Shown here piece by piece: positions 1 through 64,000 of a stretch of 64,000 nucleotides of DNA. The stretch comes from Thermoanaerobacter sp. (GTDB lineage Bacteria > Bacillota > Thermoanaerobacteria > Thermoanaerobacterales > Thermoanaerobacteraceae). The stretch spans positions 186,001 through 250,000 of the forward strand of contig JADBKJ010000020.1 of the NCBI GenBank assembly GCA_014896455.1, written 5' to 3'. Below the pieces are notes generated by a model. The model was not told the origin of the DNA and made no database searches. It saw only the letters and a list, made by a program, of their open reading frames with translations. A program made the position numbers and the translations under genes. Every line of letters begins with the position of its first letter. The first letter of the stretch is position 1.

Positions 1-936
1 CCTAAAACCATTCCAGAAAAGCAATCCCTAGCGGCTATAGGGCAAGGGCTTTTAATTGAGATTTATGAAAAGTTTTTTAATGAATATGGCAAAATTACTG
101 CGCAAGTTCTTTTGACTAAGGAAGACTTTAGCGATAGAAGAAGGTATTTAAATGTCAGTTATACCTTGTCAAACCTGCTAAAATGGGGCGTTGTGCCAAT
201 AATAAATGAGAATGATACAGTAACTGTTGATGAAATTAAAATTGGAGACAATGACACATTAGCGGCACTGCTTGCTAGTTTAGTTGAGGCTGACCTTTTG
301 GTAATTTTGACTGACATTGATGGGCTTTATAATAAAGACCCACGTATTTATAAAGAGGCAAAAATTATAGAAATCGTAGAAGAGTTTTCAGATGAATTGT
401 TTAAAATTGCGGGTAATGCTGGGACAAAAAGAGGAACTGGGGGAATGTATACAAAGATTCAGGCAGCAAAAATATGTTGGAATTCAGGAGTTAAGATGAT
501 TATAGCAAATGGGAAAATTGACAATGTATTAAATAGGATAGCAAATGGCGAAAAAATTGGCACTACATTTTTGCCTATGAAAAACCCGATAAATAGCAGG
601 AAAATTTGGATTGCTTTTAATGCGAAAGTGAACGGATTTCTTTTTATTGATGAAGGAGCAGCGAAAGCCATTATAAAGCATGGGAAAAGTCTATTACCAA
701 GTGGAGTTTTTAAAACTGAAGGGGATTATGATGTAGGAGACTGTGTTGCAGTGGTTGACCATCAAGAAAAAGAGATTGCCAGAGGACTTATTAATTATTC
801 TTCAGAAGAAGTTAAAAAGATAAAAGGTTGTAAAACGCATGAAATAGAAAAGGTATTAGGTTATAAATATTATGATGAAGTAATCCATAGGAACAATCTT
901 GTAATACTTGAAAGAGGTGAGAAGTATGGAAGTTGA
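1..936 (+). CDS. proB: Glutamate 5-kinase, 5'-truncated by the window edge
   Basis: ATP-dependent phosphorylation of L-glutamate, the first step of proline synthesis, in the cytosol. The frame is open from base 1, so the start lies outside; about 311 residues remain of the usual 360-375, so roughly the first 60 are missing. Amino-acid-kinase motifs visible are [21 protein letters not shown] and GTGGMYTKI. The last 110 or so residues (from SRKIWIAF) fit the C-terminal PUA domain. The end overlaps the proA start by 11 bp, giving a proBA operon. Confidence 0.96.
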
Positions 937-2170
937 AGTAAAGGCGAAACAGGCAAAAGCTGCGGCAAGAAGAATGGCTGTGTTGGATGAAAATACAAAG
1001 AATTTAGCTTTGAATCACATGGCGGATGCTTTAATAAAAGATATTGGAAAAATACTTGAGGCTAATAAAAATGATGTTGTGGAGGCTGAAAAAAGGAATA
1101 TAAAAGCTTCTCTTATAGATAGACTAAAACTTGATGAAAAAAGAGTCGAAGCTATGGCAAAGGGATTAAGAGAGATTTCTGCTCTTCCTGACCCTGTAGG
1201 AAGTATAGAAAAGATGTGGAAGAGGCCAAATGGACTTCAAATTGGGAAAATGAGAGTGCCAATTGGAGTAATAGGTATAATTTATGAATCTCGCCCGAAT
1301 GTGACAGCTGATGCGGCAGGCCTATGTTTAAAGTCGGGGAATGCGGTGATTTTAAGGGGAGGAAGCGATGCGATCAATTCCAATATAGCAATTTCTTCTA
1401 TTCTTGCTGAAGCTGCCTATGAGGCTGGTATTCCTGAAGGGGCAATCCAGCTTATAGAAAATACCGATAGAGAAGAAGTAAACCGTATGATGAAGTTAAA
1501 TGGTCTAATTGACCTCATTATTCCTCGAGGGGGAGCAAGTCTTATAAAAAATGTCATTGAAAATTCTACAGTGCCTGTGATAGAGACAGGAGTAGGCAAT
1601 TGCCATATTTTTGTAGATGAGACTGCCAAGTTTAATATGGCAAAAGACATCATTGTGAATGCAAAAGTACAAAGGCCAGGGGTATGTAATGCAGTAGAGA
1701 CAGTTTTGGTTCACAAATCTATTGCAAAAGAATTTTTGCCTTTAATGGTAGAAGAATTGATTTCTTTGGGAGTAGAAATAAGAGGGTGTCAAATTACAAA
1801 AGAAATATGTCCTCAAGTTAAAGATGCTACAGATAAGGATTGGGAAACGGAATATTTAGACCTTATACTGGCTGTAAAAGTTGTAGATAGCATAGAAGAA
1901 GCCTTAGATCATATTTCAAAGTATTCGACAGGCCATTCGGAAAGCATTATTACAGAAAATTATGAAAATGCCATGATGTTTTTAAAATCAGTAGATTCGG
2001 CTGCTGTATATGTAAATGCTTCTACTCGCTTTACAGATGGAGGAGAATTTGGTTTTGGGGCAGAGATAGGAATAAGTACACAAAAAATGCATGCGAGAGG
2101 GCCAATGGGACTTAAAGAACTTACCACCTACAAATATGTGATTTTAGGTAGTGGACAAATAAGGAAATAA
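926..2170 (+). CDS. proA: Gamma-glutamyl phosphate reductase
   Basis: NADPH-dependent reduction of gamma-glutamyl phosphate to glutamate semialdehyde, the second step of proline synthesis. The 414-residue product has the normal family length. Aldehyde-dehydrogenase-fold motifs include [19 protein letters not shown] and VQRPGVCNA, the last carrying the catalytic Cys. The ATG at 926 follows a clear SD (GAGGTGAG); an in-frame TTG at 908 lies further up and is less likely. The gene overlaps the 3' end of proB. Confidence 0.97.
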
Positions 2171-2199
2171 GGTGTATTATAGTAAAGTGAGGTGAGATT

Positions 2200-2646
2200 A
2201 TGAAAAGAGTTTTGATAATTCATGGCCCTAATGTAAATCTGACAGGTAAAAGAGAAAAAGAGGTATATGGAGATATAAATTACGAGGAAATAAATAATCT
2301 GATAAAAAGAGAGGCTGCAAAATTAGATATAGCTGTCAAGATTCAGCAATCTAATAGTGAAGGAGAAATAATTAACCTTATCCATTCTGCAGAAAACAAT
2401 TTCGATGCTATAATTATAAATCCGGCAGCTTACACTCATTACAGTTTAGCTATTATGGATGCTATTGCAGCTGTGTCAGTTCCAGTAATAGAAGTTCATA
2501 TTTCAAATATTTTTGGAAGGGAGGATTACAGAAAGACCTCTGTTACTGCATCTAAGTGTAAAGGTGTGATAACGGGACTTGGACCTTATAGTTATGTCCT
2601 TGCCCTCAATGCTGTTAAGTTTTTAGAGGATTCAATTGGAGGGTAA
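2200..2646 (+). CDS. aroQ: Type II 3-dehydroquinate dehydratase
   Basis: Converts 3-dehydroquinate to 3-dehydroshikimate in the shikimate pathway. At 148 residues it has the standard length of the dodecameric type II enzyme. [12 protein letters not shown] with the following VYGD holds the catalytic Arg and Tyr, NPAAYTHYS the substrate-binding Asn, and EVHISN the catalytic His. The SD GAGGTGAG precedes the ATG. A second shikimate-linked gene, aroH, lies at 58.9 kb. Confidence 0.97.
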
Positions 2647-2650
2647 AATC

Positions 2651-3715
2651 ATGAATAAAAGGTTACAAAATTTGAGAGAATTGATGAAAGAAAAAGATAT
2701 AGAAGCGTTTGTTATTTATAAATTTGTCAATGTCACATATATTACTGGCTTTACTGGAGATGACAGCGTAGCTCTTGTGACCCACGATAAATCTATTTTT
2801 ATTACAGATGGAAGATATACTGAGCAAGCACAAAAAGAAGTTAAAGATTTTGAAGTTATCGAGCACAAAACTGGCATAAAAGAAGTTTTAAAAGAATACA
2901 TTAAAACATTGGAGATAAAGAAACTAGCCTTTGAAGAAAATATTTCTTATGGACAGTATAGGGAATTAAAAGAGCTCTTAGAGATTGAGCTAATACCACA
3001 GGCTAATTTGGTAGAGACTTTGAGAATGGTAAAAGATGAGGAGGAAATAGTAAACATAAAAAAAGCACAAAATATTACTGATAGGGCTTTTGAGCATCTG
3101 TTAAAATTCATTAAAGTAGGAATGACAGAAAAAGAAGTTGCATTAGAATTAGAGTATTTTATGAAGAAACAAGGAGCAGAAGACCTATCTTTTGATACGA
3201 TTGTAGCGTCAGGTAAAAGGTCTTCTCTTCCTCATGGAAAAGCCTCTGAAAAAGTGATAGAAAAGGGTGATTTTGTCACAATAGATTTTGGATGTAAAGT
3301 AGGTGGCTATTGTTCTGATATGACAAGAACAATAGTGATGGGGAAAGCCAGTGAAAAGCAAAAAGAGATATATAACATAGTTTTAGAAGCCCAGCAAAAA
3401 GCGATAGATAATATAAGAGCAGGTATCACTTCTAAAGAGGCGGATTTGTTAGCAAGGTCTGTTATTGAAGAAAAAGGTTATGGACAGTATTTTAGTCACT
3501 CTTTAGGACATGGAGTAGGACTTGAAGTTCATGAAACGCCTATCTTGTCTTTCAAAAAAGAAGAAATTTTAAAAGAAGGGGCAATTGTTACAGTAGAACC
3601 AGGTATATATATTCCCGATTTTGGTGGCGTAAGAATCGAAGATATGGTATTATTAAAAGAAGATGGTGTTATAAATTTAACTAAATCACCGAAATATTTA
3701 ATTGAATTAAACTAA
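2651..3715 (+). CDS. M24-family Xaa-Pro aminopeptidase
   Basis: Cytosolic metallopeptidase likely to remove N-terminal residues preceding proline. The 354-residue product has a creatinase-like N-terminal domain (about 1-125) and a pita-bread catalytic domain. The metal ligands are visible: Asp in TIDFGCK, Asp in YCSDMTRT, His in GHGVGLEVHE, Glu in VEPGIYI and Glu in VRIEDM. The ATG at 2651 sits after GGAGGG that overlaps the aroQ 3' end. Placement directly before efp is common in Firmicutes. The exact substrate range is not readable from sequence. Confidence 0.93.
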   Translation: MNKRLQNLRELMKEKDIEAFVIYKFVNVTYITGFTGDDSVALVTHDKSIFITDGRYTEQAQKEVKDFEVIEHKTGIKEVLKEYIKTLEIKKLAFEENISYGQYRELKELLEIELIPQANLVETLRMVKDEEEIVNIKKAQNITDRAFEHLLKFIKVGMTEKEVALELEYFMKKQGAEDLSFDTIVASGKRSSLPHGKASEKVIEKGDFVTIDFGCKVGGYCSDMTRTIVMGKASEKQKEIYNIVLEAQQKAIDNIRAGITSKEADLLARSVIEEKGYGQYFSHSLGHGVGLEVHETPILSFKKEEILKEGAIVTVEPGIYIPDFGGVRIEDMVLLKEDGVINLTKSPKYLIELN

Positions 3716-3733
3716 AGCGATGGAGGGGTTTTT

Positions 3734-4291
3734 TTGATAGCAGCGGGTGATTTCAGAAAAGGAGTAACTATTGAGGTTGACGGACAGGTTTTTACAGTTG
3801 TGGATTTTATGCATGTTAAACCAGGAAAAGGTGCAGCTTTCGTGAGGACAAAACTTAAAAATGTCATGACAGGAGCTGTAATAGAGAAAACTTTCAGCCC
3901 AACAGAAAAGTTTGAAGAAGCAGTTATAGAAAGAAGAGAAATGCAGTATTTGTACAATGATGGAGAACTTTATTATTTTATGGACACAGAAACTTATGAG
4001 CAAATTCCTTTAAATTATGATAAAGTTGAGGACGCAATTAAATACATAAAAGAAAATATGATTGTTACAGTAAAGTTCTATAAAGGCGAAGCCTTTTCCG
4101 TTGAGCCCCCTACTTTTGTTGAACTGGAAGTTGTAGAAACGGAGCCTGGATTTAGAGGAGATACTGCAACAGGGGGTTCTAAGCCGGCAACTGTAGAAAC
4201 TGGTGCTGTCATCCAAGTCCCATTGTTTATAAACGTTGGAGACAAAATAAGAATTGACACTCGAACTGGAGAATATTTAGAGAGGGTATAA
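3734..4291 (+). CDS. efp: Translation elongation factor P, TTG start
   Basis: Binds between the P and E sites of ribosomes stalled on polyproline and stimulates peptide bond formation. The 185-residue product has the three-domain family length. The tip loop reads [10 protein letters not shown]; its Lys between the two glycines corresponds to the residue modified in other bacteria. The homologous N-terminus (IAAGDFRKG) starts at a TTG at 3734 preceded by GGAGGGG, and no alternative start fits the family. It directly follows the M24 peptidase gene. Confidence 0.96.
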
Positions 4292-4339
4292 ACGCAGCAA
4301 TTTGTCAAATACTATTTTGTAAAGGAGGGTATGTGGAAT

Positions 4340-4804
4340 ATGGAATACTTAAATGAAAGGGTTTCCTACTTAAGAGGATTAGCGGACGGCTTAGGGATAG
4401 ATGACAGCACAAAAGAAGGTAAAATAATTTTGGCAATTTTAGATACTTTAGAGGACTTTGCAGATGCTATAAATGAGCTGGAGGCTTCCCATTCCGAATT
4501 AGATGATTATGTGGGAGAAATAGATGAAGACCTTTCTGAAATTGAAAACCACATATATGGCGATGAGGACTATGAGGATGAGGATGACGACTATGACTAT
4601 GATTATGACGATGATGAGGAATATGAGGATGAAGACGAGGATTATGAAGAGTATGTAGAGGTAGAATGTCCTAATTGCCATATGTTGATGAGTGTGGAAG
4701 AAGAGCTTCTAGAAGATGAAGATGCTGAGTTGGTATGTCCTCATTGCAATGAAACTCTAAAAGTAAAAAATTTGAAAATTATAGATGATGATGAAGATGA
4801 ATAA
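4340..4804 (+). CDS. Acidic zinc-ribbon protein of the CD1247 N-terminal type
   Basis: Function unknown. The 154-residue product has a helical N-terminal domain (about 1-65, LNERVSYLRGLADGLG) resembling the CD1247-type domain of clostridial proteins. A very acidic Asp/Glu/Tyr linker (about 75-110) follows, then a zinc ribbon with CPNC and CPHC pairs. The ATG at 4340 is preferred because the GGAGGG at 4325 is too close to the ATG at 4331. It follows efp and ends at a strong terminator. The acidic tract may bind cations or basic proteins; that is only inference. Confidence 0.8.
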   Translation: MEYLNERVSYLRGLADGLGIDDSTKEGKIILAILDTLEDFADAINELEASHSELDDYVGEIDEDLSEIENHIYGDEDYEDEDDDYDYDYDDDEEYEDEDEDYEEYVEVECPNCHMLMSVEEELLEDEDAELVCPHCNETLKVKNLKIIDDDEDE

Positions 4805-4845
4805 AAAAATGCCCACTAACGAAAAGTTAGTGGGCATTTTTTTAT
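4804..4845 (+). terminator. Rho-independent terminator
   Basis: A 12-bp perfect stem (4809-4820 with 4826-4837) with a five-base loop is followed by a run of seven T. It ends the proB-efp region and separates it from the spoIIIA operon. Confidence 0.93.
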
Positions 4846-4847
4846 TC

Positions 4848-4874
4848 ATAAATATTTAGCCTTATAAATATAAT
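4848..4874 (+). promoter_or_regulatory. Possible sigma-E promoter of spoIIIA
   Basis: ATA at 4848-4850 lies 16 bases before AATATAAT at 4867-4874, which matches the sigma-E -10 (CATANNNT) except for the first base. spoIIIA is mother-cell (sigma-E) transcribed in Bacillus. The call rests on one imperfect motif in AT-rich DNA. Confidence 0.35.
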
Positions 4875-4897
4875 TTTACAAGGGGAGGGACAGGTAT

Positions 4898-5896
4898 ATG
4901 AACACAAGAAAAAATTTTGAGGAAGTACTTTATGCTCTTCCTCCGTCAGTAAGAGAGGTAATTATAAAAATTCCTGATGACCTGTTGCAAGAAGTAGAAG
5001 AAATACGTCTTAGAGTAAATAGACCTCTCACAGTTTATTTAAAAAATGAAGAAAAGTTTGTGTCAAAAGAAGGGACTATTTCTTTTTCACCTTCATTGGC
5101 CTATATTGTTACTTCTGAAGATTGTGAAAAAGCTCTTCAATTAATATCTAAATCTTCTCTTTATGCTTTTGAAGAAGAAATAAGAAATGGATATATTACT
5201 TTAAAAGGTGGTTACAGAGTAGGTATAGTTGGAAAATGTGTGTTAGAAAATGGTTATATAAAGACTTTAAAGAATATTTCTGGATATAATTATCGAATAT
5301 CAAAAGAGATAATAGGAGTGGCAGAGGAAATATTAAAATATTTAATTACTCCTTCTAAGGGCGTATATAACATTTTAATAATATCACCTCCTCAATGTGG
5401 CAAAACAACTCTCTTAAGAGATATTACAAGATGGATAAGTAATGGAATAGATTTTTTGGGATTTAAAGGTAAAAAAGTAGGCGCTGTAGATGAGAGGTCA
5501 GAAATTGCCGGCTGTTACAATGGCATACCCCAAATGGATGTGGGAATTAGGACTGATGTGTTAGATGGATGTCCTAAGGCTTATGGCATGATAATGCTTA
5601 TAAGGTCCATGTCTCCAGAAGTAGTAGTGACAGATGAGATAGGTAAAAAAGAGGATATAGAAGCGATTCATGAAGTGCTGAATACTGGTGTTAAGATTAT
5701 AACTACAGTTCATGCAAATGACATTGAAGACCTTATGAAAAAACCTGTTTTAAAAGACGTTATTTCTTTAAGATATTTTGAACGTTATGTAATTTTAAGC
5801 AATCGTTTAGGGGCAGGTACAGTAGAAAAAATATTAGATGAGAATTTTAACACTTTGTTTAAAGGGCCCTATAGGAGAGGAAGGACTGAAAAATGA
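4898..5896 (+). CDS. spoIIIAA: Stage III sporulation protein AA, secretion-type ATPase
   Basis: ATPase of the SpoIIIA-SpoIIQ channel between mother cell and engulfed forespore. The 332-residue product carries a Walker A in PPQCGKTTLLRD (about residues 165-176) and the secretion-ATPase features DERSEIAG and VVTDEIG. The SD GGGGAGGGA precedes the ATG. It is the first of eight genes in standard spoIIIA order and overlaps spoIIIAB by 4 bp. Confidence 0.97.
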   Translation: MNTRKNFEEVLYALPPSVREVIIKIPDDLLQEVEEIRLRVNRPLTVYLKNEEKFVSKEGTISFSPSLAYIVTSEDCEKALQLISKSSLYAFEEEIRNGYITLKGGYRVGIVGKCVLENGYIKTLKNISGYNYRISKEIIGVAEEILKYLITPSKGVYNILIISPPQCGKTTLLRDITRWISNGIDFLGFKGKKVGAVDERSEIAGCYNGIPQMDVGIRTDVLDGCPKAYGMIMLIRSMSPEVVVTDEIGKKEDIEAIHEVLNTGVKIITTVHANDIEDLMKKPVLKDVISLRYFERYVILSNRLGAGTVEKILDENFNTLFKGPYRRGRTEK

Positions 5897-6405
5897 AATT
5901 ACTTGGAATAGTTTTAGTTATTTTTTCTACCAGTAGTTTAGGGTATTTGTTTGCTTTAAAATATAAAATGAGGAGTTGGATACTTAAAAGCATGATATCT
6001 TCATTAAATCTTTTTAAAATAGAAGTCACATATTCAAAAGCTCCTTTAGGAGAAATACTCATGGCAATTTCTCGCTCTTCAGATAAAAGTATAAAATTTG
6101 TTTTTTCTAAGACAGGAATGATATTATCACAAAATGAGGGTCATACTGCAGGAGAAGCTTGGGAGATAGCTTTAAATGAATGGGACAATGGCTATCTTAA
6201 AAAAGAAGATGTAGAAATTTTGAGGTCTTTTGGGTATGGACTTGGCAATTCTGACGTATACAATCAAGAAAAAAATTTTGATTTAGCCATTGAGCTTTTA
6301 AAAAGGCAACTTAGTGACGCAGAAGAAGAGAGTAAAAAGAACGAAAAGCTGTACAAAAATATTGGAGTTTTGGCAGGACTGGCGACAAGTATATTGTTTT
6401 TATAG
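5893..6405 (+). CDS. spoIIIAB: Stage III sporulation protein AB
   Basis: Mother-cell membrane component of the SpoIIIA channel, distantly related to type II secretion GspF. The 170-residue product has hydrophobic segments at both ends (LLGIVLVIFSTSSLGYLFA, and IGVLAGLATSILFL at the C-terminus) around a helical cytosolic region, as is typical. The start overlaps the spoIIIAA stop. Confidence 0.95.
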   Translation: MKLLGIVLVIFSTSSLGYLFALKYKMRSWILKSMISSLNLFKIEVTYSKAPLGEILMAISRSSDKSIKFVFSKTGMILSQNEGHTAGEAWEIALNEWDNGYLKKEDVEILRSFGYGLGNSDVYNQEKNFDLAIELLKRQLSDAEEESKKNEKLYKNIGVLAGLATSILFL

Positions 6406-6417
6406 AGGAGGATTATA

Positions 6418-6615
6418 ATGAACATAGATATAATTTTTAAAATTGCGGCAATTGGCATTCTGGTAACAGTATTAAATCAAGTATTAATCCGTTCAGGGCG
6501 AGAAGAACAAGCAATGATGGTTACATTGGCAGGAATAGTAGTGGTTTTGATGATAGTGATAAATATGATAAACAATTTGTTTAATACAGTAAAAACAATA
6601 TTTCAGCTTTATTAG
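6418..6615 (+). CDS. spoIIIAC: Stage III sporulation protein AC
   Basis: Small membrane protein of the SpoIIIA complex. Its 65 residues hold two transmembrane helices, the usual family size. The SD GAGGAGG is 5-6 bases from the ATG. It lies between spoIIIAB and spoIIIAD in conserved order. Confidence 0.94.
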   Translation: MNIDIIFKIAAIGILVTVLNQVLIRSGREEQAMMVTLAGIVVVLMIVINMINNLFNTVKTIFQLY

Positions 6616-6623
6616 GTGATAGA

Positions 6624-7010
6624 ATGGAAATATTTCAAATTGTTATTTTAGGAATTGTGGTTTTGCTTATTTTGACAGTTTTAAAAGAAACAAACCCTGA
6701 AATGGCAATAATTTTAAGTTTGGTGGCTGGAGTCATCATCTTTATGATGATTCTTCCAAAACTCAGCGCAATTGTAGAAGTGTTGAATACTCTTGCTAGA
6801 AAAAGTGGACTTGACAATATTTATTTTATGACAACATTAAAAATCATTGCTATAGCTTATATAACAGAATTTGGAGTTCAGCTATGTCTCGACGCAAATG
6901 AGAAAAATTTGGCTTCTAAAATAGAGATAGCAGGCAAGATAATCATAATTTTTTTATCAATACCTATAATTGTCGCATTGATGGAGACAATTCTTTCAAT
7001 AATGCCGTGA
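6624..7010 (+). CDS. spoIIIAD: Stage III sporulation protein AD
   Basis: Integral membrane subunit of the SpoIIIA channel, with 128 residues and four predicted transmembrane stretches. The polar loop GVQLCLDANEKNLASKIE is characteristic of the family. It is translated from an ATG at 6624 nine bases after the spoIIIAC stop. Confidence 0.94.
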   Translation: MEIFQIVILGIVVLLILTVLKETNPEMAIILSLVAGVIIFMMILPKLSAIVEVLNTLARKSGLDNIYFMTTLKIIAIAYITEFGVQLCLDANEKNLASKIEIAGKIIIIFLSIPIIVALMETILSIMP

Positions 7011-7021
7011 GGTGTAAAAGA

Positions 7022-8179
7022 TTGAAAAAGGTACTTTTTATAATTTTAATGATTATGATTTTATTAACAACTGCCAGAGCGGATACGGGACAACAAGATA
7101 TAGAAAGCCAATTGAAAGGTATTGACACTTATCAGATTGACCGCTTTGTAAAGGAAGCTAATCAAAAAAATGGCAATATACTTCCCTATGTTGATATAAA
7201 GACTTATATACAAGATGTGATATCAGGAAAACAACCTTTTAATATAAAGGAACTCTTTGAAAATTTATTAAAATTGTTTTTCAAAGAATTATATTCTTCT
7301 GTAAGACTTTTAACACAACTTTTAATTTTGGCTGTAATTGGCGGCATATTAATGAATTTGCACAGTTCCTTTGAAAATGAAAATATAAGTGAGATTGCTT
7401 TTTTAGCGGTCTATATGGTTTTTATAGTAATAGCGGTTAAAAGCTTCACAGAAGCTTTAGGAATTGGCAAAGAGGCAATTGACAGCATGGTTGATTTTAT
7501 GCAATCGATGCTGCCTGTGCTTATAACTTTACTTGTTTCAGTAGGCGCTTTTACCTCTGCAGCGTTTTTTCACCCTGTTGTCATTGTGACAGTTGAGTTT
7601 GTAGCCCATCTGATGAGGGATTTTGTGTTGCCTATTATTTTGCTCATGACAGCTGTAAAAATTGTAGGAAATATTTCTGAAAAATTTAGCTTGAATAAAA
7701 TGGGGGATTTTCTTAAGACTTTGTCTACAGCTTCTATTTCAATTTTATTGAGTATTTTTTTAGGAGTAGTATCTATACAAGGTTTATCTTCTTCAATGGC
7801 AGATGGTGTCATATCGAGAACGGCGAAGTATACAGTTGGTGCTTTTTTGCCAGTAGTAGGAGGACTTTTATCTGATAGTGTCGATGCAGTTATAGGGGCA
7901 TCATTATTGATAAAAGGAGCAGTAGGCACTTATGGGCTTATAGTAATTGTGATAATTTCTGCAGTACCTTTAATAAAGCTTTTTTCTCTCATAATCATTT
8001 ATCGCTTTGCAGCAGCCGTGATTGAACCAATCTCCGATAAAAGAATAGTAAATTGCCTTTCAGAGGTGGCAACTTCTTTAACTTATGTTTTTGGGGTATT
8101 GGCTTCTGTTACTGTGATGATGTTCTTTACAATAACAGCTATTATAGGAACAGCTAATATTACCACTATGCTGAGGTAG
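7022..8179 (+). CDS. spoIIIAE: Stage III sporulation protein AE
   Basis: Polytopic membrane subunit of the feeding-tube channel. It has 385 residues, with an N-terminal signal-like helix (VLFIILMIMILLTTARA), an extracytoplasmic region to about residue 85, then about seven hydrophobic helices. I prefer the TTG at 7022, placed seven bases after GAGGTG. The GTG at 7007 overlapping the spoIIIAD stop would add five residues but has no SD. Confidence 0.93.
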   Translation: MKKVLFIILMIMILLTTARADTGQQDIESQLKGIDTYQIDRFVKEANQKNGNILPYVDIKTYIQDVISGKQPFNIKELFENLLKLFFKELYSSVRLLTQLLILAVIGGILMNLHSSFENENISEIAFLAVYMVFIVIAVKSFTEALGIGKEAIDSMVDFMQSMLPVLITLLVSVGAFTSAAFFHPVVIVTVEFVAHLMRDFVLPIILLMTAVKIVGNISEKFSLNKMGDFLKTLSTASISILLSIFLGVVSIQGLSSSMADGVISRTAKYTVGAFLPVVGGLLSDSVDAVIGASLLIKGAVGTYGLIVIVIISAVPLIKLFSLIIIYRFAAAVIEPISDKRIVNCLSEVATSLTYVFGVLASVTVMMFFTITAIIGTANITTMLR

Positions 8180-8187
8180 GTGAAACA

Positions 8188-8754
8188 ATGGAGTTTTTAA
8201 AAGACTGGATAACACAGATAATTTATATTTCAATCCTTTTGATTGTTTTAGAACTTTTAGTTCCTTCCTCCAGTTTAAAAAAATATGCTAAAGTTGCGAT
8301 AGGGTTTGTAATCATGATTACTATCTTAAATCCTTTGATAAATTTTTTAAAAGGAGGAGCAAATATAGAAGCCTCCATATTTAAAAATGATTACTTTTTA
8401 AAAAGCATAAATATTGAGCAAATCTCAAAAGAAGCAGAAAAGCAGAGGGATAATCTAATTGTGGCAGAATATAAAAAAAGGCTGATTGAACAGATTAAGG
8501 AAAAGCTTTTAAATCTGTATGAAATTGATGGAGTGGAAGTAGAAGTTTCTTTTGTAGAAGATTTAAATGACAAAGAATTTGGAAAAATCAAAGAAATAAC
8601 CTTATTTTTTAGAAATGCGAGAAGAGTTTATGAAAATTCAGAAAAAATAGCAAAACCGACAGAAAATAAAAAATTTAACTATGAAGAGATTAAAAAAACA
8701 ATAAGTGCATTCTATAATGTACCATTAAAGAATATATCTATAAATGAGGAATAA
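8188..8754 (+). CDS. spoIIIAF: Stage III sporulation protein AF
   Basis: Membrane-anchored SpoIIIA subunit of 188 residues. Two hydrophobic helices lie in the first 55, followed by a soluble ring-building-type domain on the intermembrane side. SD TAGGTGA precedes the ATG at 8188. Order and length match the family. Confidence 0.93.
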   Translation: MEFLKDWITQIIYISILLIVLELLVPSSSLKKYAKVAIGFVIMITILNPLINFLKGGANIEASIFKNDYFLKSINIEQISKEAEKQRDNLIVAEYKKRLIEQIKEKLLNLYEIDGVEVEVSFVEDLNDKEFGKIKEITLFFRNARRVYENSEKIAKPTENKKFNYEEIKKTISAFYNVPLKNISINEE

Positions 8755-8773
8755 ATTGAAAGGAGGTACTTGA

Positions 8774-9355
8774 GTGGATTTTGATAAACTTAAAGATAAG
8801 CTTTTAAAAGATAATAAAAAGTTGGTTGAGAATTTGACTGTTATCTTTTTAATAGGTTTAATTTTGTTAATAGGTGCGAGTGCTCTTTCAAAACCTCGCC
8901 CTTCAAATAGCAACGATAACAAAGAATTGGTATTAGCTCAAAAAGAAAGTAGTAGTGAAGATTATGTTCAAAAATTAGAAAAGGATTTAAAAAATATATT
9001 GTCAAAAATTGAAGGGGTGGGAAATGTTGAGGTCCTCATAACACTAAATTCAGATGAAGAGGTAGTAGCGGCAATGGATGTAGTAGAATCCAGTACTACT
9101 ACAAATGAAAAAGATAGTAGTGGAGGAATACGAGAAACCATTCAAACAGAATCAAACAACAGAGTAGTTACCTCTCAAGATACCTCTGGGCAAAATGCTC
9201 CTATTGTATTAAAAAGAATAATGCCAGAAATAAGGGGAGTGATTGTAGTTGCTGATGGAGCAAAAGATCCAAGATTAAGATACGAACTTTCTTCGGCAGT
9301 TCAAACTGCTTTAGGGATTCCTGCCTATAAAGTAAAGGTAATATCTTCAAAATAA
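8774..9355 (+). CDS. spoIIIAG: Stage III sporulation protein AG, GTG start
   Basis: Forms a large ring in the space between the mother-cell and forespore membranes. The 193-residue product has one transmembrane helix (about 20-40, VIFLIGLILLIGASAL) and a ring-building domain with ILSKIEGVGNVEVLITL. A Ser/Thr-rich insert lies near the middle. The start is a GTG after AAAGGAGG. Confidence 0.95.
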   Translation: MDFDKLKDKLLKDNKKLVENLTVIFLIGLILLIGASALSKPRPSNSNDNKELVLAQKESSSEDYVQKLEKDLKNILSKIEGVGNVEVLITLNSDEEVVAAMDVVESSTTTNEKDSSGGIRETIQTESNNRVVTSQDTSGQNAPIVLKRIMPEIRGVIVVADGAKDPRLRYELSSAVQTALGIPAYKVKVISSK

Positions 9356-9373
9356 GAGTGGGGAGGAGTTTTT

Positions 9374-9919
9374 ATGGTCTATATGAGAAAAAAGCTTATA
9401 GCGATTATATCCCTTGTCTTGCTAATTGCTATTGCTTTTGTTTTAAACTATGGGTATACCAATAAAAAAGAAGAAGCAGCTAGAAATGAGTACAATCAGA
9501 ATTCACAAGTTATTCAAACAAGTACTTTTTCTGGAAAGGAAACTAGTACAGAAAAAGATAAAGTTTTCACTGGAATATTTACTACTTACAGAGAAGAAAG
9601 AGAAATAAATAGGAGTAGAAGTATTGATGCTCTAAAAGAAATAGTAGAAAATAAAAATACTAGTGAAGCGACAAGAGACGAAGCTCAAAGGCAAATAATA
9701 AAACTTACAGAAATAACAAATCAAGAGATGATAATAGAAAATTTGATAAAAGCTAAGGGGTTTCAAGATGCAGTTGTGATGATAGATAATGGCATAGTAA
9801 ATGTAATTGTACAGGCAGATAAACTGTCAGAAGAGGAAGTGGCACAAATTGTAGAAATTGTCTCAAGGCAGACAGGAGTTTCATTTGATAATATAAAAAT
9901 TATGACGAGACTGGAATAA
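9374..9919 (+). CDS. spoIIIAH: Stage III sporulation protein AH
   Basis: Mother-cell protein whose C-terminal ring-building domain interacts with SpoIIQ or its clostridial replacement. The 181-residue product has one N-terminal membrane helix (LIAIISLVLLIAIAFVL), a coiled-coil-prone linker and the domain ending GVSFDNIKIMTRLE. SD GGGGAGGAG. It is the last gene of spoIIIAA-AH; a sigma-A-like promoter for the next gene follows. Confidence 0.95.
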   Translation: MVYMRKKLIAIISLVLLIAIAFVLNYGYTNKKEEAARNEYNQNSQVIQTSTFSGKETSTEKDKVFTGIFTTYREEREINRSRSIDALKEIVENKNTSEATRDEAQRQIIKLTEITNQEMIIENLIKAKGFQDAVVMIDNGIVNVIVQADKLSEEEVAQIVEIVSRQTGVSFDNIKIMTRLE

Positions 9920-9929
9920 GAAAACTTAA

Positions 9930-9959
9930 TTGTTTTTGTAACTACAATTATGATATAAT
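9930..9959 (+). promoter_or_regulatory. Sigma-A-type promoter before the Asp23-family gene
   Basis: TTGTTT at 9930-9935 and TATAAT at 9954-9959 are separated by 18 bases. It lies between spoIIIAH and the first gene of the nusB-folD-xse-isp run, which needs vegetative expression. Confidence 0.55.
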
Positions 9960-10017
9960 TTATTTGACAAATATTTATTTTCTCTAAAAATTTTTGCTTT
10001 TTAAGGGGGTGAAATTT

Positions 10018-10422
10018 GTGGAAGAAAATGTAAATGCAAATGAAAATCAAGAGTTAGGAACTATTAAAATTTCTGAAGAAGTAGTTAGTGTAATTGCAGG
10101 CTTGGCGGCAACGGAAGTACCTGGAGTGGCTGGAATGAGCGGGGGAGTCGTTAATGGACTTTCTGAAATGTTAGGAAGAAAGAACCTAGGCAAAGGTGTA
10201 AAAGTAGAGGTGGGAGAAAAAGAAGTATCAATAGATTTGTACTTAATTGTAGATTATGGTGTTAGAATTCCTGAAGTAGCTTGGAATGTACAAGAAAATG
10301 TTAAAAATGCTGTGGAAAATATGACAGGATTAAAAGTTGTTGAAGTCAATATTCACGTTCAAGGGGTAAATATGGATAAGGAAAATAAAAAACAACAGCA
10401 AGTTAAAGAGGAGGAAAATTAA
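10018..10422 (+). CDS. yqhY: Asp23/Gls24-family envelope stress protein
   Basis: Member of the Asp23/YqhY family, in Bacillus linked to fatty-acid synthesis and envelope homeostasis. The 134-residue product has the family core (GTIKISEEVVSVIAGLAA, VPGVAGM, VVDYGVRIPEVAWNVQ, VNIHVQGV). The GTG at 10018, eight bases after a GGGGG tract, gives the usual N-terminus. Location just before nusB matches yqhY in other Firmicutes. Confidence 0.92.
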   Translation: MEENVNANENQELGTIKISEEVVSVIAGLAATEVPGVAGMSGGVVNGLSEMLGRKNLGKGVKVEVGEKEVSIDLYLIVDYGVRIPEVAWNVQENVKNAVENMTGLKVVEVNIHVQGVNMDKENKKQQQVKEEEN

Positions 10423-10427
10423 AATAT

Positions 10428-10472
10428 CTACTTAAACTAACCCTCTGCTAGACAGAGGGTTAGTTTAAGTAG
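10428..10472. other. Perfect 20-bp inverted repeat without U-tract
   Basis: A 20-bp perfect stem (10428-10447 with 10453-10472) encloses a 5-base loop between the Asp23-family gene and nusB. It lacks a T run on the plus strand, so it is either a weak terminator, an mRNA 3'-end stabiliser or a protein-binding palindrome. Confidence 0.85.
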
Positions 10473-10521
10473 AATTATGGTACAATTATATGTAAGAAGT
10501 AAAATTCAAGGAGTTGGGACA

Positions 10522-10944
10522 ATGAACAGAACAGAAGCCAGGGAATGGGTTGTAAAAATGCTTTATCAATACGACGTTTCAAGGTTACCTATAAGCAAAA
10601 TATTTGAGAATTTTTATAAGGAAAAAGACCCAGGCGAGCAAAAAGAGTACATAGAAAATACCGTAATAGGGGCTATTGAAAATTTAGAGGAAATTGATAA
10701 GGAAATAGAAAGATACTCTCAAAATTGGGCTCTTAACCGCATGCCAAAAATAGATTTGGCTATTTTAAGGTGCAGCATTTATGAGATGCAATACGGGAAT
10801 ATTCCTGTAAATATTTCTATAAACGAAGCAGTAGAAATAGCTAAAAAATACAGTACAGAAGATTCTCATGTGTTTATAAACGGTTTGTTGGGAGCGTTTG
10901 TAAGGGATAAAGGATTGGAGGAAGGTAAATCAAATGATAATTGA
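10522..10944 (+). CDS. nusB: Transcription antitermination factor NusB
   Basis: Binds boxA RNA with NusE (S10) for rRNA antitermination. The 140-residue product carries [17 protein letters not shown] and the C-terminal [20 protein letters not shown] block. The ATG at 10522 follows AAGGAG; an earlier in-frame ATG at 10477 lacks an SD and is not conserved. The 3' end overlaps folD by 11 bp. Confidence 0.96.
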
Positions 10945-11767
10945 TGGTAAGGAGATTTCTAAAAAGATAAGAGAAGAGGTAAAAAGAGAGATAATGGAGT
11001 TTGGTTACAAGCCCAGATTAGCGATTTTGATGGCGGGAGATGACGAGTCTTCAAAAGTTTATGCAAATTCTAAAGTCAAAGCTTGTGAAAATGTTGGGAT
11101 TGAGGCTGAAGTTTATTATTTTTCAGAAGATGAAGAGTCGAAGTTTTATGACACCTTAAAGTTTTTAAATGAAGATAAAAATACCCACGGCATAATGATA
11201 GAAATGCCTCTTCCTAAAAACTTTAATGCTGGATTGGTATACGATACGCTAAATCCTTATAAAGACGTTGATTGCATATCTAATTATAATATGGGAAGGC
11301 TTTTTGCTGGAAAACCTCTTTTTGTTCCTTGTACTCCCAAAGCAATTTTACATATTCTTGAAAGTATTGATACTCAATTTGAGGGAAAACACGCAGTTAT
11401 AATAGGCAGAAGCAATATTTTAGGAAAACCTGTAGCTAAGCTTTTATTGGATAAAAATTGTACAGTTACGGTATGCCATTCAAAGACAAAAGATTTGGCT
11501 TATTATACTAAACAAGCAGACATTTTGGTGTTGGCGGCCGGAAAAATGAATTTGGTAAAGGGAGATATGATTAAAGAAGGGGCAATTCTTATAGATGCAG
11601 GTATAAACGTTTACGATGGAAATATATATGGAGACGCGGATTTTGAATCTGTAAAAGACTTGTGTTCTTATGTAACACCAGTTCCGGGAGGAGTTGGGCC
11701 TGTGACGACAGCTATGATACTTAAAAACACCTTGGAGGCTTTTAAATATGCAATTAAAAGCACTTAA
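10934..11767 (+). CDS. folD: FolD-type methylene-THF dehydrogenase/cyclohydrolase, divergent active site
   Basis: FolD enzymes interconvert 5,10-methylene-, methenyl- and 10-formyl-tetrahydrofolate. The 277-residue length, the Tyr-x3-Lys in [11 protein letters not shown], the nucleotide motif GRSNILGKP and TPVPGGVGP are all normal. Two usually fixed spots differ: the common QLPLP reads EMPLP here, and the usual DVDG reads DVDC. The fold and lysine are kept, so it is probably functional, but the activity balance may differ. It overlaps nusB and xseA, so co-translation is likely. Confidence 0.9.
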
Positions 11768-12953
11768 CGTCAGTGAGATAACGGACTATATCAAGAGAAT
11801 GATGGACAATGATATAATTTTGAGAAATGTCCGAGTAAGAGGAGAAATCTCTAATTTAAAATATCACAGCACTGGAATATATTTTACTTTAAAGGATGAA
11901 GTAGCTTCTTTGAAGTGTGTGATGTTTAATGAATATAGTAGACTTTTAAATTTTACTTTGCAGGACGGTATGTCGGTGATTGCTACAGGAAGAATAACAG
12001 TTTATGAAAAAAGCGGTACTTATCAGCTTTATGTGCAGTCTATTCAATCGGAGGGTATTGGGGCTTTATACCTTGCTTTTAATAAGCTTAAAGAGAAACT
12101 GGAAAAAGAAGGACTTTTCGATTCTGATAAAAAGGAACCTATCCCTAAACATCCTAAAAAAATTGCTGTGGTGACTTCTCCAACAGGGGCTGTAATACGA
12201 GATATAATAACAATTTCGAGAAGGAGAAATCCAACAGTAGACATTTTAGTGGTCCCTGTTTTGGTACAAGGAAGCTCAGCCGCCGATGAAATATGTAATG
12301 CTCTTCGAATTTTGAACAAAAGGGAAGACATTGATGTAATTATTTTAGCAAGGGGTGGAGGTTCATTAGAAGAAATTTGGCCTTTCAATGAAGAAAAAGT
12401 GGCAAGATGTATTTATGCATCTCGCATACCAGTTGTTTCTGCTGTAGGCCATGAGACAGACTTTACTATTTCTGATTTTGTGGCGGATTTGAGAGCTCCT
12501 ACCCCTTCTGCAGCTGCTGAAATTGTAGTACCAGACATAAAAGTTTACCAAAGGGAATTGTTTTTATTAAAAACGAAATTATTAACATTGATGACTGCTG
12601 AATTAAATCGCAAAAAAAAAGAATTTGAAGGGCTTAAAAGGGCTTTGTATCTTAATAGTCCCGCTAAGAAAAGTGAAATTTTAAGGCATAAAGTTGAAAA
12701 TTTAACTGCCTCTTTATACAATGAAATGCTTTCTATATACCAACATAAAAGAAATGATTTTTTAATTTTAGCAGAAAAGTTGAATTCTTTAAGTCCTTTA
12801 AAAGTACTTACAAGAGGTTATACAATTGTTTTAGATAAGCAAGAAAAAGTTATTTCTTCTGTGGAAGATATAAAACCTTATGATGAAATAAAAATTTTAT
12901 TTAAAGATGGCAAAGCTAAAGCGGTTGTACAAGAGGTGAAAGAGAATGAATGA
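11748..12953 (+). CDS. xseA: Exodeoxyribonuclease VII large subunit
   Basis: Catalytic subunit of the bidirectional single-strand exonuclease. The 401-residue product has an N-terminal OB fold ([17 protein letters not shown]) and the catalytic region with [38 protein letters not shown] and [13 protein letters not shown]. It overlaps folD by 20 bp and xseB by 8 bp. Confidence 0.97.
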
Positions 12954-13173
12954 GGAATTGAATTTTGAAGAAGAAATGATGAGATTAGAAGAAATTGTAA
13001 ATACACTAGAAAAAGGAAATTTAAGGTTAGAAGAGTCTTTTAACTTGTTTAAAGAAGGTGTTGAAATTTCTAAGAGATTAGAAAAAAGGTTAAATGAGGT
13101 TGAAGGAAAGATAACCCTTCTCATCAACGAAAATGAAGAAATTGATTTTAAAGAGGAGGAAAAGGATGTTTAA
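12946..13173 (+). CDS. xseB: Exodeoxyribonuclease VII small subunit
   Basis: The 75-residue helical subunit that assembles on the XseA C-terminal arm. Motifs are [18 protein letters not shown] and [29 protein letters not shown] lies within the xseA 3' end; the gene overlaps the ispA start. Confidence 0.96.
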
Positions 13174-14050
13174 AGAAAAGTTAAGAGAAAAACAACAGCT
13201 TGTTGAGAAAGAACTACACAGAATACTTGATATAGATGAAAAACCAGAGATAATTTATGAAGCAATGAGATATAGTGTGTTTGCGGGAGGGAAAAGGTTA
13301 AGACCAGTTTTATGCCTTTCTTCTTGTGAGCTTTTAGGAGGAGATATAAAAAAAGCTCTTCCTGTAGCTTGTGCGATTGAACTTATTCATACTTATTCTC
13401 TGATTCACGATGACCTTCCAGCAATGGATAATGATAATTTAAGAAGAGGAAAGCCCACGAATCACAAAGTTTATGGGGAAGCTATAGCAATTTTAGCTGG
13501 CGATGGGCTTTTAAATTTAGGGTATGAAGTGTTAGTAAGACATGCTTTAGAACATCCCGAAGATTATGAAAGAATATTGAAAGCTACCAATGAAATTGCA
13601 ACAGCCTCAGGATGTAAAGGAATAATTGGTGGGCAAGTTGTTGATATACTATCCCAGAATACGGAGCTTACTTATGAAGAATTAAAATTTATGCATGAAC
13701 ACAAGACAGGAGCTTTGATAGAAGCTTCTGTTTGCGCAGGAGCTTACATCGCTGGTGCTACAGAAGAAGAGATTCATGCCTTAAGGGATTATGCACGCTT
13801 AATAGGTCTTGCTTTTCAAATAAAAGATGATATATTAGATGTAATAGGAGAAGAGGAAAAATTGGGTAAAAAAGTAGGTAGTGATAAAGAAAAGGGCAAG
13901 TTTACTTTTGTCAATATTTTTGGATTAGAAAAATCTCAAAAGATGGTTGTAGAGCTTACACAGAATGCTATAAAGATTTTAGATAGGTTTGGAGGAAAAG
14001 CGGAGTTTTTAAAAGAGCTTTCCAATTATTTGATTGAAAGAGTAAACTAA
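13166..14050 (+). CDS. ispA: Farnesyl/geranylgeranyl diphosphate synthase
   Basis: Chain-elongating trans-prenyltransferase giving farnesyl (or geranylgeranyl) diphosphate. In the 294-residue product the two aspartate-rich motifs are [10 protein letters not shown] (about residue 80) and KDDILD (about residue 220), and GGKRLRP is the substrate-binding loop. The ATG at 13166 follows GAGGAAAAGG and overlaps xseB. It is the gene immediately before the OLE RNA, as in other OLE-bearing genomes. Confidence 0.96.
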
Positions 14051-14142
14051 AGCTTAAGGGAGTATTGACAATGCTATTTGAAAGAAATGAGTTTTTTGAC
14101 AGTTAGATGACTGTAGCAACCTTCTACAGACTTTGTAGAGGT

Positions 14143-14172
14143 TTGAAATTGTTATTTTTATTATGTTATAAT
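14143..14172 (+). promoter_or_regulatory. Sigma-A-type promoter for the OLE RNA
   Basis: TTGAAA (14143-14148), an 18-base spacer and TATAAT (14167-14172) predict a start near 14179, about 13 bases before the terminal stem of the OLE RNA. A second overlapping TATAAT follows at 14173. Confidence 0.6.
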
Positions 14173-14191
14173 TATAATATACCTTGAAAAG

Positions 14192-14780
14192 AAAGGCAAA
14201 GTGGTGCAGTATCCTAGTCAGAGGCGCTAATCCCGAAGACGGGCCTAAAAATCCGTCAAGGGCACATCGATGAAGTTCCTGGTGCTGGCTTTCAACGCCC
14301 AGTTGGGGGCTGGTGCTGGGAGTTAAGGAGGGGGGGCGATCCACAATGGCATGTGGGCGTTGACCCTTCCTCCGCGGAGACCTACTTGCGTGGCTTTTAC
14401 AGGCTACGGGGTAGGATGAACCTGTCTCGCGGCCATAAAGCTGCGGACAGTGTAGCCTGCCTTGAGTGATTCGGGTGGATATCAGTTGTAAGCCATAATT
14501 CAAAGAGCTCTTGAATTACTGGCTATTGCTGATGAAACCCGAATTGCAAAAGAGGATAGGGGTTAGCCCCTCTGTTGAGGAAAACTCCTAGGCTGCGCCT
14601 TCCCGGGCGGCATATTGGGGATTACGGTGCGGACTAAGTGGTAGTCCAGTCTTACCCTTGGCGACAAGGTAAAAGCGGGCTTAAAGGGGAACCGCTGAAC
14701 GGCGACGTTCAGTGCCCGCTTGGGAAATCCTACTGGACCTAAGCCGCAAAGTTTACCTAATATGCTACCACTTTGCCTTT
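14192..14780 (+). ncRNA. ole: OLE RNA (ornate, large, extremophilic RNA)
   Basis: A large structured non-coding RNA of extremophilic Firmicutes that binds membrane proteins and is tied to stress and Mg2+ homeostasis in alkaliphilic Bacillus. The roughly 590-base length fits, as does the much higher GC than the surrounding genes. A 14-bp perfect terminal stem pairs 14192-14205 with 14767-14780. The position between ispA and dxs, immediately upstream of oapA, is the published genomic setting. An SD for oapA lies just past the terminal stem. No ORF inside looks protein coding. Confidence 0.96.
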
Positions 14781-14807
14781 ATACATGTAGGAGGTCTTTT
14801 TTTTATT

Positions 14808-15395
14808 ATGAAAAATAAAAACATAAATACGAATTATAAGTGGATTTTACATATAACTATTATAACTTTTTTTCTTGCCACTATATTAAATTTTTTTTCT
14901 GATGTTGCATTAAAAGAGAGCAATATCCTTGTAGCCTTTTGTATTCTTGGTCTTATAGTGTTAATTGGTATAATTTTTGATATAATAGGTACAGCAGTAA
15001 TTTCAGGAAGAGAAGAACCTTTTCATGCAATGGCGGCTAAAAAAGTATTTGGAGCAAAGGAAGCCATAAAACTTCTTAGAAATGCTAATATTGTGGCTAA
15101 TTTTTGCAATGACGTAGTGGGAGATATTGCTGGAATTGTTTCTGGCGCTGCTTTGATGGCAATAATTGTAAAATTGGCTTTTGAGGGACCCAAAGGTTCT
15201 ATTTATACTGCGATTTTAGGAGGTTTATTATCTGCCATTACAATTGGAGGAAAAGCTATCGGTAAAAATATAGGTATAGCTAAAAGCCAGTCTATTGTTT
15301 ATACAGTTGCTGTAATTTTTGCTTGGATAGAAAAAAACATGGGTATAAAGATTTTGCCAGATTATAAAAATAATAAAAGAAGAAAAAGAAAGTGA
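14808..15395 (+). CDS. oapA: OLE-associated membrane protein OapA
   Basis: Membrane partner of the OLE RNA. The 195-residue product has about four hydrophobic helices (near 12-32, 40-62, 103-125 and 135-175) and a Lys/Arg-rich C-terminus. NDVVGDIAG holds the conserved DxxxD (Asp102 and Asp106), a motif known to matter for OapA function in Bacillus halodurans. The true start is the ATG at 14808 after TAGGAGGT at 14788; a longer in-frame reading from 14712 runs through the RNA and is rejected. dxs starts nine bases after the stop. Confidence 0.94.
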   Translation: MKNKNINTNYKWILHITIITFFLATILNFFSDVALKESNILVAFCILGLIVLIGIIFDIIGTAVISGREEPFHAMAAKKVFGAKEAIKLLRNANIVANFCNDVVGDIAGIVSGAALMAIIVKLAFEGPKGSIYTAILGGLLSAITIGGKAIGKNIGIAKSQSIVYTVAVIFAWIEKNMGIKILPDYKNNKRRKRK

Positions 15396-15404
15396 GGGTT
15401 TTAA

Positions 15405-17267
15405 ATGCTTGAACAAATTAACAGCCCTTATGATTTAAAAAAAATTGACAAAAAAGACTTTCCACTGCTTTGTGAAGAAATACGCCGGTTTTTAATAGAA
15501 AAGGTGTCTAAAACAGGTGGGCATTTAGCTTCAAACCTTGGAATTGTTGAACTTACAGTTGCACTTCACTATGTTTTTAATTCACCTGTAGACAAAATAA
15601 TTTGGGATGTTGGGCATCAATGTTATGTACATAAGATAATTACAGGTAGGAAAGACCAGTTTGGTACTTTAAGGAAATTCAATGGCCTTTCTGGTTATAC
15701 TAAAAGAACGGAAAGTGTGCATGATATATTTGGAGCAGGTCACAGTAGCACCTCTATATCTGCAGCATTGGGTATTGCCAAGGCAAGAGATTTAAGGGGT
15801 GAAAAACATTCTGTTGTAGCGGTAATCGGTGATGGAGCTTTGACAGGTGGCATGGCTTTTGAAGCATTAAATAATGCAGGAAGGTCTAAAACAGATTTGA
15901 TTGTCGTGCTAAATCACAATGAGATGTCTATTTCGGAAAACGTAGGTAGTTTATCTTTGTATTTAAGTAAACTTAGGACTGACCCTACTTACAACAAATT
16001 AAAACAAGAGGTTGATAATTTACTCAATATTGTACCTCCAATTGGAAAAAGCCTTCATAAATACATTGAAAGAATTAAGGATTCTGTAAAACAGTTAGTA
16101 GTACCCGGAATGTTTTTTGAAGAGATGGGCATTAGATATTTAGGACCTATTGATGGACATGACGTTGATAGCCTAATAGAGGTTTTAGAAAGGGCAAAGA
16201 AAATAAAAGGACCTATTTTAGTACATGTTATCACAAAAAAAGGCAAAGGCTATAAATTTGCAGAAAAATTTCCTGATAAATTTCATTCTGCAGCTCCTTT
16301 TGACATACAAACAGGTAAGTTTGTAAATGAGGGGCAGGCGACTTATTCTGATGTATTTGGAAAGACTCTTACTGAAATGGCATTAAAAGATGACAAAATT
16401 GTTGCAATAACTGCTGCCATGCCAGAGGGAACAGGGCTTATTCATTTTGCAAAATTGATTCCTGAAAGATTTTTTGATGTAGGAATAGCAGAGCAGCATG
16501 CTACTACCTTTGCAGCAGGAATGGCAGTGCAAGGATATAAACCTTATTTTGCAGTGTATTCTACCTTTTTACAAAGAGCTTATGACCAGCTTTTACACGA
16601 TGTATGTATACAAAAATTACCTGTTGTTTTTGCAATTGATAGAGCGGGAATTGTAGGTGAGGACGGGGAAACCCATCAAGGAGTTTTTGACCTATCCTAT
16701 TTGAGGCCTATACCTAATATAGCGATTATGTCTCCTAAGGATGCCAATGAATTAGTTGAAATGGTTAAATTATCAAGAAATCTTGACTTCCCTGTTGCTA
16801 TAAGGTATCCAAGGGGAAAAGCAGGAGAATTCGATATTACAAGAGAATGCAGTATAGAGTTTGGAAAGGCAGAGTTAATTTCTGAAGGAACAGAAATAGC
16901 AATTTTTGCATTAGGAAGAATGGTAGGAAAGGTGTTAGAAGCAAAAGAAATTTTAAAAGCTTCTGATTTGCAACCCTTTATTGTCAATTTGAGATTTGTT
17001 AAACCTTTAGATGAAGAGCTGATTTTGGATATCTCAAACAAAGTTAAATTTATTGTTACAGTGGAAGACAATGTCATAGCTGGTGGTGTTGGAAGTGCTA
17101 TACTCGAGCTTTTAAATTCTAATGGAATATATAAGCCAGTTTTGCGTTTGGGGTTTCCTGATAAATTTATTGAACACGGAGATGTGGAAAACTTGTTTAA
17201 AAAATACAATTTAGATGCCGAGTCTATCGCAAATACTATACTACAAAAATATGAGGAAATGAGGTAA
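15405..17267 (+). CDS. dxs: 1-deoxy-D-xylulose-5-phosphate synthase
   Basis: TPP-dependent condensation of pyruvate and glyceraldehyde 3-phosphate, the first step of the MEP isoprenoid pathway. The 620-residue product has GHLASNLG and WDVGHQCYVHKI in the first domain. The TPP/Mg site is GDGALTGGMAFEALNNAG, and the transketolase pyrimidine domain reads DVGIAEQHA and DRAGIVGEDGETHQG. With ispA upstream it brackets the OLE RNA in one isoprenoid operon. Confidence 0.98.
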   Translation: MLEQINSPYDLKKIDKKDFPLLCEEIRRFLIEKVSKTGGHLASNLGIVELTVALHYVFNSPVDKIIWDVGHQCYVHKIITGRKDQFGTLRKFNGLSGYTKRTESVHDIFGAGHSSTSISAALGIAKARDLRGEKHSVVAVIGDGALTGGMAFEALNNAGRSKTDLIVVLNHNEMSISENVGSLSLYLSKLRTDPTYNKLKQEVDNLLNIVPPIGKSLHKYIERIKDSVKQLVVPGMFFEEMGIRYLGPIDGHDVDSLIEVLERAKKIKGPILVHVITKKGKGYKFAEKFPDKFHSAAPFDIQTGKFVNEGQATYSDVFGKTLTEMALKDDKIVAITAAMPEGTGLIHFAKLIPERFFDVGIAEQHATTFAAGMAVQGYKPYFAVYSTFLQRAYDQLLHDVCIQKLPVVFAIDRAGIVGEDGETHQGVFDLSYLRPIPNIAIMSPKDANELVEMVKLSRNLDFPVAIRYPRGKAGEFDITRECSIEFGKAELISEGTEIAIFALGRMVGKVLEAKEILKASDLQPFIVNLRFVKPLDEELILDISNKVKFIVTVEDNVIAGGVGSAILELLNSNGIYKPVLRLGFPDKFIEHGDVENLFKKYNLDAESIANTILQKYEEMR

Positions 17268-17269
17268 AT

Positions 17270-18064
17270 ATGGCTTCAAAAAAAGAAAGATTGGATGTTT
17301 TGCTTGTTCAAAAAGGTTTTTTCTCCTCAAGAGAAAAAGCAAAAGCTTCTATTATGGCAGGAGAAGTATATGTTGATGGCAAGAGAATTGAAAAAGCTGG
17401 AGAGTTTGTCAACATAGAATCTTCAATTGAAGTAAAAACTAATTCTTTACCTTATGTAAGTAGAGGTGGGCTAAAGTTACAAAAAGCGATAGAAACTTTT
17501 AATATTAATGTGGCTGGCAAGATTGCCTTAGACATTGGAGCTTCCACAGGAGGTTTTACTGACTGCCTTTTAAAACACGGTGCTTTGAAAGTATATGCTG
17601 TAGATGTAGGATACGGGCAATTGGATTGGAGTTTAAGAAATGACCCTAGGGTCATAAATATGGAAAAGACTAATATAAGATTTTTAGAGACATTGCCTGA
17701 AATAGTGGACATGACCACAATAGACGTTTCTTTTATCTCCCTTGAACTTGTTATACCTTCTGCAGATAAATTTTTAAAACCAGAGGGAGATTTGATAGCT
17801 TTAATAAAACCTCAATTTGAAGCAGGGAGAGAAAAAGTAGGTAAAAAAGGCGTCGTGAGAGACCCGGCCGTTCATAGGGGAGTGATTGAAAAAATTGTGA
17901 CTTTGTTTCAAAAGTTTAACTACGGTATAATAGGTATTACCTATTCTCCTATAAAAGGGGCAGAAGGCAATATAGAATATTTAATTTATGGCAAAAAGGG
18001 AATTGAAAAGCAACACAATTTTGACATTACGAAAATTGTAAAAGAGGCATTTAAAAATTTGTAG
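17270..18064 (+). CDS. tlyA: TlyA-family rRNA 2'-O-methyltransferase
   Basis: SAM-dependent methyltransferase related to TlyA/YqxC, expected to methylate rRNA ribose. Residues 1-65 form an S4 RNA-binding domain (RLDVLLVQKGFFSSREKAKA). An FtsJ-like fold follows with the SAM loop ALDIGASTGGFTDCLL and the motif KPQFEAGREKVGKKGVV. It starts two bases after dxs. The hemolysin label used in some databases is historic. Confidence 0.94.
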   Translation: MASKKERLDVLLVQKGFFSSREKAKASIMAGEVYVDGKRIEKAGEFVNIESSIEVKTNSLPYVSRGGLKLQKAIETFNINVAGKIALDIGASTGGFTDCLLKHGALKVYAVDVGYGQLDWSLRNDPRVINMEKTNIRFLETLPEIVDMTTIDVSFISLELVIPSADKFLKPEGDLIALIKPQFEAGREKVGKKGVVRDPAVHRGVIEKIVTLFQKFNYGIIGITYSPIKGAEGNIEYLIYGKKGIEKQHNFDITKIVKEAFKNL

Positions 18065-18092
18065 CAGGAAAATTTGTTTTTTTGTAGAATAT
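18064..18092 (+). promoter_or_regulatory. Sigma-H-type promoter before nadK
   Basis: GCAGGAAAA (18064-18072), 11 bases, then GTAGAATAT (18084-18092) match the sigma-H consensus RNAGGAWWW-N11-RNNGAATWW at every defined position. It would drive nadK-argR-recN at the transition to stationary phase. Confidence 0.6.
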
Positions 18093-18113
18093 GATAAATG
18101 TGGTGATATTATA

Positions 18114-18965
18114 ATGAAAAAAGTCGGTGTAATTCCAAATATTAATAAAGATAAAGACTTAGAAGTGACAAAATCTGTAGTAAAATGGCTATTGGAGCAT
18201 GGTTCTGAACCATATCTTAACGAAATAGTTGCGTCTAAAATGGGTTATGATGAATACGGTAGAAAATCTACAGATATATATAGTAAATGCGATTTTATAA
18301 TTGCTTTAGGTGGAGATGGTACTATTTTAAATGTTGCAAGGCTTTGTGCGCCTTTTGACACGCCTATTTTTGCCGTGAATTTAGGTCATCTTGGATTTCT
18401 TACGGAAGTAGATGTAAATGAGGTATTTGTTTCTTTAGATAAAATATATAAAGGAGAATATACAGTAGAAAAAAGGATGATGCTAGAGGCAAATGTAGTT
18501 AAAAATGATATGGAGATTATAAATTTTAGAGCTTTGAATGATATTGTCATCACAAGAGGAGCTTTTTCAAGAATGGCTCGTATAAATACCTATGTCAATA
18601 ATAACTATGTAGATACTTATTTAGCAGATGGAGTAATAATTGCAACTCCTACTGGTTCAACTGCTTATTCACTTTCAGCAGGAGGTCCTATTGTATATCC
18701 TACATTAGAAGTTATAATAATAACACCTATATGTCCCCATACTTTATATTCAAGGTCTATAATAGTTTCACCAGAGGATATCATCAGGTTGGAAATAAGC
18801 GAAGAGAATCAAGATTTAATGATAACAACTGACGGACAACAGGGATATAAACTTGATTATAGAGATATAATTTACATTAAAAAAAGCAATGAATATACCA
18901 ATCTTATAAAAGTAAAAAATACCAATTTTTTTGACTTATTGAGGGACAAACTTACAGAAAGATAA
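18114..18965 (+). CDS. nadK: NAD kinase
   Basis: ATP- or polyphosphate-dependent phosphorylation of NAD to NADP in the cytosol. The 283-residue product has the family GGDGT motif in ALGGDGTILN (about residue 65), the NHGHLGF-like NLGHLGFL, and the glycine-rich ATPTGSTAYSLSAGGP. The C-terminal half has the YSRSIIVSPED and TDGQQ elements. It opens a nadK-argR-recN run common in Firmicutes and is preceded by a sigma-H-like promoter. Confidence 0.96.
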   Translation: MKKVGVIPNINKDKDLEVTKSVVKWLLEHGSEPYLNEIVASKMGYDEYGRKSTDIYSKCDFIIALGGDGTILNVARLCAPFDTPIFAVNLGHLGFLTEVDVNEVFVSLDKIYKGEYTVEKRMMLEANVVKNDMEIINFRALNDIVITRGAFSRMARINTYVNNNYVDTYLADGVIIATPTGSTAYSLSAGGPIVYPTLEVIIITPICPHTLYSRSIIVSPEDIIRLEISEENQDLMITTDGQQGYKLDYRDIIYIKKSNEYTNLIKVKNTNFFDLLRDKLTER

Positions 18966-18989
18966 AAAGTAAAAGAGGTGAAGATTACT

Positions 18990-19445
18990 ATGATGAAAAT
19001 AGCTCGACACGCTAAAATTCTTGAAATAATATCTGAAAAAGAAATTGAGACGCAGGAAGAGTTAGCAGCTGAACTTCAAAAACAAGGTATTGATGTAACT
19101 CAAGCGACTGTGTCAAGAGATATAAAAGAATTGAGACTGATAAAAGTTTTAACAGAGGATGGGAAAAGATATAAATACGCCCCGATGGGAAAAGTAGATA
19201 GCCATATTACAGATAGACTAATGACTTTATTATCTGAGTCTATAGTAAGCGTAGATTATGCTGGAAATATCATAGCTATAAAAACGTTATCAGGCACAGC
19301 TTCCGCAGCAGCAGAGGCGATTGATACATTAAATTGGAAAGATATAGTTGGAACTTTAGCAGGCGACAATACCATTTTTGTTTTAGTGAGAAATGAAAAA
19401 GCTATTCAAGAGCTATTGGAGAAATTCAGAAAGTTAGTTAAGTGA
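18990..19445 (+). CDS. argR: Arginine repressor ArgR/AhrC
   Basis: Hexameric arginine-sensing regulator. The 151-residue product has an N-terminal winged helix ([17 protein letters not shown]) and a C-terminal hexamerisation and arginine-binding domain ([16 protein letters not shown]). The ATG at 18990 lies nine bases after GAGGTG; the GTG at 18978 is inside the SD region. Position before recN is the standard AhrC location. Confidence 0.95.
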
Positions 19446-19462
19446 TTTTTGGGGGTTTTGCT

Positions 19463-21163
19463 ATGCTTTTAGCACTTAGCATCCAAAACGTTGCACTTAT
19501 TGACAAGGCAGAAATACAATTTGAAGAAGGATTCAATGCATTAACTGGAGAAACAGGAGCAGGGAAATCTATAGTTATAGACTCGGTTTTGCTGCTTTTA
19601 GGTAGTCGAGCCAGTAGAGATATAATACGTACTGGTGAAGAAAAAGCTATCGTAGAAGGAATATTTTTTGTGGATTCTAACAAGGATAAAATTGTAGAAA
19701 TTTTAGAAGAAGTAGGTTTGAGCTTAGAAGAGGATGATACTTTGATAATAAATAGAGAAATTACAAGCAGTGGAAGAAGTTATTGTAGGATAAATGGCAG
19801 AATAGTGCCTCTTTCTTTTTTGAGTAAAATAGGTGCTTTCTTGGTAGATATTTTAGGTCAACATGAGCATCAGTTTCTTTTAGACAATACAAAACATCTT
19901 TCTATTTTAGATAATTTTGGTGACCAAAAGTTTAAAAGTTTAAAAGAAAAATTTAAAGAGCTGTTAGAAGAATATAGAAAGATACAAAATGAGATTTCAA
20001 GTTTTTTTAAAGATGAAAAAGAAAAGAATGAAACAATTGATCTTTTGAAGTATCAAATTGAAGAAATTGAAAAGGCGAATTTGAGCGTAGAAGAGGAAAC
20101 ACAGTTGTTAGAAAAAAGAAATTTGCTTATGAATTTCGAAAAATTATTTACTGCTATGAATTCTAGTTACAAAATTTTGTACGAAGGTAGTGGGAGCTTT
20201 TCTGTTTTAGATAATTTACATGTTGTAATAAAAAATTTAGAAACAGCCTTTTCTATAGATGAAAAGCTTAAAGGTTTAAAAGATAAGCTGGAGAATATTC
20301 TCTATGAATTAGAGGATTGTGCTTTACAGGTACGGGATTACTTGAATGGCTTAGATTTTAACCAGCAAAGTTTAGAGGAAATAGAAATACGATTAGATCA
20401 AATAAATTCCTTGAAAAGAAAATATGGACCTACAATACAGCATATTTTAGAATTTAAAGAAAATAAAAAAAGAGAATTAGAGAATATATTAAATTTTGAA
20501 GAAAAGCAAGAAGAATTGAAGCTTAAGCAGCAAAAGTTATGGGAAAAAATTTTAGAAGTTGGTGAAGCATTACATCTCAAAAGGAAGCAAATAGCAGATA
20601 ACATAGAAAAAAATATAAACCAAATTTTAGTTGAACTTAATATGCCAAATGCTTATTTTAAAGTGAATATAGAAAAAATGGAAGAACCTACTGAAACAGG
20701 ATTTGATAAAATTGAATTTTTAATTTCTACAAATATAGGAGAGCCTTTAAAACCCTTATCTAAAATTGCTTCTGGTGGCGAGCTTTCAAGAATTATGCTG
20801 GCATTAAAAACTATTCTCGCTTCCTCAGATGGAATTTCCACTTTGATTTTCGACGAAGTTGATACAGGAATAAGCGGGAAAACTGCCCAATTAGTAGCTG
20901 AAAAAATGGCATATCTTTCTAAAAAACATCAATTGATTTGTGTGACTCATTTACCTCAAATCGCTTCTATGGCAGATACACATTATCGAATTTCCAAAAT
21001 TACAAAAAATGAAAGAACTTATATAAATGTGGAAAAACTTGACTATCAAGGCAAAATAAATGAATTAGCTCGTATTATGGGAGGATCACATGTTACTCAG
21101 ACTACTTTAGAACATTCAAAAGAATTATTAAATATTGCATCTCAATTTAAAAGCAAAATTTAA
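19463..21163 (+). CDS. recN: DNA repair ATPase RecN
   Basis: SMC-like ATPase acting early in double-strand-break repair. The 566-residue product shows Walker A GETGAGKS near the N-terminus, long coiled coils (about 150-350), the signature ASGGELSRIMLALK and Walker B LIFDEVDTGISG. The ATG at 19463 follows TGGGGG; the GTG at 19442 overlapping argR is not supported by homology. Confidence 0.96.
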   Translation: MLLALSIQNVALIDKAEIQFEEGFNALTGETGAGKSIVIDSVLLLLGSRASRDIIRTGEEKAIVEGIFFVDSNKDKIVEILEEVGLSLEEDDTLIINREITSSGRSYCRINGRIVPLSFLSKIGAFLVDILGQHEHQFLLDNTKHLSILDNFGDQKFKSLKEKFKELLEEYRKIQNEISSFFKDEKEKNETIDLLKYQIEEIEKANLSVEEETQLLEKRNLLMNFEKLFTAMNSSYKILYEGSGSFSVLDNLHVVIKNLETAFSIDEKLKGLKDKLENILYELEDCALQVRDYLNGLDFNQQSLEEIEIRLDQINSLKRKYGPTIQHILEFKENKKRELENILNFEEKQEELKLKQQKLWEKILEVGEALHLKRKQIADNIEKNINQILVELNMPNAYFKVNIEKMEEPTETGFDKIEFLISTNIGEPLKPLSKIASGGELSRIMLALKTILASSDGISTLIFDEVDTGISGKTAQLVAEKMAYLSKKHQLICVTHLPQIASMADTHYRISKITKNERTYINVEKLDYQGKINELARIMGGSHVTQTTLEHSKELLNIASQFKSKI

Positions 21164-21176
21164 TATTTTAGTTTAA

Positions 21177-21280
21177 TCTCACTTCCTTTTACTATCGGAT
21201 AATATATTGACAGTATATAAAGCTTTAAAAAAGGTTAAGTTAATTTTAGATTAAAATAAGCTGCAAAAAAGGAAGTGAGA
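21177..21280 (+). promoter_or_regulatory. SD-masking inverted repeat upstream of spoIVB
   Basis: 21177-21190 is the exact reverse complement of 21267-21280 (14 bp, spacer 76 bases). The right arm contains the spoIVB SD (GGAAGTGAG) and ends two bases before the ATG. The left arm starts 13 bases after the recN stop, upstream of the predicted sigma-F start site. Only transcripts reading through from recN would carry both arms and fold. Confidence 0.7.
21213..21242 (+). promoter_or_regulatory. Possible sigma-F promoter of spoIVB
   Basis: GTATA (21213-21217), 15 bases, GGTTAAGTTA (21233-21242) fits the sigma-F pattern GYATA-N15-GGNNANAHTR with one mismatch. The predicted start (about 21249) lies between the two arms of the surrounding inverted repeat. 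spoIVB is forespore-expressed in Bacillus. Confidence 0.45.
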
Positions 21281-21282
21281 GC

Positions 21283-22596
21283 ATGACAAAAAATACTGTA
21301 AAATTGCTACTTTTTATATCTTTGAGCTTTTTTTTAGTATTTGCAAATTATTTTACTCCTATACAAGATATAGCGAAAACTCCCTCAAGTTTTAAATTTT
21401 TTCAAGGTGAAAAAGTCAATTATAACTTTAATATACCAATAAAAGTAAGTTTTCAAGCCGATAAAAAAGGCTTTTTAAAAATTAATGAGACAGAAGATAA
21501 AAATGTTTTAAATTTGAAAGAACCTATTATTATAGAAGCGGTAAACACTGGCACAGTAAATTTGGATTTTAAGCTTTTTGGAATATTTCCTATAAAGCAT
21601 ATCAGTGTTGACATCGTTCCGACAATAAAAGTAGTACCGGGCGGCCAAGCGATAGGGGTCAAGTTAAATACAAAGGGAGTATTAGTAGTAGGTTATTCAG
21701 ATATAATGGGGGAGGACGGTAAAATTTATAGTCCTTATAAGCAAGGGAAAATACAAATGGGAGATATAATATTAGAAGTCAACGGCATAGAAATAAAGCA
21801 AGCAGAAGACATTACACAAATTGCAAATGGATTACAGGGAAAAGCATTAAAGTTAAAAATAAACAGAAAAAATAATATCTTTTATACTACGATTTATCCT
21901 ATAAAGTCAAAAGAGGATAGACAATACAGAATAGGTCTTTGGGTGAGAGACCACACTGCTGGTATAGGTACTTTAACCTTTTATTATCCTATTAGCAAGA
22001 TGTATGGAGCTTTAGGTCATGCTATAACTGATATAGATACTGGTCACATGTTATCAGTAGAAAATGGAGAGATTATGAATTCTAGAATTACTTCTATTGA
22101 CCAAGGGAGAAGAAGTAAACCTGGGGAGTTAAAAGGGATTTTTTTAGAAGAAGTTGATACAATAGGGAATATATTAAAAAACACTGAATTTGGAATTTAC
22201 GGGAATATGTATGAAGACTTTAATAACAATTTGTATGGCGAGATTCCTATAGCATATCAAAGCCAAATAAAAGAAGGGCCAGCTAAAATATTGGCTACCA
22301 TTGATAATACAGGTATACAGCAATTTGATATTGAAATTATCAAAAAAGCGTATCAAGAAACTCCTAGTCCTAAAAGTATGATAATTAAAATTATTGACAA
22401 GAATTTATTAAAAAAGACTGGAGGCATAATACAGGGTATGAGTGGTAGTCCTATTATACAAGATGGGAAACTGGTAGGAGCAGTTACTCACGTTTTTGTG
22501 AATGACCCTACAAAAGGATATGCGGTTTATGCAGAATGGATGATTAATGAAATGAATACTCTACTCAATAATAAGCAGGTTTTTACAAATAATTAA
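21283..22596 (+). CDS. spoIVB: SpoIVB signalling serine protease
   Basis: Forespore-secreted S55 protease that triggers pro-sigma-K processing. The 437-residue product has an N-terminal membrane/signal helix (LLLFISLSFFLVFANYF), a PDZ domain (about 120-205, with ILEVNGIEIKQAED) and the S55 domain. The catalytic His is in ALGHAITD and the Ser in GMSGSPII. The SD GGAAGTGAG lies inside a long inverted repeat. It lies just before spo0A, as in Bacillus. Confidence 0.96.
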   Translation: MTKNTVKLLLFISLSFFLVFANYFTPIQDIAKTPSSFKFFQGEKVNYNFNIPIKVSFQADKKGFLKINETEDKNVLNLKEPIIIEAVNTGTVNLDFKLFGIFPIKHISVDIVPTIKVVPGGQAIGVKLNTKGVLVVGYSDIMGEDGKIYSPYKQGKIQMGDIILEVNGIEIKQAEDITQIANGLQGKALKLKINRKNNIFYTTIYPIKSKEDRQYRIGLWVRDHTAGIGTLTFYYPISKMYGALGHAITDIDTGHMLSVENGEIMNSRITSIDQGRRSKPGELKGIFLEEVDTIGNILKNTEFGIYGNMYEDFNNNLYGEIPIAYQSQIKEGPAKILATIDNTGIQQFDIEIIKKAYQETPSPKSMIIKIIDKNLLKKTGGIIQGMSGSPIIQDGKLVGAVTHVFVNDPTKGYAVYAEWMINEMNTLLNNKQVFTNN

Positions 22597-22614
22597 AAAT
22601 TTTTAAGGGAAAAA

Positions 22615-22643
22615 GAAGGAAATTCAATTATTATGTAGAATAA
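22615..22643 (+). promoter_or_regulatory. spo0A: Sigma-H-type promoter of spo0A
   Basis: GAAGGAAAT (22615-22623), 11 bases, GTAGAATAA (22635-22643) match the sigma-H consensus fully. Bacillus spo0A has a sigma-H promoter in the equivalent place. Confidence 0.7.
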
Positions 22644-22681
22644 ATATTATATACTAATATTAGCAATGGGAGGTTAAATAA

Positions 22682-23464
22682 TTGGTTAAGAAGATTAGAG
22701 TGGGGATAGCAGATGATAACAAAGAATTTGCTACTATTTTAGCTGAGTATTTATCTGCTCAAGAAAATATTGAAGTGGTTGGTGTTGCTAATGACGGAAA
22801 CCAAGCGATTGAACTCATTAAAAATCAATCGCCAGATTTGTTAATTTTAGATATTATAATGCCATATTTAGATGGCATTGGTGTTTTGGAAAAGATAAAT
22901 GAAGAGCAATTAAAAAAGCCTAAAATTTTAGTCTTATCTGCAGTAGGCCAAGAAAAAATAACTCAACGGGCTATTGCATTAGGGGCAGATTATTATATTT
23001 TAAAACCTTTTGACTTAGCTATGTTGTCAAAAAGGATTTCTGAGCTTATGGAGCCTGAATTAGATGTAGTATCAAAGACTGTGTTTCCTGTGGTAAAAGC
23101 GAAGAAAAATTATGACCTTGAAGCAATGATTACAGAAATTATTCATGAAGTAGGAGTACCAGCTCATATAAAAGGCTATATGTATCTAAGAGATGCTATT
23201 TCTCTTGTTATTAGCAATATGGAGTATTTAAATTCTGTAACTAAAATGTTATATCCTAAAATTGCGGAAAAGTACAATACTACTCCTAGCAGAGTAGAAA
23301 GAGCTATAAGGCATGCAATAGAAGTTGCTTGGAGCAGGGGCAAAACAGAAGTCTTAAATGACCTTTTTGGATATACTATAAATGACGAAAAAGGCAAGCC
23401 GACAAATTCAGAATTCATCGCACTTATTGCTGATAAATTGAGATTGGGAATGAAAGCGGGGTAA
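22682..23464 (+). CDS. spo0A: Sporulation master regulator Spo0A, TTG start
   Basis: Response regulator that commits the cell to sporulation. The 260-residue product has a receiver domain (1-125) with IADDNKEF acidic pocket, phosphoacceptor Asp in [13 protein letters not shown] and switch Lys in YILKPFD. The C-terminal DNA-binding domain has [20 protein letters not shown] and the recognition helix region [16 protein letters not shown]. The start is a TTG eight bases after GGGAGG. It has its own sigma-H-like promoter and terminator. Confidence 0.98.
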
Positions 23465-23547
23465 AAGGGGTTAACCTCCCATTTCAAAAGGGCAACAAAC
23501 ATAAAATAGGGCGATAAATATCGAATTTTCACGGCGACAAATAAGTT

Positions 23548-23592
23548 ATGTCCTCTGTTTGTTAAAAAAAACAAATAGAGGGCATATTTTAT
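23548..23592 (+). terminator. Terminator after spo0A
   Basis: A stem of about 15 bp with two G-T wobbles pairs 23548-23562 with 23571-23585 and is followed by a T-rich tract. It closes spo0A. The 83 bases between the spo0A stop and this stem show no ORF or clear motif. Confidence 0.75.
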
Positions 23593-23682
23593 GTAATTGA
23601 CATGTTGACTTTTTATTTCATGTAGAAATTTTTTATGCTATAATAATAAACAATGGGATGTTACTTTATGGAGGAAGCTTGT

Positions 23683-24804
23683 ATGCAAATAACAGGTACA
23701 ATTAAAATGGATAAAAGAACCAAAAATTTAGTAAAAAGGCTAAATTTTGGAGAAATAGCTATAATTGACCATAGAGATATAGATGAAGTGGCTGCTGAAT
23801 CCTTGGTTGAAAAAAAAGTTTTGGCAATCATAAATGCTGATAAGTCTATAAGTGGCAGATATCCTAACATGGGGCCTTCTATTTTATGTGAGGCTGGAAT
23901 TCCAATTATTGACGATGTCGGGAAGGATATTTTTGATTTGTTGAAAGAAAATGACAAAATCACTATAATAGATAATGAAATATATAAAGATGGTGTGTTT
24001 ATAAAAAGCGGAAAACTTCTTACAAAGGACGTTATAAACTATAAATTGCAGGAAAGTCGCGAAAACATAGGTGTTGAATTAGATAAATTTATTGAAAATA
24101 CATTGGAATATGCAAAAAAAGAAAAATATTTTATCTTGGGTGGTGTTGAATTACCTAATACTAAAACTCGTTTTAAAAATAGACATGCTCTTGTGGTTGT
24201 TAGAGGAAAGGATTACAAAGAAGATTTGTTTACAATAAAACAGTATATTAACGATGTAAAACCGATTTTAATAGGTGTAGATGGAGGTGCAGATGCTCTT
24301 TTAGAGTTTGGCCTTGTTCCTGACATAGTCATTGGAGATATGGACAGTGTAAGCGATGAGGCTTTAAAAAAGGCTAATGAAATTATTGTTCATGCCTATC
24401 CCGACGGAAGAGCGCCGGGCTTGGAAAGAGTAACGGCATTAGGCCTTAAAGCAGAAATTTTTAAAGCTCCAGGTACAAGTGAAGATATAGCTATGCTTTT
24501 GGCTTTTGAAAAAGGTGCTGACTTAATTGTGGCTGTAGGGACCCATTCCAGCATGATTGATTTTCTGGAAAAAGGGAGAAAAGGAATGTCCAGCACTTTT
24601 TTAGTGCGTTTAAAAGTAGGTGAAAAATTAATCGATGCCAAAGGTGTAAATAAGCTGTACAGAGAAACTTTTAAAATTTCTTATATATTTAGCATTATAC
24701 TGGCAGCATTGATTCCTCTTGGAGTGATAGCGTATTTTTCACCACCTATGCAGCAGCTATTGAAACTATTACAGCTTAGAATTCGCCTTTTAATCGGATT
24801 TTGA
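23683..24804 (+). CDS. steA: SteA-like protein, thiamin-pyrophosphokinase-like fold
   Basis: Homologue of corynebacterial SteA, a proposed cytokinetic-ring-associated protein whose core resembles the thiamin pyrophosphokinase catalytic domain (VDGGADALLEFGLVPDIVIG, DMDSVSDEAL). It has 373 residues with a C-terminal hydrophobic helix (IFSIILAALIPLGVIAYF). The ATG at 23683 is five bases after GAGGAAG; ATGs at 23653 and 23668 lie in or before the SD. It is followed by a SteB/MctB-like gene, the pairing seen in Actinobacteria. The enzymatic substrate is unknown. Confidence 0.85.
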   Translation: MQITGTIKMDKRTKNLVKRLNFGEIAIIDHRDIDEVAAESLVEKKVLAIINADKSISGRYPNMGPSILCEAGIPIIDDVGKDIFDLLKENDKITIIDNEIYKDGVFIKSGKLLTKDVINYKLQESRENIGVELDKFIENTLEYAKKEKYFILGGVELPNTKTRFKNRHALVVVRGKDYKEDLFTIKQYINDVKPILIGVDGGADALLEFGLVPDIVIGDMDSVSDEALKKANEIIVHAYPDGRAPGLERVTALGLKAEIFKAPGTSEDIAMLLAFEKGADLIVAVGTHSSMIDFLEKGRKGMSSTFLVRLKVGEKLIDAKGVNKLYRETFKISYIFSIILAALIPLGVIAYFSPPMQQLLKLLQLRIRLLIGF

Positions 24805-24816
24805 GGAGGACTTTCT

Positions 24817-25743
24817 ATGAATATAAATATTAAATACTATGTTTTGACAATTGCTTCTATTTTTATTGCTTTAGGAATTGGAATTTTTATAGGTTTTATG
24901 TTAGATGGCCAAAAAGTTTTTTCAGAGCAACAAACTGCAATTATAAACGAGTTAGAACAAAAGTTTAAGGATTTGCAAACAGAAAATAATAATTTAAAAA
25001 ATACTGTTCAAGAGTTAAATAAACAGATAGGATATTACAATCAATATCATCAAATTATTTTTCCTGAGTTAGTAGCGGATAGATTAACGGGAGTGAAAGT
25101 AGCGATTATTGAAACTACAAATGAGTTTATATATTCTGGCATGAGAAATGCTCTTTTAAAAGCAGGAGCTACTATTGAGTCGATTACTGTTATAAAAGAC
25201 AGTTTTGATACTGGTGATGAATTGGAAGTGCAAAATTTAATAAACTTCCTTTCTAATAAATATGGAGTTACAGTAGACGAAAAGCATTTGAATGAATTTG
25301 TAGTTTCAAAATTAGCTAATGCTATTGTAACAGGTCAGGATGTGGACCTTATTAATTATTTAAAGGCAAATGGTTATATAGATTTTACAGGGATTCCAGG
25401 TAATACAGATTTTGTAATTATAGCTGGAGGAAGTAATGATAAAGATAATAATGTATCTTCTATAGATATTCCCATTATAAAACAAGTGAAGCTACTTAAT
25501 GTTCCTATTGTAGGTGTTGAACAAAGTGATACTAAATATTCCTATATTGATGCGTATAAAAAACAGCATATTTCCACAATAGATAATGTGGAAGATATAA
25601 TAGGGCAGACGTCGCTTATAATGGTAATGGAGGGTAAAGAAGGAAATTATGGAATTAAGCAAAGTGCAATGAGCTTAATGCCAGATTCTTTTATGAATAC
25701 TGACAATTCTACACATAATTCCTCTGCTAATTCTAAAAAGTGA
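24817..25743 (+). CDS. MctB/SteB-type membrane protein (copper transporter family label)
   Basis: The 308-residue product has one N-terminal transmembrane helix (about 7-28, LTIASIFIALGIGIFIGFML), a coiled coil (about 35-75) and an extracytoplasmic domain. It belongs to the family annotated as copper transporter/MctB, of which corynebacterial SteB is a member. With steA immediately upstream, a SteAB-like role at the division site or envelope is more likely than copper transport. That is inference. Confidence 0.8.
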   Translation: MNINIKYYVLTIASIFIALGIGIFIGFMLDGQKVFSEQQTAIINELEQKFKDLQTENNNLKNTVQELNKQIGYYNQYHQIIFPELVADRLTGVKVAIIETTNEFIYSGMRNALLKAGATIESITVIKDSFDTGDELEVQNLINFLSNKYGVTVDEKHLNEFVVSKLANAIVTGQDVDLINYLKANGYIDFTGIPGNTDFVIIAGGSNDKDNNVSSIDIPIIKQVKLLNVPIVGVEQSDTKYSYIDAYKKQHISTIDNVEDIIGQTSLIMVMEGKEGNYGIKQSAMSLMPDSFMNTDNSTHNSSANSKK

Positions 25744-25753
25744 GGGTAGATAA

Positions 25754-26440
25754 ATGAATAAAAAAGTTAGCGTATTGATACCTGCTTACAATGAAGAAGA
25801 AAGAATAATTGATACCATAAAGGGATTAAAAGATGTTGAAGAAGTCGATGAAGTCATCGTAATAAATGATGGCTCAACTGATAGTACTGCTGAAAAGGCA
25901 AGAAAAGCAGGAGCTAAAATAGTCAATATGAAGAGAAATGTTGGCAAAGGGACAGCTTTAAAAGAAGGTTTGAAATATGCAAAAAATGATGTGATAGTTT
26001 TTTTAGATGCAGATGTAGGTCTTTCGTCACGAGAAGTCAAAAAACTTATATTGCCTGTTCTTGAGGGAGAAGCAGATGTTACAATTGCTAAATTTCCAAA
26101 GACAAATATAAAAGCTGGATTTGGCTTTGTTAAAACTTTAGCCAGAAAAGGAGTAAAATACTTTACAGGATATGAAATTGAATCTGTCTTGTCAGGTCAA
26201 AGGGCTTTTAGAAAAGAGGTTTTAGAGAGTTTAAAAACTTTTTATAAAGGTTTTGGAATAGAAGTTGGTATGACAATAGATATATTAAAGAAAGGGTATC
26301 AAATAAAAGAAGTAGAAGTGAATATGACGCACTCTGTTACAGGGAGGAACTTGAAAGGCTTCCTGCACAGAGGTAAGCAGTTTTGGGATATACTAAAAGT
26401 ATTAGTGTATAAGTTGTTTTCAAAGAATATTAAAGAATAG
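25754..26440 (+). CDS. Family 2 glycosyltransferase
   Basis: Cytosolic-facing GT-A glycosyltransferase, 228 residues, with VSVLIPAYNEEERI, the nucleotide-binding INDGSTDST and the DxD-like FLDADVG. A QRAFRKEV segment resembles the Q-x-x-R-W-like acceptor region. No transmembrane segment follows. Its placement between steB and a polyprenyl-phosphate sugar-1-phosphate transferase-like gene suggests assembly of a lipid-linked envelope glycan. The donor sugar is unknown. Confidence 0.85.
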   Translation: MNKKVSVLIPAYNEEERIIDTIKGLKDVEEVDEVIVINDGSTDSTAEKARKAGAKIVNMKRNVGKGTALKEGLKYAKNDVIVFLDADVGLSSREVKKLILPVLEGEADVTIAKFPKTNIKAGFGFVKTLARKGVKYFTGYEIESVLSGQRAFRKEVLESLKTFYKGFGIEVGMTIDILKKGYQIKEVEVNMTHSVTGRNLKGFLHRGKQFWDILKVLVYKLFSKNIKE

Positions 26441-26451
26441 CAGGTGAGATA

Positions 26452-27264
26452 GTGTTTTTGACTAAAATATTAATTCCTTTAATAATGACAGTTATAACAA
26501 AAAAACTTTTTTATAGCATTATTAACAAGCCTTTGTGTTTGAAGGAAAACTATAAAAAAGTTATGATACCTGTTTGTGGTGGTATTGTATTTGTTCCTGC
26601 TTTATTTGTGTCAATTGTACTTCTCAATTTATTTGGAGTTAGAATAGAATATCAAGAGGTAATTTTATTGAGCTTATCACTGATTTCTTTTGTCGGTTTT
26701 ATAGATGATGTATTAGGAGACAGAAGTGTAAGAGGGCTAAAGGGTCATATAACTATGCTTTTAAAAGGAAAGCCTACTACAGGAAGTTTAAAGGCTTTAT
26801 CAGGAATTTTAATTGCGTTTTATGTGAGTTTTAATGTTGGAAAAAAAAATATAGAGGAATTGATAATAAATACCTTGATAATTGCACTTTTTACGAATTT
26901 TTTAAACCTTGTAGACTTGCGACCTGGAAGATGCGGAAAAACTTTTTTGATTATTTCTTTAATTTTTCTAATAATCGGGAAAACCTATCCCCATTTCTTA
27001 GTCTTGCTGACCATGATTCTTTTAGTGTATTTTCCAGAAGATTTAAAAGCAAATGTGATGATGGGAGACACTGGATCAAATGTTTTAGGAATGTCATTGG
27101 GAATAAGCAGTATTCTTATTTTTGATTTATATGGCAGGTTGGTAATATTGGCGCTGCTAATTTTATTACATATTTTTACAGAAAAATATTCTTTAACTGC
27201 TTTAATCGAAAAAAATAAAATCTTAAATTACCTCGATATGTTAGGAAGAAAAGGAGAAAGATAA
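26452..27264 (+). CDS. MraY/WecA-like polyprenyl-phosphate phosphoglycosyltransferase
   Basis: The 270-residue polytopic protein has PNPT-family motifs: GFIDDVLGD (acidic pair), NLVDLRPGR, and MMGDTGSNVLGMSLG. It is shorter than MraY (about 320) and lacks some N-terminal helices. It probably moves a sugar-1-phosphate onto undecaprenyl phosphate. A GTG at 26452 after AGGTGAG is used here; a TTG at 26458 is also possible. It lies downstream of a GT2 gene. Confidence 0.8.
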   Translation: MFLTKILIPLIMTVITKKLFYSIINKPLCLKENYKKVMIPVCGGIVFVPALFVSIVLLNLFGVRIEYQEVILLSLSLISFVGFIDDVLGDRSVRGLKGHITMLLKGKPTTGSLKALSGILIAFYVSFNVGKKNIEELIINTLIIALFTNFLNLVDLRPGRCGKTFLIISLIFLIIGKTYPHFLVLLTMILLVYFPEDLKANVMMGDTGSNVLGMSLGISSILIFDLYGRLVILALLILLHIFTEKYSLTALIEKNKILNYLDMLGRKGER

Positions 27265-27265
27265 T

Positions 27266-28342
27266 GTGATTAGCGTTTATTTAGCTAAAGTAAGTAAAAT
27301 TGTTGCACAAAGAGAAGGTATAACTGTTGTGGAAGTTGAGTCAGAGGGAGAAAAGGCGTTAGCTTTAAATTATAACGATATAACTGGTAAAATAGAAGTA
27401 GGAGATAAAGTTTATGTAAACCGAACTGCTCGCCTTTTAAATCTTGGAACAGGTGGCTATGACTTTATAGTTGTAAATCTCAAATACTCTGAATACGATG
27501 CTGTGGGAAATGGGCATATTATGAAATTGAGATATACACCTTTTCAGATAAATGTGTTGACTATGGAGGAGCAAAACAGTCCTTATCACACTGCCTTTAA
27601 AGAGTTTAAAAGTTTAGAAGATTTACCTGTAATAGTTGGAGAACTTCACAGTATGGTAGCGCCTGTAGCCTTAGTGCTAAAAAGTACAAATCCTAACCTT
27701 AAAATTACATATGTGATGACAGATGGAGGATGTCTGCCTATTAGTTTCAGCAATACAGTTTTTGAGCTTAAAAAGAGGGGAATAATAGATAAAACAGTTA
27801 CAATTGGACATGCTTTTGGAGGAGATTATGAATGTGTAAATATTTATACTGCTTTGATAGGTGCAAAGGAAGTATTAAAAACAGATGTTGTTATAGTAAC
27901 GATGGGTCCGGGAATAGTAGGCACAGGAACCAAATATGGGTTTTCAGGGGTAGAACAAGCCCATATAATAGATGCTACAAATAAATTAGGAGGTAAGCCT
28001 GTACTTATCCCAAGAATTGGGTTTACTGATAAAAGGCAGAGACATCAAGGGATTAGCCACCATACTATAACTGTTTTAGAGCTGTGTAACAGTCCCTGTG
28101 TTTTGACTTTTCCTACAATGGAAAGAGAAAAAGAGAAGATAATAAAAGAACAAATAATTTCGAATACAGTATTTTCGCGATTTACAATAGAATTTGTGGA
28201 GTCTTCCATTACTAAAAGATATATAGAAGAATCTGGGCTTAAATTGACAACAATGGGAAGAAATTATGAAAGTGAGCCAGACTTTTTTAATGCTTGTGGA
28301 GCTGCAGCCCTTTATGTGTCTTCTAAATTAGTGCGAAACTGA
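27266..28342 (+). CDS. DUF3866 family protein
   Basis: Conserved protein of unknown function, 358 residues, soluble, found next to nudF/spoIIM-xerD-dacF loci of Firmicutes. The N-terminal 75 residues look like a small beta domain (GKIEVGDKVYVNRTARLLNLG), and the rest has Gly-rich segments such as VTMGPGIVGTGTKYGFSG. No known catalytic motif is clear. The start is the GTG at 27266 after AAAGGAGAAAG. Confidence 0.75.
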   Translation: MISVYLAKVSKIVAQREGITVVEVESEGEKALALNYNDITGKIEVGDKVYVNRTARLLNLGTGGYDFIVVNLKYSEYDAVGNGHIMKLRYTPFQINVLTMEEQNSPYHTAFKEFKSLEDLPVIVGELHSMVAPVALVLKSTNPNLKITYVMTDGGCLPISFSNTVFELKKRGIIDKTVTIGHAFGGDYECVNIYTALIGAKEVLKTDVVIVTMGPGIVGTGTKYGFSGVEQAHIIDATNKLGGKPVLIPRIGFTDKRQRHQGISHHTITVLELCNSPCVLTFPTMEREKEKIIKEQIISNTVFSRFTIEFVESSITKRYIEESGLKLTTMGRNYESEPDFFNACGAAALYVSSKLVRN

Positions 28343-28450
28343 TTTGATTACTTCTCCTAAAGTTTTGTATTTTTTATTTAATTCCTTTAATAAAAATAAT
28401 AGGGTGGAAAATTTTCCAGCATAATAAAGAGTGTTTCCAACTATAATCAT
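28328..28450 (-). CDS. Small 40-residue protein with forespore-type promoter
   Basis: A 40-residue ORF starting MIIVGNTLYYAGKFSTLLF on the minus strand, opposite to its neighbours. It has a very good SD (GAGGTGAG, five bases before the ATG) and a perfect sigma-G-type promoter upstream. The C-terminus overlaps the 3' end of the DUF3866 gene by 15 bp. I do not recognise the family; the amphipathic middle (LLKELNKKYKTLGEVIKSV) suggests a helix. The promoter suggests a forespore product. Confidence 0.65.
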   Translation of the reverse strand: MIIVGNTLYYAGKFSTLLFLLKELNKKYKTLGEVIKSVSH

Positions 28451-28469
28451 TTTTCTCACCTCATTTCTA

Positions 28470-28497
28470 TAGTATGTATTTATTGCTAAAATCATAC
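28470..28497 (-). promoter_or_regulatory. Sigma-G/F-type promoter for the small minus-strand gene
   Basis: Read on the minus strand, GTATG (28493-28497), 16 bases, CATACTA (28470-28476) matches the sigma-G pattern GHATR-N16-CATNMTA completely. The start site would fall about 13 bases before the ATG at 28450. Confidence 0.55.
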
Positions 28498-28516
28498 ACG
28501 GAAAGGAAGATGAATT

Positions 28517-29056
28517 TTGGAACAAAAGGAAGTTACAGTTAATACCAACAAGATTTTTGAAGGGAAAATAATAAATTTAAGAGTAGATGAGGTAAAACTG
28601 CCTAATGGAAAAGTTACTACGCGAGAAATAGTTGAGCATCCTGGCGGTGTATCCATAGTAGCAGTTAATGAAGAAGGAAAGATTTTATTAGTCAAACAGT
28701 ATAGAAAACCTGCAGAGGAATCTTTATTAGAAATACCGGCAGGAAAATTAGAAAAGGGTGAAGACCCTTTGATTTGTGCTAAAAGAGAGTTATTAGAAGA
28801 GACAGGTTATGAAGCAAGTTTTATTAAGCATTTGATTACTTTTTACACTACTCCCGGTTTTTCTAATGAAAAAATGTACTTGTATTTTGCAAAAGATTTG
28901 AAAAAATACACTGCTCAACCTGATGAGGACGAATTTTTAGAATTGTATGAATATACTCCAGAGGAATTGTGGGAAATGATTTTACAAAATCAAATAAAAG
29001 ATTCTAAAACGATAATTGGAATTTTATATTATTTAAAAATGAGGAGTAGCTTATGA
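28517..29056 (+). CDS. nudF: ADP-ribose pyrophosphatase, Nudix
   Basis: Nudix hydrolase of the ADP-sugar type, 179 residues. The Nudix box runs from GKLEKGEDP to RELLEETGYEA and contains all required Glu residues. The N-terminal swapped-strand region (VDEVKLPNGKVTTREIVEHP) is typical of ADP-ribose pyrophosphatases. TTG start after GGAAAGGAAG. It directly overlaps the EndoQ gene by 4 bp. Confidence 0.93.
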   Translation: MEQKEVTVNTNKIFEGKIINLRVDEVKLPNGKVTTREIVEHPGGVSIVAVNEEGKILLVKQYRKPAEESLLEIPAGKLEKGEDPLICAKRELLEETGYEASFIKHLITFYTTPGFSNEKMYLYFAKDLKKYTAQPDEDEFLELYEYTPEELWEMILQNQIKDSKTIIGILYYLKMRSSL

Positions 29057-30225
29057 GATTTTACGGAGATTTGCATGTTCATGTGGCAAGGAGTATAAAA
29101 GGAGTTCCTGTAAAAATTGCGGCCTCAAAAAATTTAACTGTTTTAAATATATTAGAAAAAAGTATATTAAAGGGAATCGATATAGTTGGCATTGTAGATG
29201 GCGCTTCTCCGCTTATTTTGGAGGAGCTAAAAGAATATATACAAGAAGGAATATTATTTTCCCTTGAAGAAGGAGGGCTTAGGTATAAAAATAAAGTTAC
29301 TTTGATTTTAGGCAGTGAAATAGAAATTGGCAAAGAGGAAAAAGGTTCTCCTCATTTAACTTGTTATTTTAGAGATATTGAGAGCATTTCTTTGTTTTCT
29401 CAAGAAATTTCCAAATACATTAAAAATATAAATCTAAGCTCTCAACGAGTAAATCTTACAAGTGTGCAAGTTGTTGAAATCGCAGAAAAATACAGCGGGG
29501 TTGTGATTCCCGCCCATGTTTTTACTCCCTTTAAAAGTTATTATGGCAGTTCGACTGATAGGCTTAAATATGTCTTTAAAGATTTTTATCAATATATTTA
29601 TGGAGTAGAGTTAGGCCTTAGTGCGGACTCTGATATGGCTGATCAGATTGAGGAGTTACAAAATAAAACTTTTCTTTCCAATTCAGATGCCCATTCTTTA
29701 GAAAAAATAGGCAGAGAGTTTAATGTTTTTGATATAAAAGAGGCAAATTTTGAGGAGATTTTGTTGGCTATAAAAAGAGAAAAGGGAAGAGAAATTGTAA
29801 AAAATTATGGCTTAAATCCTAAATTAGGGAAATACCACAGATCTTTTTGCATGGATTGTGGCTATATTGCGAAAGAAAGACCTCCTGTAAAAAAATGCTT
29901 AAAATGTGGAAGTTCAAATATAGTTTTAGGTGTAAAGGACAGAATAGAGGAAATTAAAGATTATGATACAAAACATCCTCCTTTTAGACCTTTATATGTC
30001 TATCAAATTCCCTTAGAATTTATTCCTAATATTGGGGGTAAGACTATCGAAAAATTGGTGAATTACTTCGGAAGTGAATTGTATGCTTTGCATCATGTAC
30101 CTTATGAAGAATTAGAGAAAGTAATAGGAACTTCAAAAGCATTAAATATTTTGAGAGGAAGAGAAGGGAAATTGGATGTTTCAGCTGGAGGAGGAGGAAT
30201 ATACGGCAAAGTTACTATAACTTAA
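29053..30225 (+). CDS. Endonuclease Q-family PHP nuclease
   Basis: EndoQ-type enzymes nick DNA 5' to deaminated bases. The 390-residue product has an N-terminal PHP domain (GDLHVHVARS with metal-binding His, and SNSDAHSLEKIG), a zinc ribbon (CMDCGY with CLKCGS) and a C-terminal helix-hairpin-helix-like region (IPNIGGKTIEKLVNYFG). The family is known from Thermococcales and some Bacillus. A deamination-repair role fits a thermophile. Confidence 0.85.
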   Translation: MRFYGDLHVHVARSIKGVPVKIAASKNLTVLNILEKSILKGIDIVGIVDGASPLILEELKEYIQEGILFSLEEGGLRYKNKVTLILGSEIEIGKEEKGSPHLTCYFRDIESISLFSQEISKYIKNINLSSQRVNLTSVQVVEIAEKYSGVVIPAHVFTPFKSYYGSSTDRLKYVFKDFYQYIYGVELGLSADSDMADQIEELQNKTFLSNSDAHSLEKIGREFNVFDIKEANFEEILLAIKREKGREIVKNYGLNPKLGKYHRSFCMDCGYIAKERPPVKKCLKCGSSNIVLGVKDRIEEIKDYDTKHPPFRPLYVYQIPLEFIPNIGGKTIEKLVNYFGSELYALHHVPYEELEKVIGTSKALNILRGREGKLDVSAGGGGIYGKVTIT

Positions 30226-30228
30226 AAG

Positions 30229-30292
30229 GAATATTGTCCCCTTTTGAATCATAAATTTAAATTAGCTTTATAAAAAATAGGGGGCAATATTC
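30229..30292 (+). promoter_or_regulatory. SD-masking inverted repeat upstream of spoIIM
   Basis: 30229-30241 pairs with 30280-30292 over 13 bp (one G-T wobble, spacer 38 bases). The right arm includes the SD (GGGGG) and abuts the TTG start. The left arm begins three bases after the EndoQ stop and contains the -35 of the predicted promoter, so transcripts from that promoter lack it. Confidence 0.7.
30231..30257 (+). promoter_or_regulatory. Sigma-E-type promoter of spoIIM
   Basis: ATA (30231-30233), 16 bases, CATAAATT (30250-30257) fits sigma-E (ATA-N16-CATANNNT). Predicted start about 30262. spoIIM is sigma-E dependent in Bacillus. Confidence 0.5.
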
Positions 30293-30916
30293 TTGAAGTT
30301 TTTAAAAGGAAATCTTTATTTGCATATTAAAAATAATTTTTTATTGTATGTGTTGGCTGTAATGTCTTTAATGATAGGAATAGCAGCAGGATCTTTTACT
30401 GTTAATAACCTCACTGACATACAGATGGAGCAAATAATAGGATATATTTCGAAATTTTATCAAATTGCAAAATCTGTAGACTTGAATTCTGCCCAAATTT
30501 TTAAACAATCCCTTCTAAATAATTTTGTCACTGTTTTTGTTTTATGGATTTTAGGGGCTACAATTATAGGGATTCCTTTTATATTTTTGCTTGTGGGGAT
30601 AAGAGGGTTTATTTTAGGATTTTCTATTGGAGTTTTGATAAAAGAATTTCAAACAAAAGGGATACTACTCGTATTGATGGGAATTTTGCCTCAAAATATT
30701 TTTATCTTATTAGGAATCTTGTTTATATCTGTAACGGCTATTAATTTTTCTTTATATCTTTTGAAAAATCGCAAATTTTATTTAGAAGAATTAGTATCAC
30801 AATTCGTATCTTATACTTTTATGGTATATGTAGGGTTTTTAGTTATATTAATAGGCTGCTTGATAGAATCTTATCTTTCACCTTATATATTACTTTTACC
30901 GATTTTTTCACCATAA
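30293..30916 (+). CDS. spoIIM: Stage II sporulation protein M
   Basis: Polytopic membrane protein of the SpoIIDMP engulfment machine. The 207-residue product has an N-terminal cytosolic tail followed by five hydrophobic segments (for example YVLAVMSLMIGIAAGSF and VFVLWILGATIIGIPFIFLL). The TTG start lies immediately after the right arm of an inverted repeat. It precedes xerD and dacF as in Bacillus. Confidence 0.93.
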   Translation: MKFLKGNLYLHIKNNFLLYVLAVMSLMIGIAAGSFTVNNLTDIQMEQIIGYISKFYQIAKSVDLNSAQIFKQSLLNNFVTVFVLWILGATIIGIPFIFLLVGIRGFILGFSIGVLIKEFQTKGILLVLMGILPQNIFILLGILFISVTAINFSLYLLKNRKFYLEELVSQFVSYTFMVYVGFLVILIGCLIESYLSPYILLLPIFSP

Positions 30917-30918
30917 AA

Positions 30919-30947
30919 GAAGGAAAATGACGATTTATGTTGAATAT
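30919..30947 (+). promoter_or_regulatory. Sigma-H-type promoter before the xerD-like gene
   Basis: GAAGGAAAA (30919-30927), 11 bases, GTTGAATAT (30939-30947) match the sigma-H consensus at all defined positions. It is the only promoter-like signal between spoIIM and the XerD-like gene. Confidence 0.6.
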
Positions 30948-30999
30948 TTATAATTAATGGATTTATTATAAAAATTCAAGAATTGTAGGGGTAAAGAAT

Positions 31000-31872
31000 A
31001 TGTTAAATAATGTGGTTGGGGAGTTTTTGGATTTTTTAACAAAGAACAAAAAACTGTCAAAAAACACTCTTGAATCTTATAATAGAGATATAAAGCAATT
31101 TTTAAATTATCTTGAAGAAATCGAATTTGAATATTATAATGTCAAAAAATCAACAATATTAAATTATCTTTATTACTTGAAGAAAAAAGGCAAATCACAA
31201 GCAACTGTTTCTCGGAATCTTTCTTCTCTTAAAGCCTTTTATCATTATTTATTTATGAAAAAGAAAATAGAAGAAGACCCAACGTACATGATCAATACCC
31301 CGAAAGTAGAAAAAAAGCCGCCTACTACTTTAACAGTTGAACAGGTAGATACGTTACTTTCACTAGATTTTGGTGATGATGAAAAAGGACTTAGAGATAA
31401 AGCTCTCATTGAACTTATGTATGCTACAGGACTTAAAGTCTCCGAAGTTATTTCTTTAAAATTAGAAGATGTGAATCTCTCTTATGGCTATGTAATTATT
31501 CGCTCTAATAAAGAAAGAGTTATTCCAATAGGCTCTCATGCAATTGAGGCCTTAAAAAATTACATTGAAAAAGGAAGAAAAGCAAAAAATGGAGAAAATA
31601 CTCTTTTTTTAAATTTGCGAGGGCAAAAACTTACAAGACAAGGATGTTGGAAAATAATAAGAGAATATACTGATAAAATTAATCCTGGCTTTCCTGTTAC
31701 TCCAAATACGCTAAGACAATCTTTTGCGCAGCATATGCTTCAAAATGGTGCAGATATTCGAGCTGTTCAAGAAATGTTAGGTTATCAAACAGATTTAAAT
31801 ACAAATTTACTTTCTTTAATTTCAAAATCAAAAATAAAAGAAGTTTATAATAAATTTCACCCTCGTGCTTAA
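31000..31872 (+). CDS. xerD: XerD-like protein lacking tyrosine-recombinase catalytic residues
   Basis: At 290 residues it has XerD length, a SAM-like N-terminal core-binding domain (1-95) and a catalytic-fold domain ending KFHPRA exactly like XerD. Of the six catalytic residues only the second Arg (LRQSFAQH, Arg239) stays. The first Arg is Lys146 (ATGLKVSEV), the GKGNKER lysine is absent (IIRSNKER), His is Asn236, the His/Trp is Tyr262, and Ser272 aligns with the nucleophilic Tyr. It should bind DNA but cannot cleave. The frame is intact, so it is not an ordinary pseudogene. Confidence 0.88.
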   Translation: MLNNVVGEFLDFLTKNKKLSKNTLESYNRDIKQFLNYLEEIEFEYYNVKKSTILNYLYYLKKKGKSQATVSRNLSSLKAFYHYLFMKKKIEEDPTYMINTPKVEKKPPTTLTVEQVDTLLSLDFGDDEKGLRDKALIELMYATGLKVSEVISLKLEDVNLSYGYVIIRSNKERVIPIGSHAIEALKNYIEKGRKAKNGENTLFLNLRGQKLTRQGCWKIIREYTDKINPGFPVTPNTLRQSFAQHMLQNGADIRAVQEMLGYQTDLNTNLLSLISKSKIKEVYNKFHPRA

Positions 31873-31883
31873 AAATATAAAAA

Positions 31884-31912
31884 GTATAATATTCACCCTC
31901 CAGCGCAAAATA
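31884..31912 (+). promoter_or_regulatory. Possible sigma-F promoter of dacF
   Basis: GTATA (31884-31888), 14 bases, GCGCAAAATA (31903-31912) resembles sigma-F (GYATA-N15-GGNNANAHTR) with one mismatch and a spacing one base short. Predicted start about 31919. Bacillus dacF is sigma-F dependent. Confidence 0.4.
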
Positions 31913-31932
31913 AATAGTGATGAGGAGGGTGA
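31893..31932 (+). promoter_or_regulatory. SD-masking inverted repeat upstream of dacF
   Basis: 31893-31901 pairs perfectly over 9 bp with 31924-31932 around a 22-base loop. The right arm is the dacF SD (GGAGGGTG). The left arm lies inside the predicted sigma-F promoter, upstream of its start site. Confidence 0.6.
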
Positions 31933-31936
31933 TTTT

Positions 31937-33082
31937 ATGTTTAAAAGGCTTTTAACATTATTAGTGAGTGTGATACTAGTTATTTCTTTTGTCTTAAATG
32001 GTACAGTATATGCTGATACTTTAAATTTAAAGTCAAAATCTGCTATTTTGATAGAGGCTAATACTGGACAAATTCTTTATGAAAAAGATAGCCATAAGCC
32101 TTTGCCGCCTGCCAGTGTTACCAAAGTAATGACTCTTTTGCTGGCGATTGAAGCAATAGATTCTGGTAAAATTAAAATAACAGATAAAGTTGTCACAAGT
32201 AAACATGCCTTTGATATGGGAGGTACACAAATATATTTAGAAGTAGGAGAGGAAATGACAGTAGATGATTTAATGAAGGCTATAGCGATGAATTCGGCAA
32301 ATGATGCTTCTGTTGCTTTAGCTGAGTATATTGCGGGTACAGAGGAAAATTTTGTTGAAATGATGAATAAAAGGGCTAAGGAATTGGGAGCAAAAAATAC
32401 TACTTTTAAAAATGCAACTGGACTACCTGAGGAGGGGCACTTGACAAGCGTATATGATATCGCAATGATTTCAAGGGAATTAGCAAAGCACGAGAGCATA
32501 TTTAAATATCTAACCAATAAATTAGATTCTTTAAGAAATGGGAAATTTAGTCTCATAAATACTAATAAATTATTATGGCGCTATAAAGGAGCAGATGGTA
32601 TTAAAACTGGATCTACTTCGGAAGCACTTTATTGTATGGCAGCAACAGCTAAAAGGGGGGACACAAGGCTAATAGCAGTTGTATTTGGAGCACCTGATTC
32701 TGAGACGAGGTTTAGTGAAGCTACTAAGTTATTAGATTATGGATTTGCTAATTATGAAAGTGTAAAAGTAGCTTCAAAGGGGCAAAGTTTTGGCAATGTA
32801 AAAATTTTTAAAGGAAAAAAGCAGGCTGTTAGTGTTGTGTGCCGCGATGATGAGTATATACTGATTAAAAAAGGAGAAGGTAAAAATATAAAAACAGAGG
32901 TGGAGCTCAAGAATGCTGTATTAGCTCCTTTGGCCAAAGAGGTCCCAATAGGCACTGTAAAAATAACACAGGATGGCAAGATTATAAAGACATTTAACAT
33001 ATATCCTCAGGAAGTAGTAGAAAAAGCTAACTTTTTTGAAAATCTCAATAAAGTTTTTATTGGATGGCTAAGATATCAGTAG
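31937..33082 (+). CDS. dacF: D-alanyl-D-alanine carboxypeptidase DacF
   Basis: Low-molecular-weight penicillin-binding protein trimming pentapeptide stems, in Bacillus made in the forespore. The 381-residue product has a signal peptide (LLTLLVSVILVISFVLNGTVYA), SxxK in ASVTK, SxN in NSAND, KTG in IKTGSTSE and a C-terminal beta domain with an amphipathic anchor. The ATG at 31937 follows GGAGGGTG. It is upstream of spoIIA as in Bacillus. A paralogue lies at 41.3 kb. Confidence 0.94.
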   Translation: MFKRLLTLLVSVILVISFVLNGTVYADTLNLKSKSAILIEANTGQILYEKDSHKPLPPASVTKVMTLLLAIEAIDSGKIKITDKVVTSKHAFDMGGTQIYLEVGEEMTVDDLMKAIAMNSANDASVALAEYIAGTEENFVEMMNKRAKELGAKNTTFKNATGLPEEGHLTSVYDIAMISRELAKHESIFKYLTNKLDSLRNGKFSLINTNKLLWRYKGADGIKTGSTSEALYCMAATAKRGDTRLIAVVFGAPDSETRFSEATKLLDYGFANYESVKVASKGQSFGNVKIFKGKKQAVSVVCRDDEYILIKKGEGKNIKTEVELKNAVLAPLAKEVPIGTVKITQDGKIIKTFNIYPQEVVEKANFFENLNKVFIGWLRYQ

Positions 33083-33088
33083 TTTACT

Positions 33089-33143
33089 GAAGCACTAAAC
33101 ATTTGTTTAGTGCTTTGTGATATTTTTAGAAAAATATCACAAA
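33089..33143 (+). terminator. Tandem hairpins between dacF and spoIIA
   Basis: First stem 33091-33101 with 33104-33114 (11 bp), then a perfect AT-rich stem 33114-33127 with 33130-33143 ending in A-rich sequence. The first probably terminates dacF transcripts. The second abuts the -35 of the spoIIA promoter. Confidence 0.65.
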
Positions 33144-33146
33144 AAA

Positions 33147-33175
33147 GGAGGAATTTTAAAATTTATATCGAATAT
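33147..33175 (+). promoter_or_regulatory. Sigma-H-type promoter of the spoIIA operon
   Basis: GGAGGAATT (33147-33155), 11 bases, ATCGAATAT (33167-33175) fits the sigma-H consensus. Bacillus spoIIA is sigma-H plus Spo0A~P driven from the same relative position. Confidence 0.7.
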
Positions 33176-33195
33176 AATAGGGGGAGGTTGATAAA

Positions 33196-33531
33196 ATGGG
33201 AGTAAAATTTGCAAAAAAAGAGGATACCTTGATAGTAAAAGTTGAAGGTGAGTTAGACCATCATGTGGCGGAGAGTATAAAAAGTGTTATTGATGACGAG
33301 TATGAAAAAAGGTCGTGTAAAAATTTAATTTTTGATTTTAAAACTGTAAATTTTATGGATAGTTCAGGAATTGGCGTTATAATAGGGAGATATAAAAAAA
33401 TCAAAGAGAATAATGGTAAGGTAGCTATAGTAAATGCCAATAATCAATTACATAAAATTATTGAAGTTTCTGGATTGTTGCGTATAATTAAATGTTATAA
33501 TGACATTGAAGAAGCCTTAAAGGAAATATAG
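33196..33531 (+). CDS. spoIIAA: Anti-sigma-F factor antagonist SpoIIAA
   Basis: STAS-domain protein that frees sigma-F by binding SpoIIAB. The 111-residue product carries the phospho-acceptor Ser in [12 protein letters not shown] (about residue 58). First gene of spoIIAA-AB-sigF; SD GGGGGAGG. Confidence 0.97.
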
Positions 33532-33544
33532 AAGGGGGATTATC

Positions 33545-33976
33545 ATGGAATACACAAACATGATGGAGTTAAAATTTTTAAGTAAGTCGCAAAATGAGTC
33601 TTTTGCAAGGACTGTTGTTGCAGCTTTTGCTGCTCAACTAGATCCGACAATTGAGGAAATTGCAGATATAAAAACTGCTGTTTCAGAAGCAGTTACTAAC
33701 TGCATAATTCACGGATATGAGAATAAAATCGGCATCATTACTATTAAAGCTTTTATTTCAGGTTACAAAATAACAATTGAAGTCATAGATGAGGGAAAAG
33801 GGATTGACGATATTGAGAAAGCTATGCAACCTCTTTTTACTACTCGCTTGGAAGAAGAGCGAGCAGGAATGGGTTTTACTGTCATGCAGACCTTTATGGA
33901 TGAATTAGAAGTTGAATCAACTCCAGGAAAGGGAACTCTTGTCCGAATGACAAAGTATATAAGGTCTGATAAATGA
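33545..33976 (+). CDS. spoIIAB: Anti-sigma-F factor and kinase SpoIIAB
   Basis: GHKL-fold serine kinase that binds sigma-F and phosphorylates SpoIIAA. The 143-residue product has the N-box [15 protein letters not shown] and the G1/G2 boxes EVIDEGKGI and [20 protein letters not shown]. Confidence 0.97.
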
Positions 33977-33985
33977 GGTGACTTT

Positions 33986-34726
33986 ATGAAAGAAGGAAAT
34001 TTTGAAAAAAGTGACGAGAATTTGAAATTGATAAGAGCGGCACAAAAAAATGATAAAGAAAGCTTGGAAAAATTAATTTTAGAAAATAGCGGCCTTATTT
34101 GGAGTATTGTTAAAAAGTTTTCTAATAGAGGGTATGAATTGGAGGATTTGTATCAAATAGGTTGTATAGGGTTTGTAAAGGCAATTCAAAAATTTGATGA
34201 ATCTTACAATGTAAAATTGTCAACCTATGCAGTACCTATAATAATGGGAGAAATTAAGAGATTTCTAAGAGATGATGGATTAATAAAAGTGAGTCGTTCT
34301 TTAAAGGAGCTTTCTACAAAAGCTTTTTATGTTAAAGAGATTTTAAGCAATGAATTAAATAGAGAGCCAACTGTTAATGAAATTGCTGAAAGATTAAATG
34401 TAACCCCTGAAGAAATTGCTATGGCTTTTGAATCGGCTGCTACTGCTGAGTCATTATATGACAACGCAACTCATGACGAAGATGACAGGCTTTTAATTGA
34501 AATGGTGAGTGAAGAGGAAAAAGAAGTTGATATAGACGATAAATTGGCTTTACAGATGGTTATAAATAAACTTAAACCACGAGAAAAAAAAATAATATTT
34601 TTGAGATATTTCAAGGATATGACGCAGATGGAGGTGGCAAGTGTTTTAGGAATTTCCCAAGTACAAGTATCTAGAATTGAGAAAAAAGTTTTGCAAAAAC
34701 TAAGAAAAGAATTGGAAGAAGTGTAG
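33986..34726 (+). CDS. sigF: RNA polymerase sigma factor SigF
   Basis: First forespore-specific sigma factor. The 246-residue product has region 2 (SNRGYELEDLYQIGCIGFVK), region 3 (FLRDDGLIKVSRSLKEL) and region 4 with the helix-turn-helix MEVASVLGISQVQVSRIE. SD GAGGTGA. It ends the spoIIA operon; the dodecin-spoVA cluster follows. Confidence 0.97.
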   Translation: MKEGNFEKSDENLKLIRAAQKNDKESLEKLILENSGLIWSIVKKFSNRGYELEDLYQIGCIGFVKAIQKFDESYNVKLSTYAVPIIMGEIKRFLRDDGLIKVSRSLKELSTKAFYVKEILSNELNREPTVNEIAERLNVTPEEIAMAFESAATAESLYDNATHDEDDRLLIEMVSEEEKEVDIDDKLALQMVINKLKPREKKIIFLRYFKDMTQMEVASVLGISQVQVSRIEKKVLQKLRKELEEV

Positions 34727-34756
34727 TATTTTAACACAAATATTATACTTTTTTTT

Positions 34757-34785
34757 GAATTAATTTTGCTTATCTTCACATACTA
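34757..34785 (+). promoter_or_regulatory. Sigma-G/F-type promoter of the dodecin-spoVA cluster
   Basis: GAATT (34757-34761), 17 bases, CATACTA (34779-34785). The -10 is a perfect sigma-G/F match, the -35 close. spoVA is sigma-G transcribed in Bacillus. Confidence 0.55.
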
Positions 34786-34800
34786 ATAATGGCTGGTGAA

Positions 34801-35148
34801 ATGAAAATGAAAAAGATGTTAATCATAATCGTGGCAATATTGCTAATTTTTGCTGTTAGCTATTTTTATATGCATAAAACCAATAAAAAAATACCTGACA
34901 GTGCTGATTTGGTATATAAGGGAGGAGGAAATTGTATGGCAGTTGTGAAAGTATTAAATGTTGTAGGGGATTCAACAGTGAGCTGGGAAGATGCAATACA
35001 CAAAGCTGTAGAAGAAGCAGCTAAGTCTATTGACAATATATCAGGAATTGAAGTTGTTAATCAAACAGCAAATGTAAAAAATGGTAAAATAGTAGAATAT
35101 AAAGCTAATATACAAATAGCTTATAGAGCAGATAAAGAATTAGGTTGA
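34801..35148 (+). CDS. Dodecin with in-frame N-terminal membrane helix (alternative start 34936)
   Basis: Residues 46-115 form a complete dodecin (VVKVLNVVGDSTVSWEDAI, GIEVVNQTANV), a small flavin-storing dodecamer subunit with the flavin-stacking Trp and the Gln visible. The conventional start is the ATG at 34936 with a perfect internal SD GGAGGAGG (34921). Yet the frame stays open upstream to 34789. It adds a strongly hydrophobic helix (LIIIVAILLIFAVSYFY) that begins just after a sigma-G-type promoter. Either a membrane-tethered form or both forms are made. It heads spoVAC-AD-AE. Confidence 0.7.
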   Translation: MKMKKMLIIIVAILLIFAVSYFYMHKTNKKIPDSADLVYKGGGNCMAVVKVLNVVGDSTVSWEDAIHKAVEEAAKSIDNISGIEVVNQTANVKNGKIVEYKANIQIAYRADKELG

Positions 35149-35154
35149 AAATAA

Positions 35155-35178
35155 AAGAGCACCGTCTATGGTGCTCTT
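35155..35178 (+). terminator. Hairpin between the dodecin gene and spoVAC
   Basis: A 9-bp stem (35155-35163 with 35170-35178) with a 6-base loop and a weak T stretch. Likely an attenuator or RNA-processing stem within the cluster, since spoVAC follows without another promoter that I can see. Confidence 0.55.
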
Positions 35179-35200
35179 GTCATAAGGAAGGGTGAAATTA

Positions 35201-35647
35201 ATGGAGAGAGATGTAAAAAAAGAGCAAGAATATAAAAACATAGCACAGAAATATGAGCCTAAACCTGCTTTGCTCAAAAACATAGTAATGGCTTTTGTAG
35301 TAGGAGGATTGATAAGCGACATAGGGCAGTTCTTTTTAAATTTTTACCTATCAAGAGGTTATTCTATGCAAGATGCCAATACTCTTGTATCAATTACTAT
35401 GGTATTTCTTGGTGCTTTTTTAACGGGAATTGGGGTCTATGACGATATAGGGAAGTTTGCAGGGGCAGGTTCTATAGTGCCAATAACAGGTTTTGCAAAT
35501 TCGATTGTGTCACCGGCTATGGAGTTTAAAAGGGAAGGTTTTGTTTTTGGGGCGGCAGCAAAGATGTTTACAATTGCAGGACCTGTTATTGTATATGGGG
35601 TCAGTACTTCAATTATTATAGGTTTGATATATTATTTTTTAAAGTAA
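35201..35647 (+). CDS. spoVAC: Stage V sporulation protein AC
   Basis: Membrane protein of the dipicolinic-acid channel, mechanosensitive in Bacillus. The 148-residue product has four hydrophobic helices and family motifs GGLISDIGQF, GAGSIVPITGFANS and EFKREGFVFG. The ATG at 35201 follows GGAAGGGTG. Confidence 0.95.
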   Translation: MERDVKKEQEYKNIAQKYEPKPALLKNIVMAFVVGGLISDIGQFFLNFYLSRGYSMQDANTLVSITMVFLGAFLTGIGVYDDIGKFAGAGSIVPITGFANSIVSPAMEFKREGFVFGAAAKMFTIAGPVIVYGVSTSIIIGLIYYFLK

Positions 35648-35661
35648 AAGGAGAAGTAGAT

Positions 35662-36675
35662 ATGGCGAAAAAAAAATTGGGCACACAAACTGTTGAGTTT
35701 AAAAATCCTCCTTCTATAATAGCTGGAGGCACTATTGTAGGACCTAAAGAAGGAGAAGGACCTTTAAGAGATTATTTTGATATGATTTTAGTAGACGATA
35801 CTTATGGAGAAAAAAGTTGGGAAAAAGCAGAGTCAAAAATGTTTCAAGATGCTGTAAATTTAGCATTAAAAAAGGCCAATCTCAAAATTTCAGAAATTGA
35901 TTACCTATTAGGTGGCGATTTGTTAAATCAAATTATAAGTGCAAATTTTGCTGCGCGACAACTTAATGTGCCACATTTCGGATTGTATGGTGCTTGTTCT
36001 ACTACGACAGAGGGATTGACTTTAGGGGCTATGCTTATTGATGGAGGCTATGCTGACTATATAATAACGGCAACTTCCAGCCATTTTTCTACTGCAGAAA
36101 GACAGTTTAGATATCCTTTAGAACAAGGCATTCAAAGGCCTTTTACTTCACAGTGGACGGTGACAGGTGCAGGAGCTACAATTTTAGCCTCTACAGGAGA
36201 AGGCCCTTATATTACCCATGCTACTACTGGCAAAGTTGTAGATTTGGGGATGAAGGATGCCAATAACATGGGAGCGGCAATGGCACCTGCTGCAGCAGAT
36301 ACAATTATCACTCATTTTAAAGATACAGGTTTTACAATAGAAGACTATGACCTTATTATGACGGGAGACATGGGAAGAGTAGGGAGAGACATACTTTTAG
36401 AGTTATTGTATAAAGAGGGCTATGACATAGAGAGTAAGTATAAAGATTGTGGAATAGAAATTTTTGATGAATCCCAAGACGTTCACTCTGGTGGCAGCGG
36501 TGCGGCTTGTTCTGCAGTGGTTTTGAATGGGTGGCTGTTATCTCAAATACAAAATGGGGTCTATAAAAAAGTTTTATTTATGGCGACGGGGGCTCTTTTA
36601 TCTCCTACCAGTAGCCAGCAAGGGGAATCTATTCCTGGGATTGCCCATGCTATTACAATATCGACAACATTATAA
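35662..36675 (+). CDS. spoVAD: Stage V sporulation protein AD
   Basis: Thiolase/KAS-III-fold protein that binds dipicolinic acid on the inner spore membrane side. The 337-residue product has GLYGACSTTTEGL, the HSGGSGAACSA C-terminal block and SHFSTAERQFRYP. SD AAGGAGAAG. Between spoVAC and spoVAE in normal order. Confidence 0.96.
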   Translation: MAKKKLGTQTVEFKNPPSIIAGGTIVGPKEGEGPLRDYFDMILVDDTYGEKSWEKAESKMFQDAVNLALKKANLKISEIDYLLGGDLLNQIISANFAARQLNVPHFGLYGACSTTTEGLTLGAMLIDGGYADYIITATSSHFSTAERQFRYPLEQGIQRPFTSQWTVTGAGATILASTGEGPYITHATTGKVVDLGMKDANNMGAAMAPAAADTIITHFKDTGFTIEDYDLIMTGDMGRVGRDILLELLYKEGYDIESKYKDCGIEIFDESQDVHSGGSGAACSAVVLNGWLLSQIQNGVYKKVLFMATGALLSPTSSQQGESIPGIAHAITISTTL

Positions 36676-36685
36676 GGAGGTCAAT

Positions 36686-37042
36686 ATGGATTATATAAAA
36701 GCGTTTTTAATGGGAGGTTTGATTTGTGCTATTGCACAAATTTTGATTGATAAGACTAAATTGACTCCTGCAAGAATATTAGTAACATATGTGACATTAG
36801 GAGCGATACTTGGAGGCCTTGGAGTTTATAAAAAATTGATAGATATAGGTGGTGCAGGAGCTACAATACCCCTTTTGGGTTTTGGAAATTCCCTTGCCCA
36901 AGGTGTAATAAAAGCTGTTGAGAAAGATGGATTGATTGGAGTTTTTACAGGAGGATTGACAGCTACTGCCGGAGGAATTTCTGCTGCAGTATTTTTTGGG
37001 TATATTTTTTCTTTAATCTTTAATCCAAGGACTAAGAAATAA
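36686..37042 (+). CDS. spoVAE: Stage V sporulation protein AE
   Basis: Small membrane partner of SpoVAC (SpoVAEb type), 118 residues with about three to four hydrophobic helices and the motif GAGATIPLLGFGNSLAQGV. The ATG at 36686 follows AAGGAGG. The last gene of the cluster before a terminator. No spoVAA/AB/AF genes are present here. Confidence 0.94.
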   Translation: MDYIKAFLMGGLICAIAQILIDKTKLTPARILVTYVTLGAILGGLGVYKKLIDIGGAGATIPLLGFGNSLAQGVIKAVEKDGLIGVFTGGLTATAGGISAAVFFGYIFSLIFNPRTKK

Positions 37043-37081
37043 GTATAGGTTAATGAAATTTAACTTATACTTATTTTTTTA
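37041..37081 (+). terminator. Terminator after spoVAE
   Basis: A 13-bp stem (37041-37053 with 37060-37072, one wobble) followed by a run of seven T. Confidence 0.9.
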
Positions 37082-37142
37082 TCTTTCCCTATGGTATAAT
37101 ATAAAAAGCAAGGAATTATTTTATTGGTAAAAGGGTGATTTT

Positions 37143-38309
37143 TTGCGTATAGAGGTTAATGAAATAGATTTAATTAAACTGCTGAAAGAAATTTCCTTAA
37201 AAACAAAAATTAAATCTTATATTGTAGGTGGAGTTGTAAGAGACTTTTTATTAGGGGTTAAAAACCTTGATATTGATGTAGTAGTGGAAGGAGACGGTAT
37301 TGAGTTTGCTTATATATTGCTTTCTTATTTAAAAGGTGATATTGTAGTGTATGAAGCTTTTAGGACTGCTACCTTAAGTTATGACGGTATTTCTATTGAT
37401 GTTATATCTGCTCGTAAAGAGTATTATGAGCGTCCTGCTGCACTGCCAACAATCGAATTTTCAAATATATACGATGACATGGCAAGAAGAGATTTTACTA
37501 TAAACACTTTGGCTTATGATGTAATAGAAGAGAAGATTTTGGATTATTTTAATGGATTAGAGGACTTAAAAAAGGGTTTAATTAGAGTCCTTCATCCTAA
37601 AAGTTTTATTGATGACCCTACCAGAATATTTAGAGCTATAAGATATGCTACTAGATATTCTTTTGAGATCGAAGAAAAGACGCATAATTTGATGAAGGAA
37701 TCGATAGAAAATATCAGACTTTTGTCTGCTGATAGAATAAGAAATGAAATCTTTTTAATTTTAAAAGAAAGTAAAGCCAAAGAGATGATCGATAAGCTTA
37801 TTTATTACGGTATTGATAAAGTTATTTTTGATGGAATCACACTTAACACTCAACATCTCGATACAGTATATGTAAATTTAGAAATTGAATTATACAGATT
37901 TTTAGTGCTTTTTTACTATCTAAAAGAAAAAGATATTAATAAAATTGAAAAGAGGTTGCGAATAAATAAAATTTATCTCAAGGCTTTAAAAGACTTGGTT
38001 TTTTTGAGAGAGCAACTCAATTGCCAAAATAAAAATATCAGAAAAATAAGAGAAACTATAGAAGAAACAAAAGAAGAAGTTTTAAAAGCTATTGAAGTAA
38101 TGGAAGGAGAAAAAGCCGAAAAAATTATAAAGGGGAAATTGACTGTAAAGGGAAAAGACATAGAAAATTTAGGACTTCCTCCCGGTTCTTTATATGGGGA
38201 ATTAATGGATAATGTGTTTGAGGCGAAAATTAATGGAATTATTGCTACAAGAGATGAAGAAATTGCATTTTTGAAAAAACTGATAGAAAAATTAAAGAAA
38301 GGAGAATAA
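37143..38309 (+). CDS. CCA/poly(A) polymerase-family tRNA nucleotidyltransferase
   Basis: Class II nucleotidyltransferase maturing or repairing tRNA 3' ends. The 388-residue product has YIVGGVVRDFLLG with the catalytic acidic pair in LDIDVVVEGDG, RRDFTINTLAYD and the RNA-binding FIDDPTRIFRAIRYATRY. No HD domain follows. The C-terminus (GLPPGSLYGELMDNVF) resembles CC- or A-adding relatives, so whether it adds the full CCA cannot be told. TTG start after AAGGGTG, with a sigma-A-like TATAAT upstream. Confidence 0.9.
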   Translation: MRIEVNEIDLIKLLKEISLKTKIKSYIVGGVVRDFLLGVKNLDIDVVVEGDGIEFAYILLSYLKGDIVVYEAFRTATLSYDGISIDVISARKEYYERPAALPTIEFSNIYDDMARRDFTINTLAYDVIEEKILDYFNGLEDLKKGLIRVLHPKSFIDDPTRIFRAIRYATRYSFEIEEKTHNLMKESIENIRLLSADRIRNEIFLILKESKAKEMIDKLIYYGIDKVIFDGITLNTQHLDTVYVNLEIELYRFLVLFYYLKEKDINKIEKRLRINKIYLKALKDLVFLREQLNCQNKNIRKIRETIEETKEEVLKAIEVMEGEKAEKIIKGKLTVKGKDIENLGLPPGSLYGELMDNVFEAKINGIIATRDEEIAFLKKLIEKLKKGE

Positions 38310-38311
38310 AT

Positions 38312-38920
38312 TTGATAGATTTTATAGATTTTTTATATAGAATACCTGCACTTCTTATTGCGATGAGTTTCCACGAATTTAGCCATGGTTATGTAGCAGA
38401 TAAATTGGGGGACCCTACTCCAAGGCAAAGTGGTAGGCTTACATTAAATCCGTTAGCTCATATTGACCCCCTTGGTCTTTTAATGCTTTGGCTTTTAAGG
38501 TTTGGGTGGGCGAAACCTGTCCCCATTAATCCTTTATATTTTAGAGATAGAAAAAAAGGAGTATTGCTTGTATCCTTAGCAGGCCCTCTTTCCAACGTCT
38601 TATTGGCTATCGTTTCTCGAATATTGATGATAGCATTTAAAGATGTTCCAATACTGTATCCACTTTTATATCTATTGTACATTTACAATTTAATTTTTGC
38701 TGTTTTCAATATAATACCTGTGCCGCCTTTGGATGGTTCAAAAGTACTGTGGAGTTTGTTACCTCCAAGAGAAGCTTATATGATTTCTCAATATGAAATG
38801 TATGGACAGGTTATTTTGCTCCTTCTTGTTTTCACTGGGGTTATAGGACAAATCATGGGGCCTGTTATGAATGCTTTGGACTTTTTTATAACTCTTATTT
38901 TAAAGCCTTTTGGGGTGTGA
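38312..38920 (+). CDS. Site-2 protease-family zinc metalloprotease (M50)
   Basis: Rhomboid-sized intramembrane protease of the YwhC type, 202 residues with about five helices. The zinc motif HExxH is in MSFHEFSHGYVADKLGD, and the second ligand region is NIIPVPPLDGSK. The TTG start is two bases after the previous stop. It precedes scpAB as in many Clostridia. Substrate unknown. Confidence 0.92.
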   Translation: MIDFIDFLYRIPALLIAMSFHEFSHGYVADKLGDPTPRQSGRLTLNPLAHIDPLGLLMLWLLRFGWAKPVPINPLYFRDRKKGVLLVSLAGPLSNVLLAIVSRILMIAFKDVPILYPLLYLLYIYNLIFAVFNIIPVPPLDGSKVLWSLLPPREAYMISQYEMYGQVILLLLVFTGVIGQIMGPVMNALDFFITLILKPFGV

Positions 38921-38922
38921 AG

Positions 38923-39654
38923 ATGTACAACGTAAAATTAGAAGTGTTTGAAGGACCTTTTGATTTGCTTTTTCACCTTATAGAAAAAAATGAAATTGAT
39001 TTGATGGATATCCCGATTTCAGTTATTTTAGAGCAATATATGGAATATATTAAAACTTTGCAGGAAATGGATTTAGATGTAGCATCAGAATTTATTGTAA
39101 TGGCAGCTACTTTATTAGAAATTAAATCTAAAATGTTGCTTCCCAAACAGCGGTTTGAGGGACAACAATTAGAAATGGAAGAAGTAGACCCAAGAGAAGA
39201 ATTAGTAACTAAATTGATTGAGTACAAGAAATATAAAATTATTGCCCAGACTTTTAGAGAAATGTGCAAAATTGGTTCTCGTTTTTTTAGAGAAGAGTCT
39301 GAAGTAAAATATATAGATAAAAAAATCGCTTTAAACTACTCCAGTGAAGATATATATAAAGCATATCTTAAAGTTATTTCAAAAATTAACGCCAGAGAAA
39401 ATGAAATAGAAATAAAAAAAGATGAATATACTGTTGAGAATAAGATTAAAGAGTTATTAGTAAAATTAGTAAAAAAGCCTTTCCTTTGGTTTAGTGAACT
39501 TATAAAGAAAAGTCGAGCAAAAGGAGAAATTATTGTTTCTTTTATCGCTGTTTTAGAGTTAGTGAGATTAAATAGAATTATAGCGGAACAAAAGACTACT
39601 TATGGGGATATACTTATTAAATCCTTTAGGAGAGGAGAAAAAAATGAGCAATGA
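38923..39654 (+). CDS. scpA: Segregation and condensation protein A
   Basis: Kleisin subunit of the Smc-ScpAB condensin. The 243-residue product has the N-terminal EGPFDLLFHLIEKNEIDLMD and a C-terminal winged-helix segment (GEIIVSFIAVLELVRLNRI). The ATG at 38923 follows GGGGTG. It overlaps scpB by 11 bp. Confidence 0.96.
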   Translation: MYNVKLEVFEGPFDLLFHLIEKNEIDLMDIPISVILEQYMEYIKTLQEMDLDVASEFIVMAATLLEIKSKMLLPKQRFEGQQLEMEEVDPREELVTKLIEYKKYKIIAQTFREMCKIGSRFFREESEVKYIDKKIALNYSSEDIYKAYLKVISKINARENEIEIKKDEYTVENKIKELLVKLVKKPFLWFSELIKKSRAKGEIIVSFIAVLELVRLNRIIAEQKTTYGDILIKSFRRGEKNEQ

Positions 39655-40150
39655 AGGAAAAATAGAAGCTATATTGTTCGCAGCAGGAGGACCAGTAAAA
39701 TTAAAAACCTTATCCGAAGTAATAGGACTTTCTCAAGAGGAAATAGTAGATGTTGCAAACAAATTAAAAGAATATTACGACCGAGAAAATCGCGGTTTAG
39801 ATATTATATTTTTTGAAGATAAAGTTCAAATGTGTACAAATGATAATTATGGAGAAATAGTTAGACAAGCTTTGGGATTGGAAATAAAACAAGGACTTTC
39901 TCAAGCAGCATTAGAGGTTTTGGCTATAATAGCTTATAATCAACCTATTACAAGGGCAGAAATTGAAAGAATAAGGGGTGTAAAAAGCGATAAAGCTATA
40001 AATACTTTGCTGGAGTATAATTTGATCAAAGAAAGTGGAAGGGCTTTATCTCCTGGTAGGCCAATACTGTATACTACTACAGAAGATTTTTTAAAGTATT
40101 TTGGAATTAAATCTTTAAAAGAGCTACCGCAAATTGAAATCACACCTTAA
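39644..40150 (+). CDS. scpB: Segregation and condensation protein B
   Basis: Dimeric winged-helix partner of ScpA. The 168-residue product has IEAILFAAGGPV, LSQAALEVLAIIAYNQPIT and the C-terminal GRPILYTTTEDFLKYFGI. The ATG at 39644 follows AGGAGAGGAG within scpA. Confidence 0.96.
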   Translation: MSNEGKIEAILFAAGGPVKLKTLSEVIGLSQEEIVDVANKLKEYYDRENRGLDIIFFEDKVQMCTNDNYGEIVRQALGLEIKQGLSQAALEVLAIIAYNQPITRAEIERIRGVKSDKAINTLLEYNLIKESGRALSPGRPILYTTTEDFLKYFGIKSLKELPQIEITP

Positions 40151-40219
40151 GGAAGGATTAATAATAAAGACCCAAATATTGTTTAGAAAAGGCTTATAAA
40201 CAGCGTAATATGGGGTGAA

Positions 40220-40831
40220 ATGATGAAATATTTGTCTGTTTTTTTTATAATCCTTATTTTTTTGATTTTACTGTATTTTTTGCCTCTTAAAATTAAAGTA
40301 AAAGCGAATAAAGAGGAGAAAAATATTTCCCTGGAAATAGCAGCTAATATATTTTTTGTAAATTTTTTGACCTTTAAATTACAGAAAGAGTCTGAAAAAG
40401 AGAAATTGTATTTCAAAATTTTTGGCATCCAGATACCTAAAAGTGCAGGAACAAAAAAATTAAAGAGAACTAAAAAAAAGAGAAAATTTTCGACTTTAGA
40501 TATAGGATATAAAGATTTTTTTAAGATTATAGAATTTTTAAAAGATGTGCTAAAAGATACTATTGTTTATAAATTTTATTTAAATTTAAAAATTGGGTTA
40601 GAAGATGCAGCTCGGACTGCTATCTTGAACGGCACTTTATGGGGAATAATATATACAGCTCTTATGCCAATATATAATAATGCTACTTTTATTAATGCAC
40701 CGGAGGTTTATATCACACCATACTATGGCCAGAAGAAGTTAGAAGGAAATTTAATTTGCATATTTAAAATAACCTGTGGTAATATTATTATTAATGGAAT
40801 AAAGTTTTTGGGTAGTTTAAATGGGAGGTGA
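40220..40831 (+). CDS. DUF2953 family membrane protein
   Basis: The 203-residue product has an N-terminal helix (VFFIILIFLILLYFLPL), a charged middle (about 75-100, Lys-rich) and a C-terminal region (GLEDAARTAILNGTLWGIIY) typical of DUF2953. It pairs with ytfJ downstream, the usual arrangement in spore-formers, so a sporulation or germination role is likely. ATG at 40220 or 40223 after GGGGTG. Confidence 0.85.
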   Translation: MMKYLSVFFIILIFLILLYFLPLKIKVKANKEEKNISLEIAANIFFVNFLTFKLQKESEKEKLYFKIFGIQIPKSAGTKKLKRTKKKRKFSTLDIGYKDFFKIIEFLKDVLKDTIVYKFYLNLKIGLEDAARTAILNGTLWGIIYTALMPIYNNATFINAPEVYITPYYGQKKLEGNLICIFKITCGNIIINGIKFLGSLNGR

Positions 40832-40837
40832 AAATAA

Positions 40838-41284
40838 ATGAGTGACCACCCAATCGATGCTTTGATGAAAACGACCATGGAAAGCTTAAAAGACATGATA
40901 GATGTCAATACGATAGTAGGAGATGCAGTAGAAACTCCTGATGGAACGATAGTAATCCCTATCTCTCGTGTGACCTTTGGCTTTGCTACTGGAGGCGGTG
41001 AAATTAACTTGCCAAAGAATGATAAAAAAGGTACAGAACAAGATTCATCTCAAAACATGCCCTTTGCCGGTGGCAGTGGCGCAGGGGTTTCTGTACAACC
41101 CGTTGCTTTTATGGTGGTTGGCCAAGGGCAAATCAGGCTCTTGCCAGTTACTCAAAGTGGTATGCTGGAGAGAATAATAGATTTGACGCCTAAATTGATA
41201 GAAGAAATACAAAACTTGTTCAACAAAGGTAAGTCGACAAAAAAGGTACAAAATCCAACAATAAATAACAATGCTGATATTTAA
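40838..41284 (+). CDS. ytfJ: GerW family sporulation protein YtfJ
   Basis: Spore protein needed for normal germination in Bacillus. The 148-residue product has MKTTMESLKDMIDVNTIVGDA, ISRVTFGFATGGGE and the glycine-rich middle followed by GAGVSVQPVAFMVV. Six bases after DUF2953. Confidence 0.94.
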   Translation: MSDHPIDALMKTTMESLKDMIDVNTIVGDAVETPDGTIVIPISRVTFGFATGGGEINLPKNDKKGTEQDSSQNMPFAGGSGAGVSVQPVAFMVVGQGQIRLLPVTQSGMLERIIDLTPKLIEEIQNLFNKGKSTKKVQNPTINNNADI

Positions 41285-41308
41285 AAAGTGGGGAATCCCA
41301 CTTTTTTG
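41283..41308 (+). terminator. Terminator after ytfJ
   Basis: Short GC stem (GTGGG with CCCAC, 41288-41301) extended by A-T pairs and followed by six T. Confidence 0.8.
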
Positions 41309-41327
41309 TATATAAAGGAGGCATAAA

Positions 41328-42467
41328 ATGAAAAAATTTATACTTTATCTTTTTATTCTGTTGTATTTTATGTCTTCTGTAAAAGTGTATGCTGAGAGCT
41401 ATCCTTCTATCTCTGCTAAAGCAGCAATTGTAATGGACCAAGAGACAGGAAGAGTGCTATATGAAAAAAATTCTCATGAAAAGCTGCCAATGGCAAGCAC
41501 TACAAAAATAATGACTTTGTTGGTAGCTTTAGAAAAAGGTAATTTAAATGATATTGTAACTGTCAGCAAAAGGGCTGCAAGCGTTGGAGGTTCATCTATT
41601 TGGCTTTCGCCAGGAGAAAAAATTGATATGGAAAGCTTACTTTATGGACTTATGTTAAACTCAGGGAACGATGCCGCCACAGTTATTGCGGAACATATAG
41701 GTGGTAGTGTAGAAAGTTTTGTCGAAATTATGAACCAAAAAGCAAAAGAAATAGGGGCATATAACACTCATTTTGTAACACCTTCTGGTTTAGACATTGG
41801 CATTGATGACCATTATACTACTGCTTATGATTTAGCTTTAATAACAAGGTATGCTTTTAGATATCCTAAATTTGCCGAGATTGTATCAACAAAAGAAAAG
41901 ACAATTCCTTGGGAAGGGAAAGAATGGGATAGATATTTGAGGAATAAAAATAAGCTCTTATGGATATACGAAGGAGCAGATGGAGTAAAAACTGGATTTA
42001 CTAATAAAGCAGGTAGGTGTCTTGTATCTTCTGCTACAAGAGATGGAAGGAGATTTATTGCAGTTGTTTTAAATAGTCCCCCTATGTGGGAAGATTCCAT
42101 GAAAATATTAGATTTTGCTTTTTCAAAGTACAAACCCCATAAAGTTTTTGAAAAAGGGGAGTTAATTAAGAATGTAAAAGTAGAAGGTGGGAAAGAAAAT
42201 ACTGTATCAGTTGTAAGTGAGAAAGCATGTGTTATTCCAGCATTAGAAGAGGAGAAGCAGAATGTGAATTTAGAATTTTATCTTCCCAAAAGTGTTAAAG
42301 CTCCTGTTGAAAAAGGCGAAAAAATAGGTTATGTGACAGTAAAGATAGGAGAAGAAAAAGTTTGTGATGTCAATTGTGTAGCATTAAAGAAAGTAGAACA
42401 AGAAGATTTTGGTTACAATTTTCAAAAGATAATAAAAAATTGGTTAAAGGTGCTGAATCCCTCTTGA
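41328..42467 (+). CDS. D-alanyl-D-alanine carboxypeptidase, DacF/DacB type
   Basis: Second D,D-carboxypeptidase in the window. The 379-residue product has a signal peptide (FILYLFILLYFMSSVKVYA), SxxK in MASTTK, SxN in NSGND, KTG in VKTGFTNKAG and a C-terminal domain ending in an amphipathic helix. About the same length as DacF at 31.9 kb. It follows ytfJ, so it may act in spore cortex formation. Its stop codon lies in the stem of a hairpin that borders a repeat element. Confidence 0.92.
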   Translation: MKKFILYLFILLYFMSSVKVYAESYPSISAKAAIVMDQETGRVLYEKNSHEKLPMASTTKIMTLLVALEKGNLNDIVTVSKRAASVGGSSIWLSPGEKIDMESLLYGLMLNSGNDAATVIAEHIGGSVESFVEIMNQKAKEIGAYNTHFVTPSGLDIGIDDHYTTAYDLALITRYAFRYPKFAEIVSTKEKTIPWEGKEWDRYLRNKNKLLWIYEGADGVKTGFTNKAGRCLVSSATRDGRRFIAVVLNSPPMWEDSMKILDFAFSKYKPHKVFEKGELIKNVKVEGGKENTVSVVSEKACVIPALEEEKQNVNLEFYLPKSVKAPVEKGEKIGYVTVKIGEEKVCDVNCVALKKVEQEDFGYNFQKIIKNWLKVLNPS

Positions 42468-42485
42468 ATATGACTCAAGAGGGAT
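42457..42485 (+). terminator. Hairpin at the left border of repeat copy 1
   Basis: Perfect 11-bp stem (42457-42467 with 42475-42485) containing the stop codon of the carboxypeptidase gene. No T run follows directly; the repeat element begins at once. Confidence 0.7.
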
Positions 42486-42750
42486 CAGACTGTAGACAAA
42501 CTTTCGCAAAGGAGATATTTTGCAATCGGTGCGACTTGTTACAAAGCGGTAACAAAACTTAGCGAGACTGAGGGTGGAGGCAGGGCCGAAGCCATGGATG
42601 GCGAAGGCGGGCACCTGAGGCAAGGAGGCCGATTGTGCCCGGTACCCTGCCGGAGCCCGAAGGTCGAGCTTTAGTTTTGTCGCTTTGGAACATCGGAGCG
42701 ACGATGCAAAATATCTCCTTTGAATATTTTTTAACTTTGTCAACAAACTG
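42486..42750 (+). repeat. Terminator-associated palindromic element, copy 1 (265 bp)
   Basis: GC-rich element in AT-rich DNA, about 92% identical by eye to copy 2 at 57991. Ends are inverted (CAGACTGTAGACAAACTTT against AACTTTGTCAACAAACTG). An inner arm, AAAGGAGATATTTTGCA at 42508, is exactly complementary to TGCAAAATATCTCCTTT near 42707. The core holds further nested stems (CGGGCAC/GTGCCCG, GGCAGGG/CCCTGCC, GCCA/TGGC). A short minus-strand ORF here is not conserved as protein. Probably a structured RNA or a non-autonomous mobile element. Confidence 0.85.
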
Positions 42751-42751
42751 C

Positions 42752-42776
42752 GAGAGTATTTCGTATACTCTCTTTT
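42752..42776 (+). terminator. Hairpin with T-tract at the right border of repeat copy 1
   Basis: 8-bp stem (42752-42759 with 42765-42772) followed by TTTT. Confidence 0.7.
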
Positions 42777-42844
42777 ATTATTGTATATTTTGTGATAGAA
42801 TTAACTTAAACATACCACATATAGTAATAATGCGAGGTGGTAAC

Positions 42845-43816
42845 TTGGCAAATAGATTAGAATGCATTGACGCTGGTACTGATTATTGTCCTTGCTATTT
42901 GGCTGAATTAAATGAGTGCATAGTATGTTCACAACTTCAGGGGAAAAATTTTTGCGATTGTAATTGGCGAGGAGTTTGTATCTTTCAGGAATTTGTTTGG
43001 GCAGGATACAAGGCTAAAGCTACCCGCAGCACAATTTTTTCTAAAGTGTTAAAAAGGGAAGAAATTAACGAAGAAGTTATAATTTTGACTCTTAAAGTAC
43101 CAAATAAGATGGCACGAGATTTGAATGAACCAGGTTCTTTTGTTTTTTTAAGAGGAATTTCAAGCCCACCTTTTTTTGATACTCCTATGTCAGTAATGTA
43201 TGCAGACGAGCTTGAAGGAATAATCAAGATAGCTATACAAGTAAGTGGTCCAAAAACAAAATTGATCCAAAAAGCTGAGGAAGGAGAAGAGGTTTATTTA
43301 AGAGGGCCTTATTGGAATGGGCTTTTAGGTCATAGGTATATTAAAGGAACTCACAATTCTAAAGCTTTAGTTGTTTTGAGAGGAATTGCACAGGCTCCGG
43401 GGGTAATTGTTATTTCAAAACTAATTAACAACAAAAACAAAGTTATTGCTATCGTAGACAAAGGAAAAGTAGGAGTAAATTTTATAAATGACTATTTGAA
43501 AGAGTTTAATATAATGATAATTGAAACAGACCTTTTAAGCGAAGAAGGGAAAAGAATTTTAAAGGAGTTAATTAAAGATAAAGAAATAACGGTTGTATAT
43601 AGTGGAGGCTCTGATGAACAGCATGTGAATATTTTAAATTATTTGGACTTATATAATCAAGAAGCCTATTTAGCAGTTTCAAACAATAATACTATATGCT
43701 GTGGTGAAGGGATATGTGGTAGTTGTGAAGTTCAGATAGGATACCAAAAAGTAAGAACCTGTAAGGTTCAAGTGGATATTAGAAAAGCTTTGGAAAGGAA
43801 GATGTTACATGGTTAA
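42845..43816 (+). CDS. FAD/NAD(P)-binding electron-transfer protein with Cys-rich N-terminus
   Basis: The 323-residue product combines an N-terminal Cys-rich region (CPCY, CIVC, CDC in the first 45 residues) with a ferredoxin-reductase-like FAD/NAD module. That module resembles dihydroorotate dehydrogenase electron-transfer subunits and sulfide dehydrogenase. A C-terminal [2Fe-2S]-type Cys set is CCGEGICGSCEV with RTCK. The TTG at 42845 follows GAGGTGG; the frame continues upstream through the repeat but that is not coding. It overlaps the next flavoprotein gene by 8 bp. The electron donor and acceptor are unknown. Confidence 0.82.
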   Translation: MANRLECIDAGTDYCPCYLAELNECIVCSQLQGKNFCDCNWRGVCIFQEFVWAGYKAKATRSTIFSKVLKREEINEEVIILTLKVPNKMARDLNEPGSFVFLRGISSPPFFDTPMSVMYADELEGIIKIAIQVSGPKTKLIQKAEEGEEVYLRGPYWNGLLGHRYIKGTHNSKALVVLRGIAQAPGVIVISKLINNKNKVIAIVDKGKVGVNFINDYLKEFNIMIIETDLLSEEGKRILKELIKDKEITVVYSGGSDEQHVNILNYLDLYNQEAYLAVSNNNTICCGEGICGSCEVQIGYQKVRTCKVQVDIRKALERKMLHG

Positions 43817-45092
43817 AGTTATTGTAATAGGTGGAGGTTGGGCTGGTTGTGCAGCTGCTTTAACGGCTCGAAAAGCAGGGGCGGAAGTAGTGCTTTTAGA
43901 AAAAACTGATATGCTTTTGGGATGTGGACTTGTAGGAGGTATAATGAGAAACAATGGAAGATATACTGCTGCAGAAGAACTTATATATTTGGGTGGAAAT
44001 GAACTTATTGAAATAACAGATAAGGCAGCAAGACATGTAAATATCAACTTTCCTGGCCATGCTCATGCAAATCTGTATAATGTGTCAATGGTAGAACCAA
44101 TGATTAGAAAAATGTTACTTGAAAAAGGGGTTACTATTAAGCTGATGACAAGAGCTACAGATGTTGTGATGGAAAGAAAAAAAAGAATAAAAGGAATAGT
44201 TTTAGCAGATGATACTATAGAGTATGGAGATGTTTTTATAGAAACTACTGGTTCTACAGGACCTATGGGCAATTGCCTAAGATATGGAAACGGATGTGCT
44301 ATGTGTATTTTAAGGTGCCCTTCTTTTGGTCCTCGAATTAGCATAAGTTATAGGGCAGGGGTAGAAGACCTTTTAGGAATGAGGGCAGATGAAGTTTATG
44401 GTGCTTTTAGTGGTTCATGTAAATTAAATAAAGAATCTTTAAGCAAAGAGATAAGAGAAAAGCTGGAAAGAGATGGAGTAGTAGTATTGCCTGTGCCTAA
44501 AGAAGATATTAACATGGAAAAATTGAATTTGAAGGTGTGTCAACAATATGCATTGCCAGAATACGCAGAAAATGTTATACTATTAGATACTGGTTATGTA
44601 AAGCTCATGACTCCTTTTTATCCATTAGAAAAACTTAGAAAAATTCCTGGCTTAGAAAGAGCACGTTATGATGACCCCTATTCTGGAGGAAAAGCTAATT
44701 CTGTAAGATATTTGTCAATGGCACCGCGAGATAATACAATGAAAGTTATAGGTTTAGAGAATTTATTATGTGCAGGGGAGAAGTCTGGCTTGTTTACTGG
44801 GCATACTGAGGCAATGGTGACAGGATGTCTTGCTGGACATAACAGCGTAAGATTAGCTCTTGGCATGCCTCTTTTGGAGTTGCCAAGGAATTTAGCTTGT
44901 GGTGATTTGATAGCATATGCTAATGAAAGCATAAAGACGAAAGAAGGCTTGAAAAAGAGGTATACTTTTGCAGGGGCAGAATATTTTGAGAGGATGAAAC
45001 AATTAGGCCTTTATACTACTGATACCAACTTGATAAAAGAAAGGATCATGAGAAATAATTTATTAAAAATTTATGACGAAAAACTTGTATAA
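43809..45092 (+). CDS. FAD-dependent oxidoreductase, TrmFO/GidA-like fold
   Basis: The 427-residue flavoprotein has an N-terminal Rossmann dinucleotide site (VIVIGGGWAGCAAALTARKA) and a C-terminal FAD segment (LLCAGEKSGLFTGHTEAMVTGCLAGHNS) like TrmFO. A Cys cluster (NGCAMCILRCP, about residues 160-170) could hold a metal or be redox-active. Translational overlap with the preceding electron-transfer gene suggests a two-component oxidoreductase. Not TrmFO itself by overall sequence. Substrate unknown. Confidence 0.82.
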   Translation: MVKVIVIGGGWAGCAAALTARKAGAEVVLLEKTDMLLGCGLVGGIMRNNGRYTAAEELIYLGGNELIEITDKAARHVNINFPGHAHANLYNVSMVEPMIRKMLLEKGVTIKLMTRATDVVMERKKRIKGIVLADDTIEYGDVFIETTGSTGPMGNCLRYGNGCAMCILRCPSFGPRISISYRAGVEDLLGMRADEVYGAFSGSCKLNKESLSKEIREKLERDGVVVLPVPKEDINMEKLNLKVCQQYALPEYAENVILLDTGYVKLMTPFYPLEKLRKIPGLERARYDDPYSGGKANSVRYLSMAPRDNTMKVIGLENLLCAGEKSGLFTGHTEAMVTGCLAGHNSVRLALGMPLLELPRNLACGDLIAYANESIKTKEGLKKRYTFAGAEYFERMKQLGLYTTDTNLIKERIMRNNLLKIYDEKLV

Positions 45093-45114
45093 ACGAAAAA
45101 ATGGGTGAACACAA

Positions 45115-45825
45115 ATGGAAAGGTTGCAAAAATACTTAGCAGAATGTGGAATAGCCTCACGAAGAAAGTGCGAAGAGTATATTTTACAAGGCCGTGTAAA
45201 AGTAAATGGAAAAGTAGTAAAAGAGTTGGGAGTAAAAATCAATCCTGATGTTGACATAATTGAATTTGATGATAAAATTGTGAGAAGAGAAAAGAAAAAA
45301 GTTTATATTATGTTAAATAAGCCAACAGGATATATTACTTCCGTAAAAGACCAGTTTGGCAGGCCTACAGTGATGGACTTAGTTAAAGTTAAGGAAAGAA
45401 TATATCCTGTTGGCCGCTTAGATTATGATACATCAGGGCTTATGTTATTCACAAATGATGGGGAGATAGCCAATATCTTAATGCATCCTCGGCATGAAAT
45501 TGTGAAGACGTATATTGCAAAAATCAAAGGAATTCCAACACAAGAAGAGTTGGAAAGGTTTAGAAATGGACTTTTGATAGGGGATTATTTGACTTCGAAA
45601 GCAGAAATAGAGATTTTAGCAGTTAAAAATGGGACAAGTGTTGTAGAAATAAAAATTCATGAAGGGAAAAATAGACAAGTTAGAAAAATGTGTGAGGCTA
45701 TTGGACATCCTGTTATTTCTCTTACAAGAACTAAAATTGGTGAGTTATCTTTAGAAGGGTTAAAACCAGGAGAGTGGAGGTATTTGACACAAAAGGAAAT
45801 AGATTATTTAAAAAGCTTGAGGTGA
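45115..45825 (+). CDS. rluB: Pseudouridine synthase RsuA/RluB family
   Basis: rRNA pseudouridine synthase. The 236-residue product has an N-terminal S4 domain (RLQKYLAECGIASRRKCEEY) and the catalytic GRLDYDTSGLMLFTNDGE with the nucleophilic Asp, plus HEGKNRQVRKMCEAIGHPV. RluB (23S) is the more likely member for a Firmicute, but RsuA cannot be excluded. Confidence 0.92.
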   Translation: MERLQKYLAECGIASRRKCEEYILQGRVKVNGKVVKELGVKINPDVDIIEFDDKIVRREKKKVYIMLNKPTGYITSVKDQFGRPTVMDLVKVKERIYPVGRLDYDTSGLMLFTNDGEIANILMHPRHEIVKTYIAKIKGIPTQEELERFRNGLLIGDYLTSKAEIEILAVKNGTSVVEIKIHEGKNRQVRKMCEAIGHPVISLTRTKIGELSLEGLKPGEWRYLTQKEIDYLKSLR

Positions 45826-45828
45826 AGT

Positions 45829-46093
45829 ATGTTTTCAGTTAACTTTGCTAAAGCAGAGGATTTCGAAATTATTAAAAAAATTGCTAATGAGTGTAAATAA
45901 CTAATTTGGCAATTTTGCCTTCCTACAGGGATAAGGGGTTTGAAAATTTAATGGTAAGAGTAGTACTTAATCATGCTCCTAGATATGGGGTTAGAAAATG
46001 CTTGTTTCTTAAAGATTTTTTTGTAAATTAGGTTTTAAAGAAAAAGGCGATTTTTAGATAGTTAAATTAAAAGAGTTTTTTGGGAAAGTGAGA
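45829..46093 (+). pseudogene. Decayed GNAT-type acetyltransferase remnant
   Basis: Just after rluB, a start with SD GAGGTGAAG reads MFSVNFAKAEDFEIIKKIA, a typical GNAT N-terminus, and stops after 23 codons. Further on, other frames encode NHAPRYGVRKCLFLKDFF and then LGFKEKGDF followed by IVKLKEFF, the order of the C-terminal half of such enzymes. Stops, a frameshift and an internal deletion (a full enzyme needs about 450 bp) show decay. This explains the otherwise gene-free gap before speE. Confidence 0.65.
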
Positions 46094-46136
46094 TATTTTT
46101 TTAAATATATTATTAAAAATCTTGGAGGTGTTTTCA

Positions 46137-46970
46137 ATGGAATTATGGTTTACAGAAAATCAGGATGAAAATTTGAGATTTTCTTTGAAAGTTAAAGAAA
46201 CATTGGTGGTGGAAAAGACTCCTTATCAACATTTAGCAATACTCGATACATATCAATTTGGAAGAGTATTAACTTTAGATGGTATACTTCAAACCACTGA
46301 AAAAGATGAATTTGTATATCATGAGATGATAGTACATGTACCCCTCTTTACTCATAAAAATCCAAAAAGCGTGTTAATTGTTGGAGGCGGAGATGGAGGC
46401 TCAGTAAGAGAGGTCTTAAAGCATCCTTCTGTAGAAAGAGTAGTTTTAGCAGAAATTGACGAGGCAGTAGTAAGAAATTCTAAAAAATATCTTCCTACAA
46501 TAAGCCAGGCATTAGATGACCTAAGAGTAGAAATAATGATTGGAGATGGAATTAAATATGTTACTGAACACAAAAATGAATTTGATATAGTAATAGTGGA
46601 TTCTACTGACCCAATTGGGCCAGCTGTAGGGCTTTTTACTTCTGATTTTTATAAAGCCGTATATGAATGCTTGAAAGAAGATGGTATTATTGTTGCTCAG
46701 ACAGAATCACCTTTTATTTATGGGAAATTGATAAACAAACTCAGCAAAATGTTCAAAGAAATATATCCTATTGCAAAAGCATATATAGCAACAATACCTA
46801 CTTATCCAGGAACTTTGTGGACTTTTACCATGGGTTCAAAAAAATATGACCCTGAAGAAGTGGACATAAATTCTATTCCAAGAATAGATACTAAATACTA
46901 TACACCTGAAATTCACAAAGCAGCCTTTGTATTGCCTAAATTTGTGAAGGATATTTTTGATGAGGTGTAA
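46137..46970 (+). CDS. speE: Spermidine synthase (polyamine aminopropyltransferase)
   Basis: Transfers aminopropyl from decarboxylated SAM to putrescine. The 277-residue product has [11 protein letters not shown]-like [17 protein letters not shown], the nucleotide loop [17 protein letters not shown] and the catalytic [16 protein letters not shown] at 46137 after GGAGGTG. speB follows at once; speD at 62.5 kb supplies decarboxylated SAM. Confidence 0.96.
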
Positions 46971-46971
46971 T

Positions 46972-47838
46972 ATGATAGAAGGAAAATATTTTGTTAATCC
47001 GGGAAAGTTTTTAGGGGCTACTGAAGATTATGAAAAGGCAGAGGTGGTTATAGTAGGTTTGCCTATGGATTACACAGTGAGTTTCAAAGCAGGAAGCCGC
47101 TTTGGACCTGCTGCCATAAGGCAAGCCTCTTATGGTTTAGAATATTATAGTGTGTATTTAGATAGGAGACTGGAAGATAAGAAATTTTATGATTTAGGAG
47201 ATTTAGTACTTCCTTATGGGAATGTGGAAAAGAGTTTAGATTTAATCTCAAAAGCTACAGAAGACATTTTGAAAAGTGGAAAAAAAGGATTGTTCTTGGG
47301 TGGAGAACATTTAGTGACTTATGGAATTTTAAAAGAGTACTTAAAAAAATATGAGGATAACCTTATAATCCTTCATTTTGATGCCCATACTGATTTAAGA
47401 GAAGAATTTTTTGGTGAAGCATATTCTCACGCTACAGTGATGAGAAAAGTATGGGATATTGGTAATGGTATTAAAATGTATAATTTTGGGATAAGGTCAG
47501 GTGAAAAAGAAGAATTTGAGTTTGCAGAAAAAAATACCCATATGTTTTTGTATGAAGTAGTTGAACCTTTGAAAGGTGTAATTGATGGTATAAAAAATTA
47601 TCCAATTTATATTAGCTGGGATATAGATGTTGTAGACCCTGCTTTTGCACCAGGCACTGGTACACCAGAACCAGGGGGAATAACCACAAAAGAGGCATTA
47701 GAGGCTATTCATATTTTAAAAGATTTAAATGTCGTTGGGATGGATTTGGTGGAAGTCTCGCCTTCTCACGATATAGCTGGTATAACCTCTATTTTAGCAG
47801 CTAAACTTATAAGAGAATCTATTCTTTCCTTCTTCTAA
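46972..47838 (+). CDS. speB: Agmatinase (arginase-family ureohydrolase)
   Basis: Hydrolyses agmatine to putrescine and urea with a binuclear Mn centre. The 288-residue product has GGEHLVTYG, LHFDAHTDLREEF, SHATVMRK and SWDIDVVDPAFAPGTGTPE, all metal or substrate motifs. Adjacency to speE favours agmatinase over arginase. The ATG at 46972 overlaps the speE end region, with GAGGTG as SD. Confidence 0.95.
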   Translation: MIEGKYFVNPGKFLGATEDYEKAEVVIVGLPMDYTVSFKAGSRFGPAAIRQASYGLEYYSVYLDRRLEDKKFYDLGDLVLPYGNVEKSLDLISKATEDILKSGKKGLFLGGEHLVTYGILKEYLKKYEDNLIILHFDAHTDLREEFFGEAYSHATVMRKVWDIGNGIKMYNFGIRSGEKEEFEFAEKNTHMFLYEVVEPLKGVIDGIKNYPIYISWDIDVVDPAFAPGTGTPEPGGITTKEALEAIHILKDLNVVGMDLVEVSPSHDIAGITSILAAKLIRESILSFF

Positions 47839-47844
47839 AATTTT

Positions 47845-47858
47845 GAGCCTTTTGGCTC
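47845..47858 (+). terminator. Hairpin at the left border of repeat copy 3
   Basis: Five-bp stem GAGCC/GGCTC with a TTTT loop, seven bases after the speB stop. Its sequence is repeated (one change) at 47924-47937 on the other side of the element. Confidence 0.6.
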
Positions 47859-47859
47859 T

Positions 47860-47922
47860 CAGTTTGTTGACAAACTTTCGAAAATATCCTATTTTAAAAT
47901 TTTTGACTTTGTCAACAAGCCG
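47860..47922 (+). repeat. Core-deleted derivative of the palindromic element, copy 3 (63 bp)
   Basis: Shares the inverted ends of the long copies (CAGTTTGTTGACAAACTTTCG left, TTTGTCAACAAG right) and the AAAATATCC strip of the right inner arm, but lacks the GC-rich core. It therefore looks like an internal deletion product. It lies between speB and the carboxyltransferase gene. Confidence 0.75.
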
Positions 47923-47923
47923 T

Positions 47924-47944
47924 GAGCCTTTTGGTTCTTTTTTT
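47924..47944 (+). terminator. Hairpin with T-tract at the right border of repeat copy 3
   Basis: GAGCC-TTTT-GGTTC stem (one wobble) followed by seven T: a normal terminator that duplicates the left hairpin. Confidence 0.7.
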
Positions 47945-47995
47945 ATTTTGTTTCTTTTGAAAAAATAGTATAATATATTATGAGGAGGTATTAAT

Positions 47996-49393
47996 ATGAG
48001 CAATAAAATTAAAATTACAGAAACTATATTAAGAGATGCCCATCAGTCACTCTTGGCTACTCGAATGTCGACGGAAGAAATGCTCCCAATTGCAGAAAAA
48101 TTGGATGCAGTAGGATATTATTCTATTGAAGCGTGGGGAGGAGCTACCTTTGATGCTTGTATGAGATTTCTTGACGAAGACCCTTGGGAAAGATTAAGAA
48201 GATTAAAGAAAAGGATAAAAAATACACCTCTTCAAATGCTTTTGAGAGGGCAAAATCTATTGGGATATAGGCATTATCCTGATGATATAGTGGAAAGATT
48301 CATTGAGAAGGCTGTTTACAATGGAATAGATATAATAAGAATTTTTGATGCTTTAAATGATGTACGAAATCTTGAAGTTGCTATAAAAGCTACTAAAAAG
48401 GCGGGAGCTCACGCTCAAGGTACCCTTGTTTATACTATAAGTCCTGTTCACAACATTGACCATTATATTAAAGTAGCAAAAGAGTTGACAGAATTAGGAG
48501 TAGATTCCATATGTATAAAGGATATGTCAGGAATATTAACTCCTTATGTTGCTTATGAGTTAGTAAAAAGCCTTAAAGATACAGTAAATGTTCCTATACA
48601 GTTGCACAGCCATTATACGAGTGGAATGGCGGCCATGACTTATCTTAAAGCAATAGAGGCTGGAGTAGATATAATAGACACTGCTATTTCACCTTTGGCA
48701 TTAGGAACTTCTCAACCTGCTACAGAAACAATGGTGGCAGCTTTAAAAGGCACTCAATATGACACTGGTTTGAATATGGAGTTATTATCAGAGATTGCTT
48801 CATACTTTAAAGAAGTAAAACAAAATCACAATAAAGAAATAGATTTATCTATGGTTATGGGTGTAGATACAGATGTATTAATTTATCAAGTTCCAGGAGG
48901 AATGCTATCAAATTTGATTTCCCAATTGAAACAGCAAAATGCTTTAGATAAGTACCCGGAGGTTTTAAAAGAAATTCCTAAAGTTAGAGAAGAACTAGGA
49001 TACCCACCTCTTGTTACTCCTATGAGTCAGATGGTAGGGACTCAAGCCGTCTTGAATGTAATAACTGGAGAAAGGTATAAAATGGTACCAAAAGAAGTAA
49101 AAGATTATGTGAAAGGACTGTATGGTAGACCACCAGCGCCAATTTCAGAAGAAATAAAGAAAAAAATAATAGGAGATGAAGAGGTAATAGATGTTAGACC
49201 AGCAGATCTTTTAAAACCGCAATTTGAAGCGATTAAAGAAGAGATTAAAGAGTATTATGAACAAGAAGAAGATGTTTTATCTTATGCTCTTTTCCCACAA
49301 GTAGCAAAGAAATTTTTTGAATACAGAAGAGCAAAAAAGTATCAAATAGATGCAACTCTTCTTAATATGGAATATATGACATATCCAGTATGA
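47996..49393 (+). CDS. oadA: Oxaloacetate decarboxylase/pyruvate carboxylase carboxyltransferase subunit
   Basis: TIM-barrel carboxyltransferase moving CO2 between oxaloacetate/pyruvate and biotin. The 465-residue product has ETILRDAHQSLLATRM, EAWGGATFDACMRFL, the carbamylated-Lys region SICIKDMSG and metal ligands LHSHYTSG. The C-terminus ends in the conserved carboxylase domain; there is no biotinyl domain (no MKM motif), so a separate biotin carrier must be encoded elsewhere. Single gene with its own promoter-like TATAAT. Confidence 0.92.
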   Translation: MSNKIKITETILRDAHQSLLATRMSTEEMLPIAEKLDAVGYYSIEAWGGATFDACMRFLDEDPWERLRRLKKRIKNTPLQMLLRGQNLLGYRHYPDDIVERFIEKAVYNGIDIIRIFDALNDVRNLEVAIKATKKAGAHAQGTLVYTISPVHNIDHYIKVAKELTELGVDSICIKDMSGILTPYVAYELVKSLKDTVNVPIQLHSHYTSGMAAMTYLKAIEAGVDIIDTAISPLALGTSQPATETMVAALKGTQYDTGLNMELLSEIASYFKEVKQNHNKEIDLSMVMGVDTDVLIYQVPGGMLSNLISQLKQQNALDKYPEVLKEIPKVREELGYPPLVTPMSQMVGTQAVLNVITGERYKMVPKEVKDYVKGLYGRPPAPISEEIKKKIIGDEEVIDVRPADLLKPQFEAIKEEIKEYYEQEEDVLSYALFPQVAKKFFEYRRAKKYQIDATLLNMEYMTYPV

Positions 49394-49394
49394 C

Positions 49395-49420
49395 AAGGAA
49401 TAATTCTTCCTGTTTTTTAA
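49395..49420 (+). terminator. Weak terminator after the carboxyltransferase gene
   Basis: A short stem AGGAA/TTCCT followed by a six-T run. Confidence 0.45.
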
Positions 49421-49429
49421 ATTTAAAAA

Positions 49430-49497
49430 TCCCTCCTGTAACATATATTTTTATCCTTCATAACATGTAGTAGAAAGTTTAAGTTTAAAAGGAGGGA
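49430..49497 (+). promoter_or_regulatory. SD-masking complement upstream of the LysM coat gene
   Basis: 49430-49437 (TCCCTCCT) is the exact complement of 49490-49497 (AGGAGGGA), the SD of the LysM gene. The left arm is upstream of the predicted sigma-K/E start (about 49470), so only read-through RNA would contain it. Confidence 0.5.
49441..49466 (+). promoter_or_regulatory. Sigma-K/E-type mother-cell promoter
   Basis: AC at 49441, 16 bases, CATAACAT (49459-49466) fits sigma-K (AC-N16-CATANNNT). An ATA at 49443 also allows a sigma-E reading. It fits a coat-type gene. Confidence 0.5.
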
Positions 49498-49503
49498 AAT
49501 AAT

Positions 49504-49926
49504 ATGACAATAGATGGATCTTATTACAATCCCAACTATCCTAAGTATCCTTACCATCATCCCTATTATCCACATTATCCTTATCCGGGACATTGTAGGA
49601 CTTTTTATACAGTGCAGCCTGGAGATACTATGTGGTCTATAGCGAATATGTTTGGAATAAGTCTTGACTGCTTAATAAGAGGTAATCCTCAGATATCAGA
49701 TCCTAATTTGATATATCCAGGGCAACAAATTTGCATACCTTTCTACTGCCCACCAGTGTCTCCAGAGCCCTGCAAGACAATATACACAGTAAGACCAGGA
49801 GACAGTATGTGGTCTATAGCTAATATGTTTGGCGTAAGTCTCGATGCATTGATAAGAGCAAATCCACAAATACCAGATCCCAATTTGATATATCCAGGAC
49901 AACAAATATGTATACCTTCTGCCTAA
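49504..49926 (+). CDS. Double LysM protein, likely spore coat or cortex associated
   Basis: The 140-residue product has a Tyr/Pro/His-rich head (about 1-33), then two LysM peptidoglycan-binding modules (about 35-80 and 92-138). Each is of the form YTVQPGDTMWSIANMFGIS with IYPGQQICIP. The two modules are nearly identical, indicating recent duplication. No signal peptide is present, which fits a mother-cell protein deposited on the forespore rather than a secreted one. A sigma-K/E-type promoter supports this. Confidence 0.82.
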   Translation: MTIDGSYYNPNYPKYPYHHPYYPHYPYPGHCRTFYTVQPGDTMWSIANMFGISLDCLIRGNPQISDPNLIYPGQQICIPFYCPPVSPEPCKTIYTVRPGDSMWSIANMFGVSLDALIRANPQIPDPNLIYPGQQICIPSA

Positions 49927-49930
49927 ATAT

Positions 49931-49970
49931 TTAATTGTTAAGGCACCTTTTAAGGTGCCTTAACAATTAA
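49931..49970. terminator. Bidirectional terminator between convergent genes
   Basis: A perfect 17-bp stem (49931-49947 with 49954-49970). It serves the LysM gene on plus and the unknown gene on minus; the minus-strand gene ends inside the stem. Confidence 0.8.
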
Positions 49971-50598
49971 TATGAAGATATATAGTATTAGGATAATTGC
50001 TTGTATATTTTATAACTTTTACAGGCCCTGGTTGAATATTTTTCCCACATTTTAAGCAAAGATAATTTTTGTTTTCTTGTAAATAAGTGTAGCCTATTTC
50101 TACATCTAATTTTCCATATTTCTTCCAGCTATTCCACCCAGTTTTGCACAATTTGGCTCTGTTTTCATAATCGGCATATACCCATCTTAGCAATCGATGA
50201 AAATGAAAAGGATATTTTGTGTATTTTAAAAACTTTTCTTGCAATCCTAAAGATAAGGCGTAAGTTTCAAAAAAATTTTCTATTATATCCTGAAGCGGAT
50301 TTAATATTTGGGTACTTTCCCAATTATACTTTTCTTGTTCTAACCATTTTCTAAAAGTATCAAACATGTAACCTCTACAAACTTGTATTTTTTCAGTTTT
50401 GCTTACTTTAAGTTTTACTAAAAGTTTTTCCCCGATTTCACAGGCTTTTTTTAAATACAATTTATTTTTAAAGTTTTCTTCGTTATAATATTCTATGGGA
50501 ATTATATCACAGAAAAATTCTCCGGTTTCTACTCTCATAGCCCCAATACACGTTCCACCTACTAAACTTCCACTTCCTGCGTCGTCTATTTGTATCAC
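49960..50598 (-). CDS. Conserved hypothetical protein with C-terminal zinc-knuckle Cys
   Basis: Minus-strand gene of 212 residues that I do not recognise with certainty. The N-terminal IQIDDAGSGSLVGGT followed by IGAMRVETGEF is reminiscent of an RNase H-like or actin-like beta strand with acidic residues. The C-terminal part has CLKCGKN and a terminal Cys that may bind zinc. GTG start after AAGGAGTG. It is convergent with the LysM gene and divergent from surE. No function is proposed. Confidence 0.75.
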   Translation of the reverse strand: MIQIDDAGSGSLVGGTCIGAMRVETGEFFCDIIPIEYYNEENFKNKLYLKKACEIGEKLLVKLKVSKTEKIQVCRGYMFDTFRKWLEQEKYNWESTQILNPLQDIIENFFETYALSLGLQEKFLKYTKYPFHFHRLLRWVYADYENRAKLCKTGWNSWKKYGKLDVEIGYTYLQENKNYLCLKCGKNIQPGPVKVIKYTSNYPNTIYLHINC

Positions 50599-50676
50599 TG
50601 TATCACTCCTTGCCTATATATAAATTTTGTAATAAAATCAAAGTAATTATGCGTTATTAATTAGAGGAGGTAGAAA

Positions 50677-51435
50677 ATGAAAATACTTCTTACTAATGAC
50701 GATGGAGTACAGGGATTAGGAATGTTAAAATTAGCAGAACATCTTAAAGATAAGTATAAGGTAACGGTAGTAGCTCCTGAAAAAGAAAGAAGTGCTATAA
50801 GCCATGCTATAACTTTACATAAACCTTTAAGGCTTAAAAAAGTGAAGGAAGAGGATGGGTTGAAAATATATGCGGTAAATGGTACACCCTCCGATTGCGT
50901 CAAATTAGGAATTGAAGTGGTACTAGAAGAAAAACCTGATATTATAATTTCTGGCATTAATGAAGGTCTAAATTTAGGGACAGATATACTTTATTCTGGT
51001 ACTGTTTCTGCGGCTATGGAAGCTGCAATTTACGGTATTCCTGCTATTGCAGTTTCCCTTGCAGAAACCGCTGATATTGAAGATAGGCGTATATATAAAT
51101 TTTTGGAAAATTTAATAGAAAAAGTTTTAGAAAAAGGATTACCTAAAAACACATTATTGAATGTAAATATACCCGATTTTAAGAAGGGAATAAAGGGCGT
51201 AAAAGCTACAATACTCGGCAAGAGAATCTATATTGAGACTTTTCAAAAAAATTATGACCCAAGAGGGAAAGAGTACTATTGGATGGCAGGGAAAATTTCG
51301 GAAATAGAAAAGGATGAAGGGACAGACATTGTTTCTGTGAAAGAAGGTTATATTTCTATTACTCCAATTCATTTTGATTTAACAGAATACAACATGATAA
51401 ATATTTTAAACTCCTGGGATATAAAAATAGAATAA
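50677..51435 (+). CDS. surE: 5'/3'-nucleotidase SurE
   Basis: Metal-dependent phosphatase on nucleoside monophosphates. The 252-residue product has LLTNDDGVQGLGM with the Asp pair, the Ser of ERSAISHAIT, NGTPSDCVKLG and SGINEGLNLGTDILYSGTVSAA. SD AGAGGAGG. Confidence 0.95.
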   Translation: MKILLTNDDGVQGLGMLKLAEHLKDKYKVTVVAPEKERSAISHAITLHKPLRLKKVKEEDGLKIYAVNGTPSDCVKLGIEVVLEEKPDIIISGINEGLNLGTDILYSGTVSAAMEAAIYGIPAIAVSLAETADIEDRRIYKFLENLIEKVLEKGLPKNTLLNVNIPDFKKGIKGVKATILGKRIYIETFQKNYDPRGKEYYWMAGKISEIEKDEGTDIVSVKEGYISITPIHFDLTEYNMINILNSWDIKIE

Positions 51436-51505
51436 ATATTTCTAATATTCTACATGACGCAAGAATTGTATCAAAAATATTCATGAAATTTATTATTCAT
51501 TTTAT

Positions 51506-51534
51506 GGAGGATTTTTTATTTTTGTATAGAATAT
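51506..51534 (+). promoter_or_regulatory. Sigma-H-type promoter before the kor operon
   Basis: GGAGGATTT (51506-51514), 11 bases, ATAGAATAT (51526-51534) match the sigma-H consensus at all defined positions. It lies 37 bases before the korD start. Confidence 0.6.
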
Positions 51535-51570
51535 TATATATTGCAAATAAAATTTAATGAGGGTGATAAA

Positions 51571-51768
51571 TTGGTAAAAAATAAAGAGCTCGTAATAATA
51601 GAAGAATGGTGCAAAGGCTGCAGCATTTGCGTAGAATTTTGTCCTGTTAAAGTATTGGAACTAAAAAATGGTAAAGTTAGACTAATAGATGCGGATAAAT
51701 GCACTAAATGCGGCCTTTGCGAGCTCCGGTGTCCTGATTTTGCCATATATTTAGAGGTGAAAGAATGA
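51571..51768 (+). CDS. korD: 2-oxoacid:ferredoxin oxidoreductase delta subunit (2x[4Fe-4S])
   Basis: Ferredoxin-like subunit of 65 residues with two clusters: CKGCSICVEFCPVKVLEL and CTKCGLCELRCPD. It carries electrons out of the TPP enzyme. The TTG at 51571 follows GAGGGTG. First of korD-A-B-C with overlapping genes. Confidence 0.93.
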   Translation: MVKNKELVIIEEWCKGCSICVEFCPVKVLELKNGKVRLIDADKCTKCGLCELRCPDFAIYLEVKE

Positions 51769-52892
51769 TGCCTACGGTATTGATGCAAGGAAATGAAGCG
51801 GTAGTGGAAGGAGCTATAAATGCTGGACTAAAATTTTATGCAGGATATCCAATAACTCCCTCTACTGAGATTGCTGAACTTTGTGCCGAAAAACTTCCTT
51901 TTGTAGGTGGGAAATTTATTCAAATGGAAGATGAAATCGCTAGCATGGCAGCAGTTATAGGAGCCTCCCTTACTGGATTAAAAGCAATGACTGCTACATC
52001 GGGTCCTGGGTTTTCTTTAAAACAAGAAAACATAGGCTTCGCCGCTATGGCAGAAATTCCATGTGTTATAGTAGATGTTCAACGAATGGGTCCGAGCACA
52101 GGAATGCCTACTTCCCCTGCACAAGGAGATGTAATGCAATCCAGATGGGGAACTCATGGAGACCATCCTATAATTGTTTTATCACCATCTTCTGTAAAGG
52201 AAGCTTACTATATTACTATTCAAGCTTTCAATCTTTCTGAAAAATACAGGACACCTGTAATTTTACTTATGGATGAAGTTATAGGTCATCTACGAGAAGC
52301 AGTTAATTTGGATGAATATAAAGATGTAGAAATTTTTGAACGACCCATGCCCCAAGACAAAGAGAACTACTTACCTTACCAGTATATAGAAAATGGAGTC
52401 GCACCTTTAGCACCCTTTGGTAAAGGTTTTAGATTTCACGTAACAGGACTTGCCCACAATGAAAAGGGATTGCCTACAAATGACCCTAAAGTAACAGAAA
52501 AATTGATAAAAAGATTGATAGGAAAAATTGAAAACAATAAAAAAGACATAGTAATGTTTGAAGAAAAAGATACTGAAGGTGGAGATATACTTCTTATCTC
52601 CTTTGGTTCTTCTGCCAGAGCTTGTGAAGCGGCGATGCAAGAACTTAAAAAAGAAGGAATAAAAGTTGGACTTTTTAAACCTATAACTATATGGCCTTTC
52701 CCTGATAAAAAATTGAGGGAAATATATCCTAGATTTAAGAAAGTGTTTGTAGTTGAAATGAATACAGGGCAACTTTACTATGAAGTGGATAGAATTATCA
52801 AAGGGAATACCTATGTAGGAAAAATTAACAAATTTAATGGAGAGTTTTTTACTCCTTTTGATATTGTAGAGAAGATAAAGGAGAGTTTTTAA
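51765..52892 (+). CDS. korA: 2-oxoacid:ferredoxin oxidoreductase alpha subunit
   Basis: The 375-residue pyrimidine-domain subunit, with GNEAVVEGAINAGLKFYAGY, PITPSTEIAE, MEDEIASMAAVIGAS and TSGPGFSLKQENIGFA. Most like 2-oxoglutarate or branched-chain 2-oxoacid enzymes (KorA/VorB); the true substrate is not decided. Overlaps korD by 4 bp. Confidence 0.93.
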   Translation: MMPTVLMQGNEAVVEGAINAGLKFYAGYPITPSTEIAELCAEKLPFVGGKFIQMEDEIASMAAVIGASLTGLKAMTATSGPGFSLKQENIGFAAMAEIPCVIVDVQRMGPSTGMPTSPAQGDVMQSRWGTHGDHPIIVLSPSSVKEAYYITIQAFNLSEKYRTPVILLMDEVIGHLREAVNLDEYKDVEIFERPMPQDKENYLPYQYIENGVAPLAPFGKGFRFHVTGLAHNEKGLPTNDPKVTEKLIKRLIGKIENNKKDIVMFEEKDTEGGDILLISFGSSARACEAAMQELKKEGIKVGLFKPITIWPFPDKKLREIYPRFKKVFVVEMNTGQLYYEVDRIIKGNTYVGKINKFNGEFFTPFDIVEKIKESF

Positions 52893-52893
52893 A

Positions 52894-53718
52894 ATGGCTT
52901 CTGAGTTAGTAGAAAGGTATTTTAGAAAAGAAACGTTACCAAATATTTGGTGTCCAGGTTGCAGCAATGGAATAGTAACGACAGCTATTGTAAGAGCAAT
53001 TGACAACTTAGGACTTGATCAAAACAAGGTATGTATTGTATCTGGGATTGGTTGTTCTGCAAGGGCATCAGGATACTTGGATTTTAATACTTTGCATACT
53101 ACCCATGGAAGAGCTATTGCTTTTGCAACAGGTATTAAATTTGCTAATCCTGATCTTACAGTAATAGTTATTACTGGAGATGGAGATAATGCGGCTATTG
53201 GAGGTAACCACTTTATTCATGCTTGCAGAAGAAATATAGACTTAACTGTAGTAATGTACAACAACCATATTTATGGAATGACAGGAGGACAGCATTCTCC
53301 AACGACTCCACGATTTGACAGAGCTACTACTGCACCTTACGGAAATATTGATAGGTATTTTGATATTTGCAAATTGGCTATTGGAGCAGGTGCTACTTAT
53401 GTAGCTAGGGGTACCGCTTACCATGTTCAACAATTGACAAAACTAATTGAAAGAGGAATTTCTCATAAAGGTTTTTCCTTCATAGAAGCTTTAAGTATAT
53501 GTCCTACTTACTATGGAAGAAAAAATAAAAAAGGAACACCTGCAGATATGCTAAAGTGGTTAAAAGACCATGCAGTAGACATAAAACAAGGTAGCAAAAT
53601 GGACCCTGAAGAGTTTCATGACAAATTTATTATTGGAGAGCTTTTAAATATTGATGAGCCTGAATTTGTAGAAGAATATCAAAAAATATTAAATAATTTG
53701 AAGGTGAATTACAAATGA
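52894..53718 (+). CDS. korB: 2-oxoacid:ferredoxin oxidoreductase beta subunit, TPP-binding
   Basis: The 274-residue subunit has IWCPGCSNGIV and GCSARASGYLDFNTLHTTHG. The TPP/Mg motif is GDGDNAAIGGNHFIHACRRN followed by YNNHIYGMTGGQ. Gene order alpha-beta-gamma after the ferredoxin subunit is that of archaeal-type KGOR. Confidence 0.94.
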   Translation: MASELVERYFRKETLPNIWCPGCSNGIVTTAIVRAIDNLGLDQNKVCIVSGIGCSARASGYLDFNTLHTTHGRAIAFATGIKFANPDLTVIVITGDGDNAAIGGNHFIHACRRNIDLTVVMYNNHIYGMTGGQHSPTTPRFDRATTAPYGNIDRYFDICKLAIGAGATYVARGTAYHVQQLTKLIERGISHKGFSFIEALSICPTYYGRKNKKGTPADMLKWLKDHAVDIKQGSKMDPEEFHDKFIIGELLNIDEPEFVEEYQKILNNLKVNYK

Positions 53719-54278
53719 GTTCAATAGAGATAAGATTAAGTGGTTCAGGAGGGCAAGGTTTAATCCTTGCAGGAATAATTTTGGCAGAAGCTGCAATATT
53801 GGATGGTAAAAATAGTGTTCAAAGTCAGTCCTATGGTCCTGAGGCGAGAGGAGGGTCCAGCAAAGCAGAAATAATAATAAGTGATGAATATATAACGTAT
53901 CCTAAGGTATTAAAGCCAGACATACTACTTACTCTTGCGCCTTCTGCCTATTTATGGTATAAAAATGACATGAAAGAAAATGGAATAATTATAATAGATG
54001 AATCAATAATTCCTAATGATGAAGATGCCCAAAAAGTTATCCGACTTCCCATAATAAAAACTGCACAAGAGGTTATTGGAAGAGCTTTTGTGGCGAATAT
54101 AATATCTTTAGGTGTAATAGCAGAGTTAACTAATGTAGTAACAAAAGAATCTTTGGAAAGAGCTGTTTTAAATAGAGTACCTCCAGGCACAGAAGAGATT
54201 AACAAAAGAGCATTGACAGAGGGCTATAATCTTGTAAAAATGAGGGGTAGTGAAATATGGCAAAAGCAGATGATTTGA
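53715..54278 (+). CDS. korC: 2-oxoacid:ferredoxin oxidoreductase gamma subunit
   Basis: The 187-residue subunit starts with RLSGSGGQGLILAGIILAEA and has SYGPEARGGSSKAEIIIS, the family hallmarks. It overlaps the RpiR regulator gene by 22 bp, so the two are translationally linked. Confidence 0.93.
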   Translation: MSSIEIRLSGSGGQGLILAGIILAEAAILDGKNSVQSQSYGPEARGGSSKAEIIISDEYITYPKVLKPDILLTLAPSAYLWYKNDMKENGIIIIDESIIPNDEDAQKVIRLPIIKTAQEVIGRAFVANIISLGVIAELTNVVTKESLERAVLNRVPPGTEEINKRALTEGYNLVKMRGSEIWQKQMI

Positions 54279-55120
54279 TAAAAAGGATACAAGATAATTA
54301 TACAAAATTAAGCAAAAGCCAAAAGATAATAGCAGAGTATATTATAAATCATTATGATAAGGCAGCTTTCATGACAGCCGCAAAATTGGGAACCAACATA
54401 AATGTAAGTGAATCAACCGTTGTAAGATTTGCTAATACTTTAGGCTATAATGGATATCCAGAACTTCAAAATGCACTGCAAGAGCTTATAAAAAATAAAC
54501 TTACAACAGTCCAAAGGTTAGAAATGACAGAAGAGACAGATGAAATTGCTATATTGAATAATGTTCTAAAAGCCGACATAGAAAACATAAAAGAGACCAT
54601 AAATGAAATAAATAAGGATGACTTTAGAAGAGTCGTTTCAGATATCATCAATGCTACAAAAATTTATATAATAGGTTCCAGAAGTTCTATTGTCATTGCA
54701 GAATATTTGGGATTTTATTTAAATTTAATACGGGAAAATGTGTCAGTCGTTAAAGCCGGCGTATCAGATGTTTTCGAGCAAATTCTCAGAGTTAGTGAAA
54801 ATGATTTAGTGATAGGAATTGGTTTTCCAAGATACTCAAAAAGAACATTAGATGTGCTGAAATATGCAAAATCTCAAAATGCAAAAATCGTTACAATAAC
54901 AGACAGTTTAATTTCTCCTCTTACTTCTGTTGCTGATGAGATATTAATTGCGAAAAGCAACATGGCTTCTTTTGTGGATTCATTAGTGGCACCACTAAGT
55001 CTTGTCAATGCTCTTGTTGTAGCTGTGGGGCTCAAAGAAAAAGAGAAAATAACGGATACTTTTGAAAAATTGGAAAGTATTTGGGATGAATATGGAGTAT
55101 ATTTCTCAAAGCCAAATTAA
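54257..55120 (+). CDS. MurR/RpiR-family transcriptional regulator
   Basis: The 287-residue product has an N-terminal HTH of the RpiR type (LSKSQKIIAEYIINHYDKA, NVSESTVVRFANTLGYNGY) and a SIS sugar-phosphate-binding domain (IYIIGSRSSIVIAEYLGF, VIGIGFPRYSKRTLDVLKYA). Deep overlap with korC suggests that it senses a metabolite and controls this operon or gdhA. That is inference; effector unknown. Confidence 0.9.
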   Translation: MAKADDLIKRIQDNYTKLSKSQKIIAEYIINHYDKAAFMTAAKLGTNINVSESTVVRFANTLGYNGYPELQNALQELIKNKLTTVQRLEMTEETDEIAILNNVLKADIENIKETINEINKDDFRRVVSDIINATKIYIIGSRSSIVIAEYLGFYLNLIRENVSVVKAGVSDVFEQILRVSENDLVIGIGFPRYSKRTLDVLKYAKSQNAKIVTITDSLISPLTSVADEILIAKSNMASFVDSLVAPLSLVNALVVAVGLKEKEKITDTFEKLESIWDEYGVYFSKPN

Positions 55121-55133
55121 TGATAAAATTTTT

Positions 55134-55162
55134 GAAGGATTATTAAAAAATTTGTAGAATAT
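55134..55162 (+). promoter_or_regulatory. Sigma-H-type promoter before gdhA
   Basis: GAAGGATTA (55134-55142), 11 bases, GTAGAATAT (55154-55162) match the sigma-H consensus fully; the element is near identical to those of spo0A and nadK. Confidence 0.6.
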
Positions 55163-55217
55163 ATAATTTAGAAATGGATTTATTTGCTCAAAATTTTAAA
55201 ATTAGGAGGATAATAAA

Positions 55218-56468
55218 ATGTCAAAAGAGTCATTAAATCCTTTGATTATTGCGCAAAAACAGATTAAAAATGCTTGTGATTTGTTGGGGTTAGAAGAATC
55301 TGTTTACGAACTTTTAAAGGAACCTATGCGAGTATTAGAAATTTCCATTCCTGTGCAGATGGATGATGGTACGGTAAAAGTCTTTAAAGGTTATAGGGCC
55401 CAACACAATGATGCATTAGGGCCCACAAAAGGTGGAATAAGATTTCATCCTGATGTTACATTAGATGAAGTAAAAGCCTTGTCCATGTGGATGACATTTA
55501 AATGTGGGGTAGTTGGACTGCCATACGGGGGAGCAAAAGGCGGAGTAGTGGTAAATCCAAAAGAATTGTCTAACGATGAGTTGCAGAGGTTAAGCAGGGG
55601 CTATATAAGAGCAATAGTCAGTATAATTGGTCCTAATAAAGATATACCAGCTCCAGATGTAAATACTAACATGCAAATTATGGCTTGGATGGTAGATGAG
55701 TATAACAAAATTGTAGGCTACAATAGCCCTGCGGTCATTACAGGAAAACCTTTGATATATGGTGGTTCTAAGGGAAGAACTGCTGCAACTGGATATGGAG
55801 TTGCATTGATGGCACGGGAGGCTGTAAAACGTTTACAGATGGATTTCAAAAATTGTACATCAGCTGTACAGGGCTTTGGAAATGTAGGAAGTTACACAGC
55901 TTTAAATCTTCATAGATTAGGAGCTAAAATTGTGGCAGTAAGTGATGTGTATGGAGGTATATACAATAAAGATGGAATTGATGTCGAAAACTTAGTAAAG
56001 CATGTAAATAAGACAGGAACAGTTTGCAATTTTGAGGGAACAACCAGTATAACAAATGAAGAGCTTTTAACGATGGATGTAGATATTTTAGCTTTAGCAG
56101 CTTTAGAAAACCAGATAACTTCTGCAAATGCGCCAGATGTAAAAGCTAAAATAATTTGCGAGGGAGCAAATGGTCCTACCACCCCTGAAGCAGATAAAAT
56201 TTTAGCAGAAAAAGGTGTGTTTGTAGTTCCAGATATTTTAGCTAATTCAGGAGGAGTAATAGTCTCATATTTTGAATGGGTACAAAATCTCATGAATTAT
56301 TATTGGACAGAAAAAGAAGTAGAAGAAAGACAGGAAATTATGATGGTAAATGCTTTTAACGCTATATATGAATTAGCACAGCAGTACAAAGTTGATATGA
56401 GGACAGCAGCTTACATGATATCGATTAAACGAGTCTATGAAGCTATGAAAATTAGAGGTTGGTTATAA
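55218..56468 (+). CDS. gdhA: Glutamate dehydrogenase (Glu/Leu/Phe/Val family)
   Basis: NAD(P)-dependent interconversion of glutamate with 2-oxoglutarate. The 416-residue product has GPTKGGIRFHPDVTLDEVKALS, the catalytic Lys in YGGAKGGVVVNPKELS, and the nucleotide loop VQGFGNVGSYTA. SD TTAGGAGG. With kor upstream it can feed 2-oxoglutarate to ferredoxin reduction or take ammonium. Confidence 0.95.
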   Translation: MSKESLNPLIIAQKQIKNACDLLGLEESVYELLKEPMRVLEISIPVQMDDGTVKVFKGYRAQHNDALGPTKGGIRFHPDVTLDEVKALSMWMTFKCGVVGLPYGGAKGGVVVNPKELSNDELQRLSRGYIRAIVSIIGPNKDIPAPDVNTNMQIMAWMVDEYNKIVGYNSPAVITGKPLIYGGSKGRTAATGYGVALMAREAVKRLQMDFKNCTSAVQGFGNVGSYTALNLHRLGAKIVAVSDVYGGIYNKDGIDVENLVKHVNKTGTVCNFEGTTSITNEELLTMDVDILALAALENQITSANAPDVKAKIICEGANGPTTPEADKILAEKGVFVVPDILANSGGVIVSYFEWVQNLMNYYWTEKEVEERQEIMMVNAFNAIYELAQQYKVDMRTAAYMISIKRVYEAMKIRGWL

Positions 56469-56496
56469 AGGCCTTCAATTGAAGGTCTCTTTTTTA
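56468..56496 (+). terminator. Terminator after gdhA
   Basis: Stem GGCCTTC/GAAGGTC with AATT loop (56470-56487) followed by a T-rich run. Confidence 0.8.
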
Positions 56497-56538
56497 TATG
56501 GTAAAATATTATAGAAAGTCGAGAGAGGAGGCTTCTTT

Positions 56539-57246
56539 ATGGTAAGGAGTCTTCTAACTGTAGATTGGGATTATTTTATACCTTCTAAAAAAGAGTGGTT
56601 TTTTTCTTATATAGAAAATGATAAAAATTTGACTCAACTGTGGTATAAGAGATATATAAAAGGAAAATTAGAGGGAGAAGATTTGGAAAAGACTATAAAA
56701 GTAGGTAAAGTCATAAAAGGCTTCTGGGATAAAATAAAGACACAGTTTGAGTTTGATAAAAATATTAAAATTTTTGTCTCTGAATCCCACAAAGTTGCCT
56801 ATTATTTGGCAAAAAATTTTGAGTGTTCTGAAGTAATTTCTTTTGATGCCCATTCTGATTTAGGATATGGTGGACTACCTTCACTGGATTTTGAATTAAA
56901 TTGTGCTAATTGGCTAGGTAAACTTTTAAAAGAAGGTATAGTAAAAAGAGCCAATATTGTATATAGCCATTACACCTTTGAAAATCCTTCAGATTTTGAG
57001 GAGTTTAACAATCTTTACAATATACAGTATTATAAATCTGTAGAAGAATTACCAAAAGAGAATTTGATAGGGGTTATACACATTTGTAGGTCGGGTATTT
57101 GGACACCTCCTTGGCTGGATGAGCGATTTGAAAAATTTATAAATGAGTTAGGCTTGCCTTTTAAGAAAATTTCATTAAAAGAAAGAAAATGGGAGGTGTC
57201 AAAGTTTTCTTACGCAGAACAAATCTTTTACCTTAATTTTGCATAA
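56539..57246 (+). CDS. Ureohydrolase-like (arginase-fold) protein of unknown substrate
   Basis: The 235-residue product keeps two arginase-type motifs: an N-terminal VDWDYFIPS and a central ISFDAHSDLGYGG, comparable to FDAHTDLR and the DxD of agmatinase. HICRSGIWTPPWLDERF is a further conserved-looking block. The motif order differs from SpeB, as in UPF0489-type proteins. The metal site looks intact, but no substrate can be named. Confidence 0.72.
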   Translation: MVRSLLTVDWDYFIPSKKEWFFSYIENDKNLTQLWYKRYIKGKLEGEDLEKTIKVGKVIKGFWDKIKTQFEFDKNIKIFVSESHKVAYYLAKNFECSEVISFDAHSDLGYGGLPSLDFELNCANWLGKLLKEGIVKRANIVYSHYTFENPSDFEEFNNLYNIQYYKSVEELPKENLIGVIHICRSGIWTPPWLDERFEKFINELGLPFKKISLKERKWEVSKFSYAEQIFYLNFA

Positions 57247-57264
57247 AACTTAAGGAGGAATTGT

Positions 57265-57888
57265 ATGACTACACGACTATATATAGCACGTCACGGGCAA
57301 TCAGAGTGGAATTTACACAATAAAATGCAAGGTGTGCAAGATATTGATTTGACACCTACAGGTTTAAAACAGGCTGAACTACTGGCAAGTCGATTAAAAA
57401 ATGAGAAAATAGATTGTATATATTCAAGTGATTTAAAAAGAGCTTATGTAACTGCACAAATAATTGCAAAAGAGTTGGGATTAGAAGTTCAGAAAATTCC
57501 TGAGTTTAGAGAAATGTCCTTTGGTATATGGGAAGGGCTTACATCGGAAGAAATTAATGAATTGTATAAAGAAATATATACATTATGGAAAACAAATCCT
57601 GTTAAAGCTAATATAGAAAAAGGAGAAACTTTAGAAAAAGTTCAAAAGAGAATGGTAAAAAATACTTTGAAGATAGTTGAAGAGAATAAAGGAAAAAATA
57701 TATTGATTGTTTCTCATGGGACTTCTATAAAAGCACTGATTTTAGGGCTTTTAGGAATTGACTTAGGTTTTTATTCTAGATTTAGACTTGATAATACTTC
57801 TCTTAATATAATAGATGTTAAAGAAGATGGAAAAACTGTTTTAGTGCTATTTAACGATACTTGTCATCTGAGAAGAGATGAAAAATAA
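57265..57888 (+). CDS. Histidine phosphatase family protein (phosphoglycerate mutase-like)
   Basis: The 207-residue protein has the phospho-His motif ARHGQSEWN, the second catalytic region EMSFGIWEGLTSEEI and VSHGTSIKAL. It is the size of CobC/GpmB-type phosphatases. Substrate could be alpha-ribazole phosphate, a sugar phosphate or another small ester. SD AAGGAGG. Confidence 0.9.
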   Translation: MTTRLYIARHGQSEWNLHNKMQGVQDIDLTPTGLKQAELLASRLKNEKIDCIYSSDLKRAYVTAQIIAKELGLEVQKIPEFREMSFGIWEGLTSEEINELYKEIYTLWKTNPVKANIEKGETLEKVQKRMVKNTLKIVEENKGKNILIVSHGTSIKALILGLLGIDLGFYSRFRLDNTSLNIIDVKEDGKTVLVLFNDTCHLRRDEK

Positions 57889-57968
57889 TATGAAAAAATA
57901 TTTGTAGTAGTCGGAACTTGCAAATCGCCTTTTCTACGGGATATGTGGAGGGATCAATGTGTTAATGT

Positions 57969-57990
57969 AAAATGCGGAAAACCGCATTTT
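57969..57990 (+). terminator. Hairpin at the left border of repeat copy 2
   Basis: Nine-bp stem AAAATGCGG/CCGCATTTT with an AAAA loop. The same 22 bases recur (one change) at 58255-58276 on the right side. Confidence 0.75.
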
Positions 57991-58253
57991 CAGACTGTAG
58001 ACAAACTTTCGTAAAGGAGATATTTTGCAATCGGAGCGACTTGTGACAAAGCGGCAACAAAACTTAGCAAGACCGAGGGTGGAGGCAGGGCCGTAGCCAC
58101 GGATGGCGGAGGCGGGCACTAAGACAAGGATGTCGAATGTGCCCGGTACCCTGCCGGAACCCGAAAGTCGAGCTTAGTTTTGTCGCTTTGGAACATCGGA
58201 GCGACGATGTAAAATATCTCCTTTGAATATTTTTTAACTTTGTCAACAAACTG
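57991..58253 (+). repeat. Terminator-associated palindromic element, copy 2 (263 bp)
   Basis: Same orientation and architecture as copy 1, about 92% identical by eye. A core hairpin changes from GGC/GCC in copy 1 to GAC/GTC here, a compensatory change. The inner arm has a C-to-T change that leaves a G-U pair. Flanked by a direct duplication of a terminator hairpin. It fills most of the 432-base space between the phosphatase gene and the next gene. Confidence 0.87.
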
Positions 58254-58254
58254 T

Positions 58255-58279
58255 AAAATGCGGGAAACCGCATTTTTTT
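58255..58279 (+). terminator. Terminator at the right border of repeat copy 2
   Basis: Nine-bp stem AAAATGCGG/CCGCATTTT with a GAAA loop, then further T. Confidence 0.85.
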
Positions 58280-58320
58280 ATTTATTTTGCATAAGATATA
58301 ATAAGAAAAGGAGGATAAAT

Positions 58321-58782
58321 ATGGGAAAAAGAGTCAAAAGGAAAAAATACAGATATATTGACAGTGAAAGTATTCTTGTAGTATTGATAATGTTAGGGCT
58401 TTTAAGTATAGCTATAACTCAACTTTTGATGACAAATGACGATATAAAAGTTTTTTTAAATTCTACACAAAGATTAGAGGGGGTCAATTTAAATTCTAAT
58501 CTTTCGCAAGAAGGTAAAGTGACAATTGAGGTTGTAGAAAAGGATAAAGCATTGAATTCCTTTGTATTGCTAGACGGAGAGCCAGTTGCAAATTTTTCTA
58601 CCAAGTCTATTATTATTACAGTAAGGCCCAATCAAATTTTGGAAATAGATAGCACCAGAGAAAAGGAACCTCTTCATTTTAAAGTAGTAGCAATTAGTGA
58701 AAATGTAATTGAGCCGCAAAATACCACTGTAGTTAAAGTAGATAAGAATATACAAAAAATATGTATGATTAGGCTGAAATGA
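58321..58782 (+). CDS. Single-pass membrane protein of unknown function
   Basis: The 153-residue product has a basic N-terminus (GKRVKRKKYRY), one transmembrane helix (about 20-42, ILVVLIMLGLLSIAITQLL) and an extracytoplasmic beta-rich domain. No family recognised. The ATG at 58321 follows AAGGAGG; earlier in-frame codons would run into the repeat and are rejected. Confidence 0.75.
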   Translation: MGKRVKRKKYRYIDSESILVVLIMLGLLSIAITQLLMTNDDIKVFLNSTQRLEGVNLNSNLSQEGKVTIEVVEKDKALNSFVLLDGEPVANFSTKSIIITVRPNQILEIDSTREKEPLHFKVVAISENVIEPQNTTVVKVDKNIQKICMIRLK

Positions 58783-58856
58783 TTTATTTGTAAAGGGTAA
58801 TTATGCTATAATATAAGTAATAATATAAAAAAGACAAAAGATGATAGGAGAGGAGA

Positions 58857-59211
58857 ATGCCCTATAAAAGTCATAAGAGGTGCTATAACTTCCAAAAATA
58901 CAAAAGAAGATATTTTAAAGGATACTACTATTCTCATTGAAGAAATTATTAAAGCAAATGAATTAGAAGAGAAAAACATAATTTCTATTTTTTTTAGCGC
59001 AACTTGCGATTTGGATGCGGTTTATCCCGCCGAAGCAGTTAGGAATATGGGTATGACCTCAATACCTATGATGTGCCTACAAGAAATGGTGGTAAAGGGC
59101 AGTCTCAGCCATTGCATAAGAGTTGCGATTTTTACAAATTTAAGTGAAGATACAGAGGTTAAACACGTCTATTTGAAAGAAGCAAAAAAACTGCGTCCAG
59201 ACTTAGTTTGA
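58857..59211 (+). CDS. aroH: Chorismate mutase AroH, frame disrupted at codon 2
   Basis: AroH-type monofunctional chorismate mutase (chorismate to prephenate). From 58864 the frame gives IKVIRGAITSKNTKEDIL, the AroH N-terminus with its active-site Arg. It then gives VYPAEAV, MMCLQEM and HCIRVAIFTN to HVYLKEAKKLRPDL. No ATG, GTG or TTG is in frame upstream. The ATG at 58857 just after AGGAGAGGAG reads ATGCCCTATA, and removing one C gives a perfect start (M-P-I-K-V). So either one base was inserted, the read has an error, or the rare ATA at 58864 is used. Confidence 0.8.
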
Positions 59212-59221
59212 GGTGATAGTA

Positions 59222-59887
59222 TTGACTGTAAAAATAGCAATAGATGGGCCGGCGGGGGCTGGCAAGAGCACTGTTGCAAAAAAATTAGCTAAGCTTTTAA
59301 ATTATACCTATATCGATACAGGTGCTATGTATAGAGCCATTACATATAAGACCATACAACAGGGGATAAATCTTACTGAAGAAAACAAAATAGCTGATAT
59401 TGTGCAATGTGCTGATATCATCTTAGAAGGAGAAAAAATTTTTTTAGATGGAAAAGATATTTCTGAAGAAATAAGAAAATCGGAGGTTTCTGAAAAAGTA
59501 TCTTTGGTATCTAAAATACCCAAAGTGAGAGAAATTTTAGTGCAAAAACAAAGGAAAATTGCTGAAGGCAAAAATGTAGTAATGGATGGAAGAGACATAG
59601 GAACAGTTGTGCTGCCTGATGCCCAGTTTAAATTTTTTTTAACTGCTTCTTTAGAAGAAAGGGCAAAACGGCGTTATAGAGAACTTAAAACTAAAAATGG
59701 AAATGTAAGTTATTACGAGGTGTTAAAAGAAATAGAAAATCGTGACACCATAGATTCACAGAGAAATACATCTCCTCTAAAAATTGCTGAAGATTCTATT
59801 GTCATTGATACTACATATCTTTCAGAAGAGGAAGTTTTAGAAAAACTGTACAATATTATAAAGGAAGGATTAAAAGGGGAAATTTAA
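59222..59887 (+). CDS. cmk: Cytidylate kinase
   Basis: Phosphorylates CMP/dCMP with ATP. The 221-residue product has Walker A IDGPAGAGKSTVAKKLA, the CMP-binding YIDTGAMYRAIT and DGRDIGTVV. TTG at 59222 after GAGGTG. The cmk-plsC-ispH-rpsA order is a typical clostridial cluster. Confidence 0.96.
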   Translation: MTVKIAIDGPAGAGKSTVAKKLAKLLNYTYIDTGAMYRAITYKTIQQGINLTEENKIADIVQCADIILEGEKIFLDGKDISEEIRKSEVSEKVSLVSKIPKVREILVQKQRKIAEGKNVVMDGRDIGTVVLPDAQFKFFLTASLEERAKRRYRELKTKNGNVSYYEVLKEIENRDTIDSQRNTSPLKIAEDSIVIDTTYLSEEEVLEKLYNIIKEGLKGEI

Positions 59888-59889
59888 GT

Positions 59890-60468
59890 ATGTTTTATTA
59901 TATTGCCAAAGTTATAGTATTGGTAATTATAAAAATGATGTTTAGAATAGAAGTAAGAGGACTTAAAAATATTCCTAAAAAAGGCCCAGTAATTATATGC
60001 CCTAACCATATAAGTCTTCTAGATCCTCCTGTCATAGGTGCACTTTTAAACAGGCGTATATACTTTATGGCAAAAGAGGAGCTTTTTAAAAATCCTTTTT
60101 TAAAGCTTCTTTTAAGGACAGGCTTAGGAGCTTTTCCCGTTAAAAGAGGTACTGCTGATTTATCAGCTATTAAAACTGCTTTAACTTACTTAAAAAAAGG
60201 AAGAGCAATTGGAATTTTCCCTGAAGGTACAAGAAGTAAAACCGGGAAACTTCAAAAGGCTGAACCAGGAGTTGCCTTATTAGCAATTAAGGGGAATGCT
60301 CCTGTAGTGCCTATAGGAATTAAAGGGAAATATCACCTTTTTTCTAAGATTATTATAAATATCGGTAAACCAATAACTTTTGAAAAATATGCTAATTCTA
60401 AACTTTCCTCTGAGAGACTTTCTGCTATTGGAGAGGAAATAATGCAAGAAATTGCAAAATTGCTGTAG
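59890..60468 (+). CDS. plsC: 1-acyl-sn-glycerol-3-phosphate acyltransferase
   Basis: Makes phosphatidic acid from lysophosphatidic acid at the membrane. The 192-residue product has the NHxxxxD motif NHISLLDPP, the GAFPVKRG block and FPEGTRSK. A short hydrophobic N-terminus. Two bases after cmk. Confidence 0.94.
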   Translation: MFYYIAKVIVLVIIKMMFRIEVRGLKNIPKKGPVIICPNHISLLDPPVIGALLNRRIYFMAKEELFKNPFLKLLLRTGLGAFPVKRGTADLSAIKTALTYLKKGRAIGIFPEGTRSKTGKLQKAEPGVALLAIKGNAPVVPIGIKGKYHLFSKIIINIGKPITFEKYANSKLSSERLSAIGEEIMQEIAKLL

Positions 60469-60478
60469 GAGGTAAAGA

Positions 60479-61345
60479 ATGAAAATATTGATTGCTGAGT
60501 ATGCAGGTTTTTGCTTTGGAGTAAAAAGAGCTATTGAAACTGCATATAAGGAAATTGAAAAGGGTGATGGAAAGAAAATATATACTTTAGGTGAAATTAT
60601 TCATAATCCACAAGTTATATCGGACTTATCGAAAAAAAGGGTAAATGTTATTGAAGAAGAAGAGCTGGATAGATTGACTGAGGGTGATAAATTAATTATC
60701 CGAAGTCATGGAGTGTCTAAAAAATTATACGACTTTCTCGCTAAAAAAGGAATTGAAGTCATAGATGTTACCTGCCCATTTGTAAAAAAGGTCCAAAATA
60801 TAGTTTATAAGTATTACCACAAGGGCTACTCTATTATCATTGTAGGAGATAGAAATCATCCAGAAGTAATAGGAGTGAACGGATGGTGTGATGACACTGC
60901 CTATGTGGTAAATTCAACTGAAGAAGCTTATGAATTACCTCAATTAGAAAAGGCGTGTGCAGTTGCTCAAACTACTCTCATTGAAAAGCATTGGAAAGAT
61001 ATTTTAGAAGTAATAAAGCTAAAAGTTAAGGACCTTATTTTTTTTAATACTATATGTGATGCTACACAAAAAAGACAAGATGCTGCTGATGAGCTTTCAA
61101 AAAAGGTAGGTGTAATGTTTGTAATTGGAGGGAAACATAGTTCTAATACTCAAAAACTAAAAAAGATATGTGAAAAAAATTGTAAAAACACTTTTCATAT
61201 TGAAGATGCAGAGGAATTGACTCTTGAGATGGTAAAAGACCATGAGATTATAGGAGTAACAGCAGGGGCTTCAACCCCCGATTATGTGATAGAAGACGTG
61301 ATAGAGAAAATTAGATTTTTAAAAGGGGAAGATGGGGATGAGTGA
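60479..61345 (+). CDS. ispH: 4-hydroxy-3-methylbut-2-enyl diphosphate reductase
   Basis: [4Fe-4S] enzyme of the last MEP-pathway step yielding IPP and DMAPP. The 288-residue product has the three cluster Cys in GFCFGVKRAI, VTCPFVKKV and NTICDATQKRQ, and GGKHSSNTQKL. It overlaps rpsA by 8 bp; fusion or overlap of the two is frequent in Clostridia. Confidence 0.97.
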   Translation: MKILIAEYAGFCFGVKRAIETAYKEIEKGDGKKIYTLGEIIHNPQVISDLSKKRVNVIEEEELDRLTEGDKLIIRSHGVSKKLYDFLAKKGIEVIDVTCPFVKKVQNIVYKYYHKGYSIIIVGDRNHPEVIGVNGWCDDTAYVVNSTEEAYELPQLEKACAVAQTTLIEKHWKDILEVIKLKVKDLIFFNTICDATQKRQDAADELSKKVGVMFVIGGKHSSNTQKLKKICEKNCKNTFHIEDAEELTLEMVKDHEIIGVTAGASTPDYVIEDVIEKIRFLKGEDGDE

Positions 61346-62435
61346 TTTTTTAGAAGGTTATACTTTTAAGACGTTGCGCCCTGGAGACATTGTCAAAGGA
61401 AAAGTGATAAAAGTTTCTGATGAGGGGATTATTGCAAATATTGGCTATAAATCGGATGCTTTTGTGCCTAAAAATGAACTTTCTTTAAATCCTAATTTTG
61501 ATGTAAAAAAGACCTTCAATCTTGAGGATGAGTTAGATTTATATATAATAAGTGTGGAAAATGATGAAGGGAATGTATTAGCCTCTAAAGTTATGGCTGA
61601 TGATAAGCTGAGCAGAGAAAAAATTGAAAAAGCCTATAAAAATAAAGAGATAATTGAAGGAGAAGTTATTGAGGTTGTAAAAGGCGGAGTGATTGCCTAC
61701 TCATTAGGAGCCAAGGTTTTTATTCCCGTTTCTCAACTGGAATTATATTATGTCGATAAATTGAATGAATATTTAGGTAAAACTTTGCGGTTTCAAATAA
61801 TTGAGTATATTCCCGGCAAAAAGATTGTTGGATCTCAAAAAGAAGTACTGAAACTAGAAAGAGAAAAAGTTAAAAAAGCGCTTTTATCTAATTTGAAAGA
61901 AGGAGACATAGTAGAAGGAAAAGTAAAAAACATAATAGATAAGGGAGCTTTTGTAGACATAGGAGGTTTTGATGGTTTTATCCCTCTAAGTGAAATTAGC
62001 TGGGAAAGAATTAAAAATCCGCGAGAAGTAATGGAAATTGGAGATAAAGTCTCGGTTTATATATTAAATGTGGATGAAAAAAAAGAAAAAATTACTTTGA
62101 GCCTGAGAAAAGTATTGCCAGATCCGTGGGAGAATGCAGAAACAAAATATCACGAAGGAGACGTGCTAAATGGAACTGTTACTAATATTACGCCTTTTGG
62201 AGTATTTGTACAGCTAGAAGCAGGGATAGAAGGATTGATTCATAAAAATAATTTAGAAAATAGTATCAAAACATACAAAATAAATGATACTATAAAAGTA
62301 GAAATATTGAATATAATCCAACAAGATAAAAAAATAAATCTTAAAGAAGTGCCTCTTGAAGAAGAAGATATTCCAGAATTAGAACCTCAAGAACTTAGAA
62401 TCACCTTAGGAGAAATATTTAATAAAATTTTATAA
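61338..62435 (+). CDS. rpsA: S1 RNA-binding domain protein (RpsA/YpfD-like)
   Basis: The 365-residue protein has four S1 domains of about 70-85 residues: GDIVKGKVIKVSDEGIIANI, then EGEVIEVVKGGVIAYS, EGKVKNIIDKGAFVDIGGFD and NGTVTNITPFGVFVQLEAGI. Likely ribosome-associated but, as in Bacillus, may not be a stable 30S protein. ATG at 61338 (SD AGGGGAAG) is preferred over ATG at 61332, which is too close to the SD. Confidence 0.92.
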   Translation: MSDFLEGYTFKTLRPGDIVKGKVIKVSDEGIIANIGYKSDAFVPKNELSLNPNFDVKKTFNLEDELDLYIISVENDEGNVLASKVMADDKLSREKIEKAYKNKEIIEGEVIEVVKGGVIAYSLGAKVFIPVSQLELYYVDKLNEYLGKTLRFQIIEYIPGKKIVGSQKEVLKLEREKVKKALLSNLKEGDIVEGKVKNIIDKGAFVDIGGFDGFIPLSEISWERIKNPREVMEIGDKVSVYILNVDEKKEKITLSLRKVLPDPWENAETKYHEGDVLNGTVTNITPFGVFVQLEAGIEGLIHKNNLENSIKTYKINDTIKVEILNIIQQDKKINLKEVPLEEEDIPELEPQELRITLGEIFNKIL

Positions 62436-62453
62436 ACTGTCATGTAAAAAACC

Positions 62454-62481
62454 TTGACAAAAGAAAAAAATCTGCTAAAAT
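62454..62481 (+). promoter_or_regulatory. Sigma-A-type promoter of speD
   Basis: TTGACA (62454-62459), 16 bases, TAAAAT (62476-62481). The consensus -35 is the best in the window. Confidence 0.6.
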
Positions 62482-62531
62482 TAAAATCATTGAATGTATA
62501 CATTATTTTAGTAAAGGAGGCACGATACAAA

Positions 62532-62906
62532 ATGAATGCTTTGGGTCGCCACATTTTGGCAGAAATTTATGGGTGCGATAGCAATATTTTAGACAACTTG
62601 GAATTAATCGAAGACATAATGGTTCAGTCTGCAATAGTGACAGGCGCAGAGATACGGGAAGTTGCTTTCCATAAATTTAATCCCCAGGGCGTAAGCGGAG
62701 TAGTGGTCATATCAGAATCTCATATAACTATCCATACTTGGCCAGAACTGGGTTATGCCGCGGTTGATGTATTTACTTGTGGTGATGATGTCAATCCGTG
62801 GGATGCCTGTAACTATATAGCGAAAATGTTAAGAGCACAAAACATGACTGCAACAGAGGTCAAACGTGGAGTCTTTGAAAAACCAGTGAAGGTGGTTAAT
62901 TACTGA
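62532..62906 (+). CDS. speD: S-adenosylmethionine decarboxylase proenzyme
   Basis: Pyruvoyl enzyme giving decarboxylated SAM for SpeE. The 124-residue product is the bacterial type 1b form. Self-cleavage falls before the Ser in VISESHITIHTWPE; the processing Cys is in VFTCGDD. The ATG at 62532 follows AAAGGAGG. Monocistronic with its own terminator. Confidence 0.96.
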   Translation: MNALGRHILAEIYGCDSNILDNLELIEDIMVQSAIVTGAEIREVAFHKFNPQGVSGVVVISESHITIHTWPELGYAAVDVFTCGDDVNPWDACNYIAKMLRAQNMTATEVKRGVFEKPVKVVNY

Positions 62907-62938
62907 TCAAACTTCAAAATATGATGGATCTGGCTTGT

Positions 62939-62963
62939 TTGTGGCTTTTAAAGCCACTTTTTC
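62939..62963 (+). terminator. Terminator after speD
   Basis: Eight-bp stem GTGGCTTT/AAAGCCAC (62941-62957) followed by T5. Confidence 0.85.
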
Positions 62964-62987
62964 TATAATTAGGGGTGAACATAATTT

Positions 62988-63767
62988 ATGGTAGGTTATG
63001 AGGACTTTGTTAAAAAAATACATAAATTGACTGGAATAGATTTATCTTTATACAAAGAAAAACAGATGAAAAGAAGATTAGAATCTTTAATTACTAGTCA
63101 CAAATTTAGCTCTTATGAGGAATATTTTAATGAACTCTCTGTTAATAAGACATTATATGAAGAGTTTCTAAATTATATTACTATTAACGTGACAGAATTT
63201 TTTAGGAACCCTTCACAGTGGGAAATCTTAGAGAAAGACCTTTTGCCTTACATCATAAAAAAAAGTTTTAGAGTCTGGAGTGCAGCTTGTTCTACTGGAG
63301 AAGAACCTTATTCTGTAGCCATGCTTTTAACAAAGTTTATAGATTTAAAAGATGTGACAATTATTGCTACAGACATAGATGAAAGAGTATTGGAAAAAGC
63401 TAAAAAAGGTATATATTCGGCTGAGAGTGTAAAAAAAGTACCTCAAGAATATAAAAAAAAATTTTTTAGAAAAATTGATGACAAAAGTTATCAGATAAGT
63501 GAAGATATTAGAAAAAGCGTACAATTTGAAAAGCATGACTTGTTAAATGATGAATATCCTAAAAATATAGATTTATTAATTTGTAGAAATGTGTTAATAT
63601 ATTTTAATGACAGAGCTAAAGATAAAATATATAAAAAAATTTTTGAGTCTTTAAATGATAATGGTATATTTTTTGTGGGTAGTACAGAGCAGATAATATT
63701 GCCATATAGATACAATTTTGAACCAATTAAAACTTTTTTCTACAAAAAAATTATTCCACAGGGATAA
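62988..63767 (+). CDS. cheR: Chemotaxis protein methyltransferase CheR
   Basis: SAM-dependent methyltransferase of receptor glutamates. The 259-residue product has an N-terminal helical domain ([20 protein letters not shown]) and the catalytic domain with [44 protein letters not shown] and [13 protein letters not shown]. No other chemotaxis gene is near; it stands between speD and miaB. Confidence 0.94.
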
Positions 63768-63784
63768 AAGAGGTGTTAATAGTA

Positions 63785-64000
63785 ATGCCTACCAATATTT
63801 ATGTAACCGAAGAAGAATTAAAAAAACAAGAAAAAATAATGAAAGAAATTGCAGAAGAAAATAAGGGTAAAAACCTTTATTATCACATTGAAACTTACGG
63901 CTGCCAAATGAATGTCCATGATTCGGAGAAATTGGCAGGTATGCTAGAAGAGATGGGATATAAACATACTGAAAATCTGGAACAAGCTGATGTTTTACTT
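63785..64000 (+). CDS. miaB: tRNA-2-methylthio-N6-dimethylallyladenosine synthase, 3'-truncated by the window edge
   Basis: Radical-SAM methylthiotransferase acting on i6A37 of tRNA. Only the first 72 codons lie in the window. The start of the MTTase domain is clear: [20 protein letters not shown] (first cluster Cys) after a charged leader of about 35 residues, typical of Firmicute MiaB. SD AGAGGTG. Confidence 0.94.

Follow-up and report, generated by a model that had tools for sequence, protein, structure and literature searches.

In the 64,000-nucleotide stretch of Thermoanaerobacter sp. DNA analysed here (contig JADBKJ010000020.1, positions 186,001 to 250,000; hereafter the window), the RBS regions of spoIVB, spoIIM, dacF and a LysM coat gene can form helices of 14, 16, 9 and 8 bp, respectively, with a segment close behind the stop codon of the previous gene, and we consider it likely that these pairings act in cis as locks on the translation of read-through RNA. 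Each gene's own transcript would start downstream of the left arm, which in several genes would form the -35/-10 spacer of the promoter; RNA made from that promoter would therefore lack the arm and carry a free SD. RNA entering from the preceding gene would contain both arms, which would pair and hide the SD, so that the leaked message would remain untranslated. The benefit may be that spore proteins are kept out of growing cells, or out of the wrong compartment. That start sites lie between the arms, that translation is blocked in cells to this benefit and that read-through RNA alone is silenced is what we infer from this arrangement.

Results

The original prediction, according to which the SD of all four genes is complementary to a segment behind the preceding stop, was confirmed by direct reading and by scoring, with a single G-U pair among the 16 bp of spoIIM (Table 1). 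The loops measure 76 nt (spoIVB), 36 nt (spoIIM), 22 nt (dacF) and 52 nt (LysM gene, a member of the SafA family), and 13, 1, 20 and 36 nt, respectively, separate the preceding stop from the left arm. The four helices do not have the form of an intrinsic terminator, in which a hairpin with a short loop precedes a long T run: their loops span 22-76 nt, and the right arm has no such run behind it (TTTT at dacF). The LysM gene has the weakest of the four locks, and an intact-looking terminator is also seen there by eye in 8 of 10 genus genomes. No Rfam family matched these leaders when the whole window was searched at gathering scores; the sole match of the window at these scores was the OLE RNA at 14185-14787.

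Table 1. Arms, predicted promoter elements and genes at the four loci of the window.
Feature	Position	Strand	Sequence	Remarks
spoIVB left arm	21177..21190	+	TCTCACTTCCTTTT	after recN stop; seen by eye in 10/10 genus genomes
spoIVB predicted sporulation-sigma promoter block	21207..21245	+	TTGACAGTATATAAA...AAGGTTAAGTTAA	read against consensus
spoIVB right arm	21267..21280	+	AAAAGGAAGTGAGA	covers spoIVB SD
spoIVB	21283..22596	+		SpoIVB peptidase, TIGR02860; preceding gene recN
spoIIM left arm	30227..30242	+	AGGAATATTGTCCCCT	contains -35-like GAATATT (30229-30235)
spoIIM predicted sigma-E -10	30250..30257	+	CATAAATT	14 nt after -35-like element; read against consensus
spoIIM right arm	30279..30294	+	AGGGGGCAATATTCTT	covers spoIIM SD, extends into TTG start
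spoIIM	30293..30916	+		TIGR02831; preceding gene of TIGR00375 family
dacF predicted -35	31884..31889	+	GTATAA	left arm in its spacer; read against consensus
dacF left arm	31893..31901	+	TCACCCTCC	in spacer of predicted dacF promoter
dacF right arm	31924..31932	+	GGAGGGTGA	covers dacF SD
dacF-type D-Ala-D-Ala carboxypeptidase	31937..33082	+		upstream of spoIIAA-spoIIAB-sigF; preceding gene xerD; name from gene order, NCBIfam gives carboxypeptidase class only
LysM gene left arm	49430..49437	+	TCCCTCCT	
LysM gene predicted sigma-E/K type -10	49459..49469	+	CATAACATGTA	between arms; read against consensus
LysM gene right arm	49490..49497	+	AGGAGGGA	covers LysM gene SD
SafA/ExsA-family spore coat LysM protein	49504..49926	+		TIGR02899; preceding gene pyruvate carboxylase subunit B/oxaloacetate decarboxylase alpha

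Of the window leaders, 33 have upstream sequence long enough to be tested, and among these the four helices occupy ranks 1-4 by helix energy (spoIVB -23.7, spoIIM -26.9, dacF -20.5 and LysM gene -17.7). Comparison with 200 dinucleotide shuffles of the upstream region, for which 0.005 is the smallest possible p, bore out the four loci as well (p = 0.005 for spoIVB, spoIIM and dacF, 0.020 for the LysM gene); the next two leaders of the window, 56539 and 42635, reached p = 0.065 and 0.070. In 800 kb of a genome of the genus (G001), p<=0.01 was obtained for 30 of 308 co-directional leaders, where about 3 are expected. Divergent gene pairs were excluded from the scan, because the SD of the opposite gene mimics a left arm. 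A first version of the scan, which required four pairs, used a narrow SD core and excluded left arms <=32 nt from the start, was replaced because it missed sigG in several genomes and gltX in G003.

Folding predictions at 65 C agreed with the proposed hiding of the SD in long but not in short RNA at all four genes, and at three of the four when a uniform cut was used. When the left arm is present, the SD is predicted to open with a probability of 1e-6 to 6e-4, versus 0.04-0.26 in its absence, the individual values for the long (200 nt) and the native RNA being 7e-5 and 0.20 for spoIVB, 1.5e-5 and 0.26 for spoIIM, 1.6e-6 and 0.19 for dacF, and 6e-5 (6e-4 with 400 nt) and 0.044 for the LysM gene. 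At 37 C the native RNAs, too, are predicted to be mostly closed (1e-4 to 0.02). With the uniform cut, closure of the SD by the 180 nt upstream is stronger for spoIIM, spoIVB and the LysM gene than for the remaining 28 of 31 plus-strand leaders, and dacF ranks only seventh with just 1.3 kcal, because the cut at -45 retains its left arm.

The sporulation-sigma promoters named by the original prediction at the four loci are plausible by eye. They were read against a consensus which we take to be that of the sporulation sigma factors, and to which the putative spoIIM promoter conforms nearly perfectly; its -10 reads CATA(A/G)ATT in 13 of 13 aligned rows. By eye, conserved blocks resembling promoters are situated between the two arms or contain the left arm as spacer, and the native mRNA is therefore expected to lack the left arm. 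In the g2 and g3 genomes, the predicted -10 of the LysM gene is retained, and the spoIVB block is conserved also in those that have no lock.

Covariation of the arms in relatives, a further expectation, was borne out by a comparison of cognate with swapped arms in nine sporulation genes (spoIVB, spoIIM, dacF, safA, spoIIE, yabG, ylbJ, spoIID and sigG, the last chosen from the literature), in which the cognate pair was better with a combined z of -10.1, versus +0.42 for nine control leaders. This test was used instead of column-wise covariation because the position of the arms shifts by a few nt from one species to the next, as MAFFT alignments of the dacF, spoIIM, spoIIE and spoIID leaders show, and fixed column pairs fall out of register. 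After removal of G000, G004 and G006, which left G003 alone from the genus, z was -7.9 versus +0.47 for the controls. Gene by gene, p was <=0.0017 in eight of nine cases and 0.058 for ylbJ (0.21 in the reduced genus set), and spoVK, picked from the scan ahead of viewing its relatives, gave p = 0.0015. Before the final test, the spoIVB starts of G021 and G023 were reset by hand, the helix function was changed, and sigG and safA were added; the earlier version had yielded 0.020 for spoIVB, 0.096 for ylbJ, 0.042 for gltX and p<=0.0017 for the other five locks. The safA result is weakened by the start used for G006, which is probably wrong judging from the printed sequence, and for three control leaders out of nine (24817, 25754 and 26452), which follow the previous gene at a distance of 10-12 nt, the upstream sequence is coding.

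The arms themselves are rewritten between lineages. Those of spoIVB read AAATGCCACTCTC/GAGAGTGGTATTT in G021 and TCCCACTTTAAG/CTTAAAGTGGGA in G020, those of spoVK GCCACTTTTTTGCATAT/ATATGTAAAGAGGTGGC in G021, and those of sigG differ among the seven families with p<=0.01. The left arm of spoIIE has shifted upstream with its match to the SD kept in four g2 genomes and G011, among those listed, and loops of between 17 and 78 nt occur across genes and families. Locks have also been lost: that of spoIVB is absent in the nine g2 genomes read, where by eye a terminator-like hairpin takes its place, and none was found for spoIIM and dacF in G021, safA in g2/g3, spoIIE in f3/f4 and yabG in f2/f3, while that of spoVK is weak or absent in f2.

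Further genes bearing a lock are spoIIE, a spoIID-family gene, spoVK, yabG, ylbJ and sigG. For sigG, the scan detected locks not only in Thermoanaerobacter but also in several further families (in G000 with the arms ATCCTGCC/GGCAGGAT, p 0.010). In a survey using 40 of 56 sigG loci, with close relatives of G000 and G010 omitted, 13 of the 40 leaders had p<=0.01, and a lock was present in just 4 of 26 phylum-wide draws read. Contrary to the original reading, the pattern is not restricted to sporulation genes, nor do all of these show it: gltX has a conserved lock (swap p 0.016; 0.17 in the reduced genus set), the IS256 and IS30 transposase genes of G001 have similar helices by score, and no lock was found at the sporulation genes spo0A, spoIIAA and spoIIIAA in the window or at spoIIR and sigK in the control sample from G001. 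At spoIIIAA, a strong terminator-like hairpin stands in place of a lock, as had been noted before and was again seen by eye. A strong scan match at pyrH was rejected as chance, its left arm being the upstream terminator and its pairing not being kept (swap p 0.61).

Discussion

Other explanations of the helices appear much less probable than a lock against read-through. The hairpin might belong to the native sporulation mRNA, with a start upstream of the left arm, and tune or time translation as an RNA thermometer or regulated RBS hairpin. The genus is thermophilic, so a thermometer is imaginable, but the SD of the long RNA is predicted to open at only 1e-6 to 6e-4 at 65 C, so the heat of growth would leave its hairpin shut. 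The position of the conserved promoter-like blocks likewise makes a native hairpin improbable, although B. subtilis sigG also has a small RBS hairpin inside its native leader (PMC5942855). Similarly improbable is that the pairing is real and selected for the sake of the upstream mRNA, as a hairpin for 3'-end protection or processing or as a weak transcription stop, with masking of the SD as a by-product. The left arms do start <=37 nt behind the upstream stop, and terminator and lock partly substitute for each other at spoIVB; yet the helix has no long T run behind it, the loops in the window are those given above, spoIIE still pairs to the RBS after the shift of its left arm, and every gene has its RBS as partner, with the caveat that the search was designed for such partners.

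An inverted repeat acting at the DNA level, e.g. as operator for a sporulation regulator, would fit arms that are inverted repeats flanking or overlapping promoters, but arm sequences vary by gene and family while the pairing stays, and loop length differs widely (17-78 nt), which renders this reading very unlikely. The least probable explanation is chance complementarity to purine-rich SDs. Such complements exist, at pyrH and at several divergent leaders, in the latter because the SD of the opposite gene reads CCTCC, but the shuffle p-values, the preference for cognate arms and the success at the pre-chosen spoVK contradict it.

Bacterial terminators leak, and sporulation genes often lie directly behind growth genes. 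We lean cautiously towards the wider reading that a large share of the sporulation genes of Thermoanaerobacter and its relatives have a read-through lock as a general layer against leakage, often in or beside an otherwise free promoter spacer, and that such locks have evolved anew many times, exchanging places with terminators. It would include spoIIE, spoIID-family genes, spoIIM, spoIVB, spoVK, sigG, dacF, yabG, ylbJ, safA-like genes, SASP genes and others, and thus span genes under sigma A/Spo0A and under sporulation sigmas. If this is true, a lock together with a sporulation-type promoter would predict new sporulation genes, such as a Peptidase-MA gene at 98574-99380 of G001, which has a 20-bp lock, and would also allow genes that must stay silent to be recognised from sequence alone. 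Should spacers commonly double as RNA locks, promoter spacers would hold information, and sporulation control would have a translational layer well past the single proposal made for sigG. RNA signal over sporulation genes during growth, moreover, would then not necessarily imply protein.

Several known systems resemble the proposed locks. Intrinsic terminators before sporulation genes, as at spoIIIAA, apparently share the purpose of excluding upstream transcription, but they act on transcription and require a U-run without involving the RBS, whereas the lock consists in pairing of the RBS. The transposase genes of IS10 and IS50 are protected from outside promoters by an RBS that is hidden in read-through RNA; the likeness lies in this hiding, the difference in that they are mobile elements and not part of host development. 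In phage T4, the RBS of genes e (lysozyme), soc, 49 and I-TevI is sequestered in long transcripts that come from upstream; transcripts of gene e from the late promoter, which lies in the region encoding the 5' strand, lack that strand, and a repression of about 100-fold is reported for this gene (PMC3014915). As there, the RBS is here complementary to an upstream segment and predicted to be hidden in the long and open in the short RNA, but T4 is a phage, whereas the Thermoanaerobacter case concerns a cellular developmental programme with, by prediction, several sigma factors. For sigG (spoIIIG) of B. subtilis, a hairpin of 20+ bp that is unable to form in the native transcript has been put forward as a barrier to read-through from spoIIG (PMC5942855, citing Masuda 1988 and Sun 1991). 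Gene class and logic are alike, and a lock was found here before sigG itself; the proposal, as presented in PMC5942855, covers one gene, whereas many genes and comparative evidence are presented here. A description of such locks across many sporulation genes was not found in the open-access literature searched, which is not proof of absence. The mechanism itself is known for T4 lysozyme and has been put forward for B. subtilis sigG; what seems to be new is its apparent use across many sporulation genes.

Results

According to the original prediction, spoIVB, spoIIM, dacF and a LysM coat gene (safA-like) each carry a lock, that is, a left arm behind the stop of the preceding gene and a right arm covering their own SD. 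Direct reading of the sequence located all four arm pairs where they had been placed and, by eye, the terminator that was said to stand before spoIIIAA instead of a lock. Genes were called mechanically by a simple script, and for each of the 33 window leaders with enough upstream sequence the strongest helix between RBS region and upstream sequence was determined in two versions of the scan. The four genes occupied ranks 1 to 4 by helix in both, and the proposed shuffle control gave p 0.005-0.020 for their locks; the two leaders that follow had 0.070 and 0.065. The four arm pairs are real and unusual. At gathering scores the window had a single Rfam match, OLE RNA, and none on the lock leaders.

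The four window genes, with shuffle p among window leaders and predicted SD opening at 65 °C
Gene	Identification	Preceding gene	Shuffle p	Long RNA	Native RNA
spoIVB	TIGR02860 match	recN	0.005	7e-5	0.20
spoIIM	TIGR02831 match	TIGR00375-family gene	0.005	1.5e-5	0.26
dacF	D-Ala-D-Ala carboxypeptidase; named by gene order (before spoIIAA-spoIIAB-sigF)	xerD	0.005	1.6e-6	0.19
LysM gene	SafA/ExsA family	pyruvate carboxylase B/oxaloacetate decarboxylase alpha	0.020	6e-5 (6e-4 with 400 nt)	0.044

The probability of SD opening was predicted for a long RNA (200 nt upstream) and for the RNA from the predicted start. At 65 °C, presumably the growth temperature, the SD of all four genes is predicted to be far less accessible in the long than in the short RNA, as the lock would require; at 37 °C the predicted values are 1e-9 to 6e-7 versus 1e-4 to 0.02. 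When a uniform cut was applied to 31 plus-strand leaders, spoIIM, spoIVB and the LysM gene showed the three largest effects (6.5, 5.7 and 5.2 kcal/mol; next 3.1), and dacF reached 1.3 kcal/mol because this cut leaves its left arm in.

The predicted promoter of spoIIM, read by eye as GAATATT, 14 nt and CATAAATT, is in our estimation close to the sigma-E consensus; its -35 and part of its spacer form the left arm, and CATA(A/G)ATT is kept in 13 aligned rows. A predicted GTATA-type promoter precedes dacF and sigG, each with the left arm as its spacer, and TATAAT lies between the arms of spoIIE. The whole predicted promoter block of spoIVB stands between the arms in this genus and is also kept in genomes of related genera (g2, g3) that have no lock. 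Given these predicted positions between or over the arms, native RNA should lack the left arm.

An 800 kb part (34%) of the chromosome of G001, another Thermoanaerobacter genome, was scanned in the same way. Thirty of 308 co-directional leaders had p<=0.01, about ten times expectation, as had 8/102 divergent leaders, several of them because the SD of the opposite gene mimics a left arm. Ten of the 30 matches were counted as sporulation genes, with the family scan covering part of the 30, some scanned genes having no family and sporulation labels being assigned to only some genes: orthologues of three window genes (spoIIM, spoIVB and dacF), spoIIE (TIGR02865), yabG (TIGR02855), ylbJ (TIGR02871), spoVK (TIGR02881), an alpha/beta SASP gene (PF00269), a SpoIID-family gene (SpoIID/LytB domain above, spore_II_D below cut-off) and a PdaB/YlxY-type deacetylase gene below curated cut-offs. 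The others included spoVG (left out of the sporulation count), a PBP2/SpoVD-like gene directly before sigK, an IS256 and an IS30 transposase gene, two further genes whose arms are those of the IS30 gene, a transposase-like HTH gene, gltX, a Mg P-type ATPase gene and pyrH.

For comparison, 40 leaders were drawn at random out of 174 with weak helices in the first scan. In the second scan three of them turned into matches (spoVG, the IS30 gene and an 88-aa gene), and the remaining 37 held two sporulation genes (sigK and spoIIR). The resulting proportions, 10/30 versus 2/37 (one-sided Fisher p = 0.004) and, without the window's three genes, 7/27 versus 2/37 (p = 0.025), show that sporulation genes are enriched among the matches. 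In the original prediction the pattern had not been seen before the other genes examined; the preference stands, but exclusivity does not, since gltX, transposase genes and others also carry it. Protection of transposase genes from read-through is classical.

Coordinates of further features in the window and in G001
Feature	Position	Remark
OLE RNA	window 14185-14787 (+)	RF01071, 578 bits
Terminator-like hairpin before LysM gene	window 49394-49419	imperfect in G000, the window genome; looks intact in 8/10 genus genomes (by eye)
235-aa protein gene behind glutamate dehydrogenase gene	window 56539-57246 (+)	no NCBIfam/Pfam match; moderate SD complement, p 0.065
IS256 and IS30 transposase genes and two genes with the IS30 arms	G001:305948-307165, 1425014-1425940, 166373-167416, 194481-195524	strong RBS helices; first two covered by the family scan, last two with arms identical to those of the IS30 gene
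Peptidase-MA family protein gene	G001:98574-99380 (L055:18574-19380)	strongest lock of scan, 20 bp, -30.3
gltX, growth gene	G001:395421-396878 (L070:15421-16878)	conserved lock, TATAAT between arms
pyrH	G001:1271606-1272319	lock rejected as chance match: upstream terminator pairs with RBS in some species only

In a swap test, the upstream region of each species was paired with its own (cognate) or another species' RBS region, the permutation values treating species as exchangeable and not being exact probabilities. Cognate pairing was better, at p<=0.0017 in every case, for spoIVB, spoIIM, dacF, safA, spoIIE, yabG, spoIID and sigG; ylbJ came close (0.058). The combined z was -10.1 for these nine genes versus +0.42, that is, no cognate advantage, for nine control leaders including spo0A, spoIIAA, xerD and pyrH, three of which have coding sequence upstream; gltX gave p 0.016. 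An earlier version with one start mis-set gave 0.020 for spoIVB and 0.096 for ylbJ. Because the genes other than sigG had been chosen from this genus, a reduced set without G000, G004 and G006 (G003 kept) was also run, yielding z -7.9 versus +0.47 for the controls, with ylbJ at 0.21 and gltX at 0.17. Two genes picked from the scan before relatives were seen, spoVK and the Peptidase-MA gene, gave 0.0015 and 0.0007 (reduced set 0.007 and 0.033). The arms thus change together, as had been anticipated: relatives retain complementary arms of altered sequence.

The spoIVB lock was present in 10/10 genus genomes and 0/10 g2/g3 genomes read, nine g2 genomes having a terminator-like hairpin in its place (by eye); in two further families of the order, 4/4 genomes had spoIVB locks of quite different sequence. 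The spoIIM and dacF locks were seen by eye in 10/10 genus genomes as well as in the nine g2/g3 genomes read, where the arms differ; four of these nine were scored (spoIIM -15 to -25, dacF -16 to -21 kcal/mol); neither was found in the more distant G021. The LysM lock was clear in 8/10 genus genomes and weak in the other two (G001 and G006); 9/9 g2/g3 genomes lacked it and had terminator-like hairpins (all by eye). The spoIIE lock was kept in the ten genus, five g2/g3 (left arm shifted upstream) and two f2 genomes searched and was absent in f3 and f4, f2 to f4 being other families. The yabG lock was lost in f2/f3, and that of spoVK was weak or absent in f2 and rewritten in f3. The gltX lock with its TATAAT was seen in the 10 genus genomes read, including G003.

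Discussion

Most likely, the locks work as follows: transcription running on from a growth gene would yield an RNA in which the RBS of the sporulation gene is masked, and sporulation polymerase starting inside the element would yield one with a free RBS. Such a lock would act in cis and need no protein; its benefit we infer. By eye, spoIIIAA has a terminator, spoIVB a terminator in g2, a lock in this genus and both in f2; locks and terminators appear to counter the same leak either in place of each other or together. In B. subtilis, terminators are read through, and more so without Rho (PMC5540618).

The Peptidase-MA gene of G001 is possibly a new sporulation gene; its lock persists, with different arm sequences, in g2, G011 and G003 and is missing in f3.

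The sigG lock occurs in Thermoanaerobacter and six other families with differing letters. It reached p<=0.01 in 13 of the 40 leaders used (out of 56 loci) and, phylum-wide, in 4 of 26, these being the new loci among the best 30 matches, with 106 genomes having a match. Several distant genomes (G038-G041, G045, G046, G084, G087, G088, G116, G119, G120, G145 and G146) have another SigG-like match that scores under the family cut-off and may be SigF.

The proposed Thermoanaerobacter locks would share their logic with T4 lysozyme, where early long transcripts are repressed about 100-fold and the late promoter falls within the stretch that encodes the 5' strand (PMC3014915). According to PMC5942855, Masuda 1988 put forward the same logic for B. 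subtilis sigG. In view of these precedents, and as searches of an open-access library listed no description of such locks across sporulation genes, each single lock is of a known kind; what appears to be new is how many genes carry one, that several encode it in the predicted promoter spacer, and that locks have re-evolved repeatedly.
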